Part shown: one piece after another, positions 1 through 64,000 of the stretch
Position numbering within the stretch: the stretch's first letter is position 1
How the letters are laid out: every line of letters begins with the position of its first letter
DNA from: Sphingobium sp. Ant17
GTDB lineage: Bacteria; Pseudomonadota; Alphaproteobacteria; Sphingomonadales; Sphingomonadaceae
Assembly: GCF_000588875.1 (NCBI RefSeq)
Contig: NZ_JEMV01000007.1
Location: 6,077 to 70,076, forward strand
Length of the DNA: 64,000 nt
Direction: 5' to 3'
Notes under the pieces: generated by a model
What the model saw: the letters and a program-made list of their open reading frames with translations, nothing else
What the model was told of the DNA's origin: nothing
The model's database searches: none
Position numbers and translations under genes: made by a program

Positions 1-121
1 TCCTGCGAAATCGAATGGCTCTCTTCAATCATTTCATTCTCGTCGAAAACATGACCTTCGCGCGAGTCTTACGAGCGCAAAAGCAATAGGGAACTACACG
101 AACATGTAGTATCGACCCGAC

Positions 122-2539
122 ATGGGCCTGGGAACCGAATGGACTCCAACGCTGCTTTCGCGACTGGCGGAAACGGCACTTCGCCGTGTGGAATTGACCG
201 CGCGCGTCAGCCTGCTGCGCGCACCTTGCGGCTACGGCAAATCGGCGACGCTCGCGGCCGGTTGGAAGGAGGCGGCGGACACTGGTCGCCCGGCGCTTTG
301 GGCAAGTCTTGCAAGCGACGACACAAAGAAGGGCACCCTGCGTCGCCTCGCCTTTCAGGCCGGAACCGCCGCGGACATCGAGTCCATTCTCCAATGGATA
401 TGGCATCAGGACAGGCCCGGGATTATTTGCCTCGATGATGTTCAGGAAGCGCCGCATCTCGAAACGCTGACAAGAGACATGATGGATGCTCTTCCCGATG
501 ATTGGCGAGCGGTCCTTGCAACCTCCGCCCCCTGGGGATTTGGCGTCCTCAACGCTGACTGGCAGGAAGTCGGCCCCGATGCCCTGGCCTGCCGCGCCCA
601 GGATCTGAAGGAATTGATCCGGGTCCCTTCAGCCCTCGACCGGATCATATCGGACACACAGGGTTGGCCCGCATTGTGCCGCATCGCGGGCCGTGTATCC
701 TACCGGATGCAGCCACTGCATTTATGGCCCGAGATCATCTGTTATCTCGATCAGATGGTGTTGGCGCCCTTATCGCCCGCTCTGCGCACATGGCTGAAAA
801 AGGCGGCATTAATCGCTCCCCTCGATGCCGAAAGCCACGATTTTGCCCTGCGCGTCCACGACGGCGCGCAATGGATCGCACGTGCGCAACGCGAATGCCT
901 CCTATTGAGGCCGGACAGTGACGGAATGTTTGCGCTCAATCCGGCGCTGCGACACCATCTTGCCTTGAGCGGACAGTCGCAGCTTCGTTCCTCTCCAAGC
1001 CATCTTCTAAAACGTGCGGCTTTTCATCACTGGCGCGCCGGCCGGCCAGCGCAAACGATAGCGCTTTCGCTGCGGGCCGGCGATCCGGCCTGGGCGCGGG
1101 GGCTGGGCGGTGAGATCGTCATGGATGTCGCCCTGCGACAAGGCCGTATCGATGAGTTGGCCCATTGGCTCGAGGGCGTGCCCGACACAGCGTTGCTGAC
1201 CAATCCCATGGCTGGCCTGGGAAAGATATGGGCCCTTTCCTTCCAGCAGCAGCATGCAGGGGCGACGCACCTTTTGAAGTTGCTGTCACGCACGGATGCG
1301 CATGAGGAATTGCTGACGCTGCTCGGTGCGACGACAGCGGCGCTGAGGGACGATGTCGTCCGGGCGGAAATGCTCTGCCGGCAATGGCTCGAGCTGCACG
1401 CCCGGGAAAATCCGATGATGAAGGCCTCCGCCCTGGCCTGCCTCGCGAGCATCGTGGCGAGCCAGTCGAACGCGGCCGAGTTCGCGGCACTACGTCCCCT
1501 ACTGGATCAAGCCTGTGCCCTGGCCGATCAGGGCTTTGCCCGCGACTGGGCAAAGATTGCCGAAGTGCTGCTCCTGCTGACGCAGGGGCAGATCATTCCC
1601 GCACGAAATAGGATCGACGCGCATCTGACGGATATGGTCTCCCCGGTCGCCGAGCAGACGCTGAAAACATTGCGCCTCGCTGTGCTGGCCGAAAGCGGCG
1701 TGCCTCTGGCAGAACTGGAATGGCCGTTGCTTTTCTGCGACCAGATCGTCGACGTCCGCATTCATACGGCACGGGCCATATTACGGGCCGCTCGTCTGGC
1801 CGGAGATGCGGACCTCTGCGAAAAAATCCTGACCGAACTGGACGTGAAAGCCGTACGCGACCACATGCCGCGACTGCAACTCATGGCCGATATCCTGACT
1901 GCGGAACATGAAATCGCGTCGGGTCGATCGGTCACCATCCCCAATATTCCCAGGAACGACGCCATCACTTCGGCTCACCTCGCCATTGCGGACGTCGAGT
2001 GCATGCTTCTGTCTGCGACGCGGGCGCTTGCCGACGGGAAGGATCACCTCGCGCGCCAATTGACGGACCGTATCCTGGCCCGCATCCGCAGGGCAGGATG
2101 GCAACATATCATACTCATAACCCTCATGCTGCGTTCGGTGCTGCATCTACGTAAAGAGGCGCTGCAACTTTCCATACGGTCAGCGGAAGAGGCCTCGGAA
2201 ATTCGCGACAGCACAGGACTGAAGGAAACAGCGCGGGAGTTCCGGAATATCCTGGAGCATATTCACGCGGGATGGGCCGTAAAGGCGAGGTTTGATCGGT
2301 CCGCAGCACAACATCACTTGCCGAGTTCACAACATACCGAAGGATCCGACCTGTCTCGCCGCCAACTCCATATCCTCGGCCTGGCGCGGGATGGTCTTAC
2401 GAGCGCGGAGATCGCCAACATATTGGGTATCGGCGAAGATGGCGTAAAATGGCATTTTCGCGCGATCTTCAAGTGTCTCGCTGTCAACAGGCGCACCCAG
2501 GCCGTCGGCACGGCGATACAGCGCGGTCTCCTTCACTAA
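122..2539 (+). CDS. MalT-like LuxR-family transcriptional regulator (805 aa)
   Basis: Large ATP-dependent regulator of the LuxR/MalT (LAL-like) type. An N-terminal P-loop, GYGKS, lies near residues 37-41. A Walker-B-like segment ending in DD lies near residue 105. The middle is a long helical, TPR-like region. A LuxR-type helix-turn-helix occupies the last ~65 residues, with SRRQLHILGLARDGLT, an AEIANILGI turn and a VKWHFRAIF recognition helix. In this family, ligand binding to the helical region and ATP binding to the NTPase domain license DNA binding. The start lies just inside the window edge, so the promoter region is only partly present. No adjacent co-directional target gene is visible; the next gene, tetR, is convergent. 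The regulon is unknown. Confidence 0.85.
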   Translation: MGLGTEWTPTLLSRLAETALRRVELTARVSLLRAPCGYGKSATLAAGWKEAADTGRPALWASLASDDTKKGTLRRLAFQAGTAADIESILQWIWHQDRPGIICLDDVQEAPHLETLTRDMMDALPDDWRAVLATSAPWGFGVLNADWQEVGPDALACRAQDLKELIRVPSALDRIISDTQGWPALCRIAGRVSYRMQPLHLWPEIICYLDQMVLAPLSPALRTWLKKAALIAPLDAESHDFALRVHDGAQWIARAQRECLLLRPDSDGMFALNPALRHHLALSGQSQLRSSPSHLLKRAAFHHWRAGRPAQTIALSLRAGDPAWARGLGGEIVMDVALRQGRIDELAHWLEGVPDTALLTNPMAGLGKIWALSFQQQHAGATHLLKLLSRTDAHEELLTLLGATTAALRDDVVRAEMLCRQWLELHARENPMMKASALACLASIVASQSNAAEFAALRPLLDQACALADQGFARDWAKIAEVLLLLTQGQIIPARNRIDAHLTDMVSPVAEQTLKTLRLAVLAESGVPLAELEWPLLFCDQIVDVRIHTARAILRAARLAGDADLCEKILTELDVKAVRDHMPRLQLMADILTAEHEIASGRSVTIPNIPRNDAITSAHLAIADVECMLLSATRALADGKDHLARQLTDRILARIRRAGWQHIILITLMLRSVLHLRKEALQLSIRSAEEASEIRDSTGLKETAREFRNILEHIHAGWAVKARFDRSAAQHHLPSSQHTEGSDLSRRQLHILGLARDGLTSAEIANILGIGEDGVKWHFRAIFKCLAVNRRTQAVGTAIQRGLLH

Positions 2540-2615
2540 ACGATCTCCCACGTCACAAATAGAGGCAGGCATGCTGTTGCGCGGCCTCCCGCAAGGCAAG
2601 ATCAGCAATCCATTC

Positions 2616-3239
2616 TTAGTCGACTCTCGTTGCCGCCCTCGCCAGCATGAGATCCACGAGAAAGTCCAGAAGCTCTCCGCTTGCGACCTCGTGCGGTTCG
2701 AGCAGGCCCTGGAACATGCTTCCCTCGTGGACAGCCAGGATCAGTCGCGCGATGCGCGGGAGGCCCCGGGCAACGATGCGGGAGTCCTCGCGAAGGATGT
2801 CGGCGAGCGCGCCCTCGATGATGGCGAGGATCCGTCCTTGCCGTTCGGCATAGTGGCTCGCCATGGCAGGATGGCGTAGGACATAGAGGCCGAACTCGGC
2901 CTGGAGCAGATACCAGTCCCGATCGAACGGATAGCTGGCGATAAAGGCCTTGAGGAAATTGTCGGCCGTCGAGCCGGGCATGGACAGGGCGCAAGCGGTC
3001 GCCTCCTCCAGCCTCGACTGCAAGCGCTCGATCACCCGGTCATAGAGGGCGAAGAACAATTCGTCCTTGGATCGGAAGCTGGAATTATAGGCCCCCCGGC
3101 TCAGACCGACGCGCTCGCAAATATCTTCCTGGGTGGAGCCATGGAAGCCACGTTCGGCGAAGGCCTCGAGAGCGCCATCCAGGATGCGCTCCCGGGTCTG
3201 CGCCCGGGTCGGGCGCGTTCGTGCCGGGCGGCGGCTCAC
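2616..3239 (-). CDS. TetR-family repressor, divergent from the export operon
   Basis: TetR/AcrR-type regulator of about 207 aa. The N-terminal HTH is clear: TRERILDGALEAFAERGFHG followed by EDICERVGLSRGAYNSSFRSKDELF. The C-terminal ligand domain is divergent, as usual. I chose the GTG at 3239 as start. A longer open frame runs to 3329, but its extra 30 codons would cross the intergenic inverted repeat and the neighbour's start region, and they do not look like TetR sequence. It is divergent from the TolC-HlyD-permease operon, so local repression of that exporter is the obvious inference. Confidence 0.85.
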   Translation of the reverse strand: MSRRPARTRPTRAQTRERILDGALEAFAERGFHGSTQEDICERVGLSRGAYNSSFRSKDELFFALYDRVIERLQSRLEEATACALSMPGSTADNFLKAFIASYPFDRDWYLLQAEFGLYVLRHPAMASHYAERQGRILAIIEGALADILREDSRIVARGLPRIARLILAVHEGSMFQGLLEPHEVASGELLDFLVDLMLARAATRVD

Positions 3240-3260
3240 GGGATCACGGGCGGGAGCATT

Positions 3261-3280
3261 TCGATACAAATATGTATTGA
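3261..3280. promoter_or_regulatory. Candidate TetR operator (imperfect 20-bp palindrome)
   Basis: The segment contains ATACA-aata-TGTAT (3264-3277) flanked by TC and GA, giving a 20-bp imperfect palindrome with 8 of 10 base pairs matched. It is AT-rich in otherwise GC-rich DNA and lies between the divergent starts of the TetR gene (3239) and the TolC-like gene (3328). That is the position expected of an autoregulatory operator. Function is inferred. Confidence 0.55.
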
Positions 3281-3327
3281 GTCGGTTGGATGTCAACGTT
3301 ACCGTGCGGGAGCAGGAGACGTTCTTC

Positions 3328-4698
3328 ATGACCTTGCGATGTTCGATGCTGGTTGCCGCGCTGGCGACTGCGGTCTGTCAGGGCGCGCAGGCGCAAACGA
3401 TCGACAGGCTTGATCTCGATTATCGAAGCGCCCAGGCGAGGCTGCTCGAGCGGTCGGACGCGATCCAGGGCGCCGACGCCGATGTGCGCAGCAAGGAGGC
3501 CCAGAAAGGCTCCACGAGCACGTTGCGGCGTCCGACCGTCGAGTTCGAAGGACAGATGATCCGCTATCAGAAAACCCTCTATCTGCCGCTCGGCCCGCTG
3601 GCGGACGTGGCCCAGGATTATTCCATCTCTGACCCCCTGCGCTTCGAGATCGAGCGCACCAGCACCCGGCCGATCGTGACGGCGACGCTGCCGCTCTATT
3701 CCGGCGGCCAGATTCCCGCCGCCCAGGCGGGCGCCGCGGCGCAACTGGGACAGTCGCGCGCCGAACGCCAGATCGTCATCGACAACGGTCTGTTGCAGAT
3801 GACCCAGCTCTATTTCGGCCAGCAGTTGCTCGAGCGCGTGCGCGATGTTCGCCGTGATGCGCTTGCGGGATTAGAGCGGCATGTCGCGGACGCCCTCAAG
3901 CTCGAACAGGAAGGGTTCATAAGCCGGGCCCAACGCCTCCAGGCGCAGGTAGCGCGCGACGACGCCGCGCGCGAACTGGAAAAGGCGCAGGCCGATCTCG
4001 CGAGTGCGCAGGTAGCGCTTGCCGGCGCGCTGCGGGCGCCGTCCGGCGTCGATCCCGTCTCCCCGATCTTCGTGATCCGTCAGCCGCTCCGTTCGCTCGA
4101 CACCTATGTGGACGCGGCCCTGCGCGCCCATCCCCAACTGGATCGGCTCGGCGCGCTGGAAGACCAGGCTGAAGCGGGGGTGGCCCTTCAGCGCGCCAAG
4201 CTCCGGCCTACGATCTATGGCTTCGCCCAGTATAATTTCGATCGGCGCGACACGCTGTTGACCGATCCCGACTGGTCGGTGGGCGTCGGGCTGCGCTACA
4301 CGCTCTTCTCCGGTGTGGGCCGCTCGCAAGCGGTGCAGGCCGCGCGGGAAACGGTGACGCAAGCCAATGCGGGCCTGCGCGAAGCCCGCACCCAGATCGA
4401 AATCGGCGTCACGCGGTCCTCGAACGATGCGGAAGCCGCGCGACGGCGGTTTGAGCTGACCGACACGGCCATCACTGCGGCGCAGGAGAATCTGCGGGTC
4501 CAGACCCTCGGCTATCAGGAGCAGCAGACAACCTCGCTCGACGTGATCGATGCGCAGCTCGGTCTTGCCCGCTCCCGGATCCAGCGCGCCCAGGCCGGAT
4601 ATGATTTCGTTGTCGCGCTCGCCCAGCTTCTCCACGTCAGCGGTCAGATCGCCACATTGCCGGACTATATCGACCAGGGTGAAAGGGTCACGCCATGA
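3328..4698 (+). CDS. TolC-family outer-membrane efflux protein
   Basis: Outer-membrane channel of an export system, about 456 aa. The ATG at 3328 gives a signal peptide (MTLRCSMLVAALATAVCQGAQA). The open frame extends further upstream, but that part overlaps the operator and the tetR gene. The body shows the TolC pattern of long amphipathic helices with periodic Ala/Gln/Arg, and two halves each with a beta-strand stretch (for example VTATLPLYSGGQ and VGVGLRYTLFSG). Its stop overlaps the HlyD start by 4 nt (ATGA), so it is translationally coupled to the next gene. Confidence 0.9.
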   Translation: MTLRCSMLVAALATAVCQGAQAQTIDRLDLDYRSAQARLLERSDAIQGADADVRSKEAQKGSTSTLRRPTVEFEGQMIRYQKTLYLPLGPLADVAQDYSISDPLRFEIERTSTRPIVTATLPLYSGGQIPAAQAGAAAQLGQSRAERQIVIDNGLLQMTQLYFGQQLLERVRDVRRDALAGLERHVADALKLEQEGFISRAQRLQAQVARDDAARELEKAQADLASAQVALAGALRAPSGVDPVSPIFVIRQPLRSLDTYVDAALRAHPQLDRLGALEDQAEAGVALQRAKLRPTIYGFAQYNFDRRDTLLTDPDWSVGVGLRYTLFSGVGRSQAVQAARETVTQANAGLREARTQIEIGVTRSSNDAEAARRRFELTDTAITAAQENLRVQTLGYQEQQTTSLDVIDAQLGLARSRIQRAQAGYDFVVALAQLLHVSGQIATLPDYIDQGERVTP

Positions 4699-5732
4699 CC
4701 GCCACATCGGAAACCCTGGTCACCCCGGACGAGACGGCTCCGCCGGTTCCGACCGGGCGGAAGCGCAAGTTGCTGCCGCTCATTGCTTTCCTCGTCGTGG
4801 TCATTCTCGGCCTCGGTCTCTGGCTGGCCTATCGCCCGGTTCCCGATCAGCTCCAGGGCATGGTCGAGGCCCGCGAACTGCGGATCACGAGCAAGGTCTC
4901 GGCTCGGATCACGGCCTTTCATGTCGAGGAAGGCCAGCCGGTGAAGACGGGACAGCTGCTCTATACGCTCGACAGTCCCGAGGTCGAAGCCCGCTCCGAA
5001 CAGGCCGGCGGCGCGCTCGCCGCCGCGCAGGCGAATGCGGACAAGGCCGATGAAGGCGCACGGCCGGAGGATATCCGGGCTGCCGAGGCCCAGTGGCGAC
5101 GCGCGCAGGCGGCGGCGGACCTCGCCCAGACCACCTATCAGCGCACCGAGCGCCTCTTTGAACAGGGTGTGCTGGCGGGGCAGAAACGCGACGAGAGCCG
5201 CGCAAACGCCCTGGCCTCCAATGAAGCGGCCCGAGCGGCGCGCGCGCAATATGATCTGGCGCTGGCCGGGGCGCGGCGACAGGATCGGCAGGCCGCGAGC
5301 GGACAGGTGCGCCAGGCGCGCGGCGCCCTGGCCGAAGTCGAGGCGGCCGAGAAGGAAACCCGGGTGTTCGCGCCGTCGGACGGTGAGATCGGACGCAGGC
5401 TGGCGCAGTCGGGCGAACTCGTGCCGCAGGGATTTCCCGTCTTCGTCCTGACCGACATCGATCATCCCTGGGTGACGCTCACCCTGAGAGAAGATCAGTT
5501 CAGTGCGATCCGCCGGGGACGGGTCCTGACCGGCCGCATACCTGCGCTCGGCGATCGTTGCGCCCAGTTTCGGGTCTTCTACATCGCGCCCGCCGGCGAT
5601 TTCGCGACATGGCGCGCGACCCGCCAGTCGAGCGGCTTTGACGTGAAGAGCTTTGACGTGCGCCTGTCGCCCGTGTCGCGGGTCGATGGGCTGCGCCCCG
5701 GCATGACGGTCCTGTTCGACTGGCCGCAATGA
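4695..5732 (+). CDS. HlyD-family periplasmic adaptor (membrane fusion protein)
   Basis: Periplasmic adaptor of 345 aa linking inner-membrane permeases to the TolC channel. One N-terminal membrane anchor (LLPLIAFLVVVILGLGLWLA) lies near residues 25-45. It is followed by a biotinyl-lipoyl-like half motif (SARITAFHVEEGQPVKTGQ), a long Ala/Gln/Arg coiled-coil hairpin (about residues 95-215), and the second lipoyl/beta-barrel part (VFAPSDGEIGRRLAQSGELV). It overlaps both neighbours by 4 nt, so it is the second gene of a coupled four-gene operon. Confidence 0.9.
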   Translation: MTATSETLVTPDETAPPVPTGRKRKLLPLIAFLVVVILGLGLWLAYRPVPDQLQGMVEARELRITSKVSARITAFHVEEGQPVKTGQLLYTLDSPEVEARSEQAGGALAAAQANADKADEGARPEDIRAAEAQWRRAQAAADLAQTTYQRTERLFEQGVLAGQKRDESRANALASNEAARAARAQYDLALAGARRQDRQAASGQVRQARGALAEVEAAEKETRVFAPSDGEIGRRLAQSGELVPQGFPVFVLTDIDHPWVTLTLREDQFSAIRRGRVLTGRIPALGDRCAQFRVFYIAPAGDFATWRATRQSSGFDVKSFDVRLSPVSRVDGLRPGMTVLFDWPQ

Positions 5733-6892
5733 TCCGGGCCTTCGTCGATAGCGCCCGGCGCGAAACCGCCTTCCTGCGCGGCAGCGTCTGGGATCTGGCG
5801 CTGGTCACCTGGCTGCCTCTGCTGCTGCTGGCGATCGTCGCGGTCCAGTTGTCGGCAGGCGTCATGCGGAACCTGCCGATCGTCGTGGTCGACGAGGACG
5901 GCGGCGGCGTCGCGCGCGACCTCACCCGCAAGCTGGAGGCGTCACCCGGGCTCAAGGTCGCGGCGCGGCCACCGGACATGGCACAGGCCGAGCATCTGGT
6001 CCGCTCCAACGCCGCCTATGCCGTGGTCCTGATCCCGCGTGATCTCGAGCGCACCGTGCTGCGCGGCGAGACCGGCAAGATCCTCCTCTTCTACAATGCG
6101 AGCTATTCCACGCCCTCGGGTTCGGTGTTGCGTGAAGTCGGCACCGTGGTCCAGGCCCACGCAAAGGCCTTGGCCGGGGAGCAAAGCGCCGCGATCGCCG
6201 GTCCCGCGCGTGTGCGGCCGCAGCCGGTGAGCGTGCAGAGCCGGATCCTCTACAACCCGCAGGCCAGTTACGAGCTGCAACTCGTCGCCCTGATCCACCC
6301 CGCACTCCTGCACCTGCTGTTCATGATCGCGGTCGTGAGCGCGCTCGGTCGCGAGCTGCGGGACGGGACCATCGGAGCATGGCTTGCAGGGCCTCGAGGC
6401 GAGGCGGTCGCCGCCGTCGCCGGCAAGATCGCGCCCTATATCCTCATCTTCCTGCTCTGGGGGGCGCTTGCGACCGGCTATCTCGCGGTCTACCGGGGCT
6501 GGCCCGTGCAAGGGAGCGTGGCGATGCTGATGGGCGGCTATCTCGCCCTCTATCTCGCCTATGCGGGCATGGCCTTGTTCATCGTCGGGGCCACCCTTTC
6601 CATGGGGCAGGCGCTGTCGATGACCGCCCTCTATGCGGGCGCTTCCTTCGCCTTCGCCGGGGCGATCTTCCCGATCGAGTCGGCCTCCGCCTTCGCCCGG
6701 CTATGGAGCGCGCTGCTGCCTTTTACCCGCTTCGCGCGGCTGGTCGCGGAGCAATGGATGATCGGCGCACCCGTGCTCGCATCTCTTGGATCGATCCTGG
6801 CGCTGTTTGCCTTTCTCGTCGTCGGCTCGGGCGCCGGGCTGCCGCGCTATGTCTCGGCGCGGATGAGCCCGGAGGTCTGGGGACGACGATGA
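5729..6892 (+). CDS. ABC-2 type permease, YhhJ/YbhS-like (first of pair)
   Basis: Inner-membrane permease of the ABC-2 family, 387 aa. There is one N-terminal transmembrane helix (LALVTWLPLLLLAIVAVQLS), then a large periplasmic domain beginning LPIVVVDEDGGGVARDL, as in YhhJ/YbhR proteins. Five or six C-terminal transmembrane helices follow from about residue 185. Start and stop overlap the neighbours (ATGA). No ATP-binding subunit gene is present in the operon, which is unusual for an ABC-2 pair. Confidence 0.87.
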   Translation: MIRAFVDSARRETAFLRGSVWDLALVTWLPLLLLAIVAVQLSAGVMRNLPIVVVDEDGGGVARDLTRKLEASPGLKVAARPPDMAQAEHLVRSNAAYAVVLIPRDLERTVLRGETGKILLFYNASYSTPSGSVLREVGTVVQAHAKALAGEQSAAIAGPARVRPQPVSVQSRILYNPQASYELQLVALIHPALLHLLFMIAVVSALGRELRDGTIGAWLAGPRGEAVAAVAGKIAPYILIFLLWGALATGYLAVYRGWPVQGSVAMLMGGYLALYLAYAGMALFIVGATLSMGQALSMTALYAGASFAFAGAIFPIESASAFARLWSALLPFTRFARLVAEQWMIGAPVLASLGSILALFAFLVVGSGAGLPRYVSARMSPEVWGRR

Positions 6893-8019
6893 TCGGCCGC
6901 GCCTTCCTCGCTACCTTCCGCGCCGTTCTCTCCGACCGCTCCGCCTTCATGCTGATCGTCGTGTCGACGATCCTCTATTCCTTCTTCTACCCTTCAGCCT
7001 ATTCCGGGGAGGTCGCGGTCCGCATTCCGGTGGCCGTCGTCGATCTCGACGACAGCGGCGCAAGCCGCAGTCTCGTGCGCCGGATCGCAGCGCTCCAGCA
7101 GGCCGATCTTGCCGCGCGCCCGGCCTCTCCAGGAGCCGCCCGGCTCTGGCTCGAGACGACCGGCGCAGGGGCCGTGGTCATCATCCCCGAGGGGTTCGAG
7201 CGACATATTCTGAACGGCGCCCAGGGCACGGTCGCGCTCTACGGCAACGGCGCCTATCTGCTGCGCAGCAGCACGGCGCTGTCAGGCATCGGCCTGGCGG
7301 TCACCACGATCGCCGGCGAGGCGGCGAGCGATCAGGCCATGGCGCAGGGCGCACCCGCCCGCCCTGCCCTGTCGCTCGTTCAGCGCCCGCTGTTCAACAC
7401 GCGCGAAGGCTATGGCAGCACGGTGTTCCCCGGGGTCGGCTTCCTCATCATTCACCAGACCCTGCTGATGGGCCTGACGATGCTCGCCGCCACCCTGCGC
7501 GAGACACTGGGACGCTTTCGTCTGCCCTCGCGCACCCTTATCGGAATTGCCCTGGCCTTCTTCGTGATCGGCTGGGCCGACGTGGCCTATTATGCGGGTT
7601 TTGTGTTCTGGTTTCAGGACTATCCCCGCGCCGCCGGCTCTCCTGGCGCCTTGATCGTGGGCGGCAGTTTGTTCGTGGGCGCGACTGTGGCGGCGGCGCT
7701 TGCGCTGGCCAGCCTCTTCCGGACACGGGAACGACCCCTGCAACTGTGGATGGGCACGTCGCTCGCCATCTTCTTCCTCGCGGGTCTCTCCTGGCCGGCG
7801 GAGGCGACGCCGGCCTGGCTGGCGCTCCTCGCGCGCCTCCTGCCAACCACCGCGGGCATTCATCTCATGGTCGGGCTCAATCAGATGGGCGCGAGCCTTG
7901 CCGAGCAGACGCGGGAGGTGCTCAACCTCGCCATCCTCATTCTGGTCTACGGAGGCCTGGCCTGGTGGCGCTTCACGAAGATTTCCGCGCCGGACCTTCA
8001 GCCCCTCAAGCCTGACTGA
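6889..8019 (+). CDS. ABC-2 type permease, YhhJ/YbhR-like (second of pair)
   Basis: Second inner-membrane permease, 376 aa, same architecture as its neighbour: an N-terminal helix (AFMLIVVSTILYSFFYPSA), a periplasmic domain opening with IPVAVVDLDDSGASRSLV, and a C-terminal block of five or six helices. The ATG at 6889 overlaps the previous stop (ATGA). A longer open frame reaches back to 6379, but that part is antisense-like shadow of the first permease. It is the last gene of the operon. With TolC and HlyD it should form a heterodimeric exporter; the substrate is unknown. Confidence 0.87.
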   Translation: MIGRAFLATFRAVLSDRSAFMLIVVSTILYSFFYPSAYSGEVAVRIPVAVVDLDDSGASRSLVRRIAALQQADLAARPASPGAARLWLETTGAGAVVIIPEGFERHILNGAQGTVALYGNGAYLLRSSTALSGIGLAVTTIAGEAASDQAMAQGAPARPALSLVQRPLFNTREGYGSTVFPGVGFLIIHQTLLMGLTMLAATLRETLGRFRLPSRTLIGIALAFFVIGWADVAYYAGFVFWFQDYPRAAGSPGALIVGGSLFVGATVAAALALASLFRTRERPLQLWMGTSLAIFFLAGLSWPAEATPAWLALLARLLPTTAGIHLMVGLNQMGASLAEQTREVLNLAILILVYGGLAWWRFTKISAPDLQPLKPD

Positions 8020-8182
8020 CGCCTCAATGGAACGAGATCGTCAGGGGCACCCCAAGTGCAACCCTCTCGCCCCGGCCGACGCGACCTTGGCGCAACCCAG
8101 GGGGAGGTGTTCGAAGCGGACCTCTGCAGGGCTTCATCAGATAGAGATCACCGAGATGGGGATAAACCGGAGGCTGCCTCGA

Positions 8183-9093
8183 CTATTGCTCTGCTTTCGC
8201 CGCCGCGAGGATCGCGGCCTCTACCGGCGCCCAGGTGGGGTCCGCAGGCGAAAGCATGTTGAAGTGGCCCGCATTCTCCAGGGTGATCACCGTCGCCTTA
8301 TCGCCGGCCGACTGTGCGGCTGCTGCATAGGCTTGCGCGGCTGAAGGCTCCAGCACGACGGAAGCGACCATGAATTGAGGCACGGCCAGAGGCAGCCATT
8401 CGATCGGATTTGCCTGACGGTAGCGGCCCGCCTGTGCGTCAGGAGCGCCCCCGAACAGGTTGACGAAGATCGGGCGGCCGCAAATATCCTTGTCGAACCC
8501 GTACAGGTTCGCAGGTCGCCTGGGCCGTCGATGGCGACCGCGGCGGAAACCTTCAGTGGATCAGCGCCGCGGACCTCGCTGTCGGCAGGCAATCTGGGAC
8601 GGGCCGCCAGCCACAGGGCAGCGTGGGCGCCGGCCGAATGTCCCACCGTCACCACATGCTTCAGGTCCAGAGGCTGGGTTCGTGCCAGCACCCTCAAGTG
8701 ATCGAGCGCCGCTCCCCAATCCTGGAAGGTCCCAGGCCACCCGCCGCGGGTGTCACCAACCTGTCGATACTCTATATTCCATGTCGCCACGCCCTTGTCC
8801 GTCAAGGCGCTCGCCAACGGCGCCGTGCCTGCCAGTGTCTCATAGCCTTTGGTCCAGCAGCCACCGTGAATGACCATGACGACGGGAAACGGGTCAGGAC
8901 CTGCAGGCAAGCGCAGTTCACCGATCTGCAGAGGATCAGGACCATAGGCCTCGACGAGCGTCGGAGCGGTGACGGGAAGGGCGTGGAGTTGGGGCGGTCC
9001 GATCAGCGCATGTTGGTTATCCGACGGCGTCTGCGCCCAAGCGGTGCTCGTGACAATCAAGACTGTAGCCAGGCCTAATGAACGGTATCGCAT
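8183..9093 (-). pseudogene. Secreted alpha/beta hydrolase, frameshifted
   Basis: A BD-FAE/carboxylesterase-like alpha/beta hydrolase. It has a signal peptide (MRYRSLGLATVLIVTSTAWA), an oxyanion motif (MVIHGGCWTKGY) and a nucleophile elbow (TVGHSAGAHAALW). After GPGDLR the frame is lost near 8501-8515. The other frame continues logically with YGFDKDICGRP through to the catalytic His in ENAGHFNMLSP and the end at 8183. The total span fits a single-base deletion. Either this is a dead gene or there is a sequencing error; if corrected the protein would be about 303 aa. It is the only gene on its transcript here. Confidence 0.75.
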
Positions 9094-9388
9094 GATCTAC
9101 CTCTTTCATGCATCTTCCCGCTCCGACGTTACCAGCCAGTTCGTCAAATGTGAGAAGACAGCGATTCGTCATTAGATAACATGGTTCGCTATATTCTTTT
9201 CGGAAACACCATTCCGTCATCGAGTGGGCAAAGCGATAGATGAAATCCCGTTTCTGGCGCAAAGCATATGGCGGCTATGCGCGATCACGGTAGCCTTGAT
9301 CATGGAAGTGATACGTCAGGCGACCAAAGAGCTATCTAGATTTCATTGTCGTCGTGAATTGCGGTTTCAGAGGATCGTGGGTTTTATC

Positions 9389-9628
9389 TCACTTGGCTAT
9401 CCATGCTTCGACCAGCTTGACCGCATCCTCTACTGTTTTGACCTCACCGGCGGCTTCATCCGGGATAGTGAGTCCGAATTCGTCTTCAAGCGCCATCACA
9501 ACTTCCAGCACATCGAGACTATCCACGCCGATGTCATCGTAGAAAGACGAAGCAAGGGCAATCTGATCCGGATAGACGCCGAGCTGACGGCTAATGATCC
9601 TGAAAACTCGGGGAGCGATTTCTTCCAT
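9389..9628 (-). CDS. Acyl carrier protein, stand-alone
   Basis: Small acidic carrier protein of 79 aa. The phosphopantetheine attachment site is clear: DDIGVDSLDVLEVVMALEDE, with the Ser in DSLD. The ACP helix III pattern follows (PDEAAGEVKTVEDAVKLVE). A GTG three bases upstream is an alternative start; a GAGGG ribosome site serves both. It is the last gene of a fatty-acyl oxidation operon. That is an odd place for an ACP, which normally acts in synthesis; it may serve the thioesterase or a PHA-linked route. Distinct from housekeeping acpP by position, not by any residue I can point to. Confidence 0.9.
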   Translation of the reverse strand: MEEIAPRVFRIISRQLGVYPDQIALASSFYDDIGVDSLDVLEVVMALEDEFGLTIPDEAAGEVKTVEDAVKLVEAWIAK

Positions 9629-9730
9629 CACAAAGCCCTCGCGCGGACACTATCGGCTAGGAAACAGGGCAGATTCTCGTAAACTCAATCATCGCAGAGC
9701 AACGATATTGTCCTGCGGCCAGTAAATTCA

Positions 9731-10030
9731 TCATGCCTTGCTGAGCATTTTCTCGGCGCTCGTTTTCACAAAATCCGAAATCTGTCCTGACATCATTTTG
9801 AGGAACAGCGGTACGCTGACGTCGCCGCGAATCTCGCTATCCTCAATGTCGAGTTGCACCGGGATATTCTGCCCCATCGCCCCGATGACCAAGTGTAGTG
9901 CGTAGTCCGATACCCACTCGGAACTGAGCGAACCGCCTCCCGGGATATGCGCTGCCAGCTTGGGCAGGCCGGCCTCGATCCTGCTCTTCGCTTCGATTTT
10001 ACCAAGGCTGTGCGGGATAACGACTTCCAT
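9731..10030 (-). CDS. Polyhydroxyalkanoate-system (PHA granule region) family protein
   Basis: A 99-aa protein resembling the polyhydroxyalkanoic acid system family (PHA_gran_rgn). It opens with VVIPHSLGKIEAKSRIEAGLPKL, matching the family's start of a beta strand and amphipathic helix. A short beta meander follows (YALHLVIGAMGQNIPVQLDIEDSEIRGDVSVPL) and the end is a Lys-rich helix. Family members accompany fatty-acid or PHA metabolism genes, and the molecular role is not settled. It lies 14 bp after the thioesterase gene and upstream of the ACP gene, in the same operon. Confidence 0.6.
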   Translation of the reverse strand: MEVVIPHSLGKIEAKSRIEAGLPKLAAHIPGGGSLSSEWVSDYALHLVIGAMGQNIPVQLDIEDSEIRGDVSVPLFLKMMSGQISDFVKTSAEKMLSKA

Positions 10031-10044
10031 ATCTTCTTTCCTGT

Positions 10045-10470
10045 TCAGGCCGCCCGATCGACGAGCAGCAAGGTCGATGTCGCGGAGGCATAGAGTTTGC
10101 CGGCCATGTCGATCAGACGCGCCTCGGTATGCGCCACCCTCTTGCCCATCGACACCACCTGGCCGATTGCACGGACCATCCCGACCCTGTCGGTCAAGGG
10201 CGCATGATAGGCGACCTTGAGTTCGAGCGTGACGCAGTTGATGGGCACTTGGGCCGCGGAGTTCGCCGCGATGCCGCAGGCCGAATCCAGCAGCGTCGCG
10301 GCATAGCCACCATGGGCGATGCCCATGAAATTGTAGGTCTGCGAGGTGGGCGTCGCGACAAAGACGACCTTCCCCTCCTCCGCCTCAAGCAGATCGATGT
10401 CGAACAGGTCCATCATGGGCGGCCGGGTGCCGGCCGCCATGAACTGTTCGATCTCTTCCAGACCGGTCAT
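10045..10470 (-). CDS. PaaI-type hotdog thioesterase
   Basis: A 141-aa hotdog-fold acyl-CoA thioesterase of the PaaI/YbgC-like group. The central helix with FMGIAHGGYAATLLDSACG carries the conserved HGG and catalytic Asp region. The C-terminal strand THTEARL-like segment (RVAHTEARLIDMAGKL) is typical. In a beta-oxidation operon it would release CoA from stalled or dead-end acyl-CoAs. A GAGGT ribosome site precedes the ATG. It follows etfA after 8 bp, so it is part of the same transcript. Confidence 0.85.
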   Translation of the reverse strand: MTGLEEIEQFMAAGTRPPMMDLFDIDLLEAEEGKVVFVATPTSQTYNFMGIAHGGYAATLLDSACGIAANSAAQVPINCVTLELKVAYHAPLTDRVGMVRAIGQVVSMGKRVAHTEARLIDMAGKLYASATSTLLLVDRAA

Positions 10471-10478
10471 CGCTTACC

Positions 10479-11405
10479 TCAAAGCTTTTCGGTCAGTTCA
10501 GGAACGATCTTGAAGAGGTCGCCGACCAGGCCGATATCGGCGACCTGGAAGATGGGCGCGTCCTCATCCTTGTTGATCGCGATGATGGTCTTGCTATCCT
10601 TCATGCCAGCAAGGTGCTGAATCGCACCCGATATGCCGACGGCGACATAGACTTCCGGCGCCACGATCTTGCCGGTCTGGCCGACCTGAAAATCGTTGGG
10701 CGCATAGCCAGCATCGACCGCCGCGCGGCTTGCGCCCACACCCGCGCCCAGCTTGTCGGCCAGCGGATCGATCACGCCATGAAACTGCCCGGCCGAGCCC
10801 AGCGCTCGCCCGCCCGAGACGATGATTTTGGCCGAGGTGAGTTCCGGGCGCTCGGACTGGGCGATCTCGGCACCCACGAAGCTGGAAAGTCCCGCATCCG
10901 TGCCCGTCGCAGCCTCGATACTGGCCGAGCCACCCTCGCGGGCCGCCTTCTCGAAGGCTGTGCCACGCACCGTGATAACCTTCTTTGCATCAGACGACTG
11001 GACCGTCGCGATCGCATTTCCCGCGTAGATGGGACGCGTGAACGTGTCAGCGCTTTCCACCGACAGGATGTCGCTGACCTGCATCACATCAAGCAAGGCC
11101 GCCACGCGCGGCGCGATGTTCTTGCCATTCGAAGTGGAAGGCGCCACGAACGCGTCATAGCCGCGCATCAGGTCCGCGACGGCCGGCGCGACATTCTCGG
11201 GCAAAGCGTGTTTGAACGCCGCATCGTCGAACGTTACGACTTTGGCGACACCCGCGACCTTCGCAGCAGCCTCGGCCACGCCGCCGATGCCCGCACCGGC
11301 AACCAGCAGATGGACCTCACCAAGTTTGGCAGCGGCGGTGACGGCCGATAGCGTCGCATCCTTGACCGACGCATTGTCATGTTCAACCCAGACGAGCGTA
11401 TTCAT
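10479..11405 (-). CDS. etfA: Electron transfer flavoprotein alpha subunit
   Basis: ETF alpha chain, 308 aa. The C-terminal FAD-binding domain is clear: SGGRALGSAGQFHGVIDPLA, then GQTGKIVAPEVYVAVGISG and the end AINKDEDAPIFQVADIGLVGD. With EtfB it carries electrons from acyl-CoA dehydrogenases to the ETF-quinone oxidoreductase. A GGAG site lies upstream of the ATG. It is separated from etfB by 115 bp, wider than the other gaps in the operon. Having its own ETF inside a degradative operon suggests dedicated electron flow for the dehydrogenase encoded next door. Confidence 0.95.
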   Translation of the reverse strand: MNTLVWVEHDNASVKDATLSAVTAAAKLGEVHLLVAGAGIGGVAEAAAKVAGVAKVVTFDDAAFKHALPENVAPAVADLMRGYDAFVAPSTSNGKNIAPRVAALLDVMQVSDILSVESADTFTRPIYAGNAIATVQSSDAKKVITVRGTAFEKAAREGGSASIEAATGTDAGLSSFVGAEIAQSERPELTSAKIIVSGGRALGSAGQFHGVIDPLADKLGAGVGASRAAVDAGYAPNDFQVGQTGKIVAPEVYVAVGISGAIQHLAGMKDSKTIIAINKDEDAPIFQVADIGLVGDLFKIVPELTEKL

Positions 11406-11520
11406 AACTTATTCTCCGAGAAATCCGCCCCCGCTTCATCTCTGTGCGCACAGGATGAAGCGGGGTGCGCCGTCACTTGCATGGGAGAGGTTCGGCAAGT
11501 TCGGCGCGTTTGAAAGTTTA

Positions 11521-12264
11521 TCAAATCGCCATTTCCTTGAGCCTGGCGACCAATTCATCGACGTCGGCCACCTTGATGCCCGCCGAGCGCTTGGGGGGTT
11601 CGGTCACCTTGAGCGTCTTGAGGCGCGAGGCGATCTCAACACCGAGATCGGCCGGCGTCTTCGTCGCCAGCGGCTTGGATTTGGCCTTCATGATATTGGG
11701 CAGGCTCGCATAGCGCGGTTCGTTGAGACGCAGATCGGTCGTCACGATCGCCGGCAGTTTGAGGCTTACGGTCTCCAGACCGCCATCCACCTCACGGGTC
11801 ACCGCGACAGTCTCGCCCGATACTTCGACCTTGCTGGCGAATGTGCCCTGCCCCCAACCGAGAAGGGCTGCCAGCATCTGGCCGGTCTGATTGGCATCAT
11901 CGTCGATGGCCTGCTTGCCGAGGATCACCAGGCCCGGAGCCTCCTCGGTGGCGATGGCCTTCAGGATCTTGGCGACGGCGAGCGGCTCGACCTCATCGTC
12001 AGTCTGGACGAGGATCGCGCGGTCGGCCCCCATGGCGAGCGCGGTGCGCAGCGTTTCCTGCGCCTTGGCGACGCCGATCGACACCACCACGATTTCGGTC
12101 GCGACTCCCTTTTCCTTGAGGCGGATAGCCTCTTCGACGGCGATCTCGTCGAACGGGTTCATCGACATTTTCACGTTCGCCAAATCGACGCCCGTCCCAT
12201 CCGCCTTCACGCGCGGTTTCACATTATAATCGATAACCCGCTTGACGGGCACAAGCACCTTCAT
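11521..12264 (-). CDS. etfB: Electron transfer flavoprotein beta subunit
   Basis: ETF beta chain, 247 aa. It starts [20 protein letters not shown], the standard family N-terminus. It contains the ETF beta AMP-binding region ([19 protein letters not shown]) and the signature [21 protein letters not shown]. It partners with EtfA encoded just downstream. The gene follows the nitronate monooxygenase-like gene by about 10 bp, which supports co-transcription. Confidence 0.95.
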
Positions 12265-12273
12265 GGATCAATC

Positions 12274-13182
12274 CTACTCTGATTGTAATGCCGCCTGATA
12301 TTCGGCAATGAGTCTCTCACAGATGGATCGGGCCGGTTGGACGGCAGTGGTAGCGCCGACACCGTGGCCTGCCGACCAGATCGTCTTCCAGGCCTTGGCC
12401 TCCTCCGAAACCGAAAGCGCGCCATGTGGCTCAGGGAGAGTCGCGGCTTCCAGCGAGGGCCGGAGAAAATTGGCCCCGACGCCGGTGACCCGGTCCGTAT
12501 AGACGATATCCGCTGGTCCGGCCCCGATCACCATGTCTTTCTGTGCCGGCGAGGCGAGACTCTCTTCCGACGCGATGAAGTGGGATCCGATATAGGCAAG
12601 ATCGGCCCCCATCATCTGCGCGGCCGCGATCTGGTGGCCGCGCGTGATGGCGCCGGAAAGCGCCAGCGGCCCCTGGAAGAAGCGCCGTATCTCGTCAACC
12701 AGTGCGAACGGGCTCATCGTGCCGGCATGTCCCCCCGCGCCGGCAGCGACCGCGATCAGACCGTCGACGCCAGCTTCGAGCGCCTTTTCCGCATGACGCA
12801 CGTTCGTCACGTCGTGAAAGACCAGCCCGCCATAGCCCTGAACCACCTGGACAAGATCCGCGACGGCGCCGAGCGAGGTGATGACCAATGGCACATGGTG
12901 CCGAACGATCAGTTCCAGATCGGCGTCGAGCCTCGGATTGCTCTTATGGACGATGAGGTTGACGCCGAAGGGCGCCGCTCCCGGCATGGGAGCCAGCCGC
13001 TCCTCGATTTCATCCAGCCATTCACCGAAACCTTGACTGGTGCGCTGGTTGAGCGTCGGGAAAGTACCAAGCAGTCCCGCCTCGCAGCAACTGACGACAA
13101 GGTCCGGTCCCGACACAAGGAACATCGGCGCAACGATGGCTGGAATGGCCAGCCGCTTTTCGAGGCTTGCCGGAAGCGTCAA
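12274..13182 (-). CDS. Nitronate monooxygenase / 2-nitropropane dioxygenase family flavoprotein
   Basis: An FMN-dependent TIM-barrel protein of the NMO/NPD family, about 302 aa. Visible motifs are an N-terminal IVAPMFLVSGPDLV, GLLGTFPTLNQRTSQGF, and the FMN/catalytic loop AVAAGAGGHAGTMSPFALV with the conserved His. I place the start at a TTG (13182) overlapping the dehydrogenase stop as TTGA, because the open frame further upstream is antisense to the dehydrogenase reading and has no family similarity. In such operons these proteins often accompany acyl-CoA oxidation; the true substrate is unknown and may not be a nitroalkane. Confidence 0.82.
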   Translation of the reverse strand: MTLPASLEKRLAIPAIVAPMFLVSGPDLVVSCCEAGLLGTFPTLNQRTSQGFGEWLDEIEERLAPMPGAAPFGVNLIVHKSNPRLDADLELIVRHHVPLVITSLGAVADLVQVVQGYGGLVFHDVTNVRHAEKALEAGVDGLIAVAAGAGGHAGTMSPFALVDEIRRFFQGPLALSGAITRGHQIAAAQMMGADLAYIGSHFIASEESLASPAQKDMVIGAGPADIVYTDRVTGVGANFLRPSLEAATLPEPHGALSVSEEAKAWKTIWSAGHGVGATTAVQPARSICERLIAEYQAALQSE

Positions 13183-14969
13183 AACACGTCGTCTTCCAGC
13201 GCCATCAGCGACTTCTTGCCCGCCTTGATCGCCAGGAAGCTGGCGGTCGCCTGAGGCAGGATACGCTCGAAGAAGAACGTCGCCGTCTTGATCTTGGCAT
13301 CGTAGAAGCGCTTGTCCTCGCTGCCGAAGAAGAGCTGCAAGCCTGCGATCTTGGTCGCCTTGGCAAAGCAATAGCCCATGGCCACCAGGCCCATCAGACG
13401 CAGATAGTCCGCCGACGCCGCGCCCGCCTCTTCGGGATCCTTGAGCGCCCGCTGCGCGACCGTGGCCGTCGAAAGCTGCAGCGCCCCGAACGCCTTGGCG
13501 AGCGCCTCGATCATCGGCTTCATCGGTCCGTCGACGTTGTTTTCCTCGATGAAAGCCGACACCGGATGGAAGAAGCTGCGCAGATAGCGGCCCATATGGG
13601 CGCCGAGCTTGCGGCCGACGAGATCGAGCGCCTGAACGCCGTTCGTCCCCTCATAGATCATGGTGATCCGGGCATCGCGGGCATATTGCTCGACGCCGCT
13701 TTCGCGGATGTAGCCGTGGCCACCATAGCATTGGACCGCAAGGTTCGCGCTGTCGAACGCAAGGTCGGTGAAGAGCGCTTTGACGACGGGGGTCATGAGC
13801 GCAATGAAGTCACTCGCACGCTGGCGCACTTCGGGTTCGGGAGAATGTTTTTCCGCGTCCAGGGCGCGCGAGACCCAGGCCGAGAGCGCCCGGCATCCCT
13901 CATTATAAGCCCGCATCGTCATCAACATGCGGCGAACATCGGGGTGAACGATGATCGGATCGGCTGCCTGATCGGGATATTTGGGTCCCGAGAGCGCCCG
14001 ACCCTGAATACGATCTTTCGCATACCAGGCCGCCGCCTGATACGCCGCCTCGCCCACACCCAGGCCCTGGATGCCGACGGAGACACGCTCCGTGTTCATC
14101 ATCGTGAACATGGCGGCCATGCCCTTGCCAGGCTCACCGACGATCCAGCCGATCGAATCATCGAAGTTCATCTGGCACGTCGCCGACGCCTTGAGACCCA
14201 TCTTGTGCTCGATCGCGGCGCAGGCGACGCCGTTCGATTGACCGGGAGTACCGTCCTCCCTGGGCAGATATTTGGGGACGAGAAACAAGCTGATGCCCTT
14301 CACGCCCTTGGGGGCGTCGGGCAGGCGGGCGAGCACGAGATGGATGATATTCTCGGTCAGGTCATGCTCACCGGCGGAGATGAAGATCTTGGAGCCGGTG
14401 ACCTTGTAGCTGCCATCGCCCTGCGGGACCGCGCGGCTGCGCAGGAGCCCGAGATCGGTACCGCAATGAGGCTCGGTCAGGCACATCGTGCCGGACCACT
14501 GGCCGCTCACCATCTTGGGCAGGTAGGCCTGCTTGAGCGCGTCACTGCCATGGCCCTCGATCGCAGTGGTGGCACCATGGGTGAGGCCCGGGTAGAGGCC
14601 GAAGGAGAGGTTGGACGAGCAGATCATCTCCTCGACCAGCTTGTTGACCGCTTCCGGCAGCCCCTGCCCACCCCATTCCGGATCGGATGCGAGCGCGGTC
14701 CAGCCACCTTCGGCGAACTGCTTATAGGCTTCGGGGAACCCCGCCGGCGTCCGCACGACGCCGTTTTCCAGATGACACCCCTCCTCGTCGCCCGACCGGT
14801 TGATCGGCAACAGGACGTCGCGACAGAAGCGCGCCGCCTCCTCGAGGATCGCATCGGTGAGATCCGGTGTGAACTCCGACAGTGCGGGAATATCCCCGAA
14901 GCCGTCATCGGCATGGAGTTCGTTGAGCACGAAGCGCATGTCGCGCAACGGGGCGTCATAGACTTGCAT
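13179..14969 (-). CDS. Acyl-CoA dehydrogenase, long form with C-terminal extension
   Basis: FAD-dependent acyl-CoA dehydrogenase of about 596 aa, the long (AcdA/FadE-like) class with a C-terminal helical extension. The ATG at 14969 gives MQVYDAPLRDMRFVLNELH, the usual family start, preceded by AGGAG at a good distance. Key motifs are MCLTEPHCGTDLGLLRSRA, ITMIYEGTNGVQALDLVGRKL (the Glu of the IYEGTNG segment is the catalytic-base region) and the SAGEHDLTENIIHLVLARL region. It makes 2-enoyl-CoA and passes electrons to the ETF encoded downstream. Confidence 0.95.
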   Translation of the reverse strand: MQVYDAPLRDMRFVLNELHADDGFGDIPALSEFTPDLTDAILEEAARFCRDVLLPINRSGDEEGCHLENGVVRTPAGFPEAYKQFAEGGWTALASDPEWGGQGLPEAVNKLVEEMICSSNLSFGLYPGLTHGATTAIEGHGSDALKQAYLPKMVSGQWSGTMCLTEPHCGTDLGLLRSRAVPQGDGSYKVTGSKIFISAGEHDLTENIIHLVLARLPDAPKGVKGISLFLVPKYLPREDGTPGQSNGVACAAIEHKMGLKASATCQMNFDDSIGWIVGEPGKGMAAMFTMMNTERVSVGIQGLGVGEAAYQAAAWYAKDRIQGRALSGPKYPDQAADPIIVHPDVRRMLMTMRAYNEGCRALSAWVSRALDAEKHSPEPEVRQRASDFIALMTPVVKALFTDLAFDSANLAVQCYGGHGYIRESGVEQYARDARITMIYEGTNGVQALDLVGRKLGAHMGRYLRSFFHPVSAFIEENNVDGPMKPMIEALAKAFGALQLSTATVAQRALKDPEEAGAASADYLRLMGLVAMGYCFAKATKIAGLQLFFGSEDKRFYDAKIKTATFFFERILPQATASFLAIKAGKKSLMALEDDVF

Positions 14970-15014
14970 ATTTATATCTCCTGACCGGTCGGCCATCCGG
15001 CCGCCGGCCGCCAA

Positions 15015-17366
15015 TCAGTTACGCAGCGGCTTGCCGGTGACGAGCATCTGCTCGACGCGCGCCTGGGTCCGCGGGTCGCGCACCAGTTGCATGAAGGCCT
15101 TGCGCTCGAGCGCCAGCAGATCCTCTTCGGTCACGATGTCGATGAGATCCTTCTCGCCGCCCGTCAGGACGTCGGCGAGCGCGCCGGATACGACACCATC
15201 GTAAGATGTGGCGAGGCCACGGGCCTGGAAGCCTTCGACAGCCATCGAAAGAGCGGACTTGCCTCCCGCGCCAGGCAAGCGGAATTCCGGAGCCACAGGC
15301 GGTTTGTAACCGTCGGCCAGTTCCAGTGCCTTCGCCTTGGCGTCCGCCAGCAGACGGTCCCGGTTCATCGTAATGCCGTCCGAGGGACGCAGGAAGCCAT
15401 GCTCCTTCGCCTCGGCGGCCGACTTTGCCACAGTGGCTGTCGATACCGTCTCGAAGACCTTGGCTACGGCCGGCATCGGCCCCTTGGGCATGCCGGGACT
15501 GGAGCGCCAGCGATCGATCATTTCACCGCATCCGCCCCAGCCAGGGATCAGACCCACGCCGCACTCGACCAGACCCACATAGCTTTCGGCATGGGCCTGC
15601 ACGGCATCACTGTTGAGCAGGATCTCGCAACCGCCGCCCAATGCCATGCCGGCCGGAGCGCTCACGACCGGGAACAGCGCATATTTGAGCGCCTTGTAGG
15701 CCTGCTGCCCGCCCGCGACGAGCTTTTCGATCTCGCCCCATGCCGCGATGTTCAGTGCGAACAGAGCAAGACCGAGATTGGCGCCGGCGGAGAAATTGCT
15801 GCCCTCATTATAGACGACGAGCGCCTTGAACTTGTCCTGCACGACCGGGATCGCCTGACCGATCAGCTTCATCACATCGCCGTCGAGCGCGTTCATCTTG
15901 CCGGTGAACTCAAGGCAGGCAACGCCGTCGCCGACATCCCAGAGTGCCGCCGAACCATTTTTGAGGATCGGCTGGCTATGGAGCTTGATGTCTTCCAGCA
16001 GCAGCACGCCCTCGGGCCGCACGACATCATGATAGTCGCCGGCGGCATCGAGATATTGCCGACGGCCGTCCTGCACCCGGTAGAAAGGCCGATCTCCGGC
16101 TACCTTGAGGATCGCGGGAACATCCCGCCCCTCGGCGGCCAGCCGTTCGGCGAGCTTGCCCGGCCCGAGGCGATCGATCAGTTCGAACGGCCCGAACTTC
16201 CAGTTGTAGCCGAGCTTCATCGCGTCATCGATGCCGACGATGTTGTCCGCAGATTCACCGACCAGACTCGCGGCATAGGAAAGAACCTTGCCGAGAATTT
16301 CCCAGGCATAGGCGCCGACCTTGCCGGGCGCAGCAACCAATGCTGCCAGGTCCTTCTCGGCCCGGCCCGGCAAGGAAGCCGGCTTCACCGATACGCGATA
16401 TTCGCCGGTCGCGAGATCGAGCGCTTTCTTGGTCTTCGTCGCCTTGTCGAACGCGTAGAAACCGCCCTTGCCCTTCCGCCCGGTAAAGCCTTCCGCGATC
16501 ATCCTGTCGACGAGCGGCATCGGCCTCACCGTGTCGAAATAGGCGTCACCTGCCGGCAGCGTCGAGGACAGGCTCTTCGTGAGCAGCGGCATGAGGTCGA
16601 CGCCAACGAGATCGACAAGGCCGAAAATGCCGGTCTTGGGCACGCCCATCGGCTTTCCGCCGATCTGGTCGGCTTCCTCCACCGTCAGCCCCTGGTCCAT
16701 CGCGGCATTGATCGCGACGGCCAGCCAGTAGGTACCGATGCGATTGGCGATGAAGCCCGGCGTGTCCCGCGCCGGCACGATGCGCTTGCCGAGCTTTCGA
16801 TCGACGAAATCCGAGACGCGCCTCGCCACAGCCGTATCAGTGTCGGGGCCGGTCACGATTTCGATGAGCCGCATGTAGCGCGGCGGATTGAAGAAATGGG
16901 TGATCAGGAAGTCCTGTTTGAACTGATCGTCCCGCCCCTCGACCAGATGGCCAAGCGGAATCGTCGAGGTATTGGACGATACCGCCGTGCCCGGACGCTT
17001 GAGCTGCTCGAGCTTGGCGTAGAGCGCCTGCTTGATGTCGAGCCGTTCGACGATCGCCTCGACGATCCAGTCGCATTCGGCCACCCGCTCGAGATGGTCG
17101 TCGATATTGCCCGTTTCAACGAGCTTCGCCGCAGCCTTCGACATGAAGGGCGCCGGATCGGTCTTCAGCATCTTCGCGACCGCACCCTTCGCCACGGCGT
17201 CACGATCGCCGCCCTCCTTGGGCACGATATCGAGCAGCAGCACCGGCACGCCGGCATTGGCGACCTGCGCTGCGATGCCGGCGCCCATGACGCCTGCGCC
17301 GATCACGCAGACCTTTTTGATGGTTTCCGGCGGGGCGCCGACTGGCTTGATGGCCTGCTCGCTCAT
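15015..17366 (-). CDS. fadB: FadB-like 3-hydroxyacyl-CoA dehydrogenase / enoyl-CoA hydratase
   Basis: Bifunctional beta-oxidation protein, about 783 aa, with the dehydrogenase first and the hydratase last. The NAD-binding motif VCVIGAGVMGAGIAAQVANAG lies near residues 15-35. The dehydrogenase signature with NPPRYMRLIEIVTGPDTD follows. The crotonase domain begins around residue 470, with GSNFSAGANLGLAL and GMALGGGCEILLNSDAV, then GLVECGVGLIPGWGG carrying the acid/base Glu region. The ATG overlaps the thiolase stop (ATGA). It hydrates enoyl-CoA and oxidises the hydroxyacyl product for the thiolase. Confidence 0.95.
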   Translation of the reverse strand: MSEQAIKPVGAPPETIKKVCVIGAGVMGAGIAAQVANAGVPVLLLDIVPKEGGDRDAVAKGAVAKMLKTDPAPFMSKAAAKLVETGNIDDHLERVAECDWIVEAIVERLDIKQALYAKLEQLKRPGTAVSSNTSTIPLGHLVEGRDDQFKQDFLITHFFNPPRYMRLIEIVTGPDTDTAVARRVSDFVDRKLGKRIVPARDTPGFIANRIGTYWLAVAINAAMDQGLTVEEADQIGGKPMGVPKTGIFGLVDLVGVDLMPLLTKSLSSTLPAGDAYFDTVRPMPLVDRMIAEGFTGRKGKGGFYAFDKATKTKKALDLATGEYRVSVKPASLPGRAEKDLAALVAAPGKVGAYAWEILGKVLSYAASLVGESADNIVGIDDAMKLGYNWKFGPFELIDRLGPGKLAERLAAEGRDVPAILKVAGDRPFYRVQDGRRQYLDAAGDYHDVVRPEGVLLLEDIKLHSQPILKNGSAALWDVGDGVACLEFTGKMNALDGDVMKLIGQAIPVVQDKFKALVVYNEGSNFSAGANLGLALFALNIAAWGEIEKLVAGGQQAYKALKYALFPVVSAPAGMALGGGCEILLNSDAVQAHAESYVGLVECGVGLIPGWGGCGEMIDRWRSSPGMPKGPMPAVAKVFETVSTATVAKSAAEAKEHGFLRPSDGITMNRDRLLADAKAKALELADGYKPPVAPEFRLPGAGGKSALSMAVEGFQARGLATSYDGVVSGALADVLTGGEKDLIDIVTEEDLLALERKAFMQLVRDPRTQARVEQMLVTGKPLRN

Positions 17367-18499
17367 TCCGCCGCCTCCAGCACGGTGGCGATGCCCTGAC
17401 CGCCGCCGATGCACTGGGTGGCAAGCGCATAGCTGCCGCCTTCGCGCTTCAGCAGAGCCGCGGCCTTGCCCACGATCCGCGCACCGGTCGCCCCCAGAGG
17501 GTGGCCTATCGCGATGGCGCCGCCGTCCAGATTGACCTTCGACTGGTCAAGCCCCAGGTCGCTGATGCAGGCCAGTGACTGGCTCGCAAAGGCTTCGTTG
17601 AGCTCGACAACGTCAAGCTGGTCCACACTGAGCCCCGCCCGCTGCAGCGCCTTGCGCGAGGCCTCGACCGGTCCGATGCCCATGATCTCCGGCTGGCAGC
17701 CAGAGACAGCAACCGACTTGATGCGGGCAAGGATCGGCAGTCCATGCGCGCGCGCATAATCCTCGCTCGTGACCAGGATTGCGCTTGCGCCATCGGTCAG
17801 CGGCGAGGACGTTCCCGCCGTTACCGTGCCGTCCTGGCTGAAGGCCGGCTTCAGCCCGGCGAGGGTTTCCGTCGTCGTGCCGGCACGCGGCGTGCCATCC
17901 TTGTCGACCACGCCCGCCTTGGTCGTGATCGGCACGATCTCGGCCTCGAGCTTGCCGGCCGCGATAGCCGCGGCCGCCTTGTCCTGACTGGCGACCGCAA
18001 AGGCTTCCTGCTGGGCACGGGTGATCTGATATTTGGTCGCGACATTCTCCGCCGTGTCGCCCATGCCCATATAGGCGGCGCTCTTCTTCGCGAGCTCGGG
18101 GTTCGGCAGCGGATTGAACCCCATCATCGGCACGCGGCTCATCGACTCCACGCCCGCGCAGATGAAGGCCTCGCCGGCGCCAAGCTGAATCTGGCCCGCA
18201 GCGATGTGGACCGAGCTCATCGACGATCCGCAGAAGCGATTAACGGTCATGCCGCCGACAGAGAGCGGCAGGTCGGCGAGAAGACCGATAAGGCGCGCGA
18301 TGTTGAAGCCCTGCTCGCCTTCAGGAAAAGCGCAGCCCAGCACGATATCCTCGATATCTTCGGCCTTCACGCCGGTCTGCTGAATCAGTCCGCGAATGAC
18401 CTGAGCGGCCAGATCGTCAGGGCGGACGCGCGCCAGCGCGCCCTTGCCTGCCAGGTGAAAGGGGGACCGGGCATAGCCCGCAACAACCACATTACGCAT
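17363..18499 (-). CDS. fadA: Acetyl-CoA acyltransferase (thiolase), FadA-like
   Basis: Thiolase of about 378 aa. The nucleophile Cys lies in NRFCGSSMSSVHIAAGQIQ. The C-terminal motifs GGAIAIGHPLGATGARIV and CIGGGQGIATVLE carry the His and second Cys. I start at the ATG 18499 (MRNVVVAGYARSPFH) because GGAGAGG sits 10 nt upstream; an ATG 30 nt further up has no ribosome site. It is the first gene of the minus-strand oxidation operon and overlaps fadB by 4 nt. It performs the thiolytic cleavage that ends each cycle. Confidence 0.95.
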   Translation of the reverse strand: MRNVVVAGYARSPFHLAGKGALARVRPDDLAAQVIRGLIQQTGVKAEDIEDIVLGCAFPEGEQGFNIARLIGLLADLPLSVGGMTVNRFCGSSMSSVHIAAGQIQLGAGEAFICAGVESMSRVPMMGFNPLPNPELAKKSAAYMGMGDTAENVATKYQITRAQQEAFAVASQDKAAAAIAAGKLEAEIVPITTKAGVVDKDGTPRAGTTTETLAGLKPAFSQDGTVTAGTSSPLTDGASAILVTSEDYARAHGLPILARIKSVAVSGCQPEIMGIGPVEASRKALQRAGLSVDQLDVVELNEAFASQSLACISDLGLDQSKVNLDGGAIAIGHPLGATGARIVGKAAALLKREGGSYALATQCIGGGQGIATVLEAAE

Positions 18500-18553
18500 C
18501 GATGATAGCCTCTCCAGGGAATCGGACATCTGATTACCTAATGGTGCGTGAAA

Positions 18554-18567
18554 TGACGTTTACGTCA
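18554..18567. promoter_or_regulatory. Candidate operator TGACGT-tt-ACGTCA in fadA promoter region
   Basis: A perfect inverted repeat with a 2-nt centre lies 55 bp upstream of the fadA start. On the fadA strand it reads TTGACGTAAACGTCA, so the -35-like TTGACG overlaps it. MerR-family regulators bind dyads between -35 and -10, and a MerR gene for this locus is at 23140. The link is inferred. A weaker TGAC...GTCA dyad is upstream of the DUF2147/fadL genes. Confidence 0.4.
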
Positions 18568-18781
18568 ACTAAAATCTTTGGCACTCTTCTCACGCCGTCG
18601 AGGGAATCGTCATGCACCGGTTCCCGGGAGGCTTGATATCGGAGGTCTTGGCCGAGGAACGTACGGATGCTCGCCAGTGAAAAACCGCGCACTCTCATCC
18701 CGGCGATGATGCTCGCGCCCGTCTTATCGACGGCTGCGCCTCTCCCCAAGCGCCACTGCACCTGTTTTCGAAGGCGCACAC

Positions 18782-19426
18782 ATGCGATTTTCTGAGCATC
18801 CCCTCCGGCGTCAGATCGTCGGCGAAATGCATCTGCGCCGTTTTCCTGCACTCGAATTGCCCGCCATGGCATTTCAGACGGTTCGCCTGGTCGATGAGAA
18901 TGACCGGGAGAAGGAATGGCTGATCCTGGAGCAGCGATGTGCCTCTGGACTCGATCGCAACCTGCGCCACCTGGAAACGGAGTGGTCCGCCAACGGGCGG
19001 CTGGCCTGGGAAAGGCACAGTGAAGCGGTCACCACGACGCTAACGTCAACCTCGGTCAGCGCGGACGCGCAGTTCTGGTCTGCTCCCGACGTCGGCCCCT
19101 TCAGTGATACCTTGCAGTGGATGGAAACGCTGCCGGGCCTGGTCATCCGCGCAACCCACATCGTCGTTGTGGCGAACGATAGCTACGCCGAGCCGGTTGT
19201 CGATCGGGCCGACTTCCATCCGGGCCATCTCGTCTCCTGCATCATCGGGGATAGCGTCCGGATCTGGAGCGACTTTCGCATTCACGCCGGCGGCTACGGG
19301 CGCCTGGTCGTTGCCGCGAACGGGGCGGCTGACGGCGAAGTGTCGCGTTCCATCCAGCGCATTCAGGAACTGGGCAATTATCGCAATCTTTCCTTGCTTG
19401 AAGGCACGCACAGATCAATAGCTTGA
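18782..19426 (+). pseudogene. DUF3422 family gene, truncated to its N-terminal half
   Basis: The 214-aa product matches the N-terminal half of DUF3422 proteins: HPLRRQIVGEMHLRRFPALELPA at the start and QRIQELGNYRNLSLLEG near the end. Complete family members are roughly 420 aa and end with membrane helices, which are missing here. The frame stops about 20 nt after the last recognisable family residue, and no continuation was seen in the next 200 bp. An AAGG ribosome site precedes the ATG. It is probably a non-functional remnant. Its divergent position next to the fadA promoter suggests it lay there before the operon was rearranged. Confidence 0.65.
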
Positions 19427-19532
19427 CGGCGTCACACACGAACACGCCCGAACCCTGACGACGGGGCCAGCAGCGCCTGACCCCTCCAATTCGCACACAA
19501 CCTAATAGGCATTTTGATGACGCATTGAGCTA

Positions 19533-19551
19533 TTGACTTACCTATACGTCA
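19533..19551. promoter_or_regulatory. Weak TGAC-n10-GTCA dyad upstream of DUF2147/fadL genes
   Basis: TTGACT at 19533 begins an imperfect dyad TGACTTACC/TATACGTCA whose outer halves resemble the perfect TGACGT/ACGTCA repeat upstream of fadA. It lies about 85 bp before the DUF2147 start and TTGACT could serve as a -35 element. It is a candidate shared operator for the fatty-acid genes; only the outer four bases pair well. Confidence 0.2.
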
Positions 19552-19637
19552 TCGAGATGGTTATGGGACGCTGATTTGCCGCATATTGGCTCCAGACGTG
19601 AAACAGACGGTCGCCTGAAGGCGCGCGGAGAGGAACA

Positions 19638-20042
19638 ATGTCGATCATTCTGACACTACTGGCTTCGAGCACTGCATTGCCCGCCGACACCGTTGTCGGT
19701 CGCTGGCAAACCGAGAGCCGTCATGGCGTCGTGGAAATCACCCGCTGCGGGCAATCGATCTGCGGTGCCTTGATCAGTTCCGACGGGATCAAAGCCAACC
19801 CCGAACTACGTGACGAAAAGAACAAGACCGCTGCGTTGCGCGGTCGTCCGCTTCGTGGATTGCAGATTCTGCAGGGTTTTACGTGGAAGTCGGGCAGTTG
19901 GTCGGGTGGTTCCATCTACAACGCTGAGGATGGCGGTACATACAGCGCGACGGTCACGTTAGCCGATCGGGATCATTTGCGCCTCAAGGGCTGCATCGTC
20001 TGGCCCCTGTGCAAGACGCAGACATGGACGCGCCTCCGATAA
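19638..20042 (+). CDS. DUF2147 family secreted protein
   Basis: A 134-aa protein of the DUF2147 family. A short signal peptide (MSIILTLLASSTALPAD) is followed by the family opening VVGRWQTESRHGVVEITRCGQS, then the ILQGFTWKSGSWSGGSIYNAEDGG centre and the C-terminal CIVWPLCKTQTWTRL. In other bacteria members sit beside lipid and outer-membrane genes; function is unknown. Its stop lies 38 nt before the chosen FadL start, so the two are probably co-transcribed. Confidence 0.8.
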   Translation: MSIILTLLASSTALPADTVVGRWQTESRHGVVEITRCGQSICGALISSDGIKANPELRDEKNKTAALRGRPLRGLQILQGFTWKSGSWSGGSIYNAEDGGTYSATVTLADRDHLRLKGCIVWPLCKTQTWTRLR

Positions 20043-20080
20043 GCACGAGGAATTTGACAATCACGAAAGGGGAGATGGGC

Positions 20081-21382
20081 GTGGCAGGCAAAAATTGGAA
20101 AGTTGGGATCGCAACATCGGCCGTGGCGGCTGGATTGCTCGCGCCGCAAGCCGCGAGCGCGCAGGCCTTTTACCTTCAGGAACAATCGTCCAGAGGTGCC
20201 GGACGAGCCTTTTCGGGCGAGGTCGCCGACCAGGGCGTACAGTCCCTCTGGTGGAATCCGGCTGCGATCGCAGGCATGGAAGGAGTCGATGCCCACCAGG
20301 CCGTAAGCGTAATCCTTCCCAAAGGGTCGGTTGACAATGTCAACACGCTCATTGTCCGTCCCGGGCAGTCGGCTGCGGCTGTAGGCGGGAGCCAACGCTC
20401 TCGTGATCCGATCAATAATGGCGTACTACCCTCCGGCGCGATAGCCGTCGGCCTGACATCACGGCTCGCTTTGGGGCTGACCGTCGCCTCCCCTTATAGC
20501 TTCACAACCAATTATGATGCCGACAGCTGGGCACGGTATAGCGCCGACAAGACCAAGCTGCGAACATACGACATCCAGTCATCGATCGCCTACCTCGTTA
20601 CGCCAAATCTCAGCATCGGCGCCGCGCTTAATATCGAATATGCCGACGCATCATTGTCCAACTATCTGCCGAACCTATCGCCTCTTCTCGCCGACGGCCA
20701 CCAGGAGCTGAAAGGCAATGGTTGGGATCTTGGCTGGTCGGCCGGGCTGCAATATCGCGCCGGCCCCATGCAACTGGGCGCCAGCTACAAGTCGAGCGTG
20801 AAGCATAATCTCGACGGTTCGGTGACGACGACCGGTCTTCTTGGTCCGCTCGCCGGGCAAAACAGCGTAGTGAATGCAAACGCCACGTTCGAGACCCCCT
20901 GGCAGGCGATCTTCGGAGCGCGCGTGGCGGTGTCGCCCAAGGTCACCCTCAACGGTCAGGTGACCCGCATGGGTTGGTCGAAATTCGACGCTATCCGGCT
21001 CGGCGCGCCGCTCAACGTTTCAATCCCGGAAAATTACCGGGACACTTGGAGCTTCGCAGGCGGCATCGATTACGCGGTCACACCAGCCTGGACCGTTCGT
21101 GCCGGCGTTCAACACGCCCAGACCCCGACGCGCAACGGCAATCGGGACGCTCGAGTGCCTGACAGCAACCGTTGGAATTTCGCTGCCGGCACAAGCTATG
21201 CCGTGTCTTCCCGGTTCACGCTCGATGCGGGCGCAGCGTATATTACGTTCAAGGATACGACTATTGATCGCACGACAGCGGCCTATGCCGGCACGGCCGT
21301 GCAGACGCCGATCCTGATGGACGGCAAGCTCGAGGACGCGCACGCCGTCGTGCTGTCGCTCGGCGGACGTTTCCACTTCTGA
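20081..21382 (+). CDS. FadL/OmpP1/TodX-family outer-membrane hydrophobic-substrate channel
   Basis: Outer-membrane porin of about 433 aa for long-chain fatty acids or other hydrophobic compounds. The signal peptide ends ASAQA. The mature start FYLQEQSSRGAGRAFSGEVA and the NPAAIAGMEG segment are the FadL N-terminal hatch signature. The end, VVLSLGGRFHF, is a typical terminal beta strand. I chose the GTG at 20081, which has AGGGGAG six bases upstream. An ATG at 20075 abuts that site and fits less well. The stop overlaps the next gene's upstream ATG, so uptake and activation are coupled. Confidence 0.9.
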   Translation: MAGKNWKVGIATSAVAAGLLAPQAASAQAFYLQEQSSRGAGRAFSGEVADQGVQSLWWNPAAIAGMEGVDAHQAVSVILPKGSVDNVNTLIVRPGQSAAAVGGSQRSRDPINNGVLPSGAIAVGLTSRLALGLTVASPYSFTTNYDADSWARYSADKTKLRTYDIQSSIAYLVTPNLSIGAALNIEYADASLSNYLPNLSPLLADGHQELKGNGWDLGWSAGLQYRAGPMQLGASYKSSVKHNLDGSVTTTGLLGPLAGQNSVVNANATFETPWQAIFGARVAVSPKVTLNGQVTRMGWSKFDAIRLGAPLNVSIPENYRDTWSFAGGIDYAVTPAWTVRAGVQHAQTPTRNGNRDARVPDSNRWNFAAGTSYAVSSRFTLDAGAAYITFKDTTIDRTTAAYAGTAVQTPILMDGKLEDAHAVVLSLGGRFHF

Positions 21383-21396
21383 TGCTGGAGATCGCC

Positions 21397-23058
21397 ATGC
21401 CCCAGCCCGCCATCAGCGGCTTCCCGTCGATACCGGAACCGGCAATTCCGCCACGGCTCCTGACCGACCTCCTCGACAATGCGTTGAACCTTTATCCCGA
21501 ACGCGTCGCCATCGACTTTCTCGGGCGAACCTGGACTTATGCGCAGGTGGGGCAACTCGTTCGCCGTGCAGCACGTGGATTGCAGGATCAGGGGCTGCGC
21601 AAGGGCGATCGGTTCGGCCTGTGCCTGCCGAACTGCCCCTATTTCGCGATATTGTACTTCGCGGCGCTGCGCGTGGGTGCGATCGTGGTCAACTTCAACC
21701 CGCTCTACACGGAGCGCGAACTGGAGCATCAGATCCGGGACTCGGGAACGCGCATGATGGCGGTACCGGACGTCCGGATAATCCACGAGAAAGTGCAAGC
21801 CGTCGCGCCACGTGCCGGGCTGGACAAGATCGTGTTGTGCGGCATGAGGGATATGCTGCCCTGGCTGCAAGGCCTGGGCTTTGCGCTATTCAAGCGAAAA
21901 GACCACGCGCGGATACTCGACGAAGGCCTTCATGTCCGGCTCAAGGCGCTTCTCGCCCATGATGCCGAACCTGACGCGGTAGAACGTCACCCTGATGATG
22001 TCGCGGTCCTTCAATATACCGGAGGCACAACCGGCGTGCCCAAGGGCGCAATGCTGACCCACGCCAACCTCACGGCGAACAGCGCCCAGATGGTGGTGCA
22101 TGTGGGAGGACTTCGCCCGCAGCAGGAGAGAACTCTCGGCGTCCTGCCCATGTTTCACGTCTTCGCACTCACGACGGTGCTCAACTTCTCAGTCGAAATC
22201 GGCGCCGAAATCGTCCTGCTGCCACGGTTTGAGATGAAGCAGGTTCTCAACACGATGAAGCGCAAGCCGCCGACACAGTTCTTCGGCGTGCCTACGATCT
22301 ATGTTGCCCTGAACGCGCTTCCGGACGACGAGATACCCGATCTCTCGGCCGTGCGCGCCTGTATATCCGGCGGCGCACCGCTCCCGCTCGAGGTACGCGA
22401 GGAGTTCGAGGCACGCACGCGTGCCAGGGTCGTGGAAGGATATGGGCTCTCCGAAACCGCCCCGATCATCGCCTGCAACCCGTTGTTTGGGACGGTGAAG
22501 GACAATAGCTGCGGCCCAAGTTTCCCCGGCACCATCATCGAGATCCGAGATCCGGAGAATCCCTCGCGGGTTCTTCCCCAGGGAGAACGCGGAGAAGTGT
22601 GCGCCCGCGGCCCTCAGGTGATGAAGGGCTATTGGCAGCGCCCTGCAGAAACCAGTGCTGTCTTCGTCGATGGCGCGCTACGAACCGGCGATATCGGCTA
22701 TTTTGATGAGGATGGCTATCTCTTCCTCGTCGACCGCATCAAGGACATCATCTTCTGTGGCGGATATAATGTATATCCCCGGATCATCGAGGATGCGGCC
22801 TACCAGCACCCGGCGGTAAAGGAGGCGATCGCAATCGCGATTCCTGACGCCTACAGAGGTCAATCTCCCAAGTTGTTCATCGCGCTGCACGAGGGATCGA
22901 ACCTGACCGTCGATGAACTCAAGGTCTTTTTGCAGGATCGCCTCAGCAAGATCGAGATGCCCAAGGCCTTCGCATTCCGGGACAGCCTGCCCAAGACGTT
23001 GATCGGCAAACTTTCGAAGAAGGATTTGATCGAGGAGGAGAACAAAAAGCTCGCCTGA
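21397..23058 (+). CDS. fadD: Long-chain acyl-CoA synthetase (FadD-like)
   Basis: AMP-forming acyl-CoA ligase of about 553 aa. The P-loop YTGGTTGVPKGAMLTHANL is near residue 210. The linker motif LRTGDIGYFDEDGYLFLVDRIKD is near residue 430. The C-terminal lysine region PKTLIGKLSKKDL is intact. The ATG at 21397 has GGAG seven bases upstream; an ATG 15 nt earlier overlaps the fadL stop. It activates fatty acids imported by the FadL channel for the oxidation operon on the other strand. Confidence 0.92.
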   Translation: MPQPAISGFPSIPEPAIPPRLLTDLLDNALNLYPERVAIDFLGRTWTYAQVGQLVRRAARGLQDQGLRKGDRFGLCLPNCPYFAILYFAALRVGAIVVNFNPLYTERELEHQIRDSGTRMMAVPDVRIIHEKVQAVAPRAGLDKIVLCGMRDMLPWLQGLGFALFKRKDHARILDEGLHVRLKALLAHDAEPDAVERHPDDVAVLQYTGGTTGVPKGAMLTHANLTANSAQMVVHVGGLRPQQERTLGVLPMFHVFALTTVLNFSVEIGAEIVLLPRFEMKQVLNTMKRKPPTQFFGVPTIYVALNALPDDEIPDLSAVRACISGGAPLPLEVREEFEARTRARVVEGYGLSETAPIIACNPLFGTVKDNSCGPSFPGTIIEIRDPENPSRVLPQGERGEVCARGPQVMKGYWQRPAETSAVFVDGALRTGDIGYFDEDGYLFLVDRIKDIIFCGGYNVYPRIIEDAAYQHPAVKEAIAIAIPDAYRGQSPKLFIALHEGSNLTVDELKVFLQDRLSKIEMPKAFAFRDSLPKTLIGKLSKKDLIEEENKKLA

Positions 23059-23139
23059 GCCTCTATCCCCTGTCAAGCTACGAGGCTTATGCGCTTGAGT
23101 GGTAGGGTAGCCGTGATTGGAGGACAGGGAGTGGATGGC

Positions 23140-23610
23140 ATGGGGAACTCGCTCCACCTCGCCGAGGACGATGAAACGCTTAAGGACGCGGATCGCGACA
23201 ACCCCACGCACAAGGGGAGAACCCGCGCAAAGGATGCGGATTTACAAGTGTACGGCATCCAGGATGTCGCTCAGGAACTCGGACTGACACTTCGCACGCT
23301 ACGCTTCTACGAAAAGGAGGGGCTTATCGCCCCTCAACGGGTAGGCAGTACCCGGGCATATTCCAGGCGTGAGATCGGACGCATACAGCTGATTTTGCGC
23401 GGCAAACGCCTTGGCTTCTCCATCAAGGAAATCAAGGAGTTTCTCGATCTCTACGATGCCGATCCCGAGCATAAGGAGCAAATGGAGCGATTGATTGCCC
23501 GCATCCGGGAAAGGTTGGTCGACTTGAAGACGCAGCGCTCTGCGCTCGACCTGACAATCGACGAGCTTACAACCATCGAAGTGGAAGCGATGGCAAAGTT
23601 GCAGCGATAA
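23140..23610 (+). CDS. MerR-family regulator, LiuR-like
   Basis: MerR-type regulator of about 156 aa with a leading disordered segment. The HTH reads YGIQDVAQELGLTLRTLRFY, then EKEGLIAPQRV and TRAYSRREIGRIQLILRGKR. The dimerisation coiled coil follows, with GFSIKEIKEFLDLYDADPEHKEQ. No cysteine cluster for metals is seen. It resembles the LiuR-type MerR proteins that govern branched-chain and fatty-acid catabolism, so control of the neighbouring fad genes is likely. The start is uncertain: AGGGAG precedes the ATG at 23140, and a GTG at 23131 is the alternative. Confidence 0.8.
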   Translation: MGNSLHLAEDDETLKDADRDNPTHKGRTRAKDADLQVYGIQDVAQELGLTLRTLRFYEKEGLIAPQRVGSTRAYSRREIGRIQLILRGKRLGFSIKEIKEFLDLYDADPEHKEQMERLIARIRERLVDLKTQRSALDLTIDELTTIEVEAMAKLQR

Positions 23611-23669
23611 TTTGGTCATCCCATTCTCTAACCGAGCGGTAACGCTTGATCGCGGCGCCCCCGATCCAA

Positions 23670-23942
23670 TCAAGCCGTCAAGCGACGAGCGCCGCGCCGA
23701 TCGCTAAGGCCGCCCCAGAACCGCGCCATGATCATCCAGGCGATGCCCGACGCGGTCATCGCCCCGCCGACCTGCCATGGCTCGAGGCCAAGCACGCGCG
23801 CGATGGGGCCCGCGAGCGCCACGAACGACATCATCGCCATCGAGCAGACGAAGGTCTCGAACATCAGTGGCTTCATGCTGAAAGCGCCTGATGCTTCCTC
23901 CCCCACTTGTTCGTCGCCTGTCGCTGTCGCAGCTTCGGTCAT
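23670..23942 (-). pseudogene. MFS transporter, N-terminal remnant (90 aa)
   Basis: The first 90 residues look like the start of a major-facilitator transporter: one helix (MFETFVCSMAMMSFVALAGPI), a second (VGGAMTASGIAWMIMARFWG) and the loop-2/3 motif GGLSDRRGARR. The frame stops directly after that motif, so about ten helices are missing. Its ATG overlaps the stop of the membrane-protein fragment upstream (ATGA), which suggests the two were once intact coupled genes. The truncated end lies about 60 bp from the end of the MerR gene and marks the edge of the mobile region. Confidence 0.6.
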
Positions 23943-24235
23943 GCTGCTTCGTCCCGTGATGCGACCGGCGAACGGCCACCATTCCAGAGCAGCGCCGTCG
24001 AGACGGCATAGACAACGAGCCAGCCGAGGTTGAACGCGGCGCCGTCAAGCCAGGTGTGCGCCGGCTCGGGCAGGATGCGCGCGATCAGCATGCCGATCGC
24101 GACCAGCGAGACGGGATTGGCCAGCGCTGCGAACCAGCGTGGCCAGGCGGTGCGGCCCAGCGCGATGACGATCCCGAGGAGCAGCAGCGCCAGGCCCAGC
24201 GTCACGATCGGCATCAACCAGGCGATGAGCAGGAC
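23939..24235 (-). pseudogene. C-terminal fragment of a small membrane protein, fused in frame to tnpA
   Basis: 98 residues with three hydrophobic segments (LLIAWLMPIVTLGLALLLLG, ANPVSLVAIGMLIARIL and FNLGWLVVYAVSTALLW). The frame has no start of its own; it continues from the tnpA 5' fragment, changing character after GLEP (about 24235). This is the 3' part of a gene that a Tn3-type element entered, followed by loss of the transposon's remainder. I do not recognise the family with certainty; a DUF6796-like protein is possible. Confidence 0.55.
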
Positions 24236-24955
24236 AGGCTCCAAGCCGATTGCCCGCAATGTGGACAATCGCTCGAGAATTTCCGCGAAGGCACGTCGTC
24301 CCGGTCTACCGGGTGGTTGGCGGATCCAGGCAAGAATGCTGATGCGGCCTGCATTGTGCTGCAGCAGCAGCGAGTCCAGCAGGCCGCATTGCACTGAAGT
24401 CAGACTTCCCGTCAGCAGGTTGCCCACGTTCCGCTCGGCATCTAACAGAGCTTTGCTCACCATGCGTTCCAGGGACGTGATACCGGGCACGATTATCTGC
24501 CGGCGGCGGAATTCTTCCATCAGGATCCGCGCGAGATCGATTCCACCGGTCATGGTCAGTGCGATCGGCAAGAGCCAAGCCTGCAGTTCTGCATGGATCG
24601 GACGGCTCAATTGCCGGAAACCGAATACCTCGCGCAGCGTATCGAGTTGCTCATACCGGGTGGGACCACGCGTGGCATAATCGGCAAGCGCGTCCGGCTC
24701 GACGCCGAGCTGATCCCCGACGAACCTGAGAGGAGCATCAGGGATGAATTCGCCGGGTTTCAGCAATCGGCCAGGATATCGCAAGGCGCAGAGCTGCAGC
24801 GCAAAACCGAGGCGGTTGTGGGGACGCCTCCGGCTCGTGAAGACGCGCAGATCTGCGGAACTGAGCGTCCAGTATCGCACCAGATCTGGCTCGCTCTCCG
24901 GCAAGGCGAACAACTCGGCGTGTTGCGCCTCGGTCAGAACAGAGCGGCGGGGCAT
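24236..24955 (-). pseudogene. tnpA: Tn3-family transposase tnpA, N-terminal 240 codons only
   Basis: Start MPRRSVLTEAQHAELFALPE and the DUF4158-type N-terminal domain of Tn3 transposases (LVRYWTLSSADLRVFTSRRR, LGFALQLCALRYPGRLL) are clear, through FAEILERLSTLRAIGLEP. Full Tn3 TnpA proteins are about 960-1000 aa; the catalytic part is absent. The ATG follows the tnpR stop by a few bases, the usual tnpR-tnpA order. The frame continues into unrelated membrane-protein sequence. Confidence 0.85.
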
Positions 24956-24959
24956 CGGG

Positions 24960-25393
24960 TCAGGCCTTGACCGGTCCCGTCCAGCCAATGCGATCGAGCG
25001 TGCCGATGAGGGTCGATCGCGGCACCTTGAATGATCGGCACACCGACGCCTTGCTTGCGCCGGCATCGAGGGCTGCCGTGATCTGCTCGATCGTTTCCGC
25101 GTCAATGCTGGGCGGCCGGCCCCCGCGCCGGCCCCGTCGTCGAGCTGCGACCAAGCCTGCCATCACCCGCTCACGCGTGAGCGCGCGTTCATATTGGGCG
25201 AGCGCGCCGAAGAGCGAAAACAGCAATTCACCATGGGGCGTGCTTGTGTCCATCTGCTCCGTTAGCGATCGGAAGGCCACACCTCGATTTTTCAGATCGG
25301 TTATGATCGCCAGAAGATTGGTCAATGATCGCCCGAGACGGTCGAGTTTCCAAACGACCAAGGTGTCGCCGGCCTTCAGGAATTCGAGGCAAG
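24960..25393 (-). pseudogene. tnpR: Tn3 resolvase tnpR, 3' part (split by IS3 insertion)
   Basis: Serine-recombinase C-terminal three quarters: CLEFLKAGDTLVVWKLDRLG, FRSLTEQMDTSTPHGELLF, GALAQYERALTRERVMAGL, and the Hin-type HTH (ASKASVCRSFKVPRSTLIGT). The 5' part lies on the other side of an IS3 element at 26642-26791. Rejoining across the 4-bp target duplication restores GLKACLEFL. The C-terminal DNA-binding domain is intact but the protein cannot be made whole. Confidence 0.88.
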
Positions 25394-25419
25394 TGACCTG
25401 CCCCCCGGCGGTCCCTCGA

Positions 25420-26319
25420 TCATAACGAGAGTCTTGCGGTTGAATATTCCGGTATGCTCGCCTGCACAAGCGCGCCGGGCGTGATGCTATCGTCCTGCAC
25501 GAACGTCCGACGCGCTTGTGCAGGCGTTCGATTTCCCAACGATGAGTGGGGGCGAACATGGTTGTAGTCGTAGCGCCAGATGGCCAGCTTCCGGCGGGCG
25601 TCAGCCAAGCTGTCGAACAGCTCCTCGTTGAGCAGCTCATCGCGCAATGAGCCGTTGAAGCTCTCGATGAAGCCGTTCTGCTGGGGCTTACCGGGATCGA
25701 TGTAATGCCACTCGACCTTGTTCTGGCTGGCCCATTGCAGGATCGCCCGGCTCGTAAATTCAGTGCCATTGTCACTGACAATGCAAGCAGGTTTCCCGTG
25801 CAGGCGAACCAGCGCATCCAGTTCGCGCGCCACCCGAGCTCCCGAGATGCTGGTGTCCGCGGCCAAGCACAGGTTCTCCCGGCAGCAATCATCGTTGATC
25901 GCCAGAATCCTGAACTTGCGCGACGCACCAAACGTATCGGCGACAAAGTCCATCGACCAGCGGTCACCAGGACGAAGTGCTCCCGGCACCGGCGTCCGGC
26001 TGCCTCGGGCGCGCTTGCGGCCGCGTCGTCGGCGTATAGACAAGCCTTCTTCCCGATATAGCCGGTAGAGCTTCTTGTGGTTCATGCTCATGCCCTTGCG
26101 CTCCAGCATGACGCCGATCCGGCGATAGCCGAACCGACGGCGCTGCCCTGCGATCTCCCGCATGGCTTCGCGGATCGCTCCGTGGTCCGGCGGGCGTTCG
26201 CGCCTGACCGTCTTGGGATCGACGCCAATCAGCACGCAGGCCCGACGCTGTGAGACCTGGTAGTCCCGCATCACGCCGAGCGCCACGTCGCGCCGCTGGC
26301 CCGGCGTCGTCAGCCTTTT
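25420..26319 (-). CDS. IS3 OrfB (DDE integrase part, made by -1 frameshift)
   Basis: Integrase-like transposase half with the DDE residues visible: [12 protein letters not shown] (D), [12 protein letters not shown] (D) and [20 protein letters not shown] (E). An HTH_21-type segment ([21 protein letters not shown]) precedes it. The frame lies -1 relative to OrfA. At the junction GGG-AAA-AGG lets a ribosome reading GGA-AAA-GGC slip back, so the active product is the OrfAB fusion covering 25420-26573. An internal ATG at 26271 is the first in-frame start. Confidence 0.9.
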
Positions 26320-26573
26320 CCCAGCAGGTCCTTCAGGATCGCGTTGTCCAGCATGCTGTCGGCCAGGAGCCGCTTCAGCTTGCCGTTTTCGTCCTCCAAC
26401 TGCCGCAACCGGTGGGCGTCCGATACCTCCATGCCACCGTACTTCGCCTTCAGCTTGTAAAAGGTCGCCGTGCTCAGGCCGTGCTTGCGGCAAACCTCCA
26501 CCGTCGGAAGTCCGGCCTCCTGTTCCTTGATCATCCCGATGATCTGCGCCTCGGTAAAACGGCTCTTCCTCAT
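26310..26573 (-). CDS. IS3 OrfA (HTH protein)
   Basis: 87-aa HTH_Tnp_1 protein: [40 protein letters not shown] and a leucine-zipper-like tail ending ILKDLLGKG. It binds the element ends and is fused to OrfB by programmed -1 frameshifting at the A-AAA-G stretch next to its stop codon. A GGAG site precedes the ATG. Confidence 0.92.
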
Positions 26574-26641
26574 GCGTCTGCTCCTTCTCGTGGGCAGACT
26601 CTACATCAGAATGAGGGATCCTTCGGGGGGCAGGTCACAAG

Positions 26642-26791
26642 CCTTCAGGCCGGGACGATCATCCCGGCGCCCGATGCCTTGTCGGAATAGAGATGGCGCT
26701 CATCGACACCTGCGGCGAGGAGGGCATCGCGTTGAAGGTCAACCGACTGACGGTCATCGACCGATGAGACACGCATGTACCCGATGAGCAT
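26642..26791 (-). pseudogene. tnpR: Tn3 resolvase tnpR, 5' part, also frameshifted
   Basis: From ATG 26791 it reads MLIGYMRVSSVDDRQSVDLQ and continues through LYSDKASGA with the catalytic Ser of the VSS motif. A single missing base near 26660 then throws it out of frame; the other frame gives DDRPGLKAC, which matches the remainder across the IS3 insertion. So tnpR carries two lesions, a 1-nt deletion and the IS. Confidence 0.8.
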
Positions 26792-26870
26792 GTGCGACAA
26801 ACCCTGAAATTGATGTTGTCGCGCACTAGATCAAAGCGACAGGGTTTGTCGTGCAAAATCAACCATGGTT
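26792..26870. other. Probable res (resolution) site region of the Tn3 element
   Basis: Immediately upstream of tnpR, inverted 12-mers CGACAAACCCTG (26795-26806) and CAGGGTTTGTCG (26840-26851) face each other, with further TGTCG repeats around them. Tn3-family resolvases bind paired imperfect repeats in exactly this place. Subsite limits cannot be set by eye. Confidence 0.6.
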
Positions 26871-26947
26871 GTCGAGGCGTAGCCTGGTTGCGATGCTACC
26901 CTGTCGGAAAACATGTGTTTTCGGACGCTCGCGCAGGGCTGACGGCG

Positions 26948-26985
26948 CTTAGCGTATATCTGGGTCCGTTCTATGTACTGACCCC
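26948..26985 (+). repeat. Tn3-family 38-bp terminal inverted repeat (element 1)
   Basis: Exactly 38 bp running from CTTAGCGTATA to ACTGACCCC; read outward-in it starts GGGGTCA and ends CGCTAAG, the Tn3 pattern. It is the tnpR-side end of the element holding the broken tnpR and tnpA to its left. The opposite end was lost with the 3' part of tnpA. Confidence 0.85.
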
Positions 26986-27608
26986 TGTATAGCCTGTCGT
27001 CGCTCGATCCTTGGCCGACGCTGCGCCAACTTGTCGCGGGCCCGGTCAACGTGCGCGCGATCGAAGAGGATTGGGACGAGACGCTGCGGCTCGCCGCCTC
27101 GATCCGCGCCGGCACCGTCAGTGCCTCGGTCATGCTGCGCAAGCTGGCGGGTTTCCCGCGTCAAAACCCCGTCGCCCGCGCGCTGCGTGAGATCGGGCGG
27201 ATTGAGCGCACACTGTTCATGCTCGACTGGTTCGACGATCCCGAACAGCGGCGTCGCACCGGCAGCATCCTCAACAAGGGTGAGGCCCGCAACGCGCTCG
27301 CCCGCGCCATCTTCTTCAACCGCCTCGGCGAACTGCGCGACCGCACCTTCGAGAACCAGCGCCATCGTGCCTCTGGCCTGACCCTGCTCACCGCGGCCGT
27401 CACGCTCTGGAACACCGTCTATCTCGACCGCGCCGTCCGGCATTTGCGCGCCAGCGGTGTCGAGGTGCTGGACGAACTGCTTGCCCATGTCGCGCCATTG
27501 GGCTGGGAGCATATCGGCCTCACTGGCGACTATCTGTGGAGCGAGATGGACAAGCCCCGCGAGCGGTTCAGGCCGCTCCGCCTCCATCGGAACGGTCGGG
27601 ATGCTTAG
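26986..27608 (+). pseudogene. tnpA: Tn3-family transposase tnpA, C-terminal 206 codons (second element)
   Basis: C-terminal catalytic part of a Tn3 transposase: EEDWDETLRLAASIRAGTVS, GRIERTLFMLDWFDDPE and the hallmark NKGEARNALARAIFFNRLGE with TAAVTLWNTVYLDRAV. The frame begins directly at the end of the element-1 inverted repeat, so element 1 appears inserted in this tnpA. Opposite orientation and a different terminal repeat show it is not the missing half of the first tnpA. It has its own 38-bp end right at the stop codon. Confidence 0.88.
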
Positions 27609-27641
27609 CGTACGTTTTCGAACATTCTCTCACCGGCCCCC
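27604..27641 (+). repeat. Tn3-family 38-bp terminal inverted repeat (element 2)
   Basis: Begins CTTAGCGTACG overlapping the tnpA stop and ends CCGGCCCCC, 38 bp. Inward reading starts GGGGGCC and ends CGCTAAG. It shares CTTAGCGTA with the repeat at 26948 but differs in the rest, so it belongs to a different element. Confidence 0.78.
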
Positions 27642-27749
27642 GGAAAGAGCCTACACACCGCAGGCTGAAGGTCGAGAAACCTCGCTGCCCAACAATATCA
27701 ATGAGTTACAATTTTCTTGCGGCTTTTATCACTATGTTTCAATAACTTG

Positions 27750-27787
27750 CTTAGCGGCACTTTTTGCACCGCCGTCACGAGAACCCC
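27750..27787 (+). repeat. Orphan Tn3-type 38-bp end (third element)
   Basis: CTTAGCGGCAC to GAGAACCCC, 38 bp, same orientation as the two preceding repeats. Inward it starts GGGGTTC and ends GCCGCTAAG. No transposase or resolvase sequence is attached. The length, both termini and the context of two other Tn3 ends support it; it is probably the last trace of a third element. Confidence 0.6.
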
Positions 27788-27912
27788 ACAATGGTCGTCA
27801 GATCCGGCTCAATGGGGCGGCAATTTACCCGCAGGCTGATTGGGCCTATTGCGAGGAAGTGAGGTGGTGCCGGAAATTCGGACAGGGTGTTAAGCTAATC
27901 CCGACCTGAGGA

Positions 27913-28206
27913 ATGGACGGGATGAAGACGACGAGAAAACGGTATTCGGCGGAGTTCAAGGCGAAGGTTGCGCTGGAGGCGATCCGTGGTGATCTGACGC
28001 TGGCGGAGCTGGGGGCCAAGCATGGCATCCATCACACAATGATCGCGGCATGGAAGCGGCAAGCGGTCGAGGGCATGTCTGCGACGTTCTCTGGGGCTGG
28101 GGACCTGGCCAAAGCCGCCACAGAGGCTGATCTGGACAAGCTGCATGCCAAGATCGGGCAGTTGGTCGTGGAGCGGGATTTTTTAGCCAAAGCCTCCGGT
28201 CGATGA
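27913..28206 (+). CDS. IS3-family OrfA
   Basis: 97-aa HTH_Tnp_1 protein (KRYSAEFKAKVALEAIRGDL, LGAKHGIHHTMIAAWKRQAV) ending in a coiled-coil tail with KIGQLVVERDFLAKA. It binds the element ends. The stop overlaps the OrfB start (ATGA), so OrfB may be reached by coupling or frameshifting; a T6 run lies just before the stop. Confidence 0.92.
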   Translation: MDGMKTTRKRYSAEFKAKVALEAIRGDLTLAELGAKHGIHHTMIAAWKRQAVEGMSATFSGAGDLAKAATEADLDKLHAKIGQLVVERDFLAKASGR

Positions 28207-29093
28207 GCGTGACACGGAGGCGATCGATGATCGATCCTGCTCACGACGATCTATCGATTTCTGCCCAGTGCCGCCTGCTGTCGATAAGCAGGTCGTCTTT
28301 CTATTATGCGCCTGTGCCCGAGACCGGGGAGACGCTGGCGCTGATGCAGGTGATCGATACCGCGTTCCTCGACATGCCCTGGTATGGCAGCCGTCAGATG
28401 GCCCGCCATCTGCGCCGTATCGGGCATGATGTTGGGCGTCGGCGTGTGCGGCGGCTGATGGGCAGGATGGGGCTATCGCCCATTTACCAGCGGCCTCGGA
28501 CGAGCGACCCGAACCCTCAGCACCGGGTCTATCCCTATCTGCTGCGCAAGCTGGTGATCGATCGGCCGAACCAGGTCTGGTGCGCAGATATAACCTACAT
28601 CCCGATGCGGCGTGGCTTCCTCTATCTGGTGGCGATCATGGACTGGGCTACCCGGAAGGTGCTGGCCTGGCGGCTTTCGAACACGATGGATGCCGGCTTC
28701 TGTGTCGCGGCATTGGAGGAAGCGCTGTCGCGCTTCGGCAAGCCGGAAATCTTCAACACAGATCAGGGCAGCCAGTTCACCGGCTTCGCCTTCACCAGTG
28801 TGCTGCGGGATGCCGAGGTGCGGATCAGCATGGACGGACGCGGGCGCTGGATGGATAACGTCTTCATCGAGCGCCTGTGGCGCTCCCTCAAATATGAATG
28901 CGTCTATCTGCACGCCTTCGAGACCGGATCGGAGTTGCGCACTGGCCTTGGCCGCTGGATCACCTATTACAACACGCAGCGACCGCACTCGGGACTGGCA
29001 GGGCGAACCCCGGCAGAGGCCTATGGGCAGATCGACGCTTCAGATAATGGGGGGCATGCCCCCCATTATCTGGTGACCAAACTGGCGGCATAA
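28203..29093 (+). CDS. IS3-family OrfB transposase
   Basis: 296-aa integrase with HTH_21 start and DDE core: NQVWCADITYIPMRRGFLY (D), EIFNTDQGSQFTGFAF (D) and MDNVFIERLWRSLKYE (E). It catalyses excision and joining of the element. Near its 3' end the coding sequence contains a perfect 32-bp palindrome (29041-29072), encoding DNGGHAPHY. Confidence 0.93.
   Translation: MSVTRRRSMIDPAHDDLSISAQCRLLSISRSSFYYAPVPETGETLALMQVIDTAFLDMPWYGSRQMARHLRRIGHDVGRRRVRRLMGRMGLSPIYQRPRTSDPNPQHRVYPYLLRKLVIDRPNQVWCADITYIPMRRGFLYLVAIMDWATRKVLAWRLSNTMDAGFCVAALEEALSRFGKPEIFNTDQGSQFTGFAFTSVLRDAEVRISMDGRGRWMDNVFIERLWRSLKYECVYLHAFETGSELRTGLGRWITYYNTQRPHSGLAGRTPAEAYGQIDASDNGGHAPHYLVTKLAA
29041..29072. repeat. Perfect 32-bp palindrome inside IS OrfB 3' end
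   Basis: CAGATAATGGGGGG-CATG-CCCCCCATTATCTG reads identically on both strands. It lies in the coding region, 21 bp before the stop. As RNA it would form a very stable hairpin. Possible roles are blocking read-in transcription, limiting OrfB yield, or a relic of an inserted short repeat. Confidence 0.9.
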
Positions 29094-29192
29094 TCACACC
29101 TGGGATTAGCTTAACTTCGCCGCCAAACTGTCCAAGAAGGCGGCACCACCTCAGAAGTGGGGCCATCAGAGCTTCATTTTCGGGGAATCGCG

Positions 29193-30007
29193 GTGGTATC
29201 GGGTAAGGCGAAGGAAACAGATCGCGACAGAGCCTATGGGACGTTGCGTCTCAGGGCTTTGTCGGGGCAACTTAACGAAGGCGACGTGGTAGCTGCGACC
29301 GACGTGCAGGCCGAGTTTGGTTGCACCAGCACGGCTGCCATGCACGTACTTTGGGCGCTCGCGGCCGATGGCTATCTGGAGAGCAACCTACGCCCTTATC
29401 GTGGGTCCCTCTGGACGAGTGAGCGCTTCGATGAATACCTTTCACAGATGGCGGTTTTCATGGAGATTGCGGGGAATCGCATCGTTGGTGACAATCCTGC
29501 GCGTCTGCAAAAACTTCGCATCTTGCGGACCAGTCTGGATGATCTGGACCCCGTCTCAGAGGCGCATTATCTGACCTGCGTTGAGTGGATCCATGTGGTG
29601 CTTGAAGCGCGGGGGCGACGGTCCTTTACCGAGCTGGTGAGCAGCATCGTGCCGCAATGTCTTCTGAGATTATCTTGGATTGCGGTGGAAGGCACCAGGC
29701 GTGCGAACATGCAATGCAGCAATTCGAGACAGCCTTGGTGGCGGAAGACCGCCTCGCGGCCAGGGCAATATCCTATGGATTTTGGACTGGCTTGCGTCCT
29801 CTGGTTTCTGATGTTCTGGCGCGCCGGCAGGCAGGCAGCCTAACCTCTCAAAGGCTTGATGCGACCTGGACACTAGAGCCTAATCTGTCGGGATATGTCC
29901 CGCGTTTCGGCAGGTCTGGGCGCACGTCACAGGCTTTGGTCGATCCCTTGTCGGCCCAACTACGGCGGCCACAGCCATTGCCAGACCTCCTTTGCGCTTC
30001 CCAATGA
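29193..30007 (+). pseudogene. GntR/FadR-type regulator, frameshifted
   Basis: N-terminal winged HTH (YGTLRLRALSGQLNEGDVVA, FGCTSTAAMHVLWALAADGY) and the first half of an FCD-like helical domain are in one frame. Near 29690 a single missing base shifts the rest, which continues as GRHQACEHAMQQFETALVAED and FWTGLRPLVSDVLAR. The IS3 right end lies 40 bp upstream of the GTG start used here, so the original promoter is probably gone. It is convergent with a second GntR-like gene of the purine operon. Confidence 0.65.
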
Positions 30008-30062
30008 GACGAGTGAAATTCTGACCCGCACTACCCACCGCTAGCGTATGTCCGTCAGGTAA

Positions 30063-30722
30063 TTAAGCGTGCTGGCGTAGCCGCCGTAAGGCCGCAATAT
30101 CTAACGCTGCAGCAACATAATCCTGGTTTGAAAAGCTTGTCGAGAACCGATCATAAGCTTCAGCTATTACTTGTCCAGGAACATCAGATAGTTCTCGTGC
30201 CCAAGCATAAGCCAAGGTTGGCAAGCCGAGTATGGTGTATCGCTGGAGCAAATTTTCACGCGCGATCGCGGCGACGATAGTCAAAAGCAGGCGTTGCGCC
30301 GCGATGGCAAAATCAACTTTGTCGGCCGATTGCAGCGAAATCTGAACAGCCTCCTGATGCCGCCAGATCGACTCCCGGACGTGTTTCAGATCTGTATATG
30401 TCATTCTAATAAGGCACACTGACTCCATCGCGGCGAGGCTGTCGAGCTGCTCCTCGACCTTCACGCGGTCGCGCCGCGTAAAGCGGTTAGCGTGAGGACC
30501 ATACTCAAGAAACCCTCCTAGGAGCAGTTCCTCCATGACCTGTAGTCCCCATCCCCGTTCGCCTGCAATTTCGTCGAGTTCGTTGGGAAGGGCGGTGCTG
30601 TGCAGCGCATACCGCCCAGCCACGATATCGACCTTCAATGTTTCGAGGCGAGGGTCTGATGGACGGGTGAGGGCGCCATAGGCTTTCTCATATATTGCGA
30701 GATGGGTGTGACGCTTCGACAT
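30063..30722 (-). CDS. GntR-like regulator (divergent), last gene of purine operon
   Basis: 219-aa protein that looks like a degenerate GntR/FadR-subfamily regulator: a winged-HTH-like region (LETLKVDIVAGRYALHSTAL, LQVMEELLLGGFLEYGP) and an all-helical C-terminal domain (RMTYTDLKHVRESIWRHQEA, NLLQRYTILGLPTLAYAW). It would sense a small carboxylate or intermediate and control the operon. It lies downstream of the purine-degradation genes on the same strand, after a 317-bp gap. A FadR-type TTGTCcGACAA site is found at 39423, ahead of the operon. Confidence 0.55.
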   Translation of the reverse strand: MSKRHTHLAIYEKAYGALTRPSDPRLETLKVDIVAGRYALHSTALPNELDEIAGERGWGLQVMEELLLGGFLEYGPHANRFTRRDRVKVEEQLDSLAAMESVCLIRMTYTDLKHVRESIWRHQEAVQISLQSADKVDFAIAAQRLLLTIVAAIARENLLQRYTILGLPTLAYAWARELSDVPGQVIAEAYDRFSTSFSNQDYVAAALDIAALRRLRQHA

Positions 30723-31039
30723 GGCGAGTTCATAGAATGGACAACGTCACTCCAGCAACTGAGTATCACCCAATCGCTTCCCCGCGACCATAGATCCGCA
30801 AATGTCCGCGCGGATCCGTGTGTTACACATGACACCTCGGTGCAGTCACAGAGTCTGCGGTTCACTACCTTGTCGTCGTCACATAGGAACGGTCTGCTGC
30901 CGGCCAAAATCACGAGATCGAAACGGCGAGCGAGGTCGCGATGCACAGCGTTATACTCGCGTCCCGTCGCCATGACGAAATTGAGGATGCCCGTAGATCT
31001 GCCGCTTCCGTCAGATTTATCCAGGCCTTCCATCGCAGG
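30723..31039. other. Gap upstream of the GntR-like gene
   Basis: No gene I can support. A minus-strand frame from 31033 runs through and overlaps the GntR-like gene in another frame, but it has no ribosome site or family resemblance. The gap probably holds the regulator's own promoter. Confidence 0.4.
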
Positions 31040-31180
31040 CTATTCCGAATAGGCCAGAAGCTCCGCCTGCATTCGGGCGGCGTCCTCGACCCAGTGAGTG
31101 ATCTTGTTCACCCAGGCGTCGAAAGTGCCCATCAGCTTGATGGGATATTGCGCAGCTGGGATCCTGACCGACTTCTTCAA
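31040..31180 (-). CDS. Candidate 46-aa small protein coupled to GNAT gene
   Basis: A TTG start overlaps the GNAT stop codon as TTGA, and the frame gives a 46-aa product beginning MKKSVRIPAAQYPIKLMGTF and ending MQAELLAYSE before a TAG. Composition is protein-like (amphipathic helix AWVNKITHWVEDAARMQAEL). The same TTGA overlap is used by the nitronate monooxygenase gene in this window. Family unknown; it could also be the tail of a decayed gene. Confidence 0.35.
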   Translation of the reverse strand: MKKSVRIPAAQYPIKLMGTFDAWVNKITHWVEDAARMQAELLAYSE

Positions 31181-31794
31181 AGGCGTTTCGCCCAGACTTG
31201 CATTGGGTGCGGCGAGCTGGCGGCGGCGTTGCGGTCCTTCCAGTCAATGGTGGTCGTCGCACCCTCGATGGGCGTGTAGCCGCGCTTGCGCCAGAACATT
31301 CTCAAATCGCGCGGGTCGGATGGCCGAGATGGATGTTCGTCTTCGCGCACGACCACACAGAAGGCCGCAGAGGAAGCTCCCGCTGATCGAGCCGCTGCCT
31401 CGCGATGGTCAAAGAATGAATGACCAATGCCCTTGCCCCTGAACTGCGGTAGCAGGACCGATTCTCCGAAATAGAAGGTGCTTGCGGTGTCGAAGCCGGC
31501 TTCTACGAGCGGCTCCGATATTGAGCGCGGTTGTCCGCTCAATGGGGAGGCAGTGGCCAGCCCGATGACGATGTCCGACACGCGCGCAACGATCATTACG
31601 GCGGCGGGGTCTCCAAGAAACGCAGACAGATACTCCATTTCATAGGCCATGCTGCCGTCATAGAGATAAGGCCAGTTGCGAAACACCGTCATGCGTAGGA
31701 TGGCGAGCATTCGCAGCGTTGCGGGGTCGCGCAAAGCGGGTTCAACTACCACCATGTTTGCGAGATCCGCGGTTGCCCTGTTGTCGGATGCCAT
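31177..31794 (-). CDS. GNAT-family N-acetyltransferase
   Basis: 205-aa GNAT protein. The acetyl-CoA pyrophosphate-binding loop is seen in VLLPQFRGKGIGHSFFDHRE (Q-x-x-G-x-G/A). The C-terminal strand region RDLRMFWRKRGYTPIEGATTT is typical. It acetylates an amine of unknown identity. It starts 2 nt after the stop of the NTF2-like gene and is transcribed with the formaldehyde and purine genes. Confidence 0.82.
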   Translation of the reverse strand: MASDNRATADLANMVVVEPALRDPATLRMLAILRMTVFRNWPYLYDGSMAYEMEYLSAFLGDPAAVMIVARVSDIVIGLATASPLSGQPRSISEPLVEAGFDTASTFYFGESVLLPQFRGKGIGHSFFDHREAAARSAGASSAAFCVVVREDEHPSRPSDPRDLRMFWRKRGYTPIEGATTTIDWKDRNAAASSPHPMQVWAKRL

Positions 31795-31796
31795 GC

Positions 31797-32207
31797 TCAG
31801 CCTGCTTCGACCTGACGGATCCAGTCCGCAAGATTATAGTGATTGCTCACTCGGACGATTTTGCCGGCCACAATTTCGAAGAACGCGCCGACGCGGAGAG
31901 AGTAGGTTTGTCCCTTTGCTTCGGGCAGGCCATCGTCGGTGACGAGATATTGGCCCTCCAGCATGAATTCTACCGCTGCTCTGCTTCCGTCCGAAGAAAC
32001 CATGATGACCGGGTCGATGACTGTCTCACGATAGGATCGGTTCATATGCACAAGAAATTCACGAAATGCTGAGATGCCCATGCGCGTGGTCCCTTGGCTC
32101 GGCTGGTGAATGACTTCGCTGCCGAGGAGCGAAAGCAAGCCTTCGGTATCTTGCCGGTTAAAAACGTCATAATAGCGCTTGATGAGCTGCTTTGGGTCGT
32201 CGGTCAT
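31797..32207 (-). CDS. SnoaL/NTF2-like (ketosteroid-isomerase fold) protein
   Basis: 136 aa with the NTF2-like cone fold pattern: QLIKRYYDVFNRQDTEGLLSL at the start, a FREFLVHMNRSYRETVID helix and FFEIVAGKIVRVSNHYNL at the end. Such proteins can isomerise or hydrolyse small substrates or merely bind them. Here it is embedded between fghA and GNAT in the purine operon. No assigned reaction. Confidence 0.78.
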   Translation of the reverse strand: MTDDPKQLIKRYYDVFNRQDTEGLLSLLGSEVIHQPSQGTTRMGISAFREFLVHMNRSYRETVIDPVIMVSSDGSRAAVEFMLEGQYLVTDDGLPEAKGQTYSLRVGAFFEIVAGKIVRVSNHYNLADWIRQVEAG

Positions 32208-32234
32208 ACGTTCGTTCCTGGCCGATTGTAGGGG

Positions 32235-33077
32235 TCAGCGGTAAAGCCGCTCGGCATGCCAGCCAAGCTGCTCCGCCATGAAGGATGATATGAAATAATA
32301 GCTGTGATCATATCCCGCGCGGAAGTTGAGCGTGAGATTGATGCCGACCGCGTCGCAGGCGGCGCGGAGCAAATCTGGCCGCAGTTGCTTCTCCAGGAAT
32401 TCATCGTCGCCGCCCTGGTCGACGAGTAGGTCCGGCACCCGGGCGCCGTCCTCTATCAGCGCAACGGCGTCATGCCTGCGCCACGCGGGTCCTTCGGTGC
32501 CTAGATAGCCGCCGAGAGCCTTTTGTCCCCACGGAACCTGGCTTGGCGCGACTATTGGAGAAAAGGCCGACACCGCCTTGTAGCGCTCGGGACAACTGAG
32601 GCCAATCGTCAGTGCGCCATGTCCGCCCATGGAGTGCCCCATGATTGACTGGCGTGTCATGTCGGCGGGGAAATGCTGCGCGACGAGGGATGGCAGTTCT
32701 TCGGTGACGTAGCTCCACATCCGGTAGGTTGCCTGGAATGGCTCTTCGGTCGCATCGACGTAAAAGCCGGCGCCCAGGCCAAAATCAAAGGCAGCAGCTG
32801 GATCGTCCGGCACGCCTTCGCCCCTAGGGCTCGTGTCCGGCGCCACAAAGATTAGGCCGAGTTCAGAACATGCCCGACGAAACTCACCTTTTTCGGTGAC
32901 GTTCGCTTGGGTGCAGGTCAGGCCAGAGAGGTACCAGACGACCGGCAGCGGCTTTGTCCTGGCGGCGTCCGGCAAGAAGACGGAGAAGGTCATGTCGGTT
33001 CCGGTCGCGATCGACGCGTGACGATAAACTCCCTGAACACCATCGTGGGTACGGTAGGACGCCACTTTATCAAACAT
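32235..33077 (-). CDS. fghA: S-formylglutathione hydrolase
   Basis: Esterase-D-type serine hydrolase of about 280 aa. It has the nucleophile motif IMGHSMGGHGALTIGL, the catalytic Asp region LLVDQGGDDEFLE and the His region RAGYDHSYYFISSF. The start at ATG 33077 (MFDKVASYRTHDGVQGVYRH) has GGAG upstream. It hydrolyses S-formylglutathione to formate and glutathione, the second step of glutathione-dependent formaldehyde oxidation. Its first step, frmA, lies at the head of the same operon. Confidence 0.94.
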   Translation of the reverse strand: MFDKVASYRTHDGVQGVYRHASIATGTDMTFSVFLPDAARTKPLPVVWYLSGLTCTQANVTEKGEFRRACSELGLIFVAPDTSPRGEGVPDDPAAAFDFGLGAGFYVDATEEPFQATYRMWSYVTEELPSLVAQHFPADMTRQSIMGHSMGGHGALTIGLSCPERYKAVSAFSPIVAPSQVPWGQKALGGYLGTEGPAWRRHDAVALIEDGARVPDLLVDQGGDDEFLEKQLRPDLLRAACDAVGINLTLNFRAGYDHSYYFISSFMAEQLGWHAERLYR

Positions 33078-33321
33078 GATTTTCGCTCCATTTGGACTGC
33101 AGACGTTCAATCAATCGGTTGGCGACGGATGGCCTTATTGGCTGGCCTTGCTTCACCTTCACCCACGTATTGACGCTGATCCCAAAGGTCTGCATCACGC
33201 AACGCTCCGTCTGAGCGGGGAGAAGTGCGGACATACGCGCCACGATGGCACCATCGAGGATTGCCATGTGGCGTCGACTGACAGTGCCCGGTGGCAGCAA
33301 GGTCATCGCCATATCGTTCAC
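33070..33321 (-). CDS. Small HTH-like protein between hiuH and fghA
   Basis: 83-aa protein of unknown family. The C-terminal half, VMQTFGISVNTWVKVKQGQP followed by RPSVANRLIERLQSKW, has the look of a helix-turn-helix of the Cro/XRE or similar kind. It starts at a GTG directly after the hiuH stop (TGAGTG) and ends overlapping the fghA start, so it is translationally coupled on both sides. It may regulate the operon. No homolog is recalled with confidence. Confidence 0.6.
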   Translation of the reverse strand: MNDMAMTLLPPGTVSRRHMAILDGAIVARMSALLPAQTERCVMQTFGISVNTWVKVKQGQPIRPSVANRLIERLQSKWSENHV

Positions 33322-33657
33322 TCAGCTGCCTCGATATGTCGAGTAGGCGAAGGGTGATACGAGCAGGGGCACATGATAGTGGCCGCCTTCGTCCGCGACG
33401 CCGAAAGCGATTGGCACAAGGTCGAGGAAGGGGGGCTTGGGCAGGGAGACTCCCCGCGTGCGGAAATAGTCGGCAACCTGGAAGTCGAGACGATAGGGGC
33501 CTGGCTTCAAATGTTTGGGCATCTCAGGGCAGCGTCCATCGGCATTTGTCTCACCCTCAAAGATCAGTCCGCCGTCACCATTCGAAAGAGATAAGCGCAT
33601 CCCTTTGGCCGGGCAGCCTGCAGCCGTATCAAGTACGTGCGTCGACAATGTGCTCAC
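33322..33657 (-). CDS. uraH: 5-Hydroxyisourate hydrolase
   Basis: Transthyretin-like protein of 111 aa. It shows the family landmarks: STHVLDTAAGCPAKGMRLSL at the start, YFRTRGVSLPKPPFLDLVPI in the middle and the C-terminal HYHVPLLVSPFAYSTYRGS, with the YRGS tail diagnostic of HIU hydrolase rather than transthyretin. It converts 5-hydroxyisourate to OHCU. Its ATG overlaps the flavoprotein stop (ATGA), fitting a direct hand-off from urate hydroxylation. Confidence 0.95.
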   Translation of the reverse strand: MSTLSTHVLDTAAGCPAKGMRLSLSNGDGGLIFEGETNADGRCPEMPKHLKPGPYRLDFQVADYFRTRGVSLPKPPFLDLVPIAFGVADEGGHYHVPLLVSPFAYSTYRGS

Positions 33658-35060
33658 AAAGCAATCTCCCTGGCACCGGTGAACTCTTCCTCGTCATAAG
33701 CGAGGTGTTCAGCGAGCAATGAGAGCGCATCTTCCTCGAAGAGATCGCGTGCGACGCCGTCCACAAGACGGGGCAGCGCGTACTTCAAACCGGAAAGGGC
33801 GGAGGCCGACAGGCCAAGGCTGACCAGGCCGCTATAGTTGAACGCAAAAATCCCGCTTAACTTCTCAGTGGCTTCTGGAGTGCGGCCCAGATACTGGAAG
33901 CCGGGCCCGAGATACGGATGATCGTCGATTACGGCATTCCTCAAATCATTTGGCGCATTGTAGCAATCGCGCCAGCGAAGTATGTCGCCCGCGAACGCGC
34001 TCAGCTCCGGACGGAGCGCCGGGTCAGTGACAAGACCGGTCGAAAGCAGAATGAAGTCGAATTCTTCGACGCCTTGGGGCGTGGTGACAATTACCTTGTC
34101 GTCTGCTGTCTGCTCGACCCCGAGCCAAGGTGCCCCGACATGCAGGTGGAAGCCGGGAAGGGCCATTGCCCGGTCAAATGTATCGTTGGTTGGCGGTTGG
34201 TTGCGCGCGAAGAAGCTCAGCATGAAGCGATATTTGTCCGCATCCGACAAACCGACATAGCGACCTGTGATTCCGGTCGCCTCCATATGGCGTATTGGGT
34301 TTACGCGCTGGAAGACGGAGCGCCGCATATAGACATGCGTTTCGGCCACACCTTCCTTCAAGCCATACTGGGCGTTGTCGAATGCAGATGCGCCAGCCCC
34401 CAGTATTCCGATCCGTTTTCCGACCAACCTAGAAAAATCAACAGGGCCGGAGGTGTGAGCGTACAAATCAGGCGACAAAGCTTTCTCGATCATGTTCGGA
34501 ACATGCCAGTTACCGCCGCCCTGAATGCCCGTCGCAAGGATCACCTTGCGCGCCAAGTAGGTCCTGTGGTTGGTGACGAGGCTGTAGAGGCCGGTTCCTG
34601 TCCGCCCAATCCGCTCTAGCCGGGTATTGTTTTCCACAGGCAGCTTCAATACCCGGCGATACCAACGCAGATAGTCCATCCAGACACCACGCGGAATTTT
34701 GTCGAGCGCTGCCCATCCTTCAGCGCCATGCTGCGTTTCGTACCAGGCCCGAAATGTGAGTGATGGCAAGCCAAGGTCGATGGACGTGATATGCTTGGGC
34801 GTGCGCAACGTGATCATCCGCGCATAGGTTTCCCATGGGCCTTCCTGACCAGCCGGATTTTCGTCCAGGACTAAGATATTGTCGACACGTTCGCGCAGGA
34901 GGCCAAATGCGGCGCCAAGACCGCTCTGGCCGCCGCCGACAATGACGACATCGTGAACATGGCCGTCCTCCGATCGGCGAGGCCGTACCCATGTCGCGCC
35001 GCCATAGCACAGCGCAGCAAGATCCCAGTTGACCTGTCGTTCGAGTTTTTTGAGGGTCAT
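33654..35060 (-). CDS. FAD/NAD(P)H-dependent monooxygenase, probable urate hydroxylase
   Basis: 468-aa flavoprotein with two dinucleotide folds: VVIVGGGQSGLGAAFGLL near residue 40 and GKRIGILGAGASAFDNA near residue 220, the layout of Baeyer-Villiger/flavin-containing monooxygenases. No urate oxidase (uricase), PuuD or HpxO-type gene is seen, and this gene sits exactly between uraD and uraH with 4-nt overlaps. Conversion of urate to 5-hydroxyisourate is therefore the natural inference; a methylurate substrate is also possible. The start is ATG 35060; a longer open frame to 35615 overlaps uraD and is not credible. Confidence 0.82.
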   Translation of the reverse strand: MTLKKLERQVNWDLAALCYGGATWVRPRRSEDGHVHDVVIVGGGQSGLGAAFGLLRERVDNILVLDENPAGQEGPWETYARMITLRTPKHITSIDLGLPSLTFRAWYETQHGAEGWAALDKIPRGVWMDYLRWYRRVLKLPVENNTRLERIGRTGTGLYSLVTNHRTYLARKVILATGIQGGGNWHVPNMIEKALSPDLYAHTSGPVDFSRLVGKRIGILGAGASAFDNAQYGLKEGVAETHVYMRRSVFQRVNPIRHMEATGITGRYVGLSDADKYRFMLSFFARNQPPTNDTFDRAMALPGFHLHVGAPWLGVEQTADDKVIVTTPQGVEEFDFILLSTGLVTDPALRPELSAFAGDILRWRDCYNAPNDLRNAVIDDHPYLGPGFQYLGRTPEATEKLSGIFAFNYSGLVSLGLSASALSGLKYALPRLVDGVARDLFEEDALSLLAEHLAYDEEEFTGAREIAL

Positions 35061-35545
35061 GCTTCCCGCACCTCCTGAAGACGCAGTTTCACTATCTTTC
35101 CAATCTCGAAGATCGCGGCCGCCAGTTCGGTCTTGCGGTCGTTCGCGAGACGGCTCTCCATCGCGGCGAGGATGCCGGCTTTGTCGGTCAGCCGGACGCA
35201 GACGATGAAGGGGAAATCGAACCGATTGCGATAGGCGGCATTTAGGGTGTTGAAGCGCGTATATTCTGCCGGTGTCAGCCGGTCGAGCCCGACCGACGCC
35301 TGCTCGGCCGTGGACTCGGCGGTGAGCGTTCCGTCGATGGCCGCCTTGCCCGCCAGTTCGGGGTGCGAGCGGATGAGGGAAAGTTGCTCTGCTTCGCTTG
35401 CCCCTGCCACCACCTTCATCAGTCCAGCGTGGAGGTCCGCAAAGGGCCGACGCGCAGCGGCGCGTTTCACCACCCAAGGGCTGTGTTCGAACAGAAAGCC
35501 GAATTTTTCGACGAATTTGGCGTTGGAGAGGGCCGCGTCGCTCAT
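35057..35545 (-). CDS. uraD: 2-Oxo-4-hydroxy-4-carboxy-5-ureidoimidazoline decarboxylase
   Basis: OHCU decarboxylase of 162 aa. The motif IRSHPELAGKAAIDGTLTAE with catalytic His, and the FNTLNAAYRNRFDFPFIVCV strand-helix segment, are family hallmarks. It produces (S)-allantoin. The ATG at 35545 overlaps the allantoinase stop (ATGA), which fixes the start; an upstream GTG/ATG extension overlaps puuE and has no family residues. Confidence 0.95.
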   Translation of the reverse strand: MSDAALSNAKFVEKFGFLFEHSPWVVKRAAARRPFADLHAGLMKVVAGASEAEQLSLIRSHPELAGKAAIDGTLTAESTAEQASVGLDRLTPAEYTRFNTLNAAYRNRFDFPFIVCVRLTDKAGILAAMESRLANDRKTELAAAIFEIGKIVKLRLQEVREA

Positions 35546-36426
35546 GCCGGATGTGCCGCCAACCAGTGCCGCGCGATGTCGATCCGCCGCGCGACCCACG
35601 CATCACCGCTCGCAATCACATGATCGACGAACCGCGCCACCGCCAGTGCGCGCGCCGGCTTGCCCGCGATGCGCCCGTGCAGGCCGACCGACATCATGCG
35701 GCCGCCCTCCGTGCGGAGCATCTCAAATGTATCACGCAGGTAGCGAAAGAACTGCTCGCCTTCCGTAAACCCATTATAGGCGACCATCTTCATGTCGTTG
35801 ACGTCCAACGTATAGGGCACGATCAACTGCGCCTTCCCATGGCTACGGTCATAATAGGGCAGGTCGTCGGCATAGCTGTCCGCATCATAGACAAAGCCCC
35901 CTTCCTCCACGATCAGCCGAGCGGTGTTGGGGCTAGTACGTCCCTGATACCAGCCTAACGGACGCTCGCCGATCACTTGAGTGTGGAGTTCGATGGCTTC
36001 GGCGATATGGGCACGCTCGGTCGCCTCAGGGATATTTTGATAGTCGATCCAGCGAAGGCCGTGGCTGGCGATCTCCCACCCGGCTGCCTGCATCGCGGCA
36101 ACTGCCTCGGGGTTGGTGGCCAGCGCCCTGGCCACGCCGAACACCGTCACGGGCGCGCCTGCTTGGGTGAATAACCGGTACAGCCGCCAGAAGCCCGCGC
36201 GGCTGCCATATTCATAGAGGCTTTCGATCGCCATCGCCCGCGCGCCGGTCTGGCTCGCCGCGCCGACCATCTCCGAAAGGAAGGCTTCGGATTCGCCGTC
36301 GCCATTGTCAACGCTGCGCTCCGCCCCTTCCTCATAGTTGATTACGAACTGCACCGCGACACGCGCACCGCCGGGCCATTGCGCATCGGGCAGGGTGGCG
36401 CCATAGCCGACTAAGTCGCGGGTCAT
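35542..36426 (-). CDS. puuE: Allantoinase, PuuE (polysaccharide-deacetylase-like) type
   Basis: 294-aa member of the metal-independent PuuE allantoinase family. Visible are MTRDLVGYGATLPDAQWPGG at the start, FVINYEEGAERSVDNGD and ASHGLRWIDYQNIPEATERA, where the NodB-type motif lies. It opens the allantoin ring to allantoate. It overlaps both allC and uraD by 4 nt. The PuuE type, not the amidohydrolase AllB type, is used here. Confidence 0.95.
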   Translation of the reverse strand: MTRDLVGYGATLPDAQWPGGARVAVQFVINYEEGAERSVDNGDGESEAFLSEMVGAASQTGARAMAIESLYEYGSRAGFWRLYRLFTQAGAPVTVFGVARALATNPEAVAAMQAAGWEIASHGLRWIDYQNIPEATERAHIAEAIELHTQVIGERPLGWYQGRTSPNTARLIVEEGGFVYDADSYADDLPYYDRSHGKAQLIVPYTLDVNDMKMVAYNGFTEGEQFFRYLRDTFEMLRTEGGRMMSVGLHGRIAGKPARALAVARFVDHVIASGDAWVARRIDIARHWLAAHPA

Positions 36427-37685
36427 GCCGCGAGCCCCTCGATGAAAGTCAGCATGGCGGCCAGAGCCTGTTCCACATCGGCTTCGATCACATCTTCCGC
36501 CGGATTGTGGCTGATGCCGCCAGTGCAGCGGATGAACAGCATCGCGGTCGGAGCGAGGGCGGCCATCACCATCGCGTCATGGCCTGCTCCGCTGACGAGG
36601 CACCGGGGTTCCTGCCCGGTCGCGGCTACGGCGGCAGCAAGGCGGTCGATCAGCGCCGGATCGCACGGACTGGCGGCGAGCATCTGGGTCTCCTCGGCGA
36701 CAACCGTGACGCCGCGCGACGTGGCGATAGCGTGCAGCGCGGCGAGAATCTCTCCCGTGGCGGCATCCCGCTCCGCATCGCTGCCCGACCGCACATCGAC
36801 GGTGAAGTCCACCCGGCCCGGCACAACATTGGTCGCGCCTGGCATTACGGTCATTCGGCCGACCGTGGCGACGAGATCGGACTTGCCCGCCCGTGCCACG
36901 CTCTCAATCGCGAGAATGGCTTCGGCTGCGGCAGTCAGCGCGTCGCGGCGCAGGTGCATAGCGTTAGTGCCGGCATGGCCCGGCACGCCGGTGACGTTGA
37001 CGGTGATCCGCCGCTGCCCGGCAATGGCGGTGACGACGCCCAGCGCTAACCCCTCTGCCTCCAGCAACGGGCCCTGCTCGATATGCGCCTCCAGATAGGC
37101 AGCGACGCTGCCCGGCGCATAAGCCGCGGCGGCGAAAGCGGTGGTCGCAAGGCCAACGCTGGCGAGCGCCGCATCGAGCGTCACGCCGTCCCCGTCGGTG
37201 ATCGCCAGTGCGGCGGGATCGAGCGTGCCGGCGACGGCGCGGCTTGTTAGCATAGAGGCGGGAAAGCGCGATCCCTCCTCATCCCCAAAAGCAGCGACGT
37301 CGATAGCGAAGGGCAGGCGGCGCCCCTTGGCGGCCAGGGCGGCGATGCATTCGATACCAAGCATGATGCCGAGCGGACCGTCGAACGCGCCCCCATCGCG
37401 AACGCTGTCGATATGACTGCCGATCAGCAACAGCGGAGCGTCACTGGTGCCCTTATAACGTCCGATAAGGTTGCCGGCGGGGTCGGTGCGCACCTCCATC
37501 CCCGCCTCCTCCATCCAGTCGGCGAGGCGCGCACAGGTCGTCTGATGCGCAGGGGTCAGATAGGGCCGGGTGAGAGCGTCCTGCTCCTCGCTGAACGGCG
37601 GGCGGGTCAGCGATCGGCAGCGCTCGACCGCGCGCGCGCCGCCGGCAGAGATCGTCTGTGCAGACGTGAAGGTTGCCTGCGACAT
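36423..37685 (-). CDS. allC: Allantoate amidohydrolase / ureidoglycolate amidohydrolase family (M20)
   Basis: 420-aa M20/M28-type di-metal amidohydrolase. Metal-binding motifs are LLIGSHIDSVRDGGAFDGPL, AFGDEEGSRFPASMLTSRA, YLEAHIEQGPLLEAEGLAL and the C-terminal CTGGISHNPAEDVIEAD. It hydrolyses allantoate to ureidoglycine/ureidoglycolate plus CO2 and ammonia; carbamoylase-type substrates cannot be excluded. The ATG at 37685 overlaps the previous stop (TGATG). Confidence 0.9.
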   Translation of the reverse strand: MSQATFTSAQTISAGGARAVERCRSLTRPPFSEEQDALTRPYLTPAHQTTCARLADWMEEAGMEVRTDPAGNLIGRYKGTSDAPLLLIGSHIDSVRDGGAFDGPLGIMLGIECIAALAAKGRRLPFAIDVAAFGDEEGSRFPASMLTSRAVAGTLDPAALAITDGDGVTLDAALASVGLATTAFAAAAYAPGSVAAYLEAHIEQGPLLEAEGLALGVVTAIAGQRRITVNVTGVPGHAGTNAMHLRRDALTAAAEAILAIESVARAGKSDLVATVGRMTVMPGATNVVPGRVDFTVDVRSGSDAERDAATGEILAALHAIATSRGVTVVAEETQMLAASPCDPALIDRLAAAVAATGQEPRCLVSGAGHDAMVMAALAPTAMLFIRCTGGISHNPAEDVIEADVEQALAAMLTFIEGLAA

Positions 37686-38098
37686 CACTCGAGACCGAAA
37701 CGGATCGACTGCGCACCTTCCCACAGTGTCATTCTGCCCAGCGCGCGGAGATTCTCGTTACCCTCGACGATGGTGAGGAAATGGTTTCCCGCGAGTGGAC
37801 CAGCCTTGCTGCCGAACGCGACACCGCCATAGGCCAGCAGAATCTCGGTCTCGCTTACGCCCTTAGGATAGAAGATGAATTCGCCTGGGGCTGGGTGGCG
37901 GGTCGTGTTCTCCCATGGCAGGGCAAATTCCTGGTCGCCCATGGGGATCCAAACGCCTTCGCCGCTCCAGCGGACATGAATCACCCGCTCCTCATAGGGG
38001 AGGAGCGCTTTAAACGCTGCGCAGGTCGCTGGCGCTAGTTCTTCCTCGAGACGTGCACGAAAGGAAAAAGGGCCCGCGGTGATGGAAAGCATGGTCAT
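37685..38098 (-). CDS. DUF3830 family protein (cyclophilin-like fold)
   Basis: 137-aa protein with strong DUF3830 features: ARLEEELAPATCAAFKALLP, VIHVRWSGEGVWIPMGD, PAPGEFIFYPKGVSETEILL and FGSKAGPLAGNHFLTI. Members occur in purine and hydantoin-type clusters, but the activity is unproven. Its position just before allC, at the place where a ureidoglycolate-processing enzyme would be expected, makes a role with a ureido intermediate plausible. It is not the AllA-type ureidoglycolate lyase by sequence. Confidence 0.82.
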   Translation of the reverse strand: MTMLSITAGPFSFRARLEEELAPATCAAFKALLPYEERVIHVRWSGEGVWIPMGDQEFALPWENTTRHPAPGEFIFYPKGVSETEILLAYGGVAFGSKAGPLAGNHFLTIVEGNENLRALGRMTLWEGAQSIRFGLE

Positions 38099-38146
38099 AA
38101 TGGAAATCCGGATAAATTTATCGTTAGAGAGTGTCGGCTGAGATCG

Positions 38147-39259
38147 TCAGAATACAACCACGCTGCGGATACTTTCTCCGGCGTGCATCAGGTCAAATCC
38201 TTTATTAATATCCTCCAGACCCATGACGTGGGTTATCATCGGATCGATTTCGATCTTGCCGGTCATGTACATATCGACGATCTTCGGCACGTCTGTGCGG
38301 CCCTTGGCTCCGCCGAAGGCGGTGCCACGCCAGTTACGGCCCGTGACGAGCTGGAAGGGGCGGGTACTAATTTCCTTGCCGGCCTCGGCAACACCGATGA
38401 TGATGCTTGTGCCCCACCCGCGGTGGCAGGCCTCTAGCGCCGTGCGCATCACTTCTGTGTTGCCTGTCGCGTCGAATGTGTAGTCCGCTCCGCCATCGGT
38501 CAGCTCGACGATTTTCCCCACGACATCCTCGCGGCTCATGCCCTTGCTGTTGAGGAAGTGTGTCATGCCGAAACGGCGGCCCCATTCCTCCCGATCAGGA
38601 TTAATATCGACGCCGATGATCTTGTTGGCACCCGCCATACGCGCGCCCTGCAGCACGTTGAGCCCGATTCCGCCGAGGCCAAAGATGACGACATTGTCAC
38701 CGACTTGCACCTTAGCAGTGTTCAGGACCGCGCCAACGCCAGTGGTAACGCCGCAGCCGATGTAACAGCTTGTCTTGAATGGTGCGTCCTCACGGATCTT
38801 AGCCACCGCGATCTCGGGTAGCACGGTGAAATTCGAGAAGGTAGAGCAGCCCATATAGTGGAAGAGCGGCTGACCCTTGTAACTGAAGCGGGTCGTGCCG
38901 TCGGGCATAAGGCCCTTCCCTTGCGTCGCACGGATAGCGGTGCATAGGTTGGTCTTGCCGCTAAGGCAGCTTTTGCACTGGCGACATTCGGGCGTGTAAA
39001 GCGGGATAACATGGTCGCCGGGCTTCACCGCCGTTACTCCGGAACCGATCTCGCGCACGATGCCCGCGCCCTCATGTCCCAGGATGGAGGGGAAGATGCC
39101 CTCGCTGTCGAAGCCGTCCAGCGTGTAGGCGTCGGTATGACAAATCCCGGTCGCCATAATCTCAATCAGCACTTCGCCCGCCTTCGGTCCTTCCAGATCG
39201 ATTTCGACAATCTCAAGCGGCTTCTTCGCCTCAAACGCGACAGCGGCGCGGGTCTTCAT
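38147..39259 (-). CDS. frmA: S-(hydroxymethyl)glutathione dehydrogenase / class III alcohol dehydrogenase
   Basis: Zinc alcohol dehydrogenase of 370 aa. It has the catalytic zinc site ([31 protein letters not shown]), the structural zinc cluster [15 protein letters not shown] and the Rossmann motif [20 protein letters not shown]. The [20 protein letters not shown] start is standard for class III. It oxidises S-hydroxymethylglutathione formed from formaldehyde and GSH. As first gene of the purine operon it implies that formaldehyde is produced by the pathway. Confidence 0.96.
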
Positions 39260-39413
39260 TCAAGCTCTCCGATTTGATGACAATGCATAGAAAGGTTTTT
39301 GATGGCTCAGTCATTCGCACTACCATGCGGTCTAATCTAGCGCAGATTTTCGCATCCTCCGTTCTCGAAATGAGGACACCAAACGGTGAGAGACCGCGTT
39401 TTAAAATTCAAGT

Positions 39414-39433
39414 GGACAACCTTTGTCCGACAA
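39414..39433. promoter_or_regulatory. Candidate FadR/GntR-type operator upstream of frmA operon
   Basis: Two overlapping dyads: GGACAA-cct-TTGTCC (39414-39428) and TTGTC-c-GACAA (39423-39433). The second matches the TnGTnnnACnA consensus of FadR-subfamily GntR regulators. It lies in the 235-bp space between frmA (start 39259) and the 3' end of the first oxygenase gene. The GntR-like gene at 30063 is the likely partner. Inferred, not shown. Confidence 0.45.
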
Positions 39434-39494
39434 TGTTCTAGCGGCCCCCGCAGATGCTAAGCATAACCGCGTGGGGGTCTGGATCTTTGAGTGA

Positions 39495-40490
39495 TTACTG
39501 AACGGTCGCTAATGCCCTGCTCTCGAGCGCGTAAGTCTTGCGATACATATTGGCGATATGTTCCCCGACCGTAACTTCGACACTATTTTCAGCAGATTTC
39601 AAGGTAGGGACTGCCTTGATCCGATAGAAATAGTCCAGATCGAAAAATGTGGGCACAGAGTATCTGTGCTTCTCCGGCGACCTATTGAAAACTCTGTGCA
39701 TATTGGAATGATAAAGGCCGTTGGTGAGCACGGGCACCATATCACCGAGATTTATGACGAATGTGTCGGGTATCGGGGGTGCGTTGACCCAGTCTCCATC
39801 GGCGTTCTGCACCTCCAAACCGCCAACATCGTCCTGCATCAGAATGGTTAGGAGGCCCCAATCTGTGTGCGCGCCCGCACCAAGTTGATTACCTTCGCCG
39901 ACGCCCATCTGTGGCGGGTAGTGGAGTAAGCGGGTCGTCACCATCGGCTCGTCACAGCCTTTTCCGAAGTAGGCTTCGGGCAGATCGAGCGACAATGCCA
40001 GAATTCCGGCGAGGTGGGTGCCGAGCGCACGCATCGTCTCAATGTATCGCTCAGTTGAATGGCGCAGCCATTTTTTGTCGGCGAGCCACTGATTAGGCCC
40101 GTGATATGGGACTTTGTTAACGACATAGGGATGTCCAGGTCCCAGATCTCGGCCTGCCATAAAGCCTTCCTTCAGGTCCGGCTGCGATCCATCGTCAAGG
40201 ACTTGAATAGCCATCGCCTCGTAGCCGCGCATACATTCAGAATTGCGCGCGTCGATCTGCAGCTTCTCGCTCTGCGAAAGAGCAAAGAACTGGCGGGCGA
40301 CATCGAGCTGCCCATCCATGACGTCGGTGGAGACACCGTGGTTCTTGATATAGAAGAACCCCGTGTCCCGCGCGGCCTTATGGACCTCCCATGCCACGGC
40401 CTTCCGATCCTCGAGCAGTTCGGAAAAGCTGCCCTTGAGGTCAATGACAGGGATGGTCTTAGCAGTTGAAGGAGGGGTGTAGACATGCAT
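39495..40490 (-). CDS. Isopenicillin N synthase-type Fe(II)/2-oxoglutarate oxygenase 1
   Basis: 331-aa non-heme iron oxygenase. The N-terminal DIOX_N domain (IPVIDLKGSFSELL, GFFYIKNHGV) is followed by the jelly roll. Iron ligands are H208 and D210 (GAHTDWGLLT) and H265 (SNMHRV); the 2-oxoglutarate pair R276/S278 lies in RYSVPTFF. It is nearly collinear with oxygenase 4 at 52275. Relatives hydroxylate, desaturate or N/O-demethylate small molecules. It is the last gene of a minus-strand group that includes a TonB receptor and oxygenases 2 and 3. Confidence 0.92.
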   Translation of the reverse strand: MHVYTPPSTAKTIPVIDLKGSFSELLEDRKAVAWEVHKAARDTGFFYIKNHGVSTDVMDGQLDVARQFFALSQSEKLQIDARNSECMRGYEAMAIQVLDDGSQPDLKEGFMAGRDLGPGHPYVVNKVPYHGPNQWLADKKWLRHSTERYIETMRALGTHLAGILALSLDLPEAYFGKGCDEPMVTTRLLHYPPQMGVGEGNQLGAGAHTDWGLLTILMQDDVGGLEVQNADGDWVNAPPIPDTFVINLGDMVPVLTNGLYHSNMHRVFNRSPEKHRYSVPTFFDLDYFYRIKAVPTLKSAENSVEVTVGEHIANMYRKTYALESRALATVQ

Positions 40491-40506
40491 GGCTCTCTCC
40501 GTAAAC

Positions 40507-42773
40507 TTAGAAGCTGAACTTCACCGAACCAACGACTTGTCGCGGTGCAATATATTCGTTGCTTGTGAAGAACGACCCGAAGGGATCGGTGTAGCGGGAG
40601 TTAATTCCGGCCTTGTCGAGAAGGTTCGACGCCGCGACCCCGAATTCGACCGGGAATCCCGAGGCACGTAGCTGAAGCTGAGATTTACGATATCGTAGGC
40701 AGGCACGATGTCTCGTGAACCGGCATTAAAGACGCGGTAGATATAGCTGCCGCGGTGGGTCCATTCAGCACGGCTGGTCAATTCGCCCCCAAAAATCTCG
40801 GCTGTATGTGTCGCACTGACGCCAAAGCTCCATTTAGGCAGCTTGGGCGGCGTGCCGCCACGCAGATTCTTGACCTGCTGTGCACGCAGGTTGATAGTAT
40901 AAGGATCAAATGCGCCAAAGCCGAGCGCGGCCGCTGCCTGGGTAGCTGCGTTGGCACTGGCGGCGTCGAGGGCGAAATAGTCCTGCGTGAACTCGCCATC
41001 GAGGTGCGTGACATTTCCGTCAAAACGCAAGTTACGGGTCGCTTTCCACGATGCCTCTGCCTCAACACCCCAGATATGCGCTCCGGGAATATTGGCGATA
41101 CCACCCTGATAGGGGATCGGATCCTCCTGCTGGAACTGGAGATTCTTGTACTTGTAGAAAAAGCCGGCGAGATTAAGCGATACTGCGTCGTCGAAGAACC
41201 GGTTCTTGGATCCCAACTCGACGGCGTCAAGGTCCTCTGCTTTGTAGGTCTTGGAATTGAGCAACGGACCCGTAATTAGGTTCGCGCCTCCTGGCTTGTA
41301 GCCCTTGGAGAAGCTGGCATAGACCATGCTACGCGGAGCGACGTCATATTCGATGACTGCACGGCCGGTGAGATGATTGTCCCGCTGGGAGATGAGCTCA
41401 CCGGGTGCGAACAGCCCGTAGGATGTGAGCGAATAGCTCTCGAGTTCGTCGCGGGTGTAGCGCAGGCCGCCGGTCATGCGCAGACTTTCAGTGAGGTGAT
41501 AAGTCGCCTGGCCAAATGCCGCGTAAGTCTTGCGCTTCAGATCGACGTCCAGACGATAGATCAGATTGGCTGGGATCCCGTTCGCGGCACTTTTCGGGAT
41601 GTTGAAGCTCGCGGGATTGGCGCCGCTCCCGGCGAACTCGACGAAGTTCTGCGTCTCCCTATAGTCGACATAATAGACGCCTGCGGTCCAGGAGAGCCGA
41701 TTATTTCGGGGCGAGCTGATGTTTACCTCCTGCGTAATCGCGCGATAGCGGTTCAGCCAGAGCGGAATCGCATCGTAAAAGCCAACTGTCGCCGCGTTGA
41801 GCCGGTCGCGATCCACATGGTTGTCGTTGCGCATATGTTGGTAGGAGGTGACAGATTTCAGGGTAGCGAACGAAAGGTCGAGCTTGAGTTCTGCTGACGC
41901 TATATCGAAGTCGAGCTTGTAGCGGCCCGGATAGTCCTGCGTCAGGACGCGCGGATCGGGGTTGGGATCGAGGATGTTCTTTTGCGCCGACCCTGCCTCA
42001 TCGCCTGTGAAATGCTGATAGCGCAGCACTGCGGAGAACATGTCCGAAGGTTGCCACAGCAAACTGAGACGTCCGTTCCAACGATTGGCGTCGTCCTCCC
42101 TGTACCCATTGTCGATGCGGGCATAGCCGTCGTGGGCGAGGCGCTGCCCGGCGGCGCGCACGGCGACAGTATCGCCAAATGGAACATTAAGAACAGCCGT
42201 TCCGCGAAAATAGGCGTAGTTGCCGCCCGCCAGTTCGCCATAGCCGGTGAACTTGCCGAGTTCGGGCAGATTGCTGATGATGTTCATTGCGCCGCCTGTA
42301 GCGGCCTGGCCGAAAATCGTTCCCTGCGGACCGCGCAGCACTTCAACCCGCGCGATGTCGAGCAAGTCCACCCCGGTCGCAATAGGGCTGCCGATGTAGA
42401 TGCCGTCGACATGGTAGGCGACGCTTGGCTGTGAACCAGTTTGCGTCGCTTCGGACCCAATGCCGCGGATGGAGATGACGCGATAGGGCGTGCCGTTCCG
42501 CGGCGTCACGACCGACGGGATTGTCCCATCGAGTTGGCTGACCTGAGTGATGTTGGCAGCGGTGAGCGCGTCGGCTTGGATCGCCGTGATAGCTATTGGC
42601 GCTTTCTGAATGCTTCCTTCCCGTTTCTCGCCGGTGACGACGATATCGCCAAGCTGCGCGCCCGCATCAGCGGTTGCGTCTGCAGGCACAGGCCCCTGCG
42701 CCCATGAGTGTGGCGACCAAGCATAAAATGCCACCATTGCGATGAACGACGATTTGGTACGATTGATAATCAT
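40507..42773 (-). CDS. TonB-dependent receptor 1 (C-terminus frameshifted)
   Basis: Outer-membrane receptor of about 755 aa. The signal peptide ends near HSWAQG. The plug begins DIVVTGEKREGSIQKAPIAI, and the plug-barrel motif VEVLRGPQGTIFGQAATGG is clear. The last stretch is out of frame. After SYVPRDSR a single missing base near 40648-40660 sends the reading to a stop at 40521, while the other frame gives the proper final strands (AASNLLDKAGINSR, RQVVGSVKFSF) ending at 40507. Paired with purine catabolism it may import a heterocycle or siderophore-like ligand. Paralogous to the receptor at 55692. Confidence 0.85.
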
Positions 42774-42847
42774 TGGATCACCCCTAAATTGAATAGTCTT
42801 GATCCTCCCGCTGCATATTTTTGTTCTGTCGGATCAAGTATCTAGTG

Positions 42848-43837
42848 TTATTTGTAAGACATTTCGTAGCGTCGGCGCATGTGTTCATCGACTGTCACCG
42901 GCGGATACTTCGCAAGCTCCCCGTTGCTCAGACAGGTTTTAATGCATTCGACGCGGTGATCGGGATTACCGGCGAAGAAGAATGGGACAGAATATCGCTC
43001 GCGTCCCGAGCTGTTGATCACCCGGTGCACCGTCGAACGGTAGCGGTCGTTGGTCCAGCGTCCGATCAGGTCGCCCAGATTAACGATGAACGCCCCCGGA
43101 ATCGGGTGCGCATTGAGCCATGTTGCTGCATCGTGGTCCCACACCTGCAGACCGCCCACCCCGTCCTGTAGAAGAATTGTGATGCCTCCGAAGTCGGTGT
43201 GAGCACCGCATCCCTTTTCGCCTGGGGCCGAATTTGCGGGCTGTGGCGGGTAGTGAAGAAGACGTAGCGTCGCGAGCGGATCGACCTTGAGTGGATCGAA
43301 GAAGTCTCCTGGAAGATCGAGAGAGAGCGCGATCCCGCCGAGTAAAACGACCGCAAGCTCTTGCATGATGTCAAGGTAGCGAGTGGTCACCGCTTGAAAT
43401 TCGGGCAGACTCTCCGGCCACAGATTGGGTCCGACGTTGAAATGACGACTGGCGCGGTGGTCGTCGGCGTCCACATGGATGCCAAGATAGAAGCCTTCCT
43501 TGAGGTCAGGTGGCATTCCGGGTTCCAGTGTCTGGCCACGCAGCGGCTCATAGCCACGGTTCGCACGGGAGAGTGCCTTATCGACCTTGAGCTTCGCCTC
43601 CATGGGGAGCGAGAAGAAGCGCTCGGCCTCCCTGAAAATTTCGGCAATAATTTGGGGCGGTACGCCGTGGCCGACACAATAGAAAAAGCCTTTGTCGAGG
43701 CATGCAGCCCGGATGGTCGCCACCACCTCGGCGCGCGCCACGGCGTCACCGCCAAGCAGCCCGGAGATGTTGACCACAGGGAGATTGGCAAGAGACGAAG
43801 GCGCAATATGCACGGGGGCGGGATCGGAATGGTTCAC
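42848..43837 (-). CDS. Isopenicillin N synthase-type Fe(II)/2-oxoglutarate oxygenase 2
   Basis: 329-aa member of the same family: DIOX_N segment (LPVVNISGLLGG, FFYCVGHGVPPQI), iron ligands H213 and D215 (GAHTDFGGIT) and H271 (TVHRVIN), and R281/S283 in RYSVPFFF. It retains the DLKEGFYLGI segment shared with oxygenases 1 and 4. It ends 75 bp before the receptor start and overlaps oxygenase 3 by 4 nt at its own start (ATGA). It is the most divergent of the set, so probably a different step or substrate. Confidence 0.92.
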   Translation of the reverse strand: MNHSDPAPVHIAPSSLANLPVVNISGLLGGDAVARAEVVATIRAACLDKGFFYCVGHGVPPQIIAEIFREAERFFSLPMEAKLKVDKALSRANRGYEPLRGQTLEPGMPPDLKEGFYLGIHVDADDHRASRHFNVGPNLWPESLPEFQAVTTRYLDIMQELAVVLLGGIALSLDLPGDFFDPLKVDPLATLRLLHYPPQPANSAPGEKGCGAHTDFGGITILLQDGVGGLQVWDHDAATWLNAHPIPGAFIVNLGDLIGRWTNDRYRSTVHRVINSSGRERYSVPFFFAGNPDHRVECIKTCLSNGELAKYPPVTVDEHMRRRYEMSYK

Positions 43838-44859
43838 TTCTTGGCGCCCTCGACTGCATGTTGCATCTGGCGCTGCGCCTCGAGATGCTCACCTGACGTG
43901 ATAGACGGATATCGACGGTCTTCGCCGAGGCAGCTGGGGATACAATCGACGACAGCGTCCCAGTTTGGTTGGTGGAAAAATGTGAGGGATAGCCGGCGAC
44001 TTCCAACGCGCTGCCCAGGAGGCGGAGCAGTCACGCGGTGGAGGGTTGAAACCCACTGGTCGTTTGTCCACCGCGCCATCAGGTCGCCGATGTTGATGAC
44101 GAAGGTATCCGGAAGGATGGGTACGCGCGACCAATCGCCTTCCTTGGTGAGGATTTCTAGTCCGCCTGGCTTGTCCTCGGCCCGCAGTATCGTCAGCGTA
44201 CCATAGTCGGTGTGGGGGCCGGCACGCATTTGATCGGGACTCTCGTCGCCGCACGGATCGGGATAATTGGACACCACCAAATTTGTCATGTGCCTGTCGA
44301 TCTTGTCCGCAAACCAACGTTCGTCGAGATCGAGAGCGACCGCGAAAATGCGCATCAGCTTCTCGGCGAGATCCGCCATTGCGCGATAATAGTCCTCCCA
44401 GGCATCCTGAAGCCCGGCGATATCCGTTGGATAGAGATTGGGCGCGAAGATCACGGACGCTTCCGGCGTCTGGTAATATGGATCGGTACGGTCAACGTCA
44501 GGGTTAGTGATCGTGAAATATTCGCGGAGGTCCGGAAGTGCTTCCTCGATCCCTAGCGTCTTGGCCAGCGAGGATGATTGCACCGCGAAATAGCCGCGCC
44601 AGCTCTCGCTGTCCGTGAGATGGTAGCGCTCCTTCTTCACACGAGGTAGATCGAAGAAGGCCCGGCTAGTCGTGTCGATCCGGTCAATCAGACGGGCATC
44701 GATCCCGTGCCCGCGAATGACTAGAAAGCCATATTGCCGACACGCGTTATCAACTTGTCGAGCAATGGCAGCCCTGGCGCCGGCACCAGAGTCGAAGCGG
44801 GATATGTCAATTACGGGAACGGGTGATGTCGACACCTGCAATGCGCCTTCCTGCTGCAT
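43834..44859 (-). CDS. Isopenicillin N synthase-type Fe(II)/2-oxoglutarate oxygenase 3
   Basis: 341-aa oxygenase: PVPVIDISRF start, FLVIRGHGI, iron ligands H216 and D218 (GPHTDYGTLTI) and H274 (TLHRV), and the 2OG-binding RRLSLTFFHQPN. It closely resembles the frameshifted oxygenase 5 at 53285 (shared WFADKID, MTN.VVSNYPD, EDKPGGLE). It is the first gene of module A's minus-strand operon and divergent from the LysR gene at 44994, whose target it probably is. Confidence 0.92.
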   Translation of the reverse strand: MQQEGALQVSTSPVPVIDISRFDSGAGARAAIARQVDNACRQYGFLVIRGHGIDARLIDRIDTTSRAFFDLPRVKKERYHLTDSESWRGYFAVQSSSLAKTLGIEEALPDLREYFTITNPDVDRTDPYYQTPEASVIFAPNLYPTDIAGLQDAWEDYYRAMADLAEKLMRIFAVALDLDERWFADKIDRHMTNLVVSNYPDPCGDESPDQMRAGPHTDYGTLTILRAEDKPGGLEILTKEGDWSRVPILPDTFVINIGDLMARWTNDQWVSTLHRVTAPPPGQRVGSRRLSLTFFHQPNWDAVVDCIPSCLGEDRRYPSITSGEHLEAQRQMQHAVEGAKK

Positions 44860-44993
44860 TTATCTCGAAGCATCCTGCATCGGTAATGTCATCATGCTGC
44901 AAAGCGGCCGTCCTCAAAAAGAACAATGATTCGCCTGGGGTGATGCCGATATGGGGACATTGACGAAACCATCGGTATCTCGCACGATGGAGT

Positions 44994-45940
44994 ATGCAAA
45001 CACGTGCGCACCGGCTTCACGCTCCTATGATCGTTTACTTCGACGCCATCCGTAAGGCCGGTTCGATCCGAGAGGCCGCGCGGCGGCTCAACGTGGCGTC
45101 TTCGGCGGTCAACCGTCAGCTACTAAAGCTTGAGGCAGAGTTGGGAACGCCCCTGTTCGAGCGTCTTTCGAGCGGACTGCGCCTTACACACGCAGGTTCG
45201 ACGTTTGCGCGCCATGCCAACGAAGTCCTTCAGGATGCTGAACGTGTTCGGTCCGAGCTCGACTCCATGCGGGGGCTCGTCACGGGCCATGTCGAGATCG
45301 CTGCAGTTGAAGCGCTGATCTCCAATCTGCTACCCAACGTGTTGACGCGGGTTCGTGAGGTTTACCCGCGCTTCACAATCGGTGTGAACATCATGGGCTC
45401 CTCGTCAATTCCAGACGCGCTAGTGGGCGGTGAGGTCGATATGGGCATCGCGTTCAATCTTGAGCGGTCAAGCGAGCTGCAACAGCTTTCCCTCTCGCGT
45501 TTCCCGCTCGGCGCGGCGATGCGACCAGATCATCACTAGCGGGCCTAAAATCCCTTTCGCTTGCGTCTTGTCTCTCTCATAAGCTGATTTTGCCAAAGGC
45601 CGACCTCGCCATTCGCCAGCTGCTGCAACGATCGTTAGGCAAACTGCCGACGGGGGCCATCGAGACCAGTTCAGTTGAATTGGCCAAACAGCTGACCCTT
45701 CGCGGTTTAGGAATGTCCTTCCAGACCAGGGTTGGCATAGAGGGAGAAGTTGAGAAGGGTGAGTTGGTTCACATCCCGATCACCAAGCCGATGGCCTTGC
45801 GGGCTGATCTCGGGGTCTATGTGCGCGCTTCCCGTAACCCCCCGATAGCGGTCCACGCACTGAGTGAAATGTTTTCGAAGGAGGTGGCAAGGCACGCCCA
45901 GGAGGATATTACCACGTTTGACGTGCCAGAGGAGGCGTGA
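44994..45940 (+). pseudogene. LysR-family regulator 1, frameshifted
   Basis: The N-terminal HTH is intact (YFDAIRKAGSIREAARRLNV, SAVNRQLLKLEAELGTPLF) with the start of the effector domain. One base appears missing near 45530; after that the proper sequence (LAGLKSLSLASCLSHKLILP, then TSSVELAKQLTLRGLGMSFQ) is in the next frame and runs to 45940. If intact it would be about 315 aa. It is divergent from oxygenase 3 and just upstream of the CocE-type hydrolase gene. It closely resembles LysR 2 at 58158 in HTH order. Confidence 0.75.
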
Positions 45941-47664
45941 TGCCGTTTTGGCAACGGGATGCCGCCGACTTTGTTCTGGATGCGAACCCCGGTCTTCCCC
46001 AAACGACAGGCATGCAAGAACCGGAAACTTACGTGCACACCTCCCGCACAATCGAATCAGCCTCTATGACCCTGTCCGACGGGACAAGGCTGGACGCGGA
46101 CGTCTACAGACCAGCGGAGGCGGGCCTACACCCGGTGTTGCTTATGCGTCAGGCATATGGTCGCAGGATCGGGACTACACTGAGCCACCCCCATCCCTGG
46201 TGGTTCACGGACAAGGGGTATATCGTCGTCGTCCAGGATGTTCGTGGACGTGGCACGTCCAGGGGTCACTATGACATCTTTGTCAACGAAGCGAAGGACG
46301 GAGCAGAAGCTGTGGCTTGGGCAGCTGGGCTAAAGGGCAGCAGTGGCCACGTCGGCATGCTCGGCTTCTCCTATCAGGGATCGGCTCAACTTCTCGCGGC
46401 TGCCGAATGTCCACCTCAGTTGAAAGCGATCGCACCAGCGATGTTCGGATGGGACGTGCATTCTGGTTGGGCTTACGAGAATGGTGCCTTTCGGTTGGCT
46501 GGCAACATGGCATGGGCGACTCAGGTCGCGGCCGAAACCGCGCGGCAAACAGGCAACGCTGCCGCTTTTTCGGAACTTTATCGAACGCACCGATCCCTCC
46601 CTCTGCTAGAAGAGGTGCAAGGCTTGCCCGCCTACGTCGACCGTCATGGAGGCCTCGCCCATTATCGTCGCTGGCTGGAAGAGCCTGCCGGAAGCGTCTA
46701 CTGGCATGAACGATCGCCATCTGCACGAAGCGAAGCGCTGAGCAGGCACTGTCCGCCAGCTTTGCTTATAAGTGGCTGGTATGACATTCAGTTGCCGGGG
46801 GTGCTCGATGCTTATGACCTTCTCTCGGCTGCGGGCCGCGAGTGTCGGCTCATTGTCGGACCGTGGGCGCACTTTACCTGGGACCGAAAGGTCGGAGACA
46901 TCGATTTCGGTGCAGATGCAGAGAACCGCACCGGATTGCTTATTCTACGCTGGTTCGATCATTGGCTGAAAGGCGAGAAAGCGCTTGATGATTGGGCGCC
47001 GATTACCCTCTTCGACATGGGATCCTCGAGCTGGCGGACGGCGGCGCGATGGCCGACTCGCCGCCTTTCTTTCGTTTTAACCGGCGATGGCTCTTCATCC
47101 GTGGACCCGCAATCGGGCGGGCTGGACACTGCCCCGCCTGAAGCCCTCCCGCAGATGGAGTGGATGGTAACAGACCCTTGGCGACCTGCGCCGGCGGTTG
47201 GCGGTTCCCTCGTCGTTCCGGCAGGACCGTTGAACCGCGCCGCTGTGGATGCGCGGCCCGACGTCATGACCTTTGACACGGCTCCGTTCGCGGAGCCGGT
47301 GACAATGTGTGGAAGGGTCGACCTCGAGCTTGAAGTTGTTTCAGAGGACGCGTCTTTCGACATCTCCTGCACGCTCAGTCACTTGTTCCTGGATGGGCGT
47401 GTCTATGCGGTGGGGGAAGGCTACGCGACCGTCACATCAGCCCATCAGCCAAAGTCTGTCGCGATCGGGTTACGAGCCACCTGCCTTACTATCCAGCCCG
47501 GCGAGCGCCTCCGACTTTCCCTAGCAGGTGCGTGCTTTCCCACATATCCGGTCAATCCAGGCACTGGCGTACGGGGAGAACTGAGCTGTCTTGTGGACGC
47601 GCGGATCGTGGCGACGGGCGTTGCCGTCAATGGTCCCTCGCGACTCACCCTCTCGGTAGTTTGA
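45940..47664 (+). CDS. CocE/NonD-family hydrolase (X-Pro dipeptidyl-peptidase S15 type)
   Basis: 574-aa hydrolase with the S15/CocE alpha/beta domain. The nucleophile Ser is in HVGMLGFSYQGSAQLLAAAE, catalytic Asp near ALLISGWYDIQLPGVLDAY and His in LIVGPWAHFTWD. The C-terminal jelly roll follows from about residue 350. CocE enzymes cleave esters such as cocaine; relatives cleave amides and beta-lactam esters. The ATG overlaps the LysR stop (TGATG). Context suggests it trims an ester or amide from the substrate before the oxygenases act. Confidence 0.88.
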   Translation: MPFWQRDAADFVLDANPGLPQTTGMQEPETYVHTSRTIESASMTLSDGTRLDADVYRPAEAGLHPVLLMRQAYGRRIGTTLSHPHPWWFTDKGYIVVVQDVRGRGTSRGHYDIFVNEAKDGAEAVAWAAGLKGSSGHVGMLGFSYQGSAQLLAAAECPPQLKAIAPAMFGWDVHSGWAYENGAFRLAGNMAWATQVAAETARQTGNAAAFSELYRTHRSLPLLEEVQGLPAYVDRHGGLAHYRRWLEEPAGSVYWHERSPSARSEALSRHCPPALLISGWYDIQLPGVLDAYDLLSAAGRECRLIVGPWAHFTWDRKVGDIDFGADAENRTGLLILRWFDHWLKGEKALDDWAPITLFDMGSSSWRTAARWPTRRLSFVLTGDGSSSVDPQSGGLDTAPPEALPQMEWMVTDPWRPAPAVGGSLVVPAGPLNRAAVDARPDVMTFDTAPFAEPVTMCGRVDLELEVVSEDASFDISCTLSHLFLDGRVYAVGEGYATVTSAHQPKSVAIGLRATCLTIQPGERLRLSLAGACFPTYPVNPGTGVRGELSCLVDARIVATGVAVNGPSRLTLSVV

Positions 47665-47707
47665 GTCCCGCATTCTTCGGACGGACCTTCGGGGTCGTCG
47701 AGCGGCT

Positions 47708-48973
47708 CTATGTTGGAAGGGCAGCGAGCGGCGCCACCGGGGCGGTCGGACCGCTGATATTTCCCGTACGCGTATAGCGATAGGATGGAAAGCGCAGGAT
47801 AAGTATGGTCGTCACGAGTAGCGCGCCAGCTATTCCTACTAGCGAGAGGCCATAGTTTCCGTAGACATCGAATACCACGTCCATCAGCATCGGGGTCGTG
47901 CCCATGAAGAGAAGGACCACACCAAGAATCGAGCCGTAAATCTCGCTGTAAGAGCGGAAGCCGAAATAGCGCGGGATGACATAGGACAGCAGCGCATATT
48001 CAGCGCCATTTCCGATGCCGATAAGGATGCCAGCAGTTACAAGCGCCGGTGTAGTCACTGCCCGGGCAAGGACTGCGATCCCTACCGCCGACATGAGGAT
48101 GAGCACCGCGGCGAAGCGTGGCAGCGAGGCTTTGTCGAGGATACGGCCAAGTGTGACCTGCGAGAGAGTACTGCTGAAAGCAATGCAGGTGATGACGAGC
48201 ATCGCTGATCCACCCAGCCCGCGGTCAGCCAGAAGGGGTACAACATGGGTGAATACTGCGCTCAGTGCTCCGCCTCCGACCGCAATCGTGACGAGAATCA
48301 ACCAAAACAGCGGCGACTGGCGGGCTTCCCGCGCGGATATTCCGGCCACAAGCTTGGGGTCGGCGATCGCCAAGGTCGGCGACGCGTTCGGCTCGCGCAG
48401 GGCGAAATACATGATCGGGAATCCAATGACTGCAACCGCGCCGCCTAAAGCTAGGTAAGCATCGCGCCAACCCAACCTTTCGATGACCATGAGCGCTAGG
48501 ATCGGCATGAATGCACACCCCATCCCGTTGCCGATGCCGGCGGTGAGTCCAAGAAAGAGTCCCCTCATGTTTGCGAACCAGACCGACACGACACGCGAAA
48601 GTAAGACGGTTGAGGAGAATGCAGACGTGACGGCGACAAGTACGTAGGCAATGTAGAAGTCGGTGAGACGCCCGCCGCACAGGGCTAAGAGAGCGATGGA
48701 AACTGCAAAGGCGAGATTCCCCAGTAGCACGACCCGGCGGACACCGAACCGGTCGGCCATGCGTCCAGCGAAGGGCAGCATCACGACGCCGATGAGCGAG
48801 ACGAGGGTAAGCACGAACGAAAACGACGAGCGGGACCATCCATATTCGGTCGTGACCGGGATGAGAAAGGCTCCGAAGCTTGCCGTGACGATGGGGGCTG
48901 AGCACACAAAATTGCCCGTAAGGGCCGCAAATGCGGCGCTTCCAGATTTGAAATTGAGCTCACCTTGTGCCAT
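47708..48973 (-). CDS. MFS transporter, monocarboxylate/oxalate-antiporter-like
   Basis: 421-aa major-facilitator permease with 12 predicted helices. The start region TASFGAFLIPVTTEYGWSRS, the loop motif GRMADRFGVRRVVLLGNLAF and a second half with SQVTLGRILDKASLPRFAAV are typical of the OFA/MCT-like group that carries organic anions. I chose ATG 48973 (MAQGELNF) with AAGGACG upstream; ATGs further up lie in non-membrane sequence. It is convergent with the CocE-type gene and probably imports or exports an island metabolite. Confidence 0.85.
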   Translation of the reverse strand: MAQGELNFKSGSAAFAALTGNFVCSAPIVTASFGAFLIPVTTEYGWSRSSFSFVLTLVSLIGVVMLPFAGRMADRFGVRRVVLLGNLAFAVSIALLALCGGRLTDFYIAYVLVAVTSAFSSTVLLSRVVSVWFANMRGLFLGLTAGIGNGMGCAFMPILALMVIERLGWRDAYLALGGAVAVIGFPIMYFALREPNASPTLAIADPKLVAGISAREARQSPLFWLILVTIAVGGGALSAVFTHVVPLLADRGLGGSAMLVITCIAFSSTLSQVTLGRILDKASLPRFAAVLILMSAVGIAVLARAVTTPALVTAGILIGIGNGAEYALLSYVIPRYFGFRSYSEIYGSILGVVLLFMGTTPMLMDVVFDVYGNYGLSLVGIAGALLVTTILILRFPSYRYTRTGNISGPTAPVAPLAALPT

Positions 48974-49507
48974 CTTGGCCCGTCCTTCAATTAGCATTAC
49001 GCTACAATGTATGGGCGAGCGTGTTTTCGGTAGAACAATTTCGCCATCATACTGCTCGAATTTCGGCACTGCTACGGATAAGAGGCTGCTGCCCGCGCGC
49101 GCAGTCGATCTAAATTTGTTGCAGCGAGGTCTAGGAGTTCTTTTTCTGCACAGGCGGTTTCCGGCAGAAATTGCCCTTGCGCTCCAGTCAATAGATCAAG
49201 CCAATAACCCTTAATCCTTTGGCTCAATCGTTCTGAACGCGATCACAGTTGATCGAGCCGGCAGTGCATATTGTTGCGCAAGTCTTGCGAGACCCGTTTG
49301 ATAAACGTCTCGCGCTGGACCCGGTCTTGAAGCTTGAGCCGTGGATTTTTGGGGAACTGAGATGGGCGGATCCTTTCCGCCTTGAGATGCTGTTTACAAT
49401 TAGAAAAGCATATCGGCTCGTCGACCAACGACGCGATTCCTCAAGCATCGGTAATCGTCACGGCGTAAAACCGAACTAATTCTTCCCAGCAACCCATCGG
49501 AGAGACC
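48974..49507. other. Divergent spacer between MFS and a secreted protein gene
   Basis: No gene supported here. Short open frames on both strands lack ribosome sites and family resemblance. The region lies between divergent genes and should hold both promoters. Confidence 0.4.
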
Positions 49508-49852
49508 ATGTACCCCAAACCGATATTTCTAGCCTGCGCTACTTCGCTGACAATCATATCCGCAGCTCCGGCCACAGCGGTTGGCGACATGCCTATCATT
49601 CTAAATCAGCGACAGGCGTCGATCACTTTCGCCCGTGTGCGCGCCCTGCTCCGAGCCGAGAATTTGACGTGCCCGGTAGGGCAGGCCGTTGAATCTGGAA
49701 CTGTTACGGGCGGCTCAAGCCCGAACGGCGGGTCGCAGACAACGACAATCATGTTCAACAAAGGCGGCAAGGTCGTCATCTCGCGATCATGGGAATCCAA
49801 CAACGGTCCTAGCCCAGCATTATCGATAATGATCGATTGCACGACCAAGTAG
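49508..49852 (+). CDS. Small secreted protein, unknown
   Basis: 114-aa protein with a clear signal peptide (MYPKPIFLACATSLTIISAA, cleavage near ATAVG) and a ribosome site GGAGAG before the ATG. The mature part has two Cys (LTCPVGQ and IDCTTK), a Gly/Ser-rich turn (TGGSSPNGGSQTT) and ends soon after the second Cys. I do not recognise the family. It is a lone gene inside the island. Confidence 0.5.
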   Translation: MYPKPIFLACATSLTIISAAPATAVGDMPIILNQRQASITFARVRALLRAENLTCPVGQAVESGTVTGGSSPNGGSQTTTIMFNKGGKVVISRSWESNNGPSPALSIMIDCTTK

Positions 49853-50170
49853 AGAAATTTTAGAGAAGGAGCCGGCGGACGCAAGGTAAGTTCATAGTCG
49901 CCGTCTTTCGAAGTCCGCTGGCTGGACGCTATTTAGGGTCTGCAATATTCTCATTCATGAATCCCTGTGCTAGTAGGTGGATCGATGCTCCTAAAGGGAA
50001 ATAATGCCGGGATAGTCGGCTTGGCTATGGCGCCGGGAGCCCTCGCGCACGGCTGCCTTAAGGCTTGCAGACGGCAAAACTGAATGTCCGAGGCATCGAG
50101 CGCTTCCGAGAACCGGTGTCCAAATAATGCAAAACAGCGTTTTGGGTCCGTTCGGACTACCCGCGTCGCA
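49853..50170. other. Convergent spacer, no gene seen
   Basis: Lies between a plus-strand gene and the minus-strand GlcG-like gene. No hairpin followed by a T-run is obvious, though transcription from both sides must end here. Confidence 0.35.
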
Positions 50171-50596
50171 TTAGACTTGCGCCTTCAGGCCCGCTGCCGC
50201 GATTCCCGCAAGTGCGCACAGCTCGTCATTGTCCGACGTGTCACCGGTCACACCGACCGCTCCAAGCGGACCGTCCTGGCCGACGATGATCAGTCCTCCC
50301 GCAGCAGGTATGACGCCGAAGCTAGTGATCGAATTAAGCGACGCAACGAAACTAGGCCGTTCGGCCGCAATGTCGGCAACTTTGCGACTGGAAACTCCAA
50401 GAGCAAGACAGCCGTTCGCCTTTCCAAGCGCGATCTGCGGACGCAAATTCGAGGACATGTCCTGGCGTTGGAAAGCGATGAGATGACCACCGACATCGAG
50501 AACGGCGCAACTGAGGGGTTTAAGTCCAAGTTCGGAGCCTTTAACGAAAGCGGCTTCGATGATGGCGTTGGCGTGCTCTAAGCTCAATGGGGGCAT
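50171..50596 (-). CDS. GlcG/HbpS (DUF336) family protein
   Basis: 141 aa with the full DUF336 pattern: LSLEHANAIIEAAFVKGSEL, CAVLDVGGHLIAFQRQD, the catalytic-like IPAAGGLIIVGQDGPLGAVG and VTGDTSDNDELCALAGI. The family includes heme-degradation regulators, corrinoid adenosyltransferase-like folds and proteins near glycolate or heterocycle catabolism. It is the last gene of module B, about 200 bp after the Rieske gene. Confidence 0.85.
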   Translation of the reverse strand: MPPLSLEHANAIIEAAFVKGSELGLKPLSCAVLDVGGHLIAFQRQDMSSNLRPQIALGKANGCLALGVSSRKVADIAAERPSFVASLNSITSFGVIPAAGGLIIVGQDGPLGAVGVTGDTSDNDELCALAGIAAAGLKAQV

Positions 50597-50794
50597 TCAA
50601 GGTTCTCCTATACCCATTTGGATGTCGGCCACCGACGAAGACATTGTTCAAAACGCCGCTGCAAGTCATTTACGGAGTGCCAGAACGGCTTCTAAAATTG
50701 CGCTCTGATGGTGACGATGTGCCGCCATTTTGTGAACAAACGTGTGCCGCCGATCTGTTCGGCCGCCCACTATGTCATTCCGATTGGCAAACGC

Positions 50795-51874
50795 TTATCC
50801 GCTTAGACCCAATTGCCGGAGCGCCTTGCGGTAAGCTACGGACGACCGGTCGGCGGCGAAATGTGCCTCCTCGTCGGGGTCGAGCGGCAGGTCCTCAGGA
50901 CATTGGGCCTCAACGATCGCCTGGTCCTCGGCGAAGATCTGAGCGTTAAAGGCATAGACATCTTCCACCGAACCCGTGCGATCGAAGTTCCGGACCAGAG
51001 GCACATAGAGCGTAGTCTCTCGCGCCGACACGGGTGTCGCGATGTTCATGATCTTGAGCACGCCTTCGTTGGGGAAATCGACAGTGAGGAACGCGACAAA
51101 TGGTGGATGGACGTCGAAGGTGCGCTTCCAGATGAAGCCTTCCGGCTCCAGATGCTGAACGGCCTTCGGGAAGTTGCTGACGTCGCTGATGTATATGGTT
51201 TGAAAGCCATAATCGGTCGATTTCGTCTGATAAAGTGGGACCATGCTTTTCTCGCGATTTGCGAAAGCCTCGTGATGTATCCATGCGAAATGAGCGACGT
51301 CAATGAAGCCTTCTACCTGCCGCCCAGGGGCGGCCTGCATCGTAACTGGAGGGCATACAATGGCTTGAAAGTCGGAACCGTCGAACTCGGGAAATGGAGG
51401 GATCTCTCCTGCCGCATTATCCGGATCGAGACAGGTCCAGACCAGCCCGTAGCGCTCGACAGCCGGCAAGTTCGTTGCCCTAAAACGGTCCGAGGGAACG
51501 ACGTTAGGCTGAGCCGGGATCTTGACGCAGCGTCCGTCGGCAGCGAAGCGCAGCCCGTGATAGGCGCAGACCAATTCGTCGCTCTCGACCCATCCCATGC
51601 TGAGCGGCACCCCGCGGTGGGGACAGAGGTCGCGCGCAACGTTGATTCCTGAAGTCGTGCGGTACACCACGAGCTTCACGTCTAGGAGTTTCGATGCGAC
51701 CGGCTTGGCCCCGATATCGTCGGCTCGGGCGACAGGGAACCAGAATTTTGATAGAATTTCCCAGTCATCTTCGGCGTAGGAGCAGTTCCTGGGGCGTCCC
51801 ATCCGCGGCAGGCGCGCCCTGGCCTGAAGCTCTGGAGCGGCGGCCTCCTGCAAAAGCGACGATGCCTGGTTCAT
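50795..51874 (-). CDS. Rieske non-heme iron oxygenase, terminal component
   Basis: 359-aa terminal oxygenase. The Rieske centre is C84-x-H86 (CPHRGVPLSMGW) and C103-x2-H106 (CAYHGLRF). The mononuclear iron site is in EGFIDVAHFAWIHHEAFA. Size and the WFPVARADDIG opening place it with vanillate O-demethylase and NdmA/B-type N-demethylases rather than ring dihydroxylases. No reductase or ferredoxin gene is adjacent. Demethylation of a methylxanthine-like or methoxy substrate with formaldehyde release is a reasonable inference. Confidence 0.9.
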   Translation of the reverse strand: MNQASSLLQEAAAPELQARARLPRMGRPRNCSYAEDDWEILSKFWFPVARADDIGAKPVASKLLDVKLVVYRTTSGINVARDLCPHRGVPLSMGWVESDELVCAYHGLRFAADGRCVKIPAQPNVVPSDRFRATNLPAVERYGLVWTCLDPDNAAGEIPPFPEFDGSDFQAIVCPPVTMQAAPGRQVEGFIDVAHFAWIHHEAFANREKSMVPLYQTKSTDYGFQTIYISDVSNFPKAVQHLEPEGFIWKRTFDVHPPFVAFLTVDFPNEGVLKIMNIATPVSARETTLYVPLVRNFDRTGSVEDVYAFNAQIFAEDQAIVEAQCPEDLPLDPDEEAHFAADRSSVAYRKALRQLGLSG

Positions 51875-52263
51875 ACCGGCACTCCGGGAAAGTTGATGCG
51901 GAACGCGTTGCCGTCGGGATCGCGCAGGACTGATTGATACCAGCCGTAGTAGGTCGCAAACGGCTCCTTTACGGTGGCCGCGCCGAGCGACCCCGCCTTC
52001 TCGGTCAGGGCGCGCACTTCTTCCGGGCTATCCACGTTGAAGGTTTGGAACACGCGATCGCCGGGAGCGGTCTGGGGCTCCATGCCGAGGAGTTCGTACG
52101 CGCCGATTCCGCTGAACCCCAGCGAAGTCCCGCCGGCGGCGAAGCCGCGGAAGATCGGCGAGCGGCTCTCCATATATTCCGTAAAGCCGAAAAGCGTACT
52201 GTAGAACTCAGCTAGCCGGTCGATGTCGGCGGTGTAGATGTTTGTATAAGCCAGAGCGGGCAT
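51871..52263 (-). CDS. VOC-superfamily (glyoxalase/bleomycin-resistance-like) protein
   Basis: 130-aa protein with paired beta-alpha-beta modules: YTNIYTADIDRLAEFYSTLF at the start and EPFATYYGWYQSVLRDPDGN at the end. It may be a lyase, dioxygenase or binding protein for an intermediate. Its stop overlaps the Rieske start by 4 nt and it starts 11 bp after oxygenase 4's stop, so it is embedded in the oxidative operon. Confidence 0.85.
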   Translation of the reverse strand: MPALAYTNIYTADIDRLAEFYSTLFGFTEYMESRSPIFRGFAAGGTSLGFSGIGAYELLGMEPQTAPGDRVFQTFNVDSPEEVRALTEKAGSLGAATVKEPFATYYGWYQSVLRDPDGNAFRINFPGVPV

Positions 52264-52274
52264 GATTTTTTCCT

Positions 52275-53258
52275 TTACGCTGCGAGGCCGTAGGTCTTGC
52301 GATACATTTCCGCGATGTGTCCGCCGACGGTGGTGGCGGCGTAGTCCGGCTTGCCATTTTCCGGCATGCAGGTCGGAGCGCAGCTCACCTCATAAAAGTA
52401 ATTCGGGTCGAAGAAGGTCGGAACAGAGTAGCGATCACGGCCGCTCTGGTTGTTCAGCACGCGATGCATGTTTGCGTGATACAGTCCGTTGGTGAGGAGA
52501 CGGACCATCTCCCCGAGATTGATGATGAACGTGCCGGGGATCGGCGGGGCCGCGATCCATTCGCCCGCCGCATTCTCGACTTCCAGGCCGCCAACATCGT
52601 CCTGAAGGAGGATGGTGATCATGCCCCAGTCTGTGTGCGCACCCGCGCCGATCTGGTTGAATGCGGCATCAGCTGGCTGAGGCCCGTATTTCAGAAGGCG
52701 GCCGTTGAATAGCGGCTCCCTCAAACCTTCGGCGAAGTAATCCTCTGGCAGGTCCAGCGACAGGGCAATCAGGCTCATCAGGTGCCGTCCGATCCGGAAC
52801 ATCTCGTCCACATAGCCCTCATAGCGGGGGCGAAAGCCCTCCGGCTTTTCCGGCCACTGGTTAGATCCGCAGTTGGGAACGCCGTCGCGGACATAGGGGT
52901 GATCGTCGGCCAGATCGACACCAATCAGGAAGCCCTCCTTGAGGTCGGGCGGTGAGCCGTCGTCGAGGGTCTGGAGACCGGGCGATTCATAACCGCGCGT
53001 GCAGCTTGACTTGCTCGCGTCGACCTTCATTTTCTCATCGACGGGCAAGTCGAAAAATTGCTTAGCCAGCTCGAGCTGGCCGTCCATGGTTGCCTGCGGC
53101 ACGCCGTGGTTGGTAATGTAAAAGAAACCCGTGTCACGGGCGGTCTTGTGGATCTCCCACGCGACCGCCTTCTTGAGATCTGTGTCGTCGGCGAAGCTCG
53201 GACCCAGGTCGATCACGGGGATGTTATCTGCCGGCTTCGGCGGTGTGTAGACGATCAT
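52275..53258 (-). CDS. Isopenicillin N synthase-type Fe(II)/2-oxoglutarate oxygenase 4
   Basis: 327-aa oxygenase. It aligns with oxygenase 1 without gaps through the first 280 residues (MIVYTPP versus MHVYTPP starts, same motif positions): iron ligands H208, D210 (GAHTDWGMIT) and H265 (ANMHRV), R276/S278 in RYSVPTFF. The differences lie mostly in the active-site-lining middle part, suggesting related but distinct substrates. It starts 26 bp after oxygenase 5. Confidence 0.93.
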   Translation of the reverse strand: MIVYTPPKPADNIPVIDLGPSFADDTDLKKAVAWEIHKTARDTGFFYITNHGVPQATMDGQLELAKQFFDLPVDEKMKVDASKSSCTRGYESPGLQTLDDGSPPDLKEGFLIGVDLADDHPYVRDGVPNCGSNQWPEKPEGFRPRYEGYVDEMFRIGRHLMSLIALSLDLPEDYFAEGLREPLFNGRLLKYGPQPADAAFNQIGAGAHTDWGMITILLQDDVGGLEVENAAGEWIAAPPIPGTFIINLGEMVRLLTNGLYHANMHRVLNNQSGRDRYSVPTFFDPNYFYEVSCAPTCMPENGKPDYAATTVGGHIAEMYRKTYGLAA

Positions 53259-53284
53259 CGCGCGTTCCTCAGTTGGGATCGGCC

Positions 53285-54312
53285 TCAGGCCGTTTCAGCG
53301 TCCTTGAATTTCGGGGTGTCGTTCATCTGGTTCATCTTCATCTCCAGATGCTCAATCGAGGTCGTCTTGGCGTACTTTGGGGCCTTCTCGACGGCGCAGG
53401 TGGGGATGCACTCAATCACTGCGTCGTAATTGGGTTGGTGGAAGAAGACCAAGGACTGGCGACGGCTGCCTACGCCCAGATCACGCGGCGGATTGACGAC
53501 ACGGTGCATCGTCGACACCCAATCGTCGTTGGTCCACTGCGCCATCAGGTCGCCGAGGTTGATGATGAAGGCGCCGGGGACAATGGGCACCGCTTCCCAG
53601 CGGCCATCGGAAGTCTGGACTTCGAGGCCGCCAGGCTTATCTTCGGTCTTCAGGATGGTGAGGCCACCATAATCGGTATGCGCGCCAGCACGCAGCTGAC
53701 CTTCCTCCAGCGCTTCGGGCTGATCGGGGTAGTTGCTGACAACCATGTTGGTGATGTGCTTATCGATCTTGTCCGCGAACCAGTCTGGCGAAAGGTCGAG
53801 AGCCCGTGCGCACAGCTCCATCAGAAGTGCGGCCAGCTTCTCCATTTCGCGATAGTAGGCCGTCATCGCAGGCTTAAATTCCGGCACGTCGCGTCGGGCC
53901 AGATGTTTTCGTGGAAGATTCGCTGAGCTGTGGAGGTCGAGAAATACGGATCGGCATCGTTGAAGTCGAAACGGCCGAAGTTGAAATACTCGCGATGGTC
54001 GGGCTTGGCCTCCTCCTCGCCGATGGTACTGGCGAGATTTCCGGTTTCGATGCCGAAGTAGCCTCGATAAATCTCAGTGCTGGGCGAGCGGTACTTGCCC
54101 TTCTCCTCGGGGGAGAGGTCAAACAGGTTACGACTTGCAACCGACGCGCCTTCGATGATGGCGGCGGGCACACCGTGGCCGGAAACGACCAGGAAACCGA
54201 TGCTGCGGGCAGCTGCGCCGACCTTGTCGGCCACAGCCTGCTTTTCCGCTTCAGAACCGGTGCGCGCTGGAGTGAGATCGATAATTGGAACTACGCTACC
54301 GTCGAATTTCAT
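53285..54312 (-). CDS. Isopenicillin N synthase-type Fe(II)/2-oxoglutarate oxygenase 5 (frameshifted)
   Basis: The N-terminal half (VVPIIDLTPARTGSEAEK, FLVVSGHGVPAAII, FHENIWPDAT) and the C-terminal half (VPEFKPAMTAYYREMEKL, GAHTDYGGLTI, TMHRVVN, RRQSLVFFHQPN) are in adjacent frames. One base is missing near 53885. Rejoined, about 341 aa, it is a close relative of oxygenase 3. All iron and 2-oxoglutarate ligands are present in the second half. It is either a recent pseudogene or a sequence error. Confidence 0.82.
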
Positions 54313-54313
54313 T

Positions 54314-55702
54314 TCAGCCTCCTATAGTGCCGGACGTCGCGGTCGGCAGGCCACGGATGTCAGTGTCCCGCTGATCAGCATCGCTTTCATTGCGATTCCG
54401 TCCAGCGCGGAGAAACAGGTTGAGCGCAATCGCAGTCACAATGCCAAGCAGAACTCCGCTATGCGTGAATGGTGCGAGGGCAGGGGGCGCCGAGGCAAAG
54501 AAGCGATCGGAAAAGGTTGGGATAAGACCCACGCCCAAACTTATCGCGACAACAAGCAAATCCTCTCGGGAATGGTCAAGGCCTGCTGCCGCTAACGAGC
54601 GGATGCCCGACGCAGCGACCATTCCGAAGAGGACAAGCGCCGCGCCGCCTAGAACGCTCGGCGGGACCGCCGCAACGACGGCCGACAACTTCGGAAAAAG
54701 TGCAAGAATGAGTAGGATTACGGCGGCGCCAGCGCAGACGAAGCGACTCCGCACCCCTGTCATGCTCACGAGTGCGATGTTTTGCGCATAGGACGTATAC
54801 GGGAAGCTATTGAAAAGGCCGCCGATGACCGCGCCCATGCAGTCGGCACGCAGGCCTCGCGAAAGGTCCCGGGTGGTAACAGGCCGATCCACTATGTCAC
54901 CGAGCATTGTCAGCATCCCGCTCGACTCTACGAGCGTAACAAGCAGAACAACAACCATCGAAGCTATCGCGCCTAGGTCGAAGATGGGCATGCCGAAGTG
55001 GAACGGGGTGATCAGTTGCAACGCGGGGGCCGCCGTCGCATCAGTGAGGTCCACCAAACCCATTGCGGCCGCGAGTATATAACCGGACGCCATCCCTATA
55101 AGGATTGCACAGTTCGCGAGGAATCCCACCCCGAACCGAGTGACAAGAAGAATGATTCCAACCGTCACGCTAGCGAGCAGCAGATGCGTTGGTGATCCAT
55201 AGTCCTTGGCACCCTGACCACCGGCGGACCAGTCCACCGCAATTCCCATGAGCGAAAGACCGATGAGCAGCATCGCGGTGCCGGTGACGGTCGGTGTAAG
55301 CACTGACCGCAACCGTCCAATTAGAGGGACAAGCGGGATCACGATCAATCCAGCAGCGATAGCTGCGCCATACACCGCTGGGAGACCCATACCTGGCTGG
55401 TTCGCGATCGCAATTGACGGCATGACACCTACAAAGGTCACGCCCATGATGATCGGCAAACGAATTCCAAACGCTCCGACGCCTAGCGACTGCAGGAGTG
55501 TGACGAGACCGCACGCGAAGAGGTCGGCGCTAACGAGATAGGCGGTATTTTCAGACGAAAGGTGAAGCGCAGAGGCTACCAGCAGGGGAACCGTGATCGC
55601 GCCGGCATACATTGTGAGGACATGCTGGAGGGCGAGCGCTCCCAGCGCCCCGACTTGCGGGACGCTGTCGACTGGATGGACCTCGGCGCGATTAGAACTC
55701 AT
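54314..55702 (-). CDS. NCS2-family xanthine/uracil-type permease
   Basis: 462-aa nucleobase:cation symporter-2 with about 14 hydrophobic segments. The family start GALALQHVLTMYAGAITVPL and the middle motif VVLLVTLVESSGMLTMLGDI match xanthine/urate/uracil carriers. It should import a purine (xanthine, urate or a methylated form) with protons. Its start overlaps the receptor stop by about 11 bp, linking inner- and outer-membrane uptake in one transcript. Confidence 0.92.
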   Translation of the reverse strand: MSSNRAEVHPVDSVPQVGALGALALQHVLTMYAGAITVPLLVASALHLSSENTAYLVSADLFACGLVTLLQSLGVGAFGIRLPIIMGVTFVGVMPSIAIANQPGMGLPAVYGAAIAAGLIVIPLVPLIGRLRSVLTPTVTGTAMLLIGLSLMGIAVDWSAGGQGAKDYGSPTHLLLASVTVGIILLVTRFGVGFLANCAILIGMASGYILAAAMGLVDLTDATAAPALQLITPFHFGMPIFDLGAIASMVVVLLVTLVESSGMLTMLGDIVDRPVTTRDLSRGLRADCMGAVIGGLFNSFPYTSYAQNIALVSMTGVRSRFVCAGAAVILLILALFPKLSAVVAAVPPSVLGGAALVLFGMVAASGIRSLAAAGLDHSREDLLVVAISLGVGLIPTFSDRFFASAPPALAPFTHSGVLLGIVTAIALNLFLRAGRNRNESDADQRDTDIRGLPTATSGTIGG

Positions 55703-57989
55703 ATTTCACCGAGCCGATGACTTGGCGGGGCGGAATATACATGTCGCTGGTCGTGAAGCTGCCGAACGGGTTGGAATAACGTGACGCGATCCCCGCCTTG
55801 TCGAAGACGTTGGTCAACGTCACGGCGATCGTCCAATGCGTGTCCTGCGGCGTAAAGGCGAAGTTGGCGTTCACCTGCGTATAGTTAGGAACCACGTCGC
55901 GGGCGCCATCGTTGAAGATGCGATACTGGTACTTACCGCGATAGATAAACTCGGCGTGGGATTTCAGCGTGCCGAACGAAGCGACCTCCAGCGTGTGGCT
56001 GATCCCGATGGCACCCTGCCACTTGGGTAGCTTAGGTGGCAGGTTTCCGTTGGTGTTGCGAACCGCAAGCGCTCGTTGGCCAATCGTGTAGCCGTCAAAA
56101 GGACCAAAACCGAGAGCTGCCGCTGCCAGTGTTGCCTGATGAGCGCGCGAAGGGTCGAGAGTGATATAGTCTCCGACCAGTTCGCCATCGAGATAGGTCA
56201 GGTTGCCATCGAGCTTCAGGTTTCCAGTGATCTGGACCGTGGCTTCAGCCTCGGCACCCCAGATCCGGGTCTTGGGTACGTTGGACACACCGCCTTGGAA
56301 TGGGATGGGGTCTTCTTCCTGATATTGCAGGTTCTTATAGTCGTAGAAGAAAGCGGCCGCATTGAAGGTGACTCGGTTGTCGAAAAAGCGGTTTTTGGTG
56401 CCTAACTCATAGGCCCAGACGTGCTCGGGCTGGTAGGTCAGCGGCACAAGCAGCGGCGTGCTGTTGTTGCTAACGCCACCTGGCTTGTAGCCACGGGACA
56501 CGCTGGTATAGACCATGTTGCGCGGGGTCAGCTCGAAATCGAGTTCACCCTTGCCGGTCAGCGCGTTCTCCTTGGTCTGCGCATATACCGTCGGTGCGAA
56601 GATATTGAACAGCGTGCTGTTGCTGCTTGTGAAATAGTCATGGTTATAGCGCAAGCCAACGGTTCCACTTAGCCGATCTGCAAACTTCCACTTCGCTTGA
56701 GCAAACCCAGCATAGCTGTAGCGACGCTGAGCTGAGTTCAGGGCATAGTTGAGGTTGTAGGGATAATTGGCGAAAGTGAGCGGCAGCGTCAGATTATAGG
56801 TCGGATTGGCATCCGTCCCCGCGTATTCGAGGATGTCTTGACCGAGCTTTTGGTAAAGGAAATAGGCGCCCACGATGTAGGTGAATGGTCCATTGCCATT
56901 GGAACTCAGGTTCAGCTCCTGGCTGAACGCATCGACCCGATTGTTCCAATAAGGCTGAGCATCATAGGCGCCAGTAGTAGCGAAATCGGAGCGATCGACG
57001 TCGATCTGGTTGTGGTTCCGGGTCTGCTGGTAGGAGGTCAGCGACTTTATGGTGCCAAAGCCTAGGTCATATTGCAGGTCGGCATACGTCAGGAAGAAAT
57101 CGAGCTTGTATTTGTTGGGATAGTCCTGCGAGATACGACGCGGATCGGGATCAAGATCGTCGAGGTTCTTCTGCGCAGCTCCATGCTCGTCGGCATTGAA
57201 ATATTGAGCGGTCAGCTGCGCGGAGAAGCGATCCGACGGCGTCCAGAGTACCGACAGCTTGGCCGAAATGCGGTCAGCATCGTCGAGGCCATAATTGCCG
57301 TAGGCTGAGCCAAGACTAGTCTGCTTCGCGAAGCCTTTATGATAGTAGCGCTGAACCGTTCCACGAATTGCGAGCGTATCAGTCAGCGGCACATTCAGCG
57401 TCGCCGTCGCACGGATTAGGTCATAATTGCCGCCCTCAATCTGAGCAGAACCACTAAGTGCCTCTATGCTCGGCTTTTCGGTAATCGCGTTGATGATACC
57501 GCCGGTTGCGCTCTGCCCAAATACGGTTCCTTGCGGTCCGCGCAGCACTTCGACCCGCTGCAGATCCAGGAAATCCTGCTGCAGCGCATAGGGACTGGCT
57601 ACATAAACGCCGTCGATATGGAAAGACGTGCCCGGCTCGGCGCTCAGGTTATCTGAAGCCTCATAACCGATGCCGCGGATCGAGACGACCCGAACAAAGC
57701 TGCCGCTGTTGGCGACAGTTAGGCCCGGCACGAAGCCGTTCATGTCAATGAGTTGGGTGATGTTCGACTGCTTGAGCGTGTCATTGGACAGCGCAGTAAG
57801 CGCGAGTGGAGCCCGCTGGAGCGTCGTGGCCTGCTTTTCGCCAGTGACGATGATGTCGCCTGCGTTTACGCTTGCAGCATCAGCATCGGCGGCCACCGGA
57901 ACCTGCGCATTTGCTGCCGCGCTGAGTCCGAGTGCCGCCGGAAACACAGCCCCTACGAGAAACTTCGATTTGCCCCGCATAATTTTCAT
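55692..57989 (-). CDS. TonB-dependent receptor 2
   Basis: 765-aa outer-membrane receptor with an intact C-terminal strand (RQVIGSVKYEF). Signal peptide ends near SAAANAQVP. The plug starts DIIVTGEKQATTLQRAPLAL and carries VEVLRGPQGTVFGQSATGG. It is a paralogue of receptor 1 (same plug signature and near-identical C-terminus). It is the first gene of module B's minus-strand operon and divergent from LysR 2. The co-encoded NCS2 permease argues that it takes up a purine-like ligand, or a larger precursor carrying one. Confidence 0.93.
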   Translation of the reverse strand: MKIMRGKSKFLVGAVFPAALGLSAAANAQVPVAADADAASVNAGDIIVTGEKQATTLQRAPLALTALSNDTLKQSNITQLIDMNGFVPGLTVANSGSFVRVVSIRGIGYEASDNLSAEPGTSFHIDGVYVASPYALQQDFLDLQRVEVLRGPQGTVFGQSATGGIINAITEKPSIEALSGSAQIEGGNYDLIRATATLNVPLTDTLAIRGTVQRYYHKGFAKQTSLGSAYGNYGLDDADRISAKLSVLWTPSDRFSAQLTAQYFNADEHGAAQKNLDDLDPDPRRISQDYPNKYKLDFFLTYADLQYDLGFGTIKSLTSYQQTRNHNQIDVDRSDFATTGAYDAQPYWNNRVDAFSQELNLSSNGNGPFTYIVGAYFLYQKLGQDILEYAGTDANPTYNLTLPLTFANYPYNLNYALNSAQRRYSYAGFAQAKWKFADRLSGTVGLRYNHDYFTSSNSTLFNIFAPTVYAQTKENALTGKGELDFELTPRNMVYTSVSRGYKPGGVSNNSTPLLVPLTYQPEHVWAYELGTKNRFFDNRVTFNAAAFFYDYKNLQYQEEDPIPFQGGVSNVPKTRIWGAEAEATVQITGNLKLDGNLTYLDGELVGDYITLDPSRAHQATLAAAALGFGPFDGYTIGQRALAVRNTNGNLPPKLPKWQGAIGISHTLEVASFGTLKSHAEFIYRGKYQYRIFNDGARDVVPNYTQVNANFAFTPQDTHWTIAVTLTNVFDKAGIASRYSNPFGSFTTSDMYIPPRQVIGSVKYEF

Positions 57990-58012
57990 TCCAAAATCCC
58001 CGCTTCGAAAGG

Positions 58013-58028
58013 GCGATCACCTGATCGC
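58013..58028. promoter_or_regulatory. Candidate operator GCGATCA-cc-TGATCGC
   Basis: A perfect inverted repeat with 2-nt spacer lies 24 bp before the receptor 2 start and about 100 bp before the LysR 2 gene. It is in the shared divergent promoter region. LysR sites usually have longer, less perfect dyads, so another regulator or a 5'-leader hairpin is equally possible. Confidence 0.35.
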
Positions 58029-58157
58029 TCGGTTGACTCGCCCTCTCGCTTTTTTGCTGTGCGTCAAAAGTGCCATTGAATTGCGTCCTGATCCATCGCA
58101 GAATACAGCAACGCCTGTTCGCAAAATGTGATCACTCACCAATTCTGGAGATTTGCG

Positions 58158-59069
58158 ATGTTACTTGGTCGAGCTGCGATCTATTTCGACGAAGTTGCGC
58201 GGCGAGGCGCGCTTCGCAGAGCAGCAGATGTGCTTCATATTGCCCCCTCCGCTGTTGATCGACAGATCATCCAGCTCGAGGAGGAGCTCGGAACTAAGCT
58301 TTTTGAGCGCACTCCGTCCGGTATGCGCATGACCGCAGCCGGGGAATTGCTAATCGACGGCGTGCGTCGCTGGCGTCGCGACCTACAGCGGATTCGATCG
58401 GAGATCGACAATTTGGTGGGATTGCGCAGGGGCAGTGTGGCCATTGGTCTGGTTGAAGGCGCCACAGAATTCATGGCGTCCGCTGTGTCGGCATTTCAGC
58501 AGCACTATCCTGCGATTCAGTTCAAGATGGAAGTGTTTGGAGCTCAAGGCGTCATAGACCATGTGCTTTCTGGCGAAATTGACGTTGGTGTCACCTTCAA
58601 TCCGCCGGACAATCCAACAATTAGGCTGGATCGGACAATGATCTACCGGCTCGGACTTATCGTAAAGCCGGGCCATCCGTTGGCTGATCGAAAAGAGGTA
58701 ACGCTCTCGGAATGCGTCAGCTTCCCCCTCATCGTGCCAAGCGAAAATCTCTCCTTGCGACGTGTCCTTGATCTTGCATGGTCGCGACATGTGGGCGGCA
58801 CGCCACGCGCCGCGGCTGAGGTCAACAGCATCGGCCTGATCAAATCCCTGACAATGCGCGGGATGGGAATTGGGTGGCTGACCGCTTTCGATGCCATCAG
58901 CGAGATTGAGGAGGGTTCGCTCATTTTCATCCCTCTTTCTCATGAGAGAGTTGAACTCTCCACACTTTCAATCGTCAGTGCAGCTGGGAGAACATTGTCT
59001 GTACCGGCGTCGCTGCTCATCCAGCATCTTGCACAAACGATGGAAGAACATGGCGTCCCGGTAGTATGA
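58158..59069 (+). CDS. LysR-family regulator 2
   Basis: 303-aa LysR-type activator, complete. HTH: AIYFDEVARRGALRRAADVL followed by SAVDRQIIQLEEELGTKLFE. The effector domain has RGSVAIGLVEGATEFMASAV and GLIKSLTMRGMGIGWLTAFD. I start at ATG 58158; an ATG 30 nt upstream is possible. It is divergent from the receptor-permease-oxygenase operon, so it probably activates module B on sensing the substrate or an intermediate. It is the intact counterpart of the damaged LysR 1. Confidence 0.92.
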   Translation: MLLGRAAIYFDEVARRGALRRAADVLHIAPSAVDRQIIQLEEELGTKLFERTPSGMRMTAAGELLIDGVRRWRRDLQRIRSEIDNLVGLRRGSVAIGLVEGATEFMASAVSAFQQHYPAIQFKMEVFGAQGVIDHVLSGEIDVGVTFNPPDNPTIRLDRTMIYRLGLIVKPGHPLADRKEVTLSECVSFPLIVPSENLSLRRVLDLAWSRHVGGTPRAAAEVNSIGLIKSLTMRGMGIGWLTAFDAISEIEEGSLIFIPLSHERVELSTLSIVSAAGRTLSVPASLLIQHLAQTMEEHGVPVV

Positions 59070-59539
59070 TTTTCCAGCGCAACTCGTGGTGCGAAGGCGC
59101 TATAATGCTGAATGAAAACGGCGGCGCCGGCAGAAGACCAGTTAGAGCTCCGTAATGAGATTACCTACCGTTTTAGGCATTAGAAATAGGCCTATCATTT
59201 GATGCGGAGTCGAAGAAGCGACCGGTCTTGCATGAGCACTCTTTCAGAAATTAGGGCAGGAACGGGCTGATGTCGTCTAAAGCTGCCGGCTACAATGCGC
59301 CACTTGTCGCCATTCGAGCGCTGTTTTCGCCCGCTCTGAAGGGGACATTCGTTTAGGGCGCCCAGCGCCCCGATATCATCCCTATATACCCTTGAGGGTC
59401 GCTCGGGGCTGAGTGGCTGCACTCATCTATTTTCACGACCTGGGAACCAAGGTAAATTATCCTCAGATTTTTTCGTAACCTTTCAAGAATCACGATATAC
59501 GCCAATTGCCCCAGCGCGTGGCCATGCCATCTATTATGC
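59070..59539. other. Intergenic stretch, nothing recognised
   Basis: No gene, tRNA or clear repeat was seen between the LysR gene and the small-protein mini-operon. It marks the right edge of the catabolic island and may contain the promoter of the following genes. Confidence 0.35.
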
Positions 59540-59932
59540 ATGGGGAACAATCTATCTCATTTGCAGACGATGGCCGCCAAGATGAGCACCAGCAGTGCGA
59601 TGAACCCCGGCCTGATATTCTGCTTGATGATTTGTCCGTTGTCGCTGGGTGGGTCGATTACGCTATTTCGCTTTGGTATGCCCATCCCGGCGTCTGCGTT
59701 GCTGGCAATCTGCTGCTGGCCTATCGGCATCGTGGGATGGCAGCTTATCCGCTTCACTATTAAGGAACCTGATCGGCTCCAGCGGGACGAGCATTTGCAG
59801 CGCATGTTTGAATTGAAAAGCACGGTCGGGATTAAGGATCACGGCCAGATCAAGGAAGTCACGGTCAGCAGCCAATTGGCAACGAATCCTGCTCTGGAGA
59901 ATCGCAGCGAGGAGGCACAGGCCGGTGAATAA
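59540..59932 (+). CDS. Small membrane protein, unknown (first of mini-operon)
   Basis: Up to 130 aa. Two hydrophobic segments (NPGLIFCLMICPLSLGGSI and PASALLAICCWPIGIVGWQL) are followed by a charged cytosolic tail (RLQRDEHLQRMFELKSTVGI). Inner ATGs at 59570, 59582 or 59600 are possible starts. The stop overlaps the next gene by 8 nt. A membrane anchor plus a soluble partner is a layout often seen in toxin-immunity or defence pairs, but nothing specific is recognised. Confidence 0.5.
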   Translation: MGNNLSHLQTMAAKMSTSSAMNPGLIFCLMICPLSLGGSITLFRFGMPIPASALLAICCWPIGIVGWQLIRFTIKEPDRLQRDEHLQRMFELKSTVGIKDHGQIKEVTVSSQLATNPALENRSEEAQAGE

Positions 59933-60302
59933 CTACCTGCTCTCATACAACACGTTTGCGCTAAATCCAACCGAGCCGCAATTGCTAAACCATGTGCAGG
60001 TAAACCGCTATATCACGCAGTATTACCAGCCCTTCATGGGAACATATATTCTCAAGAGCGAAGCGCCAATTGATGCCTTGTCGGAGAGCTTGAAAGGCTT
60101 CTTTCACAATTCGCCCTACATGCTTTCGCAGCTATTCGCGCATTTGGCTGGAGGATCGCTTCCTTCTGATATTTGGCACTGGATCAACTACGGCTTTATC
60201 CCAGCACCGCAAGCACCCCCTCCACCGCCTCAAGGTACTACTCTCGCGCAGTTGGCTGGGATTGGCGCGCGTTCATTATCGAAACCGCCAAGTACGCCTT
60301 AA
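59925..60302 (+). CDS. Small soluble protein, possibly Cas2/SinR-like ferredoxin fold
   Basis: 125 aa from a GTG with a strong GAGGAGG ribosome site 10 nt upstream. The pattern MNNYLLSYNTFALNPTE, then GTYILKSEAPIDALSES, then SLPSDIWHWINYG resembles the short SinR/Cas2-like proteins (first strand ending in SY, a central TYILKS strand, terminal aromatic helix). The tail is Pro-rich (APQAPPPPPQG). The similarity is by eye only. It overlaps both neighbours. Confidence 0.5.
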   Translation: MNNYLLSYNTFALNPTEPQLLNHVQVNRYITQYYQPFMGTYILKSEAPIDALSESLKGFFHNSPYMLSQLFAHLAGGSLPSDIWHWINYGFIPAPQAPPPPPQGTTLAQLAGIGARSLSKPPSTP

Positions 60303-60544
60303 TGGGTGATGTTGGTTCCAAGATGTGTATCGCAGAGGCAACTATGACATTCCCGGCGTTCACTAACTTGGCGGCAGTGGCGGAAGAAATTGCTAGCCAC
60401 GGAAACGTAAAACTGCGGGCAATCGTCACGCAGGCATGGCGTGCGCAATCTTGTTTGGGTGACCTGAGACAGGCGAATGATTGCACGGACGTATTGCGGG
60501 ATATGCGTACGCCTCCGTTGAGAGTCGCCTTCCCCCGGGCGTGA
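60302..60544 (+). pseudogene. Third small gene, 3' end replaced by IS66
   Basis: Starts at an ATG overlapping the previous stop (TAATG). It reads MGDVGSKMCIAEATMTFPAF and NLAAVAEEIASHGNVKLRAI for about 68 codons; from about 60507 the frame runs into the IS66 left end and stops 12 codons later. So the original C-terminus is lost. Family unknown. Confidence 0.4.
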
Positions 60545-60592
60545 TGGACCGCTCTTAAGTTCGCTCTTGAGAGCGGTCGTAGGAGCGGTTTT

Positions 60593-60952
60593 GTGGGTCA
60601 AATTACGGTTTTCGGCGGGCCTGAGCGTCGGCGACGCTGGCGTGAGGACGAGCGGGCGAAGATTCTGTCCGAGGCATTCTCACCGGGTGCCTGCGTAGCA
60701 CGGATAGCCCGGCAGTATGATGTATCGACGGCGTTGGTTTACACTTGGCGCCGCAAAGCTGAAATGCAGGCCGCTGCGTCGCCGGCGGAGGTCGGCTTCG
60801 TCGAAGCCGTCATGCTTGACGAGGCAGGCGGCAACCAGTTGTCATCTGCGCCAGCTGTTGTGGTGGATTTGCCTGGCGGGCGACGCGTGAACATCTTCGC
60901 CTCGGCGCCGCCGGATGTGGCCGCTGCTGTTCTGAAGGCGCTGATCCGATGA
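60593..60952 (+). CDS. IS66 TnpA accessory protein
   Basis: 119 aa with an HTH of the IS66 TnpA/OrfA type (RRRWREDERAKILSEAFSPG, VARIARQYDVSTALVYTWRR) and a C-terminal DLPGGRRVNIFASAPPDVAA segment. GTG start; stop overlaps tnpB (ATGA). A hairpin-forming GACCGCTCT/AGAGCGGTC pair lies upstream at 60547-60578. Confidence 0.92.
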   Translation: MGQITVFGGPERRRRWREDERAKILSEAFSPGACVARIARQYDVSTALVYTWRRKAEMQAAASPAEVGFVEAVMLDEAGGNQLSSAPAVVVDLPGGRRVNIFASAPPDVAAAVLKALIR

Positions 60953-61296
60953 TCCCGGTCCCGAGCGGCGGTAAGGTCTGGCTCGCGCTAGGGCATACAG
61001 ACATGCGCCGGGGAATGAGGTCGCTGGCCTTGCAGGTTCAGCAATCGCTGAACAAGGACGTCCATGCTGGTGACCTTTATGTCTTCCGGGGCCGGAGCGG
61101 GTCGCTTTGCAAAATTCTGTGGCATGACGGCCTCGGGATGTCCTTATACGCAAAACGTCTGGAAAAAGGGCGTTTTGTGTGGCCCGCCGCAAAGGACGGA
61201 ACGGTCGCGATCTCGGCTTCAGCGATGGCCTGCCTGCTCGAGGGCATAGACTGGCGTAACCCCCAGGAGACCTGGCGCCCGACGCAGGTCGGCTGA
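60949..61296 (+). CDS. tnpB: IS66 TnpB (Orf2) protein
   Basis: 115-aa IS66 Orf2 protein: GKVWLALGHTDMRRGMRSLA, DLYVFRGRSGSLCKILWHDG, RLEKGRFVWP. Essential for IS66 transposition in studied members, with unknown mechanism. Overlaps tnpA by 4 nt. Confidence 0.95.
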   Translation: MIPVPSGGKVWLALGHTDMRRGMRSLALQVQQSLNKDVHAGDLYVFRGRSGSLCKILWHDGLGMSLYAKRLEKGRFVWPAAKDGTVAISASAMACLLEGIDWRNPQETWRPTQVG

Positions 61297-61415
61297 TCCC
61301 CAGCGTCAATCAAGGTGAGAGAAATCCCGCCTGTCCAGGCACCTTGGCGGGAAAAATATGCGGGAAAACTGGCTTAAATCCTGGGGTTTTCGGCAAGTTC
61401 GTGCTATAAAAGAGC

Positions 61416-63086
61416 ATGGCCGCAAGCGACCCATCCGACGAGCTCGTCCAGCTTCGCGCTGAGGTTGCCGTCGTTCGGGAGCGGGCCGAGCAGGCCCAGG
61501 TAAAGCTGTTCGTAGCCGAGGCCGAGGTCGCGAAAGTTTGGGCGATCAACGCTGATCTGCTGGCCCGCAACGCCCACCTCGAACTGATGAACGAGACGAT
61601 GCGCCGCGACAAATACGGCGCGAGTTCCGAGCGCAGCCGGCGTCTGCTGGGTCAGCTCGAACTCACCTTCGAGGAACTCGAGGCCAATGCCAGCGAGGCC
61701 GAACTGCTTGGCCAAATTGCAGCCGACAAGACCAGCACGGTTGCAGCGTTCACCCGCAAGCGTTCCACCCGCCGCGACTTCCCGGCCGACGTGCCGCGCG
61801 AGAAGGTCGTTATCCCGGCGCCAGAACTCTGCCCGTGCTGCGGCTCGGACGATCTGAGCCATCTCCCCCCGGCGATCACCGAAACGCTCGAGAGAGTTCC
61901 TGCCCGCCACAAGGTGATCCAGACGGTCCGGGAAAAGGTCTCGTGCCGTAAGTGCGAGAAGATCAGCCAGCCGCCGGCACCCTTCCACGTGACGCCGCGC
62001 GGGATGTTCGGGCCGCACTTCCTGGCAAACCTGGCCTTCCAGAAGTACGGTCTGCACCAGCCCCTCAATAGCCAGCGTGATCGGCTCGAGGCCGAAGGCA
62101 TCCCCTTGAGCCTCTCGACGCTCGCCGATCAGATCGGCGCGATCTGCGTGGCGGTGAAACCCCTGTTCCTGCTGCTGGAGGCTCATGGGCTCGCCGCTGA
62201 CCGCCTGCATGCCGACGACACCACCGTTCCACTTCTGGCCAAACTGAAAACCAGCGTGGCGCGGATATGGGACTATGTGCGCGACGATCGCCCGTTCGGC
62301 GGCCCGGCGCCGCCAGTGGCGCTGTGCTACTACTCCAGCGATCGCAGGGGCGAGCATCCGCGCGCCCACCTGGCCGGCTATACCGGTATTCTCCAGGTCG
62401 ACAGATATGCCGGCTTCAATGCCCTGTTCGCGGAAGGCTGGGCGGATAAGCCCATGACGCGCGCAAATTGCTGGGTTCATGCACGCCGGGAATTCTTCAA
62501 GCTCGTCGACATCCGGCAGCAGCTCAAGCGCAACAAGAAAAAGGGCACCGCGCCGCTCATCTCGCCGCTGGCAACCGAGGCGCTCGAGATCATCGATCGG
62601 CTCTTTGCCATCGAGCGCGACATCAACGGCAAGCCTTCCGCCGAGCGCCTGGCCGTTCGCCAGGAGCTGTCCGCTCCGATCGTTGCCGAACTGGAGGCAT
62701 GGATGCACGAGACGCGCAGCAAGCTCTCTCGTCACGATGCCGTGGCCAAGGCCATCGCCTACCTTCAGAACGACTGGGCGGGCTTCACCACATTCCTCGC
62801 CGATGGCCGGATCTGCCTCTCGAACAACGCCGCGGAACGCCAGCTGCGCAGCGTTGCCCGGGGAAGAAAAGCCTGGTTGTTTGTGGGCTCAGACCGCGGC
62901 GGCCAGCGCGCCGCGATGATGTTCAGCCTGTTCGGCACGGCTCGGCTCAACGACGTTGATCCGCTCGCCTGGTTCACCGACGTCCTCGCCCGGATCGCCG
63001 ACATCCCACAGAACCGCCTTCACGAACTCCTCCCTTGGCATTGGAAAGCTGCTCAGCAGCAGGCCGCCGAAGAAATCGCCGCCTGA
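61416..63086 (+). CDS. tnpC: IS66 TnpC transposase
   Basis: 556-aa DDE transposase of IS66. An N-terminal coiled coil (VVRERAEQAQVKLFVAEAEV) precedes a zinc-finger-like CPCCGSDDL...C-x2-C region. The catalytic core contains LAADRLHADDTTVPLLAK, VDRYAGFNALFAEGWADKP with NCWVHARREFFKLVDI, and the terminal SNNAAERQLRSVARGRKAWL. Complete length for the family. Confidence 0.95.
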   Translation: MAASDPSDELVQLRAEVAVVRERAEQAQVKLFVAEAEVAKVWAINADLLARNAHLELMNETMRRDKYGASSERSRRLLGQLELTFEELEANASEAELLGQIAADKTSTVAAFTRKRSTRRDFPADVPREKVVIPAPELCPCCGSDDLSHLPPAITETLERVPARHKVIQTVREKVSCRKCEKISQPPAPFHVTPRGMFGPHFLANLAFQKYGLHQPLNSQRDRLEAEGIPLSLSTLADQIGAICVAVKPLFLLLEAHGLAADRLHADDTTVPLLAKLKTSVARIWDYVRDDRPFGGPAPPVALCYYSSDRRGEHPRAHLAGYTGILQVDRYAGFNALFAEGWADKPMTRANCWVHARREFFKLVDIRQQLKRNKKKGTAPLISPLATEALEIIDRLFAIERDINGKPSAERLAVRQELSAPIVAELEAWMHETRSKLSRHDAVAKAIAYLQNDWAGFTTFLADGRICLSNNAAERQLRSVARGRKAWLFVGSDRGGQRAAMMFSLFGTARLNDVDPLAWFTDVLARIADIPQNRLHELLPWHWKAAQQQAAEEIAA

Positions 63087-63206
63087 ACCCCCGCACCGCG
63101 ACAACTCGCGGCGGCTATCGGATGCGTACGTTAGAGATGTCACTCTCGACGTAGCAGTGCGGGTCATCGGTGGCATGGTCATCTCCTGATACAGGAGGTG
63201 GCGCTT

Positions 63207-64000
63207 ATGACGGTGATTGGCATGAGCCATGGCGAGCTTTCCCGTTACGATACGCTGCTGCGGGTCGAGCGTGGCGAATTGCGTGTTGAGGATGCGTCGG
63301 CGCTATTGGGCCTTTGTCGAAGGCAGATATTCCGGTTGCTGTCACGATTACATGCGGCCGGTCCCGAAGGCTTGATTTCGGGTAAGCGTTGCCGACCAAG
63401 CAACCGGCGTTATGATGACGATTTCCGCGAGCGCGTCGTCGCGATCGTGCGCGAGCATTATCATGATTTCGGACCAACCCTGGCTCGCGAGTATCTTGCC
63501 GAGCGGCACGATATTCATCTGGCCTGCGAGACGCTGCGCCAGTTGATGATCCAGGCTGGTTTGTGGAAAGATCGCGATGCTCGTCGCCCTCGCCCGTATC
63601 AGCCTCGCTATCGCCGGGATTGCCGTGGCGAGCTGATCCAGATCGACGGTTCAAAAACATTGGTGGTTCGAAGACCGCGGGCCGCAATGCACCCTGCTGG
63701 TCTATATCGATGACGCGACCAGCGAGCTGATGCACCTCCAGATGGTCGAGAGCGAGAGCACCTTCGCCTATATGGAAGCGACCCGCGCGTATATCGAACG
63801 GCACGGCAAGCCGGTGGCCTTTTATTCCGACAAGCACACGGTCTTCCGCAACCCAAAACCTACAGCCAGGCGCGATGGCATGACGCATTTCGGGCGGGCA
63901 CTGGATGCGTTGAACATCGAGATTATCTGCGCCAATTCGCCGCAGGCCAAGGGCCGGGTCGAACGGGCCAATGCAACCTTACAGGACCGGCTGGTCAAGG
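63207..64000 (+). pseudogene. ISNCY-type transposase, frameshifted and cut by window edge
   Basis: N-terminal HTH part (SRYDTLLRVERGELRVEDAS, GLISGKRCRPSNRRYDDDFR, GLWKDRDARRPRPYQPRYRR) with AGGAGGT upstream of ATG 63207. At DGSK an A5 run (about 63654-63658) carries one extra base; the correct frame then gives HWWFEDRGPQCTLLVYIDDA, FAYMEATRAYIERHGKPVAF and ANSPQAKGRVERANATLQ, the catalytic core, to the end of the window. It is either a pseudogene or a homopolymer error. Confidence 0.8.

Follow-up and report, generated by a model that had tools for sequence, protein, structure and literature searches.

The closest known systems to the locus described here are the ndmABCDE clusters, the hpx cluster of Klebsiella and the Acinetobacter plasmid pACI-3569. 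HpxD is a molybdenum-free xanthine hydroxylase, and the fungal enzyme XanA carries out a 2-oxoglutarate (2OG)-type hydroxylation of the purine ring. Isopenicillin-N-synthase (IPNS)-type dioxygenases appear among purine-oxidation genes in passages of the xanthine-riboswitch paper, where their function is not established (PMC7373994). Passages of another paper describe a uric acid module on pACI-3569, and its main text has no hits for any of the terms caffeine, Rieske, oxoglutarate or isopenicillin (PMC10117892). We found no published report of Fe(II)/2OG oxygenases that demethylate methylated purines.

The window analysed here is a 64,000-nucleotide stretch of Sphingobium sp. Ant17 (contig NZ_JEMV01000007.1, positions 6,077 to 70,076). 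About 27 kb of it, lying between transposon remains, comprises five IPNS-type 2OG oxygenases, one Rieske oxygenase, a urate-to-ureide set, an NCS2 permease, FrmA and FghA. Family matches confirmed this inventory, which had been drawn up in an initial annotation of the DNA, with the qualification that all five 2OG oxygenases are present but the fifth is broken by a frame change. The left edge that had been given to the pathway (30063–30722) is a gene without a family match and not a pathway enzyme. Five of the six PF03171 matches of the whole genome fall in the island, inside about 14 kb, so chance clustering is not an issue. Judged by its sequence, the island seems to be an acquired, mobile catabolic unit for N-methylated purines (methylxanthines, possibly methylurates). 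The LysR regulator gene lysR1 (44994..45539, plus strand; PF00126 and part of PF03466) is broken by a frame change near 45535, with similarity continuing in another frame to about 45901, while lysR2 (58128..59069, plus strand) carries both PF00126 and PF03466. No xanthine riboswitch was found by Rfam up to an E value of 0.5 at window positions 28000–64000, and none reached the gathering score in 11 relative loci. Genes that the initial annotation had left outside its finding encode two TonB receptors, a VOC protein, a DUF3830 protein, an HbpS-like protein, a CocE/NonD hydrolase and an MFS transporter.

All five 2OG oxygenase genes lie on the minus strand. The candidate N-demethylases dox1 (39495..40490, type I; PF14226 and PF03171), dox2 (42848..43837, type II), dox3 (43834..44859, type III) and dox4 (52275..53258, type I) each carry DIOX_N and 2OG-FeII_Oxy domains with the HxD...H and RxS motifs. 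The type III gene dox5 (53285..54312) is split between two frames with one domain per piece: the N-terminal part (53863–54312) holds DIOX_N, and the C-terminal part (53285–53887) holds 2OG-FeII_Oxy together with both motifs. An intact orthologue aligns across the two pieces, the frame switching near 53890, and unbroken relatives of dox5 are present in three related loci (L020, L028 and L033). The structure model of dox4 has a pLDDT of 90. The fold search returned matches generic to the superfamily only, with fungal thymine-7-hydroxylase (T7H) matched at about 25% identity. T7H belongs to the same superfamily, shares the HxD...H and RxS motifs and acts on a free nucleobase. The positions of its Arg190 and Phe292 are conserved in dox1, dox2 and dox4, with W or F in place of Tyr217, whereas dox3 and dox5 have no arginine equivalent to Arg190. 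The T7H-like pocket was rejected as proof of a nucleobase substrate, since the same residues occur in an ethylene-forming enzyme. The VOC (glyoxalase-fold) gene (51871..52263, minus strand; PF00903) has counterparts in 19 of 43 loci, where they lie no more than 600 bp from a type I-like gene. It matches the VOC protein beside P. putida NdmA with an E value of only 0.014, which leaves orthology unsupported.

The urate-to-ureide genes are likewise on the minus strand, and four of their products exceed curated cut-offs: HIU hydrolase (HIUH; 33322..33657; TIGR02962, 116 bits against 87), OHCU decarboxylase (35057..35545; TIGR03164, 191 against 96), PuuE allantoinase (35542..36426; TIGR03212, 498 against 425) and an AllC-type allantoate amidohydrolase (36423..37685; NF006775, 587 against 479). 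With them lies a FAD/NAD(P) monooxygenase (33654..35060; NAD_binding_9 / Pyr_redox_3), whose role as an HpyO-type urate hydroxylase is proposed from family type and gene context only; relatives at 62% identity lie beside an HIUH gene in one locus (L121) and beside an OHCU gene in another (L122). The formaldehyde genes, also on the minus strand, encode FghA, an S-formylglutathione hydrolase (32235..33077; TIGR02821, 394 bits against 281.7), and FrmA, an S-(hydroxymethyl)glutathione dehydrogenase (38147..39259; TIGR02818, 606 against 544). The start of FghA, at an internal ATG, and those of the monooxygenase, OHCU decarboxylase and AllC-type genes are readings. The DUF3830 gene is at 37685..38098 (minus strand; PF12903). 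Transport genes on the same strand encode an NCS2 xanthine-type permease (54314..55702; TIGR03173, 476 bits against 414), TonB-dependent receptor 1 (40521..42773; PF00593 and PF07715) and TonB-dependent receptor 2 (55692..57989; assigned by family match), the last with relatives at 73–79% identity in L020, L028 and L033.

A comparative search for similar gene sets, as the initial annotation had suggested, recovered sister islands in S. terrigena and in a New Zealand groundwater MAG (L020). The S. terrigena island keeps NCS2, dox5, dox4, HpxD (76% identity), dox2, AllC, PuuE, the HpyO-type monooxygenase, HIUH and FrmA, and the MAG island keeps dox4, dox5, FrmA, FghA and urate genes. In the latter XdhABC occupies the HpxD slot, and no Rieske ORF was found on its contig. 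FrmA is thus present in all three islands, its relatives in the sister islands being 93% and 89% identical. FghA is kept in the window and the MAG island; the contig of S. terrigena stops shortly after FrmA.

Relatives of the proposed 2OG demethylase genes lie with methylxanthine catabolism genes. They are found in ndm and hpx clusters; NCS2 permeases occur in many of these, FrmA and FghA in some. For dox1 the closest relatives are located within ndm clusters for caffeine, and its best plasmid relative (62% identity) comes from P. caffeinilytica, inside a cluster of NdmA/B/C/D/E, FrmA, FghA and NCS2. In the tree, the dox1 clade has 20 rows (11 ndm, six hpxD, two other and one from the window), so that 17 of the 19 rows other than the window's own are near ndm or hpxD genes. 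The five-row dox2 clade comprises three ndm rows, one hpxD row and one from the window; dox2 has a 64% identical orthologue in S. terrigena and relatives at 51–53% in Acinetobacter and Pseudomonadaceae clusters. Clade-mates of dox3 are the dox5-type proteins of L020, L028 and L033 and one protein of L035, and orthologues of dox4 share 78–81% identity in the first three of these loci.

The Rieske gene (50795..51874, minus strand; Rieske and VanA_C domains) encodes a protein with both the Rieske and the mononuclear-iron motifs, which we propose to be an HpxD-type xanthine hydroxylase. Among the matches listed, it shares 48% identity (47.6–48.2) over 92% of its length with three plasmid proteins annotated as HpxD. 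It falls in a 14-row HpxD clade (support 99/98) that includes the K. pneumoniae hpx-cluster protein, separate from a 13-row NdmA/NdmB clade (100/100), in a tree for which the tool flags L102, next to the HpxD clade, as a long-branch row. The initial annotation had taken the enzyme for an N-demethylase of the NdmA/B type, a reading that accords with the Rieske and VanA_C make-up shared with O/N-demethylases and with the presence of NdmA and NdmB among the closest solved structures by sequence. However, its place in the tree, its identity of only 26–31% to NdmA/NdmB-type rows and the replacement of the Rieske gene by XDH genes in the MAG island make that reading very unlikely. The enzyme most likely makes urate from xanthine, as its sequence affinities suggest. 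Within the host genome there were no matches to NdmA/B (NdmB query at 1e-60) or NdmC (NdmC query at 1e-25), and no xanthine dehydrogenase (XDH) over the cut-off. No HpxE reductase lies beside the Rieske gene among the island proteins scanned; the nearest HpxE-like reductase, 38% identical, is encoded elsewhere in the genome. HpxD-type genes were present at 1e-70 in 12 of 18 genomes, 10 of which also have XDH over the cut-off; HpxD is thus not linked to loss of XDH, and a strict mutual exclusion of the two was rejected. With a Rieske enzyme of the HpxD rather than the NdmA/B type, demethylation would fall to the 2OG oxygenases alone.

Those oxygenases could instead hydroxylate the purine ring at C2 or C8 of hypoxanthine or xanthine, as XanA does, with FrmA and FghA as passengers. 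Such a role would suit the host's lack of XDH and the setting of IPNS-type dioxygenases among purine-oxidation genes in passages of the riboswitch paper (PMC7373994). Yet HpxD, or XdhABC in the MAG island, already adjoins the 2OG genes for the xanthine step, all nine ndm-bearing genomes with type I genes (G296, G297, G300, G301, G303, G304, G305, G310 and G312) have XDH over the cut-off, and the formaldehyde genes are kept across the islands as described above; we regard ring hydroxylation as improbable. The 2OG enzymes might also demethylate mainly methylurates, formed by C-8 oxidation and a dead end in known ndm hosts, rather than methylxanthines. This would account for the presence of type I where a cluster is already equipped with NdmA, B and C. 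Urate genes lie inside the island, and passages of one study describe methylurates from N-demethylated metabolites as building up with no further degradation (PMC4408171). Against it, among the ndm and type I stretches read, a reference-set urate gene (HpxO) was found only in P. putida plasmids and none in the P. caffeinilytica, Klebsiella, Caballeronia, Stutzerimonas, Hydrogenophaga and Comamonadaceae stretches, and the score of the NCS2 protein is that of a xanthine permease. A mainly methylurate-directed role appears unlikely.

By comparison, the best reading is still the outline put forward initially, in which a methylated purine undergoes oxidative N-demethylation and is then degraded by way of urate, without the NdmA/B-type Rieske enzyme. 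We consider it probable, from the gene content, that the island encodes 2OG-dependent N-demethylation of methylxanthines (or methylurates) coupled to oxidation of formaldehyde to formate, of xanthine to urate by HpxD and of urate to ureides. The sequences show which genes are present, the HpxD placement, the tie between the 2OG clades and ndm and hpx clusters, and the conservation in sister islands; the substrate, the methyl position, the 2OG-dependent step and the order of steps are what we infer. The TonB receptors and the NCS2 permease would import the methylated purine, and the Fe(II)/2OG oxygenases would hydroxylate its N-methyl groups, giving a carbinolamine that breaks down to N-H and formaldehyde. 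FrmA and FghA would convert formaldehyde to formate, while the HpxD-type enzyme, standing in for the missing xanthine dehydrogenase, would oxidise xanthine to urate. The HpyO-type monooxygenase, HIUH and OHCU decarboxylase would then yield allantoin, to be degraded further by PuuE and the AllC-type enzyme.

A wider proposal, which we hold only tentatively and think rather doubtful, is that of a second, Rieske-independent route of full caffeine demethylation, in which three 2OG subtypes, rather than NdmA, NdmB and NdmCDE, would take the N1, N3 and N7 methyl groups. This route would be coupled to molybdenum-free oxidation of xanthine by HpxD and borne on plasmids and islands where Rieske and 2OG demethylases are mixed freely. 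In the main reading, too, the least firm element is the assignment of one subtype to each methyl position, with type I perhaps acting at N1, type II at N3 and type III at N7. In favour of the main reading, fewer Ndm demethylases go with more 2OG subtypes across 21 replicons (Spearman -0.88), in a table that was compiled by hand from related rows, most of them found through type I presence, and in which type III combines dox3/5 with Acinetobacter 2OGc, two groups that are not orthologous. The table takes P. caffeinilytica p1 and P. caffeinitolerans as one row and omits Cupriavidus EM10 (L110), whose genes are in pieces, G859, where the 2OG type is unclear, the short fragment L038, P. fulva (L111), in which type I is partial, loci L036–L091 in general, L015/Gordonia and other loci that lack both Ndm and HpxD, and near-copies (L018, L021, L022, L026, L027, L029, L032, L094, L112 and L114). 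P. putida plasmids with NdmC/D/E carry types I and II, HpxD and HpxO within the stretch and are not among the eight plasmid records with NdmB at 1e-70, and the P. mandelii genome has NdmC and no NdmA/B at 1e-60. Where a P. putida plasmid encodes the complete NdmABCDE, the 30.7 kb read contains no 2OG gene, and 33 kb of an Acinetobacter plasmid holds three 2OG genes, HpxD, HpxO, FrmA and FghA with no Ndm. Against the pattern stand dox3-like genes located elsewhere in two NdmC-bearing genomes (48% and 45%), and an NdmC-like protein (48%) located elsewhere in A. ursingii, which the table counts as lacking NdmC. In five Burkholderiaceae rows a single type I gene accompanies NdmA, B and C, which means that no methyl position there requires type I. 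When NdmB was sampled in two orders, the yield was 0 of 390 and 2 of 399 (one being the centre genome), too few clusters for a test.

If 2OG-dependent N-demethylation is borne out, this enzyme family would gain a purine-catabolic role that we did not find in print, with N-demethylases of methylxanthines that need neither NADH nor a reductase, and ndm clusters without NdmA or NdmB would be accounted for. The enzymes could serve as simple biocatalysts to make methylxanthines selectively or to remove caffeine, and the finding would help annotation to separate HpxD from NdmA. It would also suggest substrates for some of the IPNS-type dioxygenases whose function is left open in passages of the riboswitch paper (PMC7373994).

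Among known systems, the Klebsiella hpx cluster (L099) shares with the island an HpxD-type Rieske enzyme, HIU hydrolase, OHCU decarboxylase, LysR and NCS2, whereas the island has an HpyO-type enzyme for HpxO, no adjacent HpxE, formaldehyde genes and five 2OG oxygenases, where the Klebsiella locus carries one distant 2OG gene. Acinetobacter pACI-3569 (L006) has three 2OG oxygenases (types I, II and another), an HpxD-type Rieske enzyme, NCS2, FrmA, FghA and LysR1 in common with it, but uses HpxO and allantoicase where the island has HpyO-type and AllC-type enzymes. The ndmABCDE cluster (P. putida CBB5 type; P. caffeinilytica p1) shares the NCS2 permease, FrmA, FghA and, as proposed here, N-demethylation, and in P. 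caffeinilytica also a type I 2OG gene. Unlike that cluster, the island has no NdmA/B/C found, and carries instead five 2OG oxygenases together with urate-to-ureide genes.

The island lies between an IS3 transposase gene on its left (window 28203–29093) and an IS66 transposase gene on its right (61416–63086), in a draft genome of 5.24 Mb (199 contigs, 96% complete, 6% contamination); the window itself spans positions 6077–70076 of contig C7. Family searches confirmed the gene content proposed in the initial annotation, and the named genes at 32235–57989 are on the minus strand, except for lysR1 and a CocE/NonD hydrolase gene. The G+C content differs modestly, being mostly 0.54–0.60 in the island and 0.59–0.68 on its left. 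Relatives of dox1, one of five isopenicillin-N-synthase-type Fe(II)/2OG oxygenases (dox1–dox5, dox5 being split into N and C pieces by a frame change), were found at E 1e-60 in two of 296 same-order genomes: that of Sphingobium sp. Ant17 and one with a 45% match that has no reference-set purine gene beside it. The island looks acquired. A Tn3-family transposase fragment (23939–25105; 388 aa, a below-cut-off match to roughly the initial quarter of its model) also lies to its left, and a fatty-acid oxidation set adjoins it (13179–23058; acyl-CoA dehydrogenase-like, FadB-like, thiolase, FadL-like and acyl-CoA ligase).

The Rieske enzyme had been read as an NdmA/B-type methylxanthine N-demethylase and, as that idea would predict, its best matches among solved structures are SxtT, SxtDIOX, NdmA and NdmB. 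The idea was not borne out by a tree of 42 Rieske proteins, in which the enzyme falls inside a 14-row clade (99/98) with the HpxD proteins (molybdenum-free xanthine hydroxylases) from Erwinia (L092) and Pantoea (L100), as well as a K. pneumoniae hpx-cluster protein (L099), whereas the 13 NdmA/NdmB-type rows form a separate clade (100/100). One long-branch row (L102), flagged by the tree tool, joins near the HpxD clade, and its membership is not needed for this placement. Among the plasmid matches listed, three proteins annotated as “molybdenum cofactor-independent xanthine hydroxylase subunit” share 47.6–48.2% identity with the enzyme over 92% of its length; relatives without the HpxD name share 47–52%, and Acinetobacter proteins 56%. 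The K. pneumoniae cluster comprises HIUH, OHCU decarboxylase, NCS2 permease, HpxO, LysR, HpxD and HpxE, and passages in PMC7373994 describe hpxDE as oxidising hypoxanthine to xanthine and on to urate. Near hpxE in this cluster (~15059) there is also a distantly related 2OG oxygenase, 32% identical to the Acinetobacter type II protein. The role of the Rieske enzyme most probably moves to xanthine oxidation.

A simple exchange of HpxD for xanthine dehydrogenase (XDH) has evidence on both sides. None of the scanned ORFs at the four MoCoBD_1 places of the Ant17 genome, one of which is PaoC and another closest to aldehyde oxidases, reached the XDH-model cut-off. XDH exceeded the cut-off (TIGR02965) in 15 of 18 genomes, the others being Ant17, Gordonia (L015) and A. 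higginsii (L030). An HpxD-type gene was detected at 1e-70 in 12 of the 18, and 10 of these also have XDH, which counts against a simple swap; only Ant17 and A. higginsii have HpxD without XDH. The swap is favoured by a sister island in a New Zealand groundwater MAG (L020), where XdhA, XdhB and XdhC come next after dox5-dox4-VOC, in the slot that the Rieske gene occupies in the window. This XdhABC is the sole TIGR02965 match of that genome, which has no HpxD-type match at 1e-70.

The MAG island (L020 and L122) runs TonB receptor 2, NCS2, dox5-type, dox4-type, VOC, XdhABC, LysR1, amidase, AllC-type, aminotransferase, PuuE, AtzH-like protein, OHCU decarboxylase, an HpyO-type FAD/NAD(P) monooxygenase (62%), SBF-like transporter, FrmA (89%) and FghA (71%). 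In Sphingobium terrigena EO9 (L121) the order is TonB receptor 2, NCS2, dox5-type, dox4-type, HpxD (76%), dox2-type (64%), amidase, AllC-type, class-V aminotransferase, PuuE, HpyO-type (62%), HIUH and FrmA (93%), where the contig ends. The window's CocE/NonD hydrolase, MFS transporter and HbpS-like protein (45937–49069 and 50171–50596) have no match in these stretches. Four Rieske queries (E 1e-3) and a search for the Rieske motif yielded no Rieske ORF on the 27.6-kb MAG contig, where the 2OG oxygenases are the only visible candidates for a formaldehyde source. Of the arguments for the putative 2OG-dependent demethylation, we regard this one as the strongest.

The initial annotation had the oxygenases demethylate a methylated purine, FrmA/FghA burn the formaldehyde and the core be degraded as urate; this holds in so far as 2OG enzymes occur within ndm and hpx clusters, and fails for the Rieske enzyme as demethylase. 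Among plasmid proteins, the one that matches dox1 best (62%) is encoded on p1 of Paraburkholderia caffeinilytica CF1, in a cluster that comprises NCS2, a TIM-barrel protein, NdmA and NdmB (both identified as such), FrmA, FghA, and what we take, from gene order, to be NdmC, NdmD and NdmE. A K. pneumoniae plasmid combines NdmB-, NdmC-, NdmD- and NdmE-type genes with a 59% dox1 relative, and an Acinetobacter plasmid carries two HpxD-type enzymes, three 2OG oxygenases, NCS2, FrmA, FghA, HpxO and allantoicase.

We scanned a single genome for each species and kept the best 80 of 104 relatives, which lie at 79 loci. The 2OG tree holds 103 proteins (123 before removal of identical-core rows), dox5 being absent. 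Besides dox1, its 20-row clade (99/98) holds 11 rows near ndm, six near hpxD and two others, from Gordonia and a Rhodococcus MAG. Three of the five dox2-clade rows (100/83; dox2 included) are near ndm and one near hpxD. Genes from L020, L028 (two) and L033 group with dox4 (100/100), those of L020, L028, L033 and L035 with dox3 (100/93), and the dox5 C piece is 84–88% identical to L020, L028 and L033 genes. On these clades and identities, the island has three 2OG subtypes: I (dox1, dox4), II (dox2) and III (dox3, dox5).

A small VOC protein (51871–52263) may handle a product or the metal. In 19 of 43 loci, such a protein is encoded no more than 600 bp from a type I-like 2OG gene; the VOC beside NdmA in P. 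putida MT178 has no clear similarity to that of the window. At 5–12 kb of a Heliomarina locus (L042), genes for a type I-like enzyme and a VOC protein precede one for an isochorismatase-fold hydrolase, and upstream ORFs resemble, by eye, a BMP-type ABC transporter; the pathway may thus exist in a marine form.

HxD...H and RxS are kept in dox1–dox4 and the dox5 C piece. At the places of fungal T7H Phe292, Tyr217 and Arg190 (named in part of PMC4787775), alignments read by eye give Phe, Trp/Phe/Trp and Arg in dox1, dox2 and dox4, and Phe, Tyr and Val in dox3 and dox5. Because an aligned ancestral ethylene-forming enzyme shares the residues of dox1, dox2 and dox4, these are only compatible with a flat base. 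The dox4 model (pLDDT 90, pTM 0.90) matches 6jyv, the ancestral ethylene-forming enzyme, TraH, SpoC, TropC and T7H in fold, at superfamily level only. T7H can demethylate 1-methylthymine.

A table compiled by hand records, for 21 replicons or genomes, which of NdmA, B and C and which of the three 2OG types are present, plasmids being judged from the stretch read. NdmA+B+C occur with type I in five rows and with no 2OG gene seen in two (P. putida MT178 and K. nataicola); NdmB+C with I in four and with I+II in one; NdmC with I+II in two; and no Ndm with I+II+III in four (A. ursingii, A. higginsii, the window, S. terrigena) and with I+III in three. Komagataeibacter nataicola pKNA08 (L113), from a kombucha tea culture, carries its NdmA/B/C-like cluster on a conjugative plasmid; the 30.7-kb stretch covered contains no 2OG gene. 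Across these related rows, Ndm and 2OG-subtype counts are negatively correlated (Spearman −0.88; none of 20000 shuffles as low), and they sum to three in 12 rows, four in six and two in three. Type III is found in 0/14 rows with NdmC and 7/7 without, Acinetobacter “type III” being 2OGc, outside the dox3/5 clade; type II is found in 1/12 rows with NdmB and 6/9 without. Type I is in 19/21 rows because most were found via type I. Genome-wide, six of the seven NdmC-less rows have no NdmC match at 1e-25, the exception being A. ursingii (48%, elsewhere in the genome). Comamonadaceae ALPHA2B (48%) and Stutzerimonas (45%) have dox3-like genes elsewhere, and Stutzerimonas (57%) and A. ursingii (52%) a further type II-like gene. 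The pattern is a lead for position specificity, and no test of it.

Gene identities, clades and conserved linkage are established. The interpretation in the initial annotation is partly supported: the Rieske enzyme would oxidise xanthine and the 2OG enzymes would demethylate, and we infer substrate, chemistry and position. Among listings from the open literature, most subscription papers being outside this scope, we found none that places an oxygenase of the 2OG or IPNS type in the demethylation of methylxanthines. Precise functions of riboswitch-linked dioxygenases are described as not established in part of PMC7373994. The Acinetobacter uric acid module is covered in sections of PMC10117892, whose main text has no matches for caffeine, Rieske, oxoglutarate or isopenicillin. 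HpyO is a urate oxidase non-homologous to HpxO, according to passages of PMC4562309. The known ndm and C-8 routes, with frmA and frmB flanking ndm in CBB5, are outlined in portions of PMC4408171. Parts of PMC8055839 assign ndmA and ndmD homologues (E 1e-42 to 2e-59) to Klebsiella oxytoca and to Erwinia S38 and S43, in which they are adjacent, all from coffee berry borers (Table 1 therein); going by the Rieske tree, these may be hpxD and hpxE.
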